From contig LJUY01000049.1 of the NCBI GenBank assembly GCA_001304015.1, positions 1 through 20,274 on the forward strand: 20,274 nt of DNA, written 5' to 3'. Shown here piece after piece: positions 1 through 20,274 of the stretch. The position numbers and the translations under genes are program-made. A model generated the notes under the pieces. The model searched no databases and was not told the origin of the DNA. It worked only from the letters and a program-made list of their open reading frames with translations. The stretch comes from a candidate division Zixibacteria bacterium SM23_81 (lineage in GTDB: Bacteria; SM23-81). Position 1 is the first letter of the stretch; the number at the start of each line of letters is the position of its first letter.

Positions 1-1028
1 GCACAGGCATACCGGTTCCGCTTCAAAAGTTCCGGATGCTCGCGGATGGCCCGCAGGAAGGGAGACTCACAGGCGGCTTTCAATCCCCCGTTGCGGATAT
101 TCTCCCGCGCGATGGGCACAAAGGGGCAGGGCTCCACGTCGCCCTGGGAGCTGATGTGCAGGGATTTCCGACCTGCTGCTGAGCAGCGGTTATCCGGACC
201 ATATTCGTCGTGGGGAAACTGGATCAGGACGATGGGTTTGCGGCGGCGCAGATCCAGCACCCGCTGACGGAATGCCGCTCGTTCTTCTTCATTCAAGGCC
301 CAAGAGGCTATTGGATTGGGTCCACAGGGCACATATTCGGTGAAGTAGCCCACGGAGCAGCCCAGGTCGATCATCTGATCGACGAACAGATCGCTGCCCA
401 GATGGTCGCTGTTGAATGCCGTGCCGGTGGCGGCAAAGCCGAAACAGATATGGGCTTCCCGCAAGGCCTGAAACGCACGGATGGCGATCTCATAAGCCCC
501 TGGCCGGCGCATCTCGTCGGTGTCTTCCGGGAATCCGTCGATGCTGACCAGCAAGATGATGTTGTTACATTTGGCGATTCTCTTGGCGATCTCCGGCGTC
601 ACAAAGGAGCCGTTGGTGATCATGACGAACAGCAGGCGTCGGTGTCGATCCACCAAGTCCAGCATATCATCTCTCATAAGCGGCTCCCCGCCGGTGACCA
701 CGATGGAGATGACTCCCAGCTTCTCTGCCTCAACCAGGAGGGCACTTAGCTCCTCGGTGGAGAGCTCATCCTGGGTGGATCGCCCCCGAGAGTAGCATCC
801 CGAACAGGTGTAGTTGCAGCGCATGGTCGGGCTGATGGCCACCACTGAGGGGATCAAGCCGTCGATTCTCCCATTCTGCCGTTTACGCCTGCGATCAGCT
901 CGCCACATGCGCCAGGTGACTCTTAAAAGAAAGGACATTCGGCGGGGGCTGGATCGTCCCCACATCCACAGGGCCGACTTCACCAAACCGCCGATATCCT
1001 GATTGGGACCTTGAGAGGGTGAATTCAT
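1..1028 (-). CDS. Radical SAM enzyme with SPASM-like C-terminus, cut by the left window edge
   Basis: The frame opens with ATG at 1028 and stays open to base 1, so about 342 residues are visible and the C-terminus is missing. After a basic N-terminal stretch (residues 23-55) comes the radical SAM cluster motif CNYTCSGCY with cysteines at about 71, 75 and 78, which bind the [4Fe-4S] cluster that cleaves S-adenosylmethionine. A GGEP motif at about 113-116 is the usual SAM amino-group contact. Further on, GPDNRC, SSQGDVEPCPF and a final visible RYACA supply cysteines spaced as in SPASM/twitch auxiliary-cluster domains. Such enzymes modify peptides or small molecules, and nothing nearby indicates the substrate. 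No good Shine-Dalgarno precedes ATG 1028 (the upstream sequence is A/T-rich), so a later start such as the ATG at residue 31 is possible. The family call is firm; the reaction is unknown. Confidence 0.88.
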   Translation of the reverse strand, partial: MNSPSQGPNQDIGGLVKSALWMWGRSSPRRMSFLLRVTWRMWRADRRRKRQNGRIDGLIPSVVAISPTMRCNYTCSGCYSRGRSTQDELSTEELSALLVEAEKLGVISIVVTGGEPLMRDDMLDLVDRHRRLLFVMITNGSFVTPEIAKRIAKCNNIILLVSIDGFPEDTDEMRRPGAYEIAIRAFQALREAHICFGFAATGTAFNSDHLGSDLFVDQMIDLGCSVGYFTEYVPCGPNPIASWALNEEERAAFRQRVLDLRRRKPIVLIQFPHDEYGPDNRCSAAGRKSLHISSQGDVEPCPFVPIARENIRNGGLKAACESPFLRAIREHPELLKRNRYAC

Positions 1029-1059
1029 TTTATATTTGAAAGTCCATGGGCTAAGCGCT

Positions 1060-1080
1060 AAGCTGCGAGCGCGGCAGCTT
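1060..1080. other. Perfect 7-bp hairpin in the spacer upstream of the radical SAM gene
   Basis: AAGCTGC and GCAGCTT flank a 7-nt GC-rich loop in the spacer 1029-1212, between a small membrane protein gene and the radical SAM gene. There is no T-run on either side, so it is not a typical intrinsic terminator. It could be a weak terminator, an operator or chance. The rest of the spacer is GC-rich and I see no gene in it. Confidence 0.35.
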
Positions 1081-1212
1081 CGACTAGCTGGCGCACCCGC
1101 TGCGTTTGAAGGCGGTGTGACAGATCACTGGTCAGCTTTAGCGGCGTGTGAGGCCGCGGCATCGGCGCCGGCGACCAGATGCCTCGCTGACCGTTCTGTC
1201 CCCTGCCACAGC

Positions 1213-1404
1213 CTATCGTCTGCCCAGCGCTGCCCACATCATGAGAACGCCAAACAGCCCAAAGCTGGCGGCGAGGATGATATGCCCCGTTGTCGTTTGG
1301 CCAGCCCGGATCATCCCCAAGTAGATGCCGCAAGCTATGAACCCGCCCATAGCCAAGATGGCGAAAAGCAATCGAGGCGGTGTTCGAGGCGAACCATCCT
1401 TCAT
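1213..1404 (-). CDS. Small two-helix membrane protein, unknown function
   Basis: Predicted protein of 63 residues starting MKDGSPRTPP. I chose ATG 1404 because GAAGGGG (1413-1419) lies 8 nt upstream as a Shine-Dalgarno; a longer version from GTG 1455 would overlap the preceding gene by 23 nt. Two hydrophobic segments are visible, about residues 11-29 (LLFAILAMGGFIACGIYLG) and 37-58 (GHIILAASFGLFGVLMMWA), joined by a short loop and ended by the basic tail LGRR. It is the last of three small membrane protein genes in a row, so co-transcription is likely. I do not recognise a family. Short length and lack of conserved motifs limit confidence. Confidence 0.55.
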   Translation of the reverse strand: MKDGSPRTPPRLLFAILAMGGFIACGIYLGMIRAGQTTTGHIILAASFGLFGVLMMWAALGRR

Positions 1405-1432
1405 GTGTGATGCCCCTTCGTGTTCCTGGTCA

Positions 1433-1627
1433 TCAACTTTGGATGTCTGTTCCACCGAGGTTATTGCTTGTATCCGACTTCTTCACTGGAATAAGATGTC
1501 CCAGCCACCCAATTCCAATCAGAACCCACACTGCGGCAGAGATGATGCGTCCAACCGGGTCCTCCTTCAGCACGAGTCCGAATGTCGGAATGGCTGCTAT
1601 AATGAACGCTACGATGGCCAGCACCAT
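1433..1627 (-). CDS. Small membrane protein, unknown function
   Basis: Predicted protein of 64 residues. It has a hydrophobic segment from residue 2 (VLAIVAFIIAAIPTFGLVL), a short polar turn (KEDPVGR), a second hydrophobic segment (IISAAVWVLIGIGWLGHLI) and a polar tail beginning PVKKSDTSNN. The pattern suggests a helical hairpin in the inner membrane. An in-frame stop lies four codons before ATG 1627, so the start cannot be far upstream, but no clear ribosome binding site is seen. It follows the 140-residue membrane protein by 74 nt and precedes the 63-residue one by 28 nt. No family was recognised. Confidence 0.5.
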   Translation of the reverse strand: MVLAIVAFIIAAIPTFGLVLKEDPVGRIISAAVWVLIGIGWLGHLIPVKKSDTSNNLGGTDIQS

Positions 1628-1701
1628 TGAAAGAGACTATGGAATTACTCGTGGTGACATCCTGGTTCCTCGCTTCCTTTATCAACCTAATGGATGGGTC
1701 T

Positions 1702-2121
1702 TTAGTTCTGAGATGCCGGTTGCGGTTCGCGCCGGAACAATGTCACGGTCTCGTCCTTCATGAGAGCCCAGATGGTATAGACTCCCAGAATGGTGCCCAG
1801 AGGGATGTGGAGGAGGTTCACAAAACCGAGGGCCAGCACCAGATATCTTGCCCACGACTGCCATTTTAAAAGAGCAATACCCCCTATAATTCCCGGGGCT
1901 GACAGCAAGATTAAGATCAGAGCTATTGCCGAACCGACTCCTGTGGTAATGATCATGGCCTCCTGGTCCCCCGAGATGATTCCCCCTCCCACGACGGCCA
2001 AGAATACGATAATGGCTGCTAGAAGATTTAGGGAGCTAAGAGCTATGTGGAGAACTGCCACAGCAGTGACGTGTTTTTCCATCGGCTCTGGTCCAACATC
2101 AGGGGACGAATTTGTGCTCAT
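1702..2121 (-). CDS. Small polytopic membrane protein, unknown function
   Basis: Predicted protein of about 139 residues with three or four hydrophobic stretches: HVTAVAVLHIALSSLNLLAA followed by AIIVFLAVVGGG, then AMIITTGVGSAIALILILLS running into PGIIGGIALL, and WARYLVLALGFVNLLHIPLG running into TILGVYTIWALM. The pattern GIALLKWQSWAR..L followed by P.GTILGVYTIWALM is common in small uncharacterised bacterial membrane proteins. Two ATGs lie side by side at 2124 and 2121. The Shine-Dalgarno AGGAG (2129-2133) is 4 nt from the first and 7 nt from the second, so I prefer 2121. The gene begins only 17 nt after the stop codon of the peptidase-tail remnant, so its RBS lies just beyond that remnant. 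The role is unknown. Confidence 0.72.
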   Translation of the reverse strand: MSTNSSPDVGPEPMEKHVTAVAVLHIALSSLNLLAAIIVFLAVVGGGIISGDQEAMIITTGVGSAIALILILLSAPGIIGGIALLKWQSWARYLVLALGFVNLLHIPLGTILGVYTIWALMKDETVTLFRREPQPASQN

Positions 2122-2137
2122 CATATCTCTCCTGGTC

Positions 2138-2248
2138 TTATTTCTTCCTCGCCAACCTGCCCAATCTGGCCCTGGCCAGCGCTTCCAGGTATTCCACGAA
2201 GATCTTCAAATCGAAGGATCTATACTCAATCTCTCGCCTCTGATGTAC
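2138..2248 (-). pseudogene. Remnant of the 3' end of an M28-type peptidase paralogue
   Basis: Reading from 2248 down to the TAA at 2140-2138 gives VHQ..E.EY, then DLKIF.EYLEALARARL.RL, then RKK and stop. This aligns with the last 37 residues of the intact peptidase at 2876-4939, which reads VHQ..EHEY, DLRIF.EYLEVLARARL.RL, VRK and stop. At DNA level 2161-2227 matches 2902-2968 at about 56 of 67 positions by my count, and most differences fall at synonymous third-codon positions. No upstream part of a peptidase is present and there is no start codon, so this is a fragment. Its 5' edge lies inside the last codons of the beta-barrel gene, in a different frame. I infer decay of a tandem paralogue or a recombination scar; chance similarity is not plausible. 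Confidence 0.85.
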
Positions 2249-2720
2249 CTTTATGGAAGAAATATCGAATCCCAATGGCTCCGTTGAGATCAAATTCTGT
2301 GCTGGGTGTCAAATCCAATAGGGGAGCAATTTCCAGGAAGATATCCAGAGGTGAATTTGCCAAAATATAGCTGATGCCTACTGGTATACGCACTCCGATT
2401 TTGGTGTCTTCGTCGTTGCCGTTTTCCTCAAATTTAATTCTCCCCCCAATCCCATAATAAAGGGGAAGTTTGCCCTGTTCCATTTTAAATAGAGTGAAGT
2501 TGTGAACCAGATAGTCCGCATGCAGATGTAAGGCGTCATGCCTGCCAAATGACCAAGCAATGGCACCATCTATTGCCGCCTTGCCATCGACCCATTGCTT
2601 TAAACTTAAGCCAGTTGGCTCTCCTAAAATAATTCCCAGGCCAAAGCCGCTATCCTGAGCTGCAACAGTACCATAAAACAGCACTGTTATTAACAGCAAA
2701 AAGACAATTGGTCTCACCAT
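2226..2720 (-). CDS. Probable outer-membrane beta-barrel protein with an altered C-terminus
   Basis: Predicted protein of 164 residues. MVRPIVFLLLITVLFYGTVAAQ is a signal peptide with a likely signal peptidase I site after AAQ. The mature part alternates polar and hydrophobic residues, with GFGLGIILGEPTGLSLKQWV, AIDGAIAWSF, LHLHADYLVHNF, LPLYYGIGGRIKF, IGVRIPVGISYIL, DIFLEIAPLLDLTPSTEFDL and GAIGIRYFF. This resembles the DUF3996/BAPKO_0422-like small barrels that normally end in an aromatic residue after G.RY. Here nine more residues (HKGTSEARD) follow RYFF, encoded by out-of-frame reading of the peptidase remnant. AAGGAGG sits just upstream of ATG 2720. The gene follows the M28 peptidase by 155 nt. 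A structural or porin-like role in the outer membrane is inferred, and the tail may affect barrel assembly. Confidence 0.75.
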   Translation of the reverse strand: MVRPIVFLLLITVLFYGTVAAQDSGFGLGIILGEPTGLSLKQWVDGKAAIDGAIAWSFGRHDALHLHADYLVHNFTLFKMEQGKLPLYYGIGGRIKFEENGNDEDTKIGVRIPVGISYILANSPLDIFLEIAPLLDLTPSTEFDLNGAIGIRYFFHKGTSEARD

Positions 2721-2875
2721 CTTGGTACCTCCTTTCTGTCCACACTGCTCCTTATGTTTCAGTGAATTGGCGAGACAAGCGAAAAGGCACAGGCATCAAT
2801 CTCGCGGGGTGAAATGCCCTTAATGTAGCCTCGCGCCGCGTCATCAGGATGTCAAGTTCTTATACCACACAGATT

Positions 2876-4939
2876 TCATTTCCTCACCGGTACCAGCCGG
2901 ACCAATCTGGCCCTGGCCAGCACCTCCAGGTACTCCATGAAGATTCTCAGATCGAGGGGACCATACTCGTGCTCCATGTTTTGATGGACCTCTAGGGCGG
3001 TGCGCTGGCCGTCGACGTACAAAAGGGGAATCTCATACAAGTGCATCTGCCACATCTTCTCGCCCATCTTGTATAGCCATCCGCGGTCCCTCTTGGCCAC
3101 CTTATCGTAAAAGGTGATCATGGGGAAGGGCCCTTCGAACAGCCGGTGTACGACAAGACCATTGGCTTTGCGCTCCAGGGCATTTTTGCGCCAACGCAGC
3201 TTCGAACCCGCCACGCCACCACGGTCCAAAACGGTCTGATACGCTTCCTCGACCAGACCACGAATTTCCTCGACCTGCCAGCCCAGCAGCTCACCTAATT
3301 CTGTGGCCTTGCCCTTCAAAGCTGGCATTCTTTTTCCGGCGAACTCCTCCGCGCAGGACATCAGCACGGCCTTCTCCACATTCAACTCGTGGTCCAATTT
3401 CCCCTGTCGCCTGAGGTGTTCTCTGTGGAACTGTTGCCAAGAGCTCAGCCCCTTCTTTTCCTTGGGGACGAAAGACCGCGTTTTCTCCAGCTGCTCCCTT
3501 CCCATTTCCGTCAACCGTCCCATGGCCTCCAGATATGCCTCTGCCAGAATTCCCTCCCTCTCCTCGGCAGGCAAGTTCAGCAGGTCAAAAGCGAAAGTCA
3601 GGGTGGCGGTGCCCACCCTCTCCAGCACGTTGGGATCCGTCTTGTCCAGGGTATCCTGGTCGGTATGCCAGAAGAAATCCTGGGGATGGCCGACGTATAG
3701 TCCGGGCACTCCGATGGTGGGATCGACGAAGGGCATATGGTCAGTGCCTCCAAAATATTTCTCCGTTTTCCAGCGGAACATGCTGTCTTTACGCAGTCGG
3801 GCAGTTCTTTTTTGGGCGGCCACCCAGCGGAAGGACTTGGCCAGCAAACTGCCCATGAAGTGCTGCTGGATGCCATGGGTGGAGCCCACTAGCAGGGTGC
3901 TGCCGCACTTCTCCTGGTCCTCGCCCACCATGTCCAGACTGATCACACCCAGCATGTTCCTGGTGCGGCGACGGTTCTTATGAAGCCAGGGAACGGTGCC
4001 TCGCCACTCGGGGATGACGAGAAAACGCAAACTTCTCCTCAAAGGTGGCAGCTCCTTACGTTTTTGCAGGGTGGTCAATGTCCGGGCCATCTCCGCCAAC
4101 AGAGCACAGCCCGAGGCGTTGTCGTTGGCCGAGGGCTTGGGATGGCAGATGTGGGCCACCAGAATGAGCTCCTTCGCGGGCTGTTCTGTGCCCCGAATGA
4201 CAGCGGAAAGGGCGCGGAAATGGCCGGTTCGGAAGCGGGTTTTCACCCGGGCCGAGATCCGCAGAGGTTTGTTCTCTTTTCTTGTCCTGTAAAGAGCCTC
4301 CCGGAGTTCCTGGTGCTGGCGGTGGGAGAGGGCGAATCCGAAAAAGGGATGCTCCCGGGCCGGGCCCATAGACACCCCGGAGGCCATGATCTTGTCCGGA
4401 TGATCGAGGTCGGGAGTTGAGGAACCCAGCACCAACATCCCCACAGCCCCCCGCTCAGCCACAGCCCTTAAGTGGACTACAGGGGGACTACCATGAGCCA
4501 GGACCATTTTACCTCTGACTCGGCGTCCAGCATAATCCTGAGGCGCTTCGCCGCGGCCCACCTCCACCAGCTCGCCTTCCCATCCTCCACGGTCGGTGGA
4601 GCTGGAGTTGGCCAAGAGGCTAATGGGGGTCTCGGAAAAACGGAAGATGACCTTTTCCTCCGATTCGGGCGAGACGGTGGCCAAATAGGCATCGATTCTG
4701 TCGCAGATGTAAGGAGGATCCCAAGTCCAGTAGCTGTGGTTCTTGCCCACGGGAAAACGCTCCAGCCTGACCGCCTCCAGGCCCGCCGCCAGGAATTGGT
4801 CGCGGATGACCTCCATGGCCTGAAGGATTTCAGCTCCTCCTGCCACGCGATGAAAAGATATCAACTTAGCGATGAGGTCCTGGGCTCTGGGGCCGGAGAT
4901 CTCGCGAAAGATGGACTGCTTCTGTTCGTTTGTGAGCAT
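2876..4939 (-). CDS. M28-family aminopeptidase-like protein with PA insert and C-terminal winged-helix-like domain
   Basis: Predicted protein of 687 residues with no signal peptide, so probably cytoplasmic. A PA-like insert covers about 120-210 (RGEAPQDYAGRRVRGKMVLA.G). The catalytic part has AHICHPKPSANDNASG (H263, D273), PEWRG (E311), SLDMVGED (D336) and FFWHTDQDT (H425), plus GGTDHMPF near 397-404. These fit the metal ligands of M28 peptidases and look most like the DUF4910 branch. The motif has a single glutamate in PEWRG where classical M28 enzymes have an EE pair, so activity is not certain. Residues 460-600 are helical. Residues 600-687 (DGQRTALEVHQ..EHEYGPLD) resemble the winged-helix repeats of PqqD-like domains. 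GAGGAGG precedes ATG 4939 closely. A degenerate copy of the last 114 nt lies at 2138-2248. Peptide hydrolysis is inferred. Confidence 0.85.
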   Translation of the reverse strand: MLTNEQKQSIFREISGPRAQDLIAKLISFHRVAGGAEILQAMEVIRDQFLAAGLEAVRLERFPVGKNHSYWTWDPPYICDRIDAYLATVSPESEEKVIFRFSETPISLLANSSSTDRGGWEGELVEVGRGEAPQDYAGRRVRGKMVLAHGSPPVVHLRAVAERGAVGMLVLGSSTPDLDHPDKIMASGVSMGPAREHPFFGFALSHRQHQELREALYRTRKENKPLRISARVKTRFRTGHFRALSAVIRGTEQPAKELILVAHICHPKPSANDNASGCALLAEMARTLTTLQKRKELPPLRRSLRFLVIPEWRGTVPWLHKNRRRTRNMLGVISLDMVGEDQEKCGSTLLVGSTHGIQQHFMGSLLAKSFRWVAAQKRTARLRKDSMFRWKTEKYFGGTDHMPFVDPTIGVPGLYVGHPQDFFWHTDQDTLDKTDPNVLERVGTATLTFAFDLLNLPAEEREGILAEAYLEAMGRLTEMGREQLEKTRSFVPKEKKGLSSWQQFHREHLRRQGKLDHELNVEKAVLMSCAEEFAGKRMPALKGKATELGELLGWQVEEIRGLVEEAYQTVLDRGGVAGSKLRWRKNALERKANGLVVHRLFEGPFPMITFYDKVAKRDRGWLYKMGEKMWQMHLYEIPLLYVDGQRTALEVHQNMEHEYGPLDLRIFMEYLEVLARARLVRLVPVRK

Positions 4940-5053
4940 TATGTCCTCCTCGGGATCATCGATCTATTCACAAAGTTGCTTTAGATAGTCATAGCCAAAA
5001 TTAAAATTGGTTTTCGCTGGAATTGACCCTAGCTACTCATGCTTTCTCCATAC

Positions 5054-5230
5054 TGTCATTCCCGTGTAAACGGGAATCCAGAGTCGTTCCGCCTCATCAT
5101 TAAATCTTTCCAGTTTGGGTTTGTCTTTACGATATACTCAAAATAAAGCGTACTGTTTCCTTTTCTGGACAGAATCTAAATATGGTAGGTTTTCGAAAGA
5201 CCCTAGATTCCCGCTTTCGCGGGAATGACA
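5054..5230. repeat. MITE-like element: 32-bp inverted ends, each end itself a hairpin
   Basis: The spacer 4940-5298 has no gene. The left end at 5054-5085 begins TGTCATTCCCG and continues to CGGGAATCCAGAGTC. The reverse complement of the right end (5199-5230) begins TGTCATTCCCG and continues to CGGGAATCTAGGGTC. The two 32-mers differ at about 5 positions. Within each end, ATTCCCG pairs with CGGGAAT around a 6-nt loop. The roughly 113-bp interior is A/T-rich with no ORF. TGTCATTCCCG...CGGGAATC hairpins occur as dispersed repeats in many bacteria. No clear target-site duplication is visible. It lies between the TrmH and M28 genes and may act as a terminator or mRNA-stability element, or simply be a non-autonomous mobile element. 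Confidence 0.75.
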
Positions 5231-5298
5231 TTCCTTAAGTTTTCACTCTTGACCGCTCAGCTGCAACGGTATTTACCAAAATTTTGGCCTCGTCTCAA

Positions 5299-5874
5299 TC
5301 AAAGATTTTTCTTTTCACAAGGATCCAGGATCAAGGATCCAGCATCCCGGTATTGCCGCACCACCTCGAAAACCACCACCCCAAAGGCCACGGCTACATT
5401 TACAGAGTTCTTGAAGCCCCACATGGGGATCTGCACGATCTCATCAGTCATCTCCAGAACCTCTCGAGATATGCCCAGAGCCTCGTTTCCCACCACCAGG
5501 CCGATGGGACTGGGATAGTCGACCTGGTCAAAGGGCTTGCTGGCATCGGTGACTTCCAGGCCGACCACTTTGACCTTCTCTTTTTTTAGCTTATCCACGG
5601 CCTGCACGGTTGTCGGGCAATACTCCCAGTCTACATAATCCATGGCTCCCATGGCCGTCTTGATGACTTTTAGGTTCGGGGGATGCGCCGTAATTCCGCA
5701 GAAGATAACTTTCTGAACGCGGGCGCAGTCTGCGGAGCGGACAATGGATCCCACGTTGAAGGCGCTGCGCAGGTTGTCCAGAACCACGTGGATGGGATGG
5801 CGGGGAAGCTTTCGGAACTCCTCTGGGGAAAGGGGAGAATCGTGAGATTTGACCTGAAAAGTTGTCTCTCTCAT
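5299..5874 (-). CDS. SpoU/TrmH-family RNA 2'-O-methyltransferase
   Basis: From ATG 5874 the product is 191 residues starting MRETTFQVKSH. That ATG overlaps the TGA of the SPL-like gene (ATGA, 5871-5874), which argues for translational coupling and against the longer frame from 5970. The three SPOUT motifs are present: NLRSAFNVGSIVRSADC (motif 1, with the catalytic-type Arg), PIGLVVGNEALGIS (motif 2) and IPMWGFKNSVNVAVAFGVV (motif 3). These form the trefoil-knot SAM site and dimer interface. The family methylates a ribose 2'-OH in tRNA or rRNA; the target here is unknown. The family core ends near VVRQY. The remaining residues (DAGSLILDPCEKKNL) are encoded by a GGATCCTTGATCC-type repeat, so the C-terminus has been extended by repeat sequence. 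Confidence 0.9.
   Translation of the reverse strand: MRETTFQVKSHDSPLSPEEFRKLPRHPIHVVLDNLRSAFNVGSIVRSADCARVQKVIFCGITAHPPNLKVIKTAMGAMDYVDWEYCPTTVQAVDKLKKEKVKVVGLEVTDASKPFDQVDYPSPIGLVVGNEALGISREVLEMTDEIVQIPMWGFKNSVNVAVAFGVVVFEVVRQYRDAGSLILDPCEKKNL
5312..5346 (-). repeat. GATCCTTGATCC-type short repeat inside the TrmH 3' end
   Basis: On the minus strand the order is GGATGCT, GGATCCTT, GATCCT, GGATCCTT, GTGAAAAG. The same order of words (GGATGCT, CGATCCTTGATCCTTG, AAAAG) occurs on the plus strand at 11586-11612. This copy is translated as the last residues of the methyltransferase. It belongs to the dispersed short-period repeats seen in other spacers here. Confidence 0.6.
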
Positions 5875-6974
5875 GGTTGCACCCGTCGGTCCAGCAATCG
5901 GGAAAGGGTGGCCATGTTGCCCGGCGACCAACCAAAGGCTTGGCGCCACACCTGGTCGCTCTCCATGCACAGGTAGACGAAGACGCCCGGATCATGTTCT
6001 TTGATCCATGTGTGCAGCTTCCGAAACATCTCGACGCGAATCGGCTTGAAGTATCTGAGCTTGCCATCATCGCCAGGGAAGAGCTCGCCCAGGACAATCT
6101 TGCTCTGTGGATGCCTCCGCCGAATGATTTCGTCTAGCTCTGGCGGATATCTCAGTGCTCCCAGGCTGATCCAGGCGATGGCCTTGGGATCTACGTATTG
6201 GAAGATGCCGTCCACCACCTGGCGGTATTCTTTTTCCCAGCCGGGAAACTCGATGAGAGGATCGAAGTGAAAGCCAATCCGATACCCCGCCTGGTCACAG
6301 CGACGGGCCGCCTTCAGGCGGTCTCGAACCGGAGGGGCTTCTTTTTCTTCTTTCTGGACGACTGAGTCCGTATTAAGTGACCAGGAGACCACCGTCCGGC
6401 CTCCATGTCGCATGTGGAGGAGATCCTCCACATGAGTTGTTTTGGTCTTTAGCTCCAGAATGGCGTTGGATTTGTCGGCGAAATACCCGATGAGCTGTCG
6501 GGCATGGTGGAAGACCGGATCCAAGCTCAGGCTGTCGGTGAGCTCACCGGTGCCTAAGCGGTAGAAATCGCTCTGGCCCGATGCCAGGAAATTGTCTAGC
6601 TGAGAAGTCAGGTCTTCGAGATTCGCATAGGCCACCAAAATGGGAATAGTAAGATAACTCTGCAGGATGCAGTAAGTGCAGTCCAGGTTGCAGTTGGTGG
6701 CCAGGTTGATAATTCGGTATCCGCAACAGATATAGTTTTTAGTGCCGGGGCAGAGCTTGATAAATGAGCCGCGCTGCTGGGCTATGAGCAGTAATCGCTT
6801 TCCGGCCCTGATGGGATCGGGCTCGCTGGAGAGATTCTGGACAGCCTCCCGGGTATCATCGATCACCTTCACGGGGACGGTGGACCATTGATCCAGCAGC
6901 TCCGCGGTGAAGGGCAGATCCTCGACGGACCGCTCCACGAAGATACGTTCCGGGATGAACTCTTTAGTCCCCAT
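5871..6974 (-). CDS. Spore-photoproduct-lyase-like radical SAM protein
   Basis: Predicted protein of 367 residues. KLCPGTKNYICCGYRIINLA leads into CNLDCTYCILQ, with the cluster cysteines at about 95, 99 and 102. The C-terminal VFVYLCMESDQVWRQAFGWSP is typical of SplB-type proteins. In Bacillus subtilis SplB, Cys141 (44 residues after the last cluster cysteine) donates the hydrogen atom. Here the matching region reads RLGTGELTDSLSLD and has no cysteine between residue 102 and about 226, so this is an SPL relative that probably does not run the classical reaction in the same way. It starts 15 nt after the ParB-like stop and ends in an ATGA overlap with the TrmH gene. Nothing else in the window suggests sporulation. 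A role in nucleic-acid repair or modification is inferred. The RBS before ATG 6974 is weak. Confidence 0.85.
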   Translation of the reverse strand: MGTKEFIPERIFVERSVEDLPFTAELLDQWSTVPVKVIDDTREAVQNLSSEPDPIRAGKRLLLIAQQRGSFIKLCPGTKNYICCGYRIINLATNCNLDCTYCILQSYLTIPILVAYANLEDLTSQLDNFLASGQSDFYRLGTGELTDSLSLDPVFHHARQLIGYFADKSNAILELKTKTTHVEDLLHMRHGGRTVVSWSLNTDSVVQKEEKEAPPVRDRLKAARRCDQAGYRIGFHFDPLIEFPGWEKEYRQVVDGIFQYVDPKAIAWISLGALRYPPELDEIIRRRHPQSKIVLGELFPGDDGKLRYFKPIRVEMFRKLHTWIKEHDPGVFVYLCMESDQVWRQAFGWSPGNMATLSRLLDRRVQP

Positions 6975-6989
6975 AGCAGCTATTTTGCC

Positions 6990-8000
6990 TCACGAAAGGT
7001 GAAAATGTAGCAGCTGATTGAGGAAGGGATCCTCGGTCAGCCGATGGAGAACCTTCCGGGCCGCCTCCAGCTCTTCCCGATTGCGGAAGGTTACCGAGAA
7101 TTGCCAGTCCTCTCCTTCGAAAAAGGGCGAAGCCTTCAAGGAGATGTGGGGTGGCAGCTTAAGCCTTTTTTTGAGTTCCTCAAACCGCTCTATTGCCTGA
7201 GCGAAGGTAGGATAGCGCCGGCGGATGAGTGCCTCCCGAACCCTCCGTGCTCGTACAGGAGCCTGAGCGACCGGATCGTTGATCAAAAGGGCGAGTTGCT
7301 CATCCTCGATCAAACTACTGAGGGGTATTTTTTCCTTGGCAGCGAGGTCCAGGAGCAGGGCCAGAAACTTGCGCTGCAGGCTCTTCCCCAAGCGTAGCTC
7401 TTCGATCAGCCAGGAGAATGCCTGGCGATCTTCTGGGCAGAGCGCCGCCAGCTGCTGGGCCAGCGCAAGGGAGATGCGATTGGAAGCTAGGTTATTTTGT
7501 ATCTCATTTGGCCAATCCGAGATCGACAGGTATAGGTCCAGGGTCTTGGGGTCGGAGCCCAGGCCCAGGGAGGGGAGGTGCTCTCGGAGGATGACCTCTT
7601 TGCTCAGTCCGAACTGCCGAACCAGCTTGCTCAGGACTAGAGATTTCTCTACTGTGTTTAGAGAGCGGGTTCCAAGGTTTTCCTCCAGGCCCAGCAGGAA
7701 GAGCTGAAGATCGTCCTCCGCTGTACTGATGTAGGCGATAACCTTTTCGCCCCCCAGGATCTCCAAGACTTTGAGACGTTTATATCCGGAGACTATGCGG
7801 TAGCGACGCGATTGACAGATCTCCTGGAGGATGAGAGGGTGCAGGATGCCTGCTCGTGCGATGGACCTCTTCAGCGGTGCCAGGTTCGGCGCAAAGGTGA
7901 TGACGTGGGTGAGGTCCAGGAGATTCACCATACTAAAGGAGACCTCCACCAGTGGCAGTGATGTCACCAATGCTTTTTTAAATGGGTAATCTATGTTCAT
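6990..8000 (-). CDS. ParB-like N-terminal domain protein
   Basis: Two ATGs are available, at 8006 and 8000. The one at 8000 gives an ATGA overlap with the glycosyltransferase stop (7997-7999) and a product of about 336 residues. The N-terminal 120 residues match the ParB/Srx fold: LKRSIARAGILHPLILQE (box I-like), YRIVSGYKRLKVLEILGGEKV (in place of the GERR..A box II of chromosome-partition ParB) and LEENLGTRSLNTVEKSLVLSKLV, where ParB has EN.QR..L.P.E.A. A helical middle and a C-terminal segment starting about residue 285 follow. The altered GERR-type motif and the distance from any parA or origin make a standard partition role unlikely. The tight link to the SPL-like gene suggests a DNA-binding, CTPase or nuclease partner, which is inference. 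Confidence 0.82.
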   Translation of the reverse strand: MNIDYPFKKALVTSLPLVEVSFSMVNLLDLTHVITFAPNLAPLKRSIARAGILHPLILQEICQSRRYRIVSGYKRLKVLEILGGEKVIAYISTAEDDLQLFLLGLEENLGTRSLNTVEKSLVLSKLVRQFGLSKEVILREHLPSLGLGSDPKTLDLYLSISDWPNEIQNNLASNRISLALAQQLAALCPEDRQAFSWLIEELRLGKSLQRKFLALLLDLAAKEKIPLSSLIEDEQLALLINDPVAQAPVRARRVREALIRRRYPTFAQAIERFEELKKRLKLPPHISLKASPFFEGEDWQFSVTFRNREELEAARKVLHRLTEDPFLNQLLHFHLS

Positions 8001-8986
8001 GACCATCTCGAGTAGTGCGAGGCGATTTCAAGAAACTGCTGGGCCAACTCTCGCTTTCCCCGCTTCTGGAATCCAGCGGCCACGATCCGGCACTTCTCCT
8101 GGAGGGTGGTGATAGCCCGTTTGCGAATGTGCTCGTTCAGATCTTTCTGGGCCAGCAGTCTCAGAATGGCCTTGATCCGATAGCGATCCAGGCCCCAGTA
8201 TTTGCGAGAGAGCTGGTCGGAGTGGCCGCCCCTTTTTATGATCAAGGGCTGATCGAGGAGAGCTATCTGGTAGTACGGGCCGATGCGCAGCCAGAGGTCG
8301 TAGTCCTCGCAAGCGGGGAGGGATTCGTCGAATAGGCCCACTCGGTCGAAAACCTCACGAGCGATGAGCACCGATGAAAGGCTGACGATGCACAGGGGCA
8401 GCATTTTGTCAAGGATCCAGCCGGAGTATTTGCGGTGCTTCTTCTTGGGATTGACCCGCACGCCTTGGCGGATCCAGATCTCCTCTGTATAGCAGACCTT
8501 TACCCCAGGATCCCGCCCCACCAGGTCCATTTGGGCTTGAAGTTTGTTTTTCAACCACAGGTCGTCGGAGTCCAAAAAGGAGATATAGCGCCCTTGAGCG
8601 TGACGAAACCCGGTGTTTCTGGCGGCACTGGCTCCACGGTTTTCTTGATGGTACAGGCAGAGGCGATCTCCATACTGGGCCAATCGGGTGGTGCTGTCGT
8701 CGGTGGAGCCGTCGTCGACCACCAGGAGCTCGAAATCCGTATAGCTCTGACTCAAAACCGAATCAACGGCCTCCGTCACCAGTTGAGACCGGTTGTAGGT
8801 GGGGATGATCACGCTGACCGTGGGACTCTCTAATTTGATAGGAAAACCGCCGATATTAAGGGTTTTATAGCAAATATCCGCTATGCGACCAATCTTAATT
8901 AAGGAAAGACGTCCCCAAAATAAGAACACCAGCGGACAAATATCAAGGTTTTTTTGTACAAAAAGGCCGTGAGTGTCCGCACCCAC
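7997..8986 (-). CDS. Family 2 glycosyltransferase (start uncertain)
   Basis: The GT-A core is clear: SVIIPTYNRSQLVTEAVDSV, FELLVVDDGSTDDST with the nucleotide-binding DD, NRGASAARNTGF, and YISFLDSDDLW with the DxD-like metal site. CEDYDLWLRIG follows later. GT2 enzymes transfer a sugar from a nucleotide-sugar to an acceptor, often in surface polysaccharide synthesis. The longest frame begins at GTG 8986, but that codon is inside the terminator of the upstream gene, and the first 52 residues do not look like GT2 sequence. GT2 proteins normally begin just before SVIIPTYNR, so translation probably starts nearer 8840-8812 at a non-ATG codon; GTG 8929 and GTG 8812 are the in-frame options. The gene is first in the cluster with the ParB-like and SPL-like genes, which is an odd partner for a glycosyltransferase. 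Confidence 0.82.
   Translation of the reverse strand: MGADTHGLFVQKNLDICPLVFLFWGRLSLIKIGRIADICYKTLNIGGFPIKLESPTVSVIIPTYNRSQLVTEAVDSVLSQSYTDFELLVVDDGSTDDSTTRLAQYGDRLCLYHQENRGASAARNTGFRHAQGRYISFLDSDDLWLKNKLQAQMDLVGRDPGVKVCYTEEIWIRQGVRVNPKKKHRKYSGWILDKMLPLCIVSLSSVLIAREVFDRVGLFDESLPACEDYDLWLRIGPYYQIALLDQPLIIKRGGHSDQLSRKYWGLDRYRIKAILRLLAQKDLNEHIRKRAITTLQEKCRIVAAGFQKRGKRELAQQFLEIASHYSRWS
8864..8892 (-). promoter_or_regulatory. Candidate sigma70-type promoter for the GT2-ParB-SPL-TrmH cluster
   Basis: On the minus strand TTGGTC (8892-8887) and TATAAA (8869-8864) are separated by exactly 17 nt. The -10 is close to consensus and the -35 is weak. It lies between the M3 peptidase terminator and the conserved start of the glycosyltransferase, where a promoter is expected. 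If it is used, the GT2 start must lie downstream of about 8858. Confidence 0.35.
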
Positions 8987-8988
8987 GG
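8960..8988 (-). terminator. Intrinsic terminator of the M3 peptidase gene
   Basis: On the minus strand CCGTGGGTG pairs with CACTCACGG (9 bp, one G-U) around the loop CGGA and is followed by CC and five Ts. It starts 28 nt after the stop codon of the M3 peptidase gene. It also covers the GTG at 8986 that opens the longest glycosyltransferase frame, which argues against that start. Confidence 0.8.
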
Positions 8989-9016
8989 CTCCTGTTATGG
9001 ATAAAGGGTTGTGGCC

Positions 9017-10915
9017 TCAGTCCATGGAGACTCCAGCCTCTTGGTAAAGCCTCTTCAGCTGGGTGATTTTGTCATCGATGAATCCGAAACAATCAGCTAA
9101 GAGCGCCGGGTCGGCCATATCCAGCCCTATGGTTTCCTCGATCATCCGGGGCCCGGGACGGTCGAAACCGTGGTGGACCAACTTGAGATAGTCTGTCACA
9201 AAGGCGGGGTCATTTTGAAGCTCCAGGAAGATCTTCAAAGACAGGGCGCCGGCGATGACGTAGTTAACGTTATACATGGGATGGGTGTAAAAGTGGTGGA
9301 TGACATTCCAGGCCCCCCGGTACTCGGGATGGATCTCGTAGTAGACGTTATACTTACTGCCCATCTCCTTAGTCAGAAGGTCGAGATCGTCGGCCGTCTG
9401 CAACTCTCCGGAGGCCACCTTCTCATAAATGGTGGCTTCCAGGTGGGCTATGAAGTTGAGGTACAGAAAGCGGATGGTTTTCTTGAGAAATTCCTCCAGG
9501 AAGAAGGTCTTCATCTCCAGGTTTGTGGCTCCCACATATAGATGGTCGATGAGCAGGAGCTCGTTGACCATGGCTACCGTCTCGGTGATGTAAGAGGGAC
9601 CGTCATAGTAGAGGGGTTCAATCCCCTTATTGGCCAAGGTTGTGTAGTGAACGGCATGCCCAGCTTCGTGGGCCAAGGTAGACACATTCTGAAGATAGCC
9701 CTCATAGGCGAAGGAGTAGAACTGCCATGGGGCTCCGGAATATCCATAGGCGAAAGCACCTGCGGCTCGGTTCTCTCCGGGCACTAGGTCCAAACGGCCC
9801 TGGTGAGGGTCCAAGAGGCTGGTCAGCTCCTGCCGATACTCCTGGCCCAGAATGGAGAGGGCCTCCAGGATCAGGTCGCTGGCCCGCTGGATGTCCCAGC
9901 GGGGTTTCTCAAACCCCTTAGGCGCCACCGATCGATCCCACGTGTACACCGTGTCGTAGCCGGTAGCCGCCTTGATGCCCTTCTGGTGGAGAAGCTGAAA
10001 CTTTTTGTTAAGCTCGGCGTGGTCGGCGATTTGATTGAATAGGTTGGTGGCCTGATTATAGCTGAGGAACTGGTCGAAGTACTCCGCCTGAGGATAGTTC
10101 TCGAACCCCCGCAGCTGGGCCAGCTTATTTCTGGTCTGCACGCTTTTAACTAGGGCGAAGGCGTAGAGATCTCGGTGAGTGTTCATGCTGCGGAAGTAAC
10201 CCTGCCAGGCGTCCTGGCGGATCACCCGGCTGGCGTCGTTGATCAGGCGATTGTAGTTCAGGTTGACGTCCAGGGTCTCGCCGGGGGTGACCACCAGTGC
10301 GGGGAACTCGGTGCGGTCGACGCACCTTTGAAAAAGCTCCTCCACCCATGGGGTCAGGTAAGGGTCCACCTGGGAGAGGATCTCCTCCTGGGGGAGGGGC
10401 AGCGTGTGGGGCCGGTAACGCAAAGCCTGCTCGATGGCGAAGGAGAATTTGTTCAGCTCCGGTTTTTTATCACGAAATGCCCGATAAGTTTCGTCGTCCA
10501 TCCTCTGGACCTCGGAGCGGATGAATTGAATGCGGCTCTTCAGATCGCCGGAGGTGGTCTGAATCTTGTTGAACAGAGCCATGTCGGTGGTATTGGTGGC
10601 GTATCGAAGGTACGCGTAGACCCAGAGTTTTCCCCACAGGGGAATCAACTCACTGCTGAGCTCATGGGCCCGGAGCAGATTCTCAGCCGATGCGATGACC
10701 TGTCCTTTCAAGTTCTCCAGATCCTCAATTTTGGCCACCAGCATCTGAAGATCAGTCTCGAAGGAGGCCTCGTTTTCGTAGAAGTTTTTCTCCAGTTGAA
10801 AATGGTAGAGTTCAAGTAGCTCCTTGGGAATGGGCTCAAAATCAGCGGCCGCTGGCGTAGTTAAAGAGCAGACCAATGCTAGCAAGACTGTTACCGATAA
10901 TCCTAGGTGTTTCAT
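9017..10915 (-). CDS. Secreted M3-family oligoendopeptidase (PepF-like)
   Basis: Predicted protein of 632 residues with a signal peptide, MKHLGLSVTVLLALVCSLTT followed by PAAADF, so it is exported to the periplasm or beyond. The long helical N-terminal half leads to the zinc site STLAHEAGHAVHY (H416, E417, H420) and YITETVAMVNELL (E445 as third zinc ligand), the M3 HExxH...E arrangement. GAFAYGYSGAPWQFYSFAYE just before it is a substrate-cleft region common in the family, and HPMYNVNYVIAGALSL lies near the end. Length fits oligoendopeptidase F. These enzymes cut medium-size peptides. AAAGGAGA sits 6 nt before ATG 10915, and an intrinsic terminator follows the stop. With the M20 and M28 enzymes it suggests peptide use as nutrient. 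Confidence 0.92.
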   Translation of the reverse strand: MKHLGLSVTVLLALVCSLTTPAAADFEPIPKELLELYHFQLEKNFYENEASFETDLQMLVAKIEDLENLKGQVIASAENLLRAHELSSELIPLWGKLWVYAYLRYATNTTDMALFNKIQTTSGDLKSRIQFIRSEVQRMDDETYRAFRDKKPELNKFSFAIEQALRYRPHTLPLPQEEILSQVDPYLTPWVEELFQRCVDRTEFPALVVTPGETLDVNLNYNRLINDASRVIRQDAWQGYFRSMNTHRDLYAFALVKSVQTRNKLAQLRGFENYPQAEYFDQFLSYNQATNLFNQIADHAELNKKFQLLHQKGIKAATGYDTVYTWDRSVAPKGFEKPRWDIQRASDLILEALSILGQEYRQELTSLLDPHQGRLDLVPGENRAAGAFAYGYSGAPWQFYSFAYEGYLQNVSTLAHEAGHAVHYTTLANKGIEPLYYDGPSYITETVAMVNELLLIDHLYVGATNLEMKTFFLEEFLKKTIRFLYLNFIAHLEATIYEKVASGELQTADDLDLLTKEMGSKYNVYYEIHPEYRGAWNVIHHFYTHPMYNVNYVIAGALSLKIFLELQNDPAFVTDYLKLVHHGFDRPGPRMIEETIGLDMADPALLADCFGFIDDKITQLKRLYQEAGVSMD

Positions 10916-10990
10916 TGATAATCTCCTTTCACTATCTTAGAGGTGGGGTTGTCGATCGTATCGGTGCTTGGGTATTGTGAGAAAATCTCC

Positions 10991-11539
10991 TCACAGATGA
11001 ACGATCTTGTCCGGGGCAGCGAAAAAACTTCCCCCCAGATGGTGGATCGTTTTGGCCCGCTCATCCTCCACCTGCCAAACCTCTTCGAACAGGTCCTCGG
11101 CGGCGCTGGCGGCCACTACCTGGCCCACAAACAGAGTGTGGTCTCCAGCGGAAATCCGTTGAGACACCTGACATTCCAAGTGGCCAATGCATTCGGCGAT
11201 GAGTGGCACCGAGACCACTGCGGCTGACTCGGCGGTGAGGCCAGCGCCCTGAAATTTGTCCTCATCTCGGCCGGAGACGGAACCGCAGTAAACCACGGCT
11301 TTCAGCAAAGACAGAGGAGGCACATTGATGACGAACTCGCCGCTGGTGGCGATGAGTTGATGAGAGTATCGGCTCGGGGCCACGCTGATGGCCGCCATGG
11401 GCGGGGACGAGCTCACTGGCGTCTGCCAGGCCAGTGTGATGATGTTGGACTTTTCCCCGAGCTGGGCGGTGACCAGGATGGTGCAGCCGTCGTTTATCAG
11501 GCGATTGCCCTTGTCTGGGGAGATAGCTTTCTTCTTCAT
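10991..11539 (-). CDS. Flavin reductase-like, FMN-binding split-barrel protein
   Basis: Predicted protein of 182 residues. Family features: GCTILVTAQLGEKSNIITLAW, SSPPMAAISVAPSRYSHQLI, SGEFVINVPPLSLLKAVVYC, CGSVSGRDEDKFQGAGLT, PLIAECIGHLECQV and GDHTLFVGQVVAA. These match the flavin reductase domain (DIM6/NTAB-type), small cytoplasmic proteins that bind FMN and often reduce it with NAD(P)H or use it as cofactor. The final segment (TIHHLGGSFFAAPDK) is also typical. GAAGGGA lies 7 nt before ATG 11539. The gene stands 75 nt upstream of the M3 peptidase and is preceded by a 550-bp repeat-filled spacer. The true substrate is unknown. Domain call firm, function general. Confidence 0.88.
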   Translation of the reverse strand: MKKKAISPDKGNRLINDGCTILVTAQLGEKSNIITLAWQTPVSSSPPMAAISVAPSRYSHQLIATSGEFVINVPPLSLLKAVVYCGSVSGRDEDKFQGAGLTAESAAVVSVPLIAECIGHLECQVSQRISAGDHTLFVGQVVAASAAEDLFEEVWQVEDERAKTIHHLGGSFFAAPDKIVHL

Positions 11540-11574
11540 GATAGGTCCCTTCTTTTAGGATGCGAGATCTAAAT

Positions 11575-11780
11575 TCTTGATCCTGGATGCTCGATCCTTG
11601 ATCCTTGAAAAGCCGAGATTCGAGATTCGAGAATCGTGAATCGTGAAAAGAAAGACCGATCCTGGATGCTGAATACTAGAAAAAACAAAGGACAGAATTC
11701 GGGATTTTTTTTCACGATCACCGATTACCGAAAGAAAGAGCGATCCTGAATCCTTGATGATAGCAAGTGAAATGATATCA
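11575..11780. repeat. Mixed short-period repeat tract (GATCCTTGA, GAGATTC/GTGAATC families)
   Basis: The spacer 11540-12027 holds no convincing gene. Its left half is built from short words: GATCCTGGATGCT and GATCCTTGATCCTTGAAAAG at about 11579-11612; five heptamers GAGATTC, GAGATTC, GAGAATC, GTGAATC, GTGAAAA at 11615-11649; another GATCCTGGATGCT near 11664; CACGATCACCGATTACCG near 11712-11730; and GATCCTGAATCCTTGATGA near 11742-11760. The 121-codon frame that crosses it on the minus strand is made of translated repeat and I reject it as a gene. The tract lies just upstream of the flavin reductase RBS, so a promoter may be embedded. Confidence 0.75.
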
Positions 11781-11896
11781 GTGGTCCTTTTTCTGACGCC
11801 ACCTGATGACTCTATGCGAGAGCTATGTTGCCTATGTAGCGTCGGGTGCGGTGACCCAACGCCACCGACAAACAGCAATGGCAGTTGGCAGGTTTT

Positions 11897-11931
11897 CACG
11901 ATCAACGATTCACGATCCACGATTCACGTTA
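11897..11931. repeat. Heptamer array, CACGATY x5
   Basis: Exact 7-bp steps read CACGATC, AACGATT, CACGATC, CACGATT, CACGTTA. The reverse complement (GATCGTG, AATCGTG) matches the GTGAATC heptamer family at 11615-11649, so both orientations occur in one spacer. The stretch between the two tracts (11781-11896) shows no gene. Confidence 0.75.
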
Positions 11932-12027
11932 CCAGCTTCGAAGCCGCCAACGATTAACAATCCATTTATCCCTGAGGAGCGCCAGCTCTTCGAGCTCTGT
12001 CCGCAGAGGCAGGAGCCTCAGCGAGGC

Positions 12028-12090
12028 ACAACTCTCTAAACTCTCACAACTCTCTGAACTCTCTCAACTCTCCAAACTCCCACAACGCTC
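12028..12090 (-). repeat. Seven-unit 9-bp tandem array abutting the M20 stop codon
   Basis: In the direction of transcription, directly after the TGA of the M20 gene (12093-12091), the sequence runs GAGCGTTGT, GGGAGTTTG, GAGAGTTGA, GAGAGTTCA, GAGAGTTGT, GAGAGTTTA, GAGAGTTGT. These are seven 9-bp units with consensus GAGAGTTNN, 63 bp in all, with no base between stop codon and first unit. Units are cleaner away from the gene. Just beyond lie small hairpins, such as GAGGC AGGA GCCTC at 12006-12019 and GCCTC/GAGGC with a 3-nt loop. A role in 3'-end formation is possible but not shown. Confidence 0.85.
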
Positions 12091-13422
12091 TCACCCCAGC
12101 ATTCTCTTCACCAACCGATAGTAGAATTTCGTGGCCAGCAGCAGATTATTCTGACTAATACGTTCGTTGCGGCCGTGTACCATGCTCAGCATTTCGGAAG
12201 GAGGTATATCCGGACTCACGGGGAAGAATCCATAGGCGGAGATGCCCTTCTGTCGAAAGAAACGAGAGTCGGTGCCTCCGCTGACCATGTAAGGAATGCA
12301 GCGGCAGCCGGGATCAAGCTCCTGCATAGTCTGGGTTATATTCTGGTAAAGGTCCGTCTCCAACGGGGAAACGGTTCCCTCGTCTGCTTGGATGGGCACG
12401 ATCTCCACCTCTTCCAGCCCCCCGAGGGCCTCATCCAGGGTTCTGCGCAAATCCTCAGCGGTTTGTCCCGGCAGCAACCGGCAATCGATGACCGCCTCGC
12501 AACTTTCGGGGATGATATTCTCCTTGGTTCCTGCCTGAATCATGGTGGGGGCGATGCTCAGGCGCACGAGAGTGTTGACCTCAGCGGCTACTCTAGGATG
12601 GGTCTTGCTGAGCTCATTCAGAAGTTGGTCATCCACTTGCAGTTTACCCTTAAAAGTCTGGCCGATGGTTGCCAGTCGAAGGCTCAGATACTGTTCGACG
12701 ATGTCTGACTGATGAATGGGGGTTTTCAAGGTGCCCAGCTTTGCCAGATAGGTAGACATCTTCAATAGGGCGTTATCCCGGTGGGGCATGCTGGCGTGGC
12801 CCGGTGTGCCCCGCGTGATGAGCTTGGTCCAGAACACCCCCTTTTCGGCCACCTGGATGGTGTAGTGGTTGCGCCCATCGATGGGCAGCGCATGGCCACC
12901 GCCCTCGTTGACGACGAAATCGGCCTGCACCAGCTCAGGGCGATGTTTCATCAGCCAGCCGGCACCCATGTTGCCGCCCTTCTCTTCATCGGCCCACAAC
13001 GCGAGCGCCACATCTCCCCCGGGCTCGAAGCCCTCCCGCAGGAGAAGGAGCAGGGCCACCACCTCAGCTGCCACCATCCCCTTACAGTCCCATGCTCCTC
13101 GACCATAGACCAGGCCCTTATCCACCACACCTGCAAATGGTGGGTGATCCCAGCCCTCCTGGGAGGCGGGAACGACGTCGAGATGAGCCATCAAGAGCAG
13201 GGATTTTTGTCCTCTCCTGCCGGGTATTCTTGCCACCAGGCTGCCTCTGCCCGGGGCGGACTCAATGATCTCAGCCTTCAGGCCCTCGGCAAATAACAGG
13301 TCTTGGATGAACCGTGCAGCGGCCGTCTCGTTTCCAGGCGGATTGGAGGTGTCGATCCTGATAAGTTCAGATAAAAGCTCGGTGACTTCTTTCTGCACAG
13401 CATCGTTCTCGAACTCGGGCAT
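12091..13422 (-). CDS. M20-family metallopeptidase (ArgE/DapE/ACY1-type)
   Basis: Predicted protein of 443 residues, cytoplasmic. Metal-site motifs in order: LLLMAHLDVVP (H80, D82), YGRGAWDCKGM (D112 bridging ligand), LWADEEKGG (E146 catalytic, E147 ligand), FVVNEGGG (E173 region) and MVHGRNERIS (C-terminal histidine ligand). RGTPGHASMPHRDNAL starts the dimerisation lid. SGGTDSRFF near the end is typical of the ACY1/CPG2-like branch with broad acyl-amino acid or dipeptide substrates. AAGGAGC lies 6 nt before ATG 13422. It follows the TPR gene across a 311-bp repeat-filled spacer. A 9-bp tandem array starts directly after its stop. Exact substrate cannot be read from sequence. Confidence 0.93.
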   Translation of the reverse strand: MPEFENDAVQKEVTELLSELIRIDTSNPPGNETAAARFIQDLLFAEGLKAEIIESAPGRGSLVARIPGRRGQKSLLLMAHLDVVPASQEGWDHPPFAGVVDKGLVYGRGAWDCKGMVAAEVVALLLLLREGFEPGGDVALALWADEEKGGNMGAGWLMKHRPELVQADFVVNEGGGHALPIDGRNHYTIQVAEKGVFWTKLITRGTPGHASMPHRDNALLKMSTYLAKLGTLKTPIHQSDIVEQYLSLRLATIGQTFKGKLQVDDQLLNELSKTHPRVAAEVNTLVRLSIAPTMIQAGTKENIIPESCEAVIDCRLLPGQTAEDLRRTLDEALGGLEEVEIVPIQADEGTVSPLETDLYQNITQTMQELDPGCRCIPYMVSGGTDSRFFRQKGISAYGFFPVSPDIPPSEMLSMVHGRNERISQNNLLLATKFYYRLVKRMLG

Positions 13423-13436
13423 ATGCTTGCTCCTTT

Positions 13437-13546
13437 TTTGAGATTCGGGGGAAACGTGATTTGAGATTTGGGACTCGGGATTTGGGAACCGTAAAAATCC
13501 GAAATTCGAGAGAAAGCCGGGATCCGGGAACCGGGGATCGTGAAAG
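13437..13546. repeat. Heptamer repeat tract (GGGATTT/GTGATTT family)
   Basis: Two runs of exact 7-bp steps are present. At 13456-13490 they read GTGATTT, GAGATTT, GGGACTC, GGGATTT, GGGAACC. At 13519-13546 they read GGGATCC, GGGAACC, GGGGATC, GTGAAAG. They share the G.GA(T/A)(T/C)(C/T) pattern of the heptamers at 11615-11649. The tract directly abuts the RBS of the M20 gene, so the M20 promoter must be within or beyond it. No gene is seen in the spacer 13423-13733. Confidence 0.75.
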
Positions 13547-13599
13547 GCTGTTTGATGTCCCCTGCATACGGCCTGCTGCCGACTGCTCCTCTCTTTTCT

Positions 13600-13733
13600 C
13601 TGCCAACTGCAACTGCCAACTGCTACTCGTCTTTCACTGTTTACCGCTTACTGCATACTGCCGACTAGTTTTTCATTGCCATTGCCACTGCTATTGCCAT
13701 TTATCTTTGCCTGCCAACTACCACTTTCTTCAA
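13600..13733. repeat. Heptamer and hexamer repeat tract (ACTGC and ATTGC families) next to the TPR stop codon
   Basis: CTGCCAACTGCAACTGCCAA starts near 13600. Heptamers at 13641-13661 read TTACCGC, TTACTGC, ATACTGC. Hexamers at 13674-13697 read CATTGC, CATTGC, CACTGC, TATTGC. Then CTGCCAACTACCACT leads into CAACTA, whose CTA is the reverse complement of the TAG stop of the TPR gene (13736-13734). So the repeat-like sequence reaches the stop codon itself. The word family differs from the GGGATTT tract in the same spacer. Confidence 0.7.
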
Positions 13734-15590
13734 CTATTTTCTAGAAGTTAATAGTATGAAATCAGGATCATACCATAAATTCTCCAGGTCGAAATCGGCG
13801 CGAGATTGTCGTCGATTTACGTATCCATCGGCAAAGGCTCTCCGGAGCCATTTCAAAGCATTAGCCTTATCCCCTTTGATGGCATATATGCAGGCCAGGT
13901 CGTATTTGGCTTGCGGGTATGGAAAGCGTAAGACGGCCTCCAATCCATGGGTCAGGGCCCCTTCATAGCGTCCCAATCTACACAGAAGAATTCCCAGCAA
14001 GCCCTGATCAGCTGGTCCCACGGCCTGGTGATTCTCTCCTACCAGGATGTCCATCAAGAGTTCCAGGAGCTCCTTTGAACTTTGGTGATCGCCCCGTCGG
14101 GCATGGGCGAGAGCGGCGTGGTAGAGGAAATCCCAGTTTAATTCCTGGCTGCAGGCGGCCTCCAAATTGGCCACAGCGCGCCAGTGCTGCCTTTGTCGGA
14201 GGCAAATAAGCCCCCGTAAGTACTGAGCCAGGGGGAGGTCTCCCTCCTGGCGGAGAGCTCGCTCCGCCAGGACCTCAGCCCTCTTTTCCTGTTGCATCTG
14301 AAATAGGGTCAGGCCGATCATGGCCTGCGCCCTGGCGTCTTGGGAGGCCAGATCTTGTGCCTGAGCCAGAAGTTCCTCGGCAAACTCTTGTTGCCAATTC
14401 TCAAAGTGAAGCAAGGCCAGGCTCATGTTCTCCTGGATCCACCAATACCAGTTCTCCTGCTGTGCCGAAGATAAGGACAGCTCTTGGGCCATGGCTTCGA
14501 TGGCCTTCTCCAGGTTCCCAGTCATCTGATAGCTGGTGGCAAGCTGTCCCCAGCCTAGAGTTCGGCGTATTGTTGGGGTTTCCTCCACCTGGACATAGTC
14601 GCTGAGATGCTGGATGGTCTGTGGCCACAGGCCCTGGTAAGCCAGGAGGCGACCTAGGGTCAGGGGTACACCTTCTTGCCAGGCGTAGTCCCGATACCTC
14701 TCAATCAACCTGGACAGCTCAGCCACCGCCCCCTCCAGATCTCCATCCACAAACCACAGCCACCATCCTCGGGCATATTGGCGTTCCCATTCCGGCAGCC
14801 TCTCCAGAAATCGGTTGGCCATGATGAGCGATTCTCTAGCAGATCCCTGCGGAATGCCCAGGGCCTGGGATTGGTCATAGATCTTCGCCAAGAGGAAATG
14901 GGCTCGGGTAAAGGCGCTGTCGATGGTAGTGGCCAATTGGAGATGATCAACCGCCTGGGGCAGAGAGCTGTCATCGGAGATGATGTAGTCCTCGACGGCC
15001 ATGGCATAATGGCGATAGGCAGGAATGGAACTAGTGGTCACCTGGGTAATGGGGGGAAGATGCTCAGGAGTTGTCCAGCCCAGAGTCTGGGCAACTTTGA
15101 GGCTGAGGAAGTCCACGGCATCGAAGATTTTCTGGAAGTCGTCGGCCACAACGTGGTCTTTGAGGAGCAGTTCTTGGTCGTTTTTCCCGACCAGCCAGAC
15201 GTCCAGGCGAAAGCCCACACCCAGGGCGGAAATGCTTCCCGTCAGAACTGCCTCGGCCCGGAACTGGCGGAGGGCATCTTCAACGGACAGTTTCAACTCT
15301 CTTCTCGGGGACAGAGGACCGGCCTGCTCTAAAAGCCGCTCTAACCGCACCGCGCGCAGAGGAGACCGTCTGTTCAGCTCCGTGGCGAACATGTCCACCA
15401 GCCCGGTATCCAGCCATCTTCGGTCTTCTCCAACTGACCCGGTTTTAAAGGGGATAATGACCACAGGGCTCAACTGACCCGTTAAAACTGACCCGCTCGG
15501 ACGCCAGTTTCTCCAGGGTCTCCATACAGCCAGCAGAAGAGCTATCATGACGAGTGTGGTCAGGAGAATTTTATTTTTGCCCAGCTGCAA
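13734..15590 (-). CDS. Membrane-anchored TolB-like/TPR protein
   Basis: I place the start at TTG 15590, 7 nt after a strong AAGGAGA, giving 618 residues; a frame from TTG 15629 would bury that RBS inside the gene. One transmembrane helix (ILLTTLVMIALLLAVW) is followed by a TolB-like domain: VVIIPFKTG, WLDTGLVDMFATELN, AVRLERLLEQAG, and VEDALRQFRAEAVLTGSISALG followed by DVWL. The rest, about 400 residues, is tetratricopeptide-like helical repeats, e.g. HLQLATTIDSAFTRAHFLLA, AQYLRGLICLRQRQHWRAVA and AKYDLACIYAIKGDKANALK, ending ADFDLENLWYDPDF. In many bacteria this module follows a Ser/Thr kinase, adenylate cyclase or winged-helix domain; here no such domain precedes it, only a membrane anchor. 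Likely a scaffold in the periplasm or at the membrane. Partner unknown. Confidence 0.83.
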   Translation of the reverse strand: MQLGKNKILLTTLVMIALLLAVWRPWRNWRPSGSVLTGQLSPVVIIPFKTGSVGEDRRWLDTGLVDMFATELNRRSPLRAVRLERLLEQAGPLSPRRELKLSVEDALRQFRAEAVLTGSISALGVGFRLDVWLVGKNDQELLLKDHVVADDFQKIFDAVDFLSLKVAQTLGWTTPEHLPPITQVTTSSIPAYRHYAMAVEDYIISDDSSLPQAVDHLQLATTIDSAFTRAHFLLAKIYDQSQALGIPQGSARESLIMANRFLERLPEWERQYARGWWLWFVDGDLEGAVAELSRLIERYRDYAWQEGVPLTLGRLLAYQGLWPQTIQHLSDYVQVEETPTIRRTLGWGQLATSYQMTGNLEKAIEAMAQELSLSSAQQENWYWWIQENMSLALLHFENWQQEFAEELLAQAQDLASQDARAQAMIGLTLFQMQQEKRAEVLAERALRQEGDLPLAQYLRGLICLRQRQHWRAVANLEAACSQELNWDFLYHAALAHARRGDHQSSKELLELLMDILVGENHQAVGPADQGLLGILLCRLGRYEGALTHGLEAVLRFPYPQAKYDLACIYAIKGDKANALKWLRRAFADGYVNRRQSRADFDLENLWYDPDFILLTSRK

Positions 15591-15657
15591 TGTTTCTCTC
15601 CTTATGATTCGAGTCAAGCCAATGGGCAAGGCGATCTACGGGCCACAAGATTGGTTT

Positions 15658-16560
15658 TCACAGATCGTGATCCTCCATTTGCCAAGCCAGAAGGAGGTCC
15701 AGGGCCAGGCCCTGCCAGGCGCCCCAGCGTTGGTCGGCGAAGTCGCGCAGCTTCGATCCGGTTGGCCTTTTTCCTTCAAAAAAGAGGTTTCCCATGACCT
15801 TGAGGACGTAAGTATCGATGAAAAAGGCATCATAGTGCCGCAGGCCATAGAGGATAGCGGCGTGGGCCGAGTAGGGTCCCAGCCCCTTGATAGACATCAG
15901 GCGCTCGGTTGCCTCCTCGGTGGTGCGTCCTTCGATTTGTCCCTCCAGGCCATTCAAGATGGCTAGGGAGACGTTTTGAATGGCCTGAGATCGGTAGGCC
16001 CCAATGCCTTCCAGCGCTTTTTGAGAGGATTTAGCCAGGACTTGTGCCGACGGAAAGGCGCTTACTTTGCGACCGTCGAGGAGAATAGAGGAACCGAACC
16101 TCTCGGCCAGGGCCATGAGCATCCGCCGGAAGGAGTGAAAGTTTGTGTTCTGAGAGACGACGGCCGAGACCAGCATCTCGTGGAGATCTCTTGTGGTCTT
16201 GACCCGGTAGCCTTTGAGTTCCATCATGGCCCGGGAAAGCGCCGGGTCGTTTTTGGCGATGTTGTAGAAAGCCGAAAGATCTTCGGTAAGACCCAGAGTC
16301 CAATCAAGTTGTGCGCATAAAGAGGAAATATCGCCCGAGCTCAGCTCCGTGGCGCTGCTTAGCAGCATCTGGATTTTGGGGCGGTTGATGGAGCCGCTCT
16401 GCACCAGCCGGGCCTCCACCACATGGCCACTGGGCGACAGCAAGGCTCGAACTGGCTTGCCATGCTCAAAGAGCCAGGGAGCAAAGAGATAGCCCCTTCG
16501 GATCCATCTCAGGTCATAGGGCGCCCTGGCCGTAACCTGACGCCGAATCCTCATCGGCAC
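15658..16560 (-). CDS. HhH-GPD DNA glycosylase, AlkA/OGG-like
   Basis: Predicted protein of 300 residues from GTG 16560 or 298 from ATG 16554; GGGAG lies upstream of both and the choice is open. The N-terminal 100 residues (beta-rich, VVEARLVQSGS) resemble the AlkA/OGG N-domain. LHEMLVSAVVSQNTNFHSFRRMLMAL follows (about 127-151). The helix-hairpin-helix is LMSIKGLGPYSAHAAIL (221-237) and the catalytic Asp is D249 in FFIDTYV. Base-excision repair enzymes of this type flip out and remove damaged bases. Bifunctional OGG1/Nth enzymes carry a lysine in the second hairpin helix; here that segment reads GPYSAHAA with no lysine, so a monofunctional, AlkA-like enzyme for alkylated or related lesions is more likely. 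It ends 67 nt before the TPR start. Confidence 0.87.
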   Translation of the reverse strand: MPMRIRRQVTARAPYDLRWIRRGYLFAPWLFEHGKPVRALLSPSGHVVEARLVQSGSINRPKIQMLLSSATELSSGDISSLCAQLDWTLGLTEDLSAFYNIAKNDPALSRAMMELKGYRVKTTRDLHEMLVSAVVSQNTNFHSFRRMLMALAERFGSSILLDGRKVSAFPSAQVLAKSSQKALEGIGAYRSQAIQNVSLAILNGLEGQIEGRTTEEATERLMSIKGLGPYSAHAAILYGLRHYDAFFIDTYVLKVMGNLFFEGKRPTGSKLRDFADQRWGAWQGLALDLLLAWQMEDHDL

Positions 16561-16624
16561 CTTGCTCCCGATATCGAGCTTTCATCGCGAAGCTCCATGG
16601 ACTTGCCTTGATCATAAACCAGAA

Positions 16625-16662
16625 AAGCTCACACCGCGCAGAGGGATAGGTGGTGTGAGCTT
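16625..16662 (-). terminator. Hairpin after the SpoIIE gene, probable terminator
   Basis: AAGCTCACACC and GGTGTGAGCTT form a perfect 11-bp stem around a 16-nt loop, starting about 78 nt after the SpoIIE-gene stop. On the minus strand the stem ends in TT followed by TTCTGG, a short U-run, so it is a moderate intrinsic terminator. The spacer 16561-16739 has no gene. Confidence 0.6.
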
Positions 16663-16739
16663 CTTCCGTTATGACGAGAACTTTAAGCTCGAGAATCAGA
16701 TGAAGCCAACATGATCTTGAAGCTGTTCTCTCCATGATT

Positions 16740-18038
16740 TTACAGAAGTTTAATGGCCACCAAAGTCATGTCGTCCTGCTGGGGCGTGTCACCGGTGAAG
16801 GCCGAGACCTCTGTTACGATCTTCTCCAACAGCGGCTCGGGGGAGAGGCTTCGATTTTCGGCTAAAAGTTTCAGCAGTCTTTCCTCTCCGAACTCCTCCT
16901 CCCGATCATTCATGGCCTCGGTGATGCCGTCGGAGAACATCAGCAACAGATCGCCTGGTCTTAGCTGAAGACGTTCCTCCTGGTAGGGCATTTGCGGCAG
17001 CATCCCCAGCACAATACCTCCCGTTTCAAGTCGACGGCAGCTGCCGTCCTGGCTTATCAGCATAGGCGAATTGTGGCCGGCATTGGTACAGGTGAAGGTT
17101 TTTTCATTCGTGTCGAGGATCCCGCAGAACAGAGTGGCATATTTGTCAGCCTCGGTGCTTTTGTGCAAGGCCGTGTTGGCCTCTGCGATGCAATCTTTGA
17201 CCGAGGTAGAAGTAACGACCTGCACTCGAAGTGTCGCCTGGATGTTAGACATAAGCAGAGAGGCCGGCACCCCTTTTCCCGAGACGTCGGCGATGACCAC
17301 CCCCAGGTGGTCTTCGCCCAGCTCGATGAAATCGTAGTAGTCTCCACCTACCTCTCTGGCTGGGTGACTGAGCCCGGCGATCTCGGCTCCCGGCAGTCGT
17401 GGATTTTCTTTGGGCAAGAGGCTTTGCTGGATGTCCCGGGCCATCTGGAGCTCTTTTTCCATCTGCTGCAGTCTCTTTTCTTCCTCGTACAGGCGAGCGT
17501 TCTCCAAAACCTGTGCTGATTGTGTGGCGATAATTCCCACCAATCGCTGATCGTCGGGAGTGAAAGTGCCTCCTCCCTTCTTGTTGATGAGGTTGATCAC
17601 ACCGATCATCTTATCCTTCACTTTAAGGGGCACGCTGAGCACCGACCGGATCTGGGCACTCTCCACCTTAACTCCTTTGAACCGTTCGTCAGAGGCAAAA
17701 TCCTCGATTAACAACGGCTTTTGATTTTTCAGCATCCAGCCGGTGAGGCTTACCCCCAGCCGATACGGAACTCCTTCGCTGGAGGCATCCATGCTGCGGA
17801 TCAAGGTCTTCATGGGAGAGAGGGCTTTGTCGGTGATCAACATTATGGCTCCCTGCTCGACTCCGACAGATTTGATGGCCTTTTGGACAATAAGGTTCAT
17901 AATCTGGTCTGTGGTCATGGTGGAGTCGATGGCTGCGGCCAGCTCGTTGAGAATGGTGAGCTCGGCTACCGCTCGCCGCAACCGTATGTTCTCCTCCTCC
18001 AAAGCATCGGTTTTATCCGAAAGGTCGGGGGATGACAT
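16740..18038 (-). CDS. GAF-domain SpoIIE/PP2C-type serine phosphatase (RsbU-like)
   Basis: Predicted protein of 432 residues. Residues 10-40 form a coiled coil (DALEEENIRLRRAVAEL). A GAF domain covers about 40-185 (SVGVEQGAIMLI, GVSLTGWMLKNQKPLLIEDF, RSVLSVPLKVKDKMIGVINL). A linker helix (RLYEEEKRLQQMEKELQMAR) leads to DIQQSLLP and the phosphatase: EVGGDYYDF (D233), VIADVSGKGVPASLLMS (D251), NAGHNSPML, LLMFSDGITEA (D370) and TPQQDDMTLVAI (D422/D423). All metal-binding aspartates are present. Such enzymes dephosphorylate an STAS-domain anti-anti-sigma factor in partner-switching, triggered by a ligand at GAF. No anti-sigma or STAS gene is nearby. GGAG lies 6 nt before ATG 18038. A hairpin follows the stop. 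Confidence 0.92.
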   Translation of the reverse strand: MSSPDLSDKTDALEEENIRLRRAVAELTILNELAAAIDSTMTTDQIMNLIVQKAIKSVGVEQGAIMLITDKALSPMKTLIRSMDASSEGVPYRLGVSLTGWMLKNQKPLLIEDFASDERFKGVKVESAQIRSVLSVPLKVKDKMIGVINLINKKGGGTFTPDDQRLVGIIATQSAQVLENARLYEEEKRLQQMEKELQMARDIQQSLLPKENPRLPGAEIAGLSHPAREVGGDYYDFIELGEDHLGVVIADVSGKGVPASLLMSNIQATLRVQVVTSTSVKDCIAEANTALHKSTEADKYATLFCGILDTNEKTFTCTNAGHNSPMLISQDGSCRRLETGGIVLGMLPQMPYQEERLQLRPGDLLLMFSDGITEAMNDREEEFGEERLLKLLAENRSLSPEPLLEKIVTEVSAFTGDTPQQDDMTLVAIKLL

Positions 18039-18125
18039 AGTCTTCTCCAGGTATCAGGTTGTTACTCCCTGCAGCAATGGGCGGAGTCTCTTCTAGGTCT
18101 TTCGCTTCACTTAGAGCTTGCTCCT

Positions 18126-18157
18126 TATTGCATTCAAGGTAAGCTCTGAATGTAATA
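18126..18157. other. A/T-rich imperfect inverted repeat upstream of the SpoIIE gene
   Basis: TATTGCATTCA (18126-18136) and TGAATGTAATA (18147-18157) form an 11-bp stem with one G-T pair around a 10-nt loop. It lies midway in the spacer 18039-18227, between the saccharopine dehydrogenase-like gene and the phosphatase. There is no T-run, so an operator or a weak terminator are both possible. No gene is seen in the spacer. Confidence 0.4.
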
Positions 18158-18227
18158 GATGAACAGGCTTCGTGAAGAGCTCAGGGTAATTTGCCCAGCC
18201 CAGGAATTCGCACCTTTCTGAGTGCCC

Positions 18228-19559
18228 TCAGGATGCAAGCTTTCTGGTCTTTTCCTTGAAACGGATTCCCAAGCGCTCCAGCTCCTTCAGCACTGGTTCA
18301 TAGATGTCTGGCAAGACGGGAATGTGCACGCCCGTGGCGGTGATCTCGCCGTGCAGAATCATCTTGGCGGCGATGGCGGCAGGCAGGCTTACCGTGCGAG
18401 CCATGGCCGAGTCCCCGTTGGGAATTCCGAAGTCCACCAGAGATGAGGTGATCATCTCCTTGGCGGGCAGCTCAGGATATTCGGCGATGAACTCGTGATG
18501 GAGAACGATCATATCCCGCTCGCCCTTCTCGTACGGCATCTTCTCCAGAAGCTTGGCGGCCAGTATGTCCAGGGGCGAGCCGCTTTCAACCGGCAGGGGG
18601 TCGTCGCTCAGCAGGCCCAGCCACTCGAATCGATCCATGATATCGGAGCCTTCCGGAATATCTAACTGCTTGGAAAGGTCAGATTTGAGGCTGCCCGTAG
18701 GGGTACCGATGAAGGTCTGGGTGAACTGAGCGAAGGTTTGGCCGGCCAGTCCAGTCCTCTCTTCATCGTCCAGAAGTCCTAGGTCCGCGAACTTCTTCCA
18801 GGTCTCACACCAACCCGGATAACGCAGGGTCCCTCGGTACATAGTTTTGATGTCGCCCAGGCCATAGAGCTCGATGTAGGGGATGGAGTTTCTGTTGGGA
18901 TAAGCCGTCAACATGCCCACACTTTCTATTCCGATGGTCCAGGTGTGAGCGAATAGGTCCTTGGAGGGCACAAACACCTCCTTGCCGTCCTCCAAATAGC
19001 GACCGGTGTTCTTGCCGGCTAATACGACTCCTCGCGGGCTCCAAGAGAACTTATATCCGAATGGATTGGTGTTTGCCTCTGGAGCGGGGAGTCCGCCGCA
19101 GTATGAGCGGAAGCTGATGATTTTGCCCCCTCGATTTTGGACCCCGTGTATAATCTTCATGGCGGACATGTGGTCAATGCCCGGATCGACACCGATCTCG
19201 TTGAGTATAAGAAGGCCTTTCTCCTGGGCGTCCCCATCTAGGGCCCTCATAGCATCGCTCACGTAGGAGGTGGTGACCATGGGCTTGCCGAGCTCCAGGC
19301 AGAGCTTGGCCACGTCTACATGGTAGGCATAGGGAACTAGGCTGATGACCAAATCTGACTCGGAGATCAGGTCTTGTAAGGAAGCTTTATCCTGGACCAG
19401 GAGGGTTTTAGCCTCACCCCTGGGGTGGCCGTCGATGAGCTTTTCTGCCTTGCTCACCGTGCGGCTGGCCACGACAAGCCTAAAATCAGGATTGTCTAAA
19501 AGATAGCATACGAGCGGTCTGGTAACCAGCCCGGCGCCGAGGACGAGAATGGTTTTCAT
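18228..19559 (-). CDS. Saccharopine dehydrogenase-like NAD(P)-dependent oxidoreductase
   Basis: Predicted protein of 443 residues. The N-terminal Rossmann fold is clear: ILVLGAGLVTRPLVCYLL (GxGxxxxP), VVASRTVSKAEKLI, and LISESDLVISLVPYAYHVDV followed by AKLCLE, then VTTSYVSDAMRALD. The C-terminal saccharopine dehydrogenase domain includes GVDPGIDHMSAMKIIHGVQN, SFRSYCGGLPAPEANTNPFG with YKFSWSPRGV, and GVHIPVLPDIYEPVLKELER near the end. The length and PAPEANTNP motif fit the Lys9-type (L-glutamate-forming) enzyme that joins or splits saccharopine in lysine metabolism. Other lysine genes are absent here, so use in a different amino-acid route is possible. AGGAGG is 7 nt before ATG 19559. Downstream is a 189-bp spacer, then the SpoIIE gene. 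Confidence 0.9.
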   Translation of the reverse strand: MKTILVLGAGLVTRPLVCYLLDNPDFRLVVASRTVSKAEKLIDGHPRGEAKTLLVQDKASLQDLISESDLVISLVPYAYHVDVAKLCLELGKPMVTTSYVSDAMRALDGDAQEKGLLILNEIGVDPGIDHMSAMKIIHGVQNRGGKIISFRSYCGGLPAPEANTNPFGYKFSWSPRGVVLAGKNTGRYLEDGKEVFVPSKDLFAHTWTIGIESVGMLTAYPNRNSIPYIELYGLGDIKTMYRGTLRYPGWCETWKKFADLGLLDDEERTGLAGQTFAQFTQTFIGTPTGSLKSDLSKQLDIPEGSDIMDRFEWLGLLSDDPLPVESGSPLDILAAKLLEKMPYEKGERDMIVLHHEFIAEYPELPAKEMITSSLVDFGIPNGDSAMARTVSLPAAIAAKMILHGEITATGVHIPVLPDIYEPVLKELERLGIRFKEKTRKLAS

Positions 19560-19585
19560 GGACGTGCCTCCTGTCGGAGAATAAA

Positions 19586-19637
19586 GGATTCAAGGATTTG
19601 AGGATTCAAGGAAGAAAAACAGCCACGAATCACGAAG
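19586..19637. repeat. Octamer and heptamer repeats around the S23-protein stop codon
   Basis: Three octamers GGATTCAA, GGATTTGA, GGATTCAA occupy 19586-19609, just upstream of the saccharopine dehydrogenase RBS. At 19624-19637 the heptamers CACGAAT and CACGAAG cover the stop codon of the S23 gene (TGA, 19632-19630). The last residues of that protein (SRSS) are therefore partly encoded by repeat-like sequence. The same words recur at 20110-20117 and 20202-20249. Confidence 0.65.
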
Positions 19638-20016
19638 AACGTGATTTTTCCAAAGCCTCTAAAGATTTGATTGGGGCCTTGAGCATCCTCTCAGTTTCTT
19701 TAAGAGACATATGTAAATTCTTGTGCTTTATTGATTCAAGATATTTTAAGTCGTGGCAAAGCATGAGTTGTGTTTCCAATTCGCAGAGAGAACCGTAGGC
19801 AAGGTAGAGAGCGTGAATATATTGTTGAGTTGTCCTCCTCCCATAACCCTCTGCAATATTGGAAGGAACAGAGACTGCAGCTCTTCGAATTTGTTGACTT
19901 AGACCGTATCTCTCCTCCTTTGGAAAGCCCTCGGTAGCATGATAGATGTCTAGGCACAGCTTGTATGATTTCTGCCAGACCTTTAGCTCGCGGTAATTTT
20001 TAAGCATCCCGGTCAT
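19630..20016 (-). CDS. Four-helix-bundle protein of the S23/Avd-like family
   Basis: Predicted protein of 128 residues from ATG 20016; ATG 20007 (MLKNYRELKVW) is also possible. The family pattern is very clear: YRELKVWQKSYKLCLDIYHA, FPKEERYGLSQQIRRAAVSV, PSNIAEGYGRRTTQQYIHAL and AYGSLCELETQLMLCHDL, then YL. Members form pentameric helical bundles, are encoded in 23S rRNA intervening sequences of some bacteria, and include Avd, the accessory protein of diversity-generating retroelements. No reverse transcriptase, template repeat or rRNA is seen here, so this is a free-standing member of unknown role. The gene is flanked on both sides by GGATTCAA-type repeats. The start has only a weak RBS. Confidence 0.9.
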   Translation of the reverse strand: MTGMLKNYRELKVWQKSYKLCLDIYHATEGFPKEERYGLSQQIRRAAVSVPSNIAEGYGRRTTQQYIHALYLAYGSLCELETQLMLCHDLKYLESIKHKNLHMSLKETERMLKAPIKSLEALEKSRSS

Positions 20017-20201
20017 CGGTTGTCAGATCTCAGAACAAAGATGCATCCCGGGTTTTCCTTAACCCCTCGAATCTTCTAGCACTATGTTTTCAATTACTTC
20101 TTAAATAAGGATTCAAGGAATTAACGATTCCAGCCTTCGAGTGCTTCCCTCTCCGCTGCCCCTTTTTAAAAGTGCTCAGGGTCTGAGGAAATTTTTTCCA
20201 T

Positions 20202-20249
20202 GATTCCCCGAATCCCTGAATCCTCGACTCCTTGAATCCTCGACCCCTA
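20202..20249. repeat. Six-unit octamer array reaching the stop codon of the right-edge gene
   Basis: Exact 8-bp steps on the plus strand: GATTCCCC, GAATCCCT, GAATCCTC, GACTCCTT, GAATCCTC, GACCCCTA. Consensus GAATCCTN. The last unit contains CTA, the reverse complement of the putative TAG stop at 20249-20247. The remaining spacer 20017-20201 has one more GGATTCAA word near 20109 and no gene. Confidence 0.8.
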
Positions 20250-20274
20250 TCTTTTCAGGTATTTCTCCAAATAA
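20247..20274 (-). CDS. Possible C-terminal end of a gene beyond the right edge
   Basis: On the minus strand the last bases read in one frame as YLEKYLKR followed by TAG, a plausible charged helical C-terminus. The octamer array begins exactly at this stop, as arrays do for other genes here. With eight codons visible no family can be named. Confidence 0.35.

Follow-up and report, generated by a model that had tools for sequence, protein, structure and literature searches.

Why should short tandem arrays, each built on a different word, meet the ends of so many genes in one stretch of DNA? The window, by which we mean the whole 20,274-nucleotide stretch analyzed here, is one complete contig (C68) of a 3.07 Mb draft genome (99 contigs, 92.6% complete, 4% contamination) with genes called by an in-house model. 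The closest named relative of its saccharopine dehydrogenase is a Zixibacteria bacterium protein (66% identity). A search within the genus and family for a synteny comparison gave one same-family genome, which has no M20 orthologue. The first-pass annotation had placed arrays at the 3' ends of at least five genes and hairpins behind two others, and had suggested that the arrays may replace terminators or mark a mutational hotspot at transcript ends.

At the right edge of the window, octamer arrays found by TRF flank an S23 gene on both sides. Reading along the minus strand, the left (5', purine) array of AAGGATTC/GAGGATTC octamers (20202..20249) is followed by a gene for an S23 / 23S_rRNA_IVP four-helix-bundle protein (19630..20016; PF05635, 134.4 bits; possible starts at 20007 and 20016) and then by a right (3', pyrimidine) array of CCTTGAATCCTT, the complement of the left word (19584..19611), after which the next gene begins at 19559. 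The first unit of the left array, TAGGGGTC, contains the stop codon of the contig-edge gene, of which 8 codons are seen, the remainder lying off the contig. Between the outer arrays, a degenerate inner pair, GAATCGTTAATTCCTTGAATCCTT ... AAGATTCGAGGGGTTAAGGAA (20055..20130, minus strand), is paired in the predicted RNA fold. Relatives of this S23 protein include 2gsc, which forms a homopentamer, and 2rld. The heptamer described earlier as covering the S23 stop codon, TTCGTGA, has just two copies there (19624-19636), and the true array is the one at 19584-19611, about 19 bp past the stop.

The remaining arrays are also read on the minus strand. A purine 9-mer array of GAGAGTT crosses the M20 stop codon (12027..12093; TRF), and its word is the bracket word of another S23 gene in the genome (L215:11863). 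The same spacer holds a purine array of 7/14-mer units (CGTGAAT/CGTTGAT; 11895..11928), which precedes the dispersed junction GAAAACCTGCCAACTGCC, and pyrimidine arrays TTCACGA/GAATCTC with an adjoining mixed array ahead of the flavin reductase start (11576..11647). A hairpin, GTCGGTGGCGTTGGGTCACCGCACCCGACGC (11839-11869), adjoins the array junction in this spacer and looks like another dispersed palindrome. Between the TPR and M20 genes, purine arrays of GGCAAT (13674-13701) and GCAGTTG (13600-13627) lie 3' of the TPR gene, and pyrimidine arrays of TTCCCGG and CCCAAAT (13458..13535) lie ahead of the M20 gene; the right-side words differ from the left-side words, and the polarity rule set out below is identical. 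The first array found by TRF at the TPR gene begins 32 bp beyond the stop codon, so this case, like that of S23, is weaker than first described. Lastly, a 7/14-mer array of GGATCCTT/GGATGCTG (5318..5347; TRF) is translated in frame as the C-terminal tail of TrmH (residues GSLILDP). In the spacer between TrmH and M28, GTCATTCCCGCGAAAGCGGGAATC and GGATTCCCGTTTACACGGGAATGACAG form an inverted pair (5053-5079 and 5206-5229) that is separate from the heptamer arrays and resembles widespread dRS3/MITE-like repeats.

Part of the first description is borne out by TRF and by the sequence itself: the arrays at the M20 stop, in the TrmH tail and at the right-edge gene are all present, the M3 gene is followed by a good intrinsic terminator (8966-8989), and the SpoIIE gene is followed by a 10-bp hairpin (16619-16661). 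The view that there are many words but one architecture, with arrays that can extend into a stop codon, holds as well. We read the arrays of the window as one S23 element together with S23-less arrays that are likely remnants of such elements.

All eight PF05635 genes of the genome were located, seven of them readable, and six of these seven lie between a purine array on the upstream side and a complementary array on the downstream side. No two of the six share a word (AAGGATTC, GAGATTC, GAGAGTT, GGCAATA, GGTGATC and ATGCAAA). The five commoner bracket words are the words dispersed elsewhere in the genome. When a bracket is strictly defined as a purine array of 6-9-mers ahead of the gene that returns as its reverse complement behind it, 18 of 33 S23 loci and 2 of 1822 control genes are bracketed (Fisher 2e-32); the 33 loci are a non-random sample, and 15 of them fall below the strict threshold. 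Across all 33, the match between an upstream array and its own downstream array averages 35.6, compared with 18.1 (sd 1.0) for permuted partners. Ordinary genes lie outside complementary array pairs and S23 genes inside them, a strong link that recurs in this genome, cyanobacteria, Gemmatimonadota (Gemmatirosa), Bacteroidota (Riemerella) and viral contigs. A search for S23 in phage records gave no match. All S23 genes examined sit between protein genes, and none lies within a 23S rRNA helix.

The word and the type of S23 travel together. Among 46 other genomes, AAGGATTC arrays occur in four. The same four, and no others, have a best S23 that reaches 52% identity or more with that of the window: the same-family genome, one Desulfatiglandales and two Aminicenantes. 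In the remaining 42 genomes S23 is more distant or absent. One Desulfatiglandales genome (G059, the genome of locus L140) has 26 S23 matches and 150 AAGGATTC array matches and would be a good model for co-amplification of word and S23.

How general are the arrays? The spacer scan covered 2.37 Mb of the genome (1928 genes called), and in the first 1.27 Mb, which was used for the count, we find 120 intergenic arrays compared with 2-6 in spacers simulated with a second-order Markov model. Periods 7 and 14 account for more than half of the 120. T-rich arrays of a style unlike the heptamers, ATTTTTTCCATGATTC with a period of 13-17, also lie between genes (L029:2480-2539, L036:1707-1783). In the scanned spacers, the attraction to stop codons noticed in the window is a weak tendency: 11 arrays overlap a stop codon (11.2 expected under uniform placement), 22 lie within 10 bp of one (18.1 expected), and the nearest array of a spacer lies within 5 bp of the stop in 18 cases (12.6 expected, p 0.07) and within 40 bp in 43 cases (31.8 expected, p 0.006). 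Against uniform placement, no strong enrichment at stop codons was found. Start codons are strongly avoided.

Polarity is the stronger rule. In tandem spacers read in sense orientation, arrays of the left half are G-rich (75:28) and those of the right half are C-rich (64:14; p 1e-13), and array-free spacers have no such switch between their halves. The order of G-rich before C-rich arrays holds in 44 of 46 multi-array spacers, compared with a mean of 24.8 and a maximum of 35 in within-spacer shuffles. Purine words enter the spacer from the left and their reverse complements leave it on the right, each word being used both ways. The same orientation is found in Nostocales plasmids, and a Desulfatiglandales genome adds a few further cases.

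Insertion is directly visible in cyanobacterial plasmids rather than in relatives of the window. At five loci, near relatives differ by the presence or absence of a whole bracketed S23 segment of about 430-510 bp. For instance, S23 separates cmr2 from cmr3 in Picosynechococcus PCC 7003 and is missing there in PCC 7002; a transfer operon carries S23 in Nostoc C052 and not in C057; and S23 is present in Trichormus and Scytonema and missing from Nostoc linckia and others, whose flanks are 97-98% identical. Two further empty/filled sites were found with the queries L298 and L292. At the second Nostoc site (C052/C057), strain ATCC 53789 adds a further state in which the arrays are present and the S23 gene is missing, so that empty, filled and S23-less states are all represented; the last is the state of most array spacers in the window. 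At 5 of 5 sites the left end coincides with the stop codon of the upstream gene or lies a few bases from it. In many cases this stop is provided by the inserted element or its array; the TGA that closes cmr2 belongs to TTTGAGGAG, and an integrase ends in GAAGAATAAAAGGG. These five sites show that arrays come to lie at stop codons through the insertion of a bracketed S23 segment. Target duplication varies, with 8 bp (GTAATTAA) at one site, a 3-bp overlap (ATG) at another and a flank that is partly lost or replaced at three.

Several side observations come from the same loci. Between the otherwise matching insertions of Trichormus and Scytonema, the array differs by exactly two 7-mers (L278:30336-30378, L295:759-785). 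S23 also lies between cas6 and cas4 of CRISPR operons in Anabaena sp. 90 and Pseudanabaena, and the cmr2-cmr3 insertion of Picosynechococcus 7003 is likewise in a CRISPR operon (loci L288, L289 and L293).

Most arrays in the genome have no adjacent S23. In S23-less two-phase spacers, the complementarity between arms is no better than with the arms of other spacers (p 0.37). Simple hairpins are therefore not the answer, and a hairpin or terminator role of these spacers was rejected; plain loss of S23 is insufficient for the same reason, and recombination or nesting is needed. Certain two-arm junctions, as well as a loop, are found repeatedly and in either orientation, and different spacers share blocks of 150-350 bp. 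This recurrence suggests dispersed units that are purine-rich on the left and pyrimidine-rich on the right, an arrangement that inversion leaves unchanged and nesting keeps, and spacers would show the G-before-C order because every unit has it. Telomere-like end addition followed by joining was also considered as the cause of this order and was dropped, as S23 brackets and empty sites offer a simpler one.

Taken together, we consider it likely that the arrays represent paired termini of small insertion elements (about 0.4-0.7 kb) that code for S23 and resemble the intervening sequences (IVSs) of 23S rRNA, and of their S23-less, nested or recombined remnants. Such an element would consist of a purine-rich 6-9-mer array, an S23 gene and the reverse-complement array. 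It would land at a gene junction, where its left end meets or enters the stop codon of the preceding gene and its right end stops short of the following start, so that both neighboring genes stay readable. In RNA, pairing of the two arrays would produce a long stem whose loop contains S23. Consistent with this, the RNA of the window element folds far better than shuffled sequences with its outer arrays paired (z -5.7), and in a folded Nostoc element the arrays form the terminal stem (z -7.3). By analogy with the rRNA IVSs, RNase III would cut the array stem and keep the neighboring reading frames usable. S23 may recognize its own word. A point against this reading is that the protein is not known to act as a nuclease or recombinase. 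What the analysis shows directly is the bracketing, the matching of words, the polymorphic insertions and the predicted fold; the S23-less arrays would derive from such elements.

Could the arrays instead be microsatellites that arise by slippage, pile up in spacers and owe their orientation to selection against purine words that mimic Shine-Dalgarno sequences before starts? The rarity of start-proximal arrays and their pyrimidine-rich sense strand fit this idea, as do whole-unit changes in copy number such as that between Trichormus and Scytonema. However, slippage does not account for the sharing of words between many spacers and phyla, for junctions and longer blocks that recur in both orientations or for the fact that S23 genes alone lie within matched brackets. 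The insertions are whole segments, and the empty and filled sites refute slippage as a full account. We regard it as unlikely. The suggestion that the arrays are terminators or regulatory sites at gene ends, which takes up the earlier proposal of a terminator substitute or transcript-end hotspot, can point to arrays that reach stop codons and to the strong fold of S23-element RNA. Against it stand start-side arrays made of the same words in reverse complement, convergent spacers that are no richer in arrays than tandem ones and the lack of preferential pairing between the arms of S23-less spacers; intrinsic terminators also exist in this genome. We hold such a role to be highly improbable.

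Two other explanations concern which gene moves the arrays. In the first, a Y1 (RAYT) transposase would mobilize them as REP/REPIN-like elements. In its favor, Y1_Tnp genes occur in 12 of 12 genomes searched, with three in this one, and REPINs share the logic of one gene with many gene-less hairpins. Yet the brackets surround S23 and not Y1, and the Y1 genes here have their own flanking palindromes and no matched heptamer brackets, which makes this explanation very unlikely. The Y1_Tnp genes at L053:8762-9013, L210:10067-10339 and L207:4331-4501 are flanked by GGTCAGGAGACC / GGGGCG...CGCCCC palindromes, so this genome has a REP system alongside its S23 arrays. Retro-mobility, in which S23, as kin of Avd (the accessory protein of DGRs), would assist a reverse transcriptase in producing the arrays, draws on a weak bAvd match of the window S23 (32.9 bits, under the cut-off of 40). 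Neither this genome (92.6% complete) nor the same-family genome has an RVT_1 match, and the latter nevertheless has 42 AAGGATTC array matches; we consider retro-mobility extremely improbable.

Returning to insertion elements that code for S23, a wider claim seems to us evenly balanced between true and false: that a general class of minimal mobile elements, with paired, word-specific 6-9-mer arrays at their ends, is driven by S23 four-helix-bundle proteins, that these elements together with their remnants make up most degenerate heptamers of bacteria (STRRs and the Xanthomonas GGGAATC repeats among them) and that 23S IVSs are the same element in rRNA. Already the insertion-element reading would explain the origin of a widespread bacterial intergenic repeat and tie together three puzzles, namely where intergenic heptamers come from, what the S23 family does and how 23S rRNA IVSs arose. 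It would also explain how such segments get into operons with no gene broken, as seen for cas, cmr and transfer operons, and it names a candidate gene and sites where insertion is testable.

The comparison with known systems begins with these rRNA IVSs. In Coxiella, tandem GACAGAT heptamers lie upstream of S23 in the 23S IVS, whose terminal stem is cut by RNase III, and the S23 family has no known function (PMC4990558). As in the IVSs of Coxiella, Leptospira and others, the elements described here have an S23 gene in the loop of a terminal complementary stem; the size is similar (428 nt in Coxiella), and purine heptamers lie upstream in Coxiella too. Unlike them, the present elements lie in gene junctions, their stem consists of paired tandem arrays, and many words and many copies occur per genome. 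Based on this shared plan of the RNA fold, we propose that they are intergenic relatives of the IVS, inserted at gene junctions.

The first-pass annotation knew of no named class that behaves in this way, and here it was mistaken. Cyanobacterial STRRs and the G-rich heptamers of Xanthomonas (GGGAATC) and Nostoc (GGGGA(T/C)T) are degenerate tandem intergenic repeats, and in the parts of Rehm et al. 2015 (PMC4692102) covered here the heptamers have the same orientation, with the G strand in sense after stops and antisense before starts and with some overlapping the stop. The orientation rule is thus already published. What sets our arrays apart from those heptamers is their range of periods (6-9), the use of at least eight words in one genome and the link to S23, which does not appear in those parts of the paper; S23 as the cause was likewise not found in the literature searched, of which the coverage is partial. 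The TAACTGA repeats of Beggiatoaceae and other bacteria are also abundant intergenic heptamer arrays that are patchy across phyla and sometimes overlap the ends of ORFs, but they use a single word, lie mostly just upstream of starts and have been proposed as sites of a translational regulator (PMC4679880). With REPIN/RAYT systems the arrays share one gene and many gene-less copies with inverted arms between genes, although the gene is S23 rather than a Y1 transposase and the arms are tandem arrays rather than palindromes. Finally, like MITEs and DNA transposons, these elements are present or absent at a site between close relatives, as seen at five sites.
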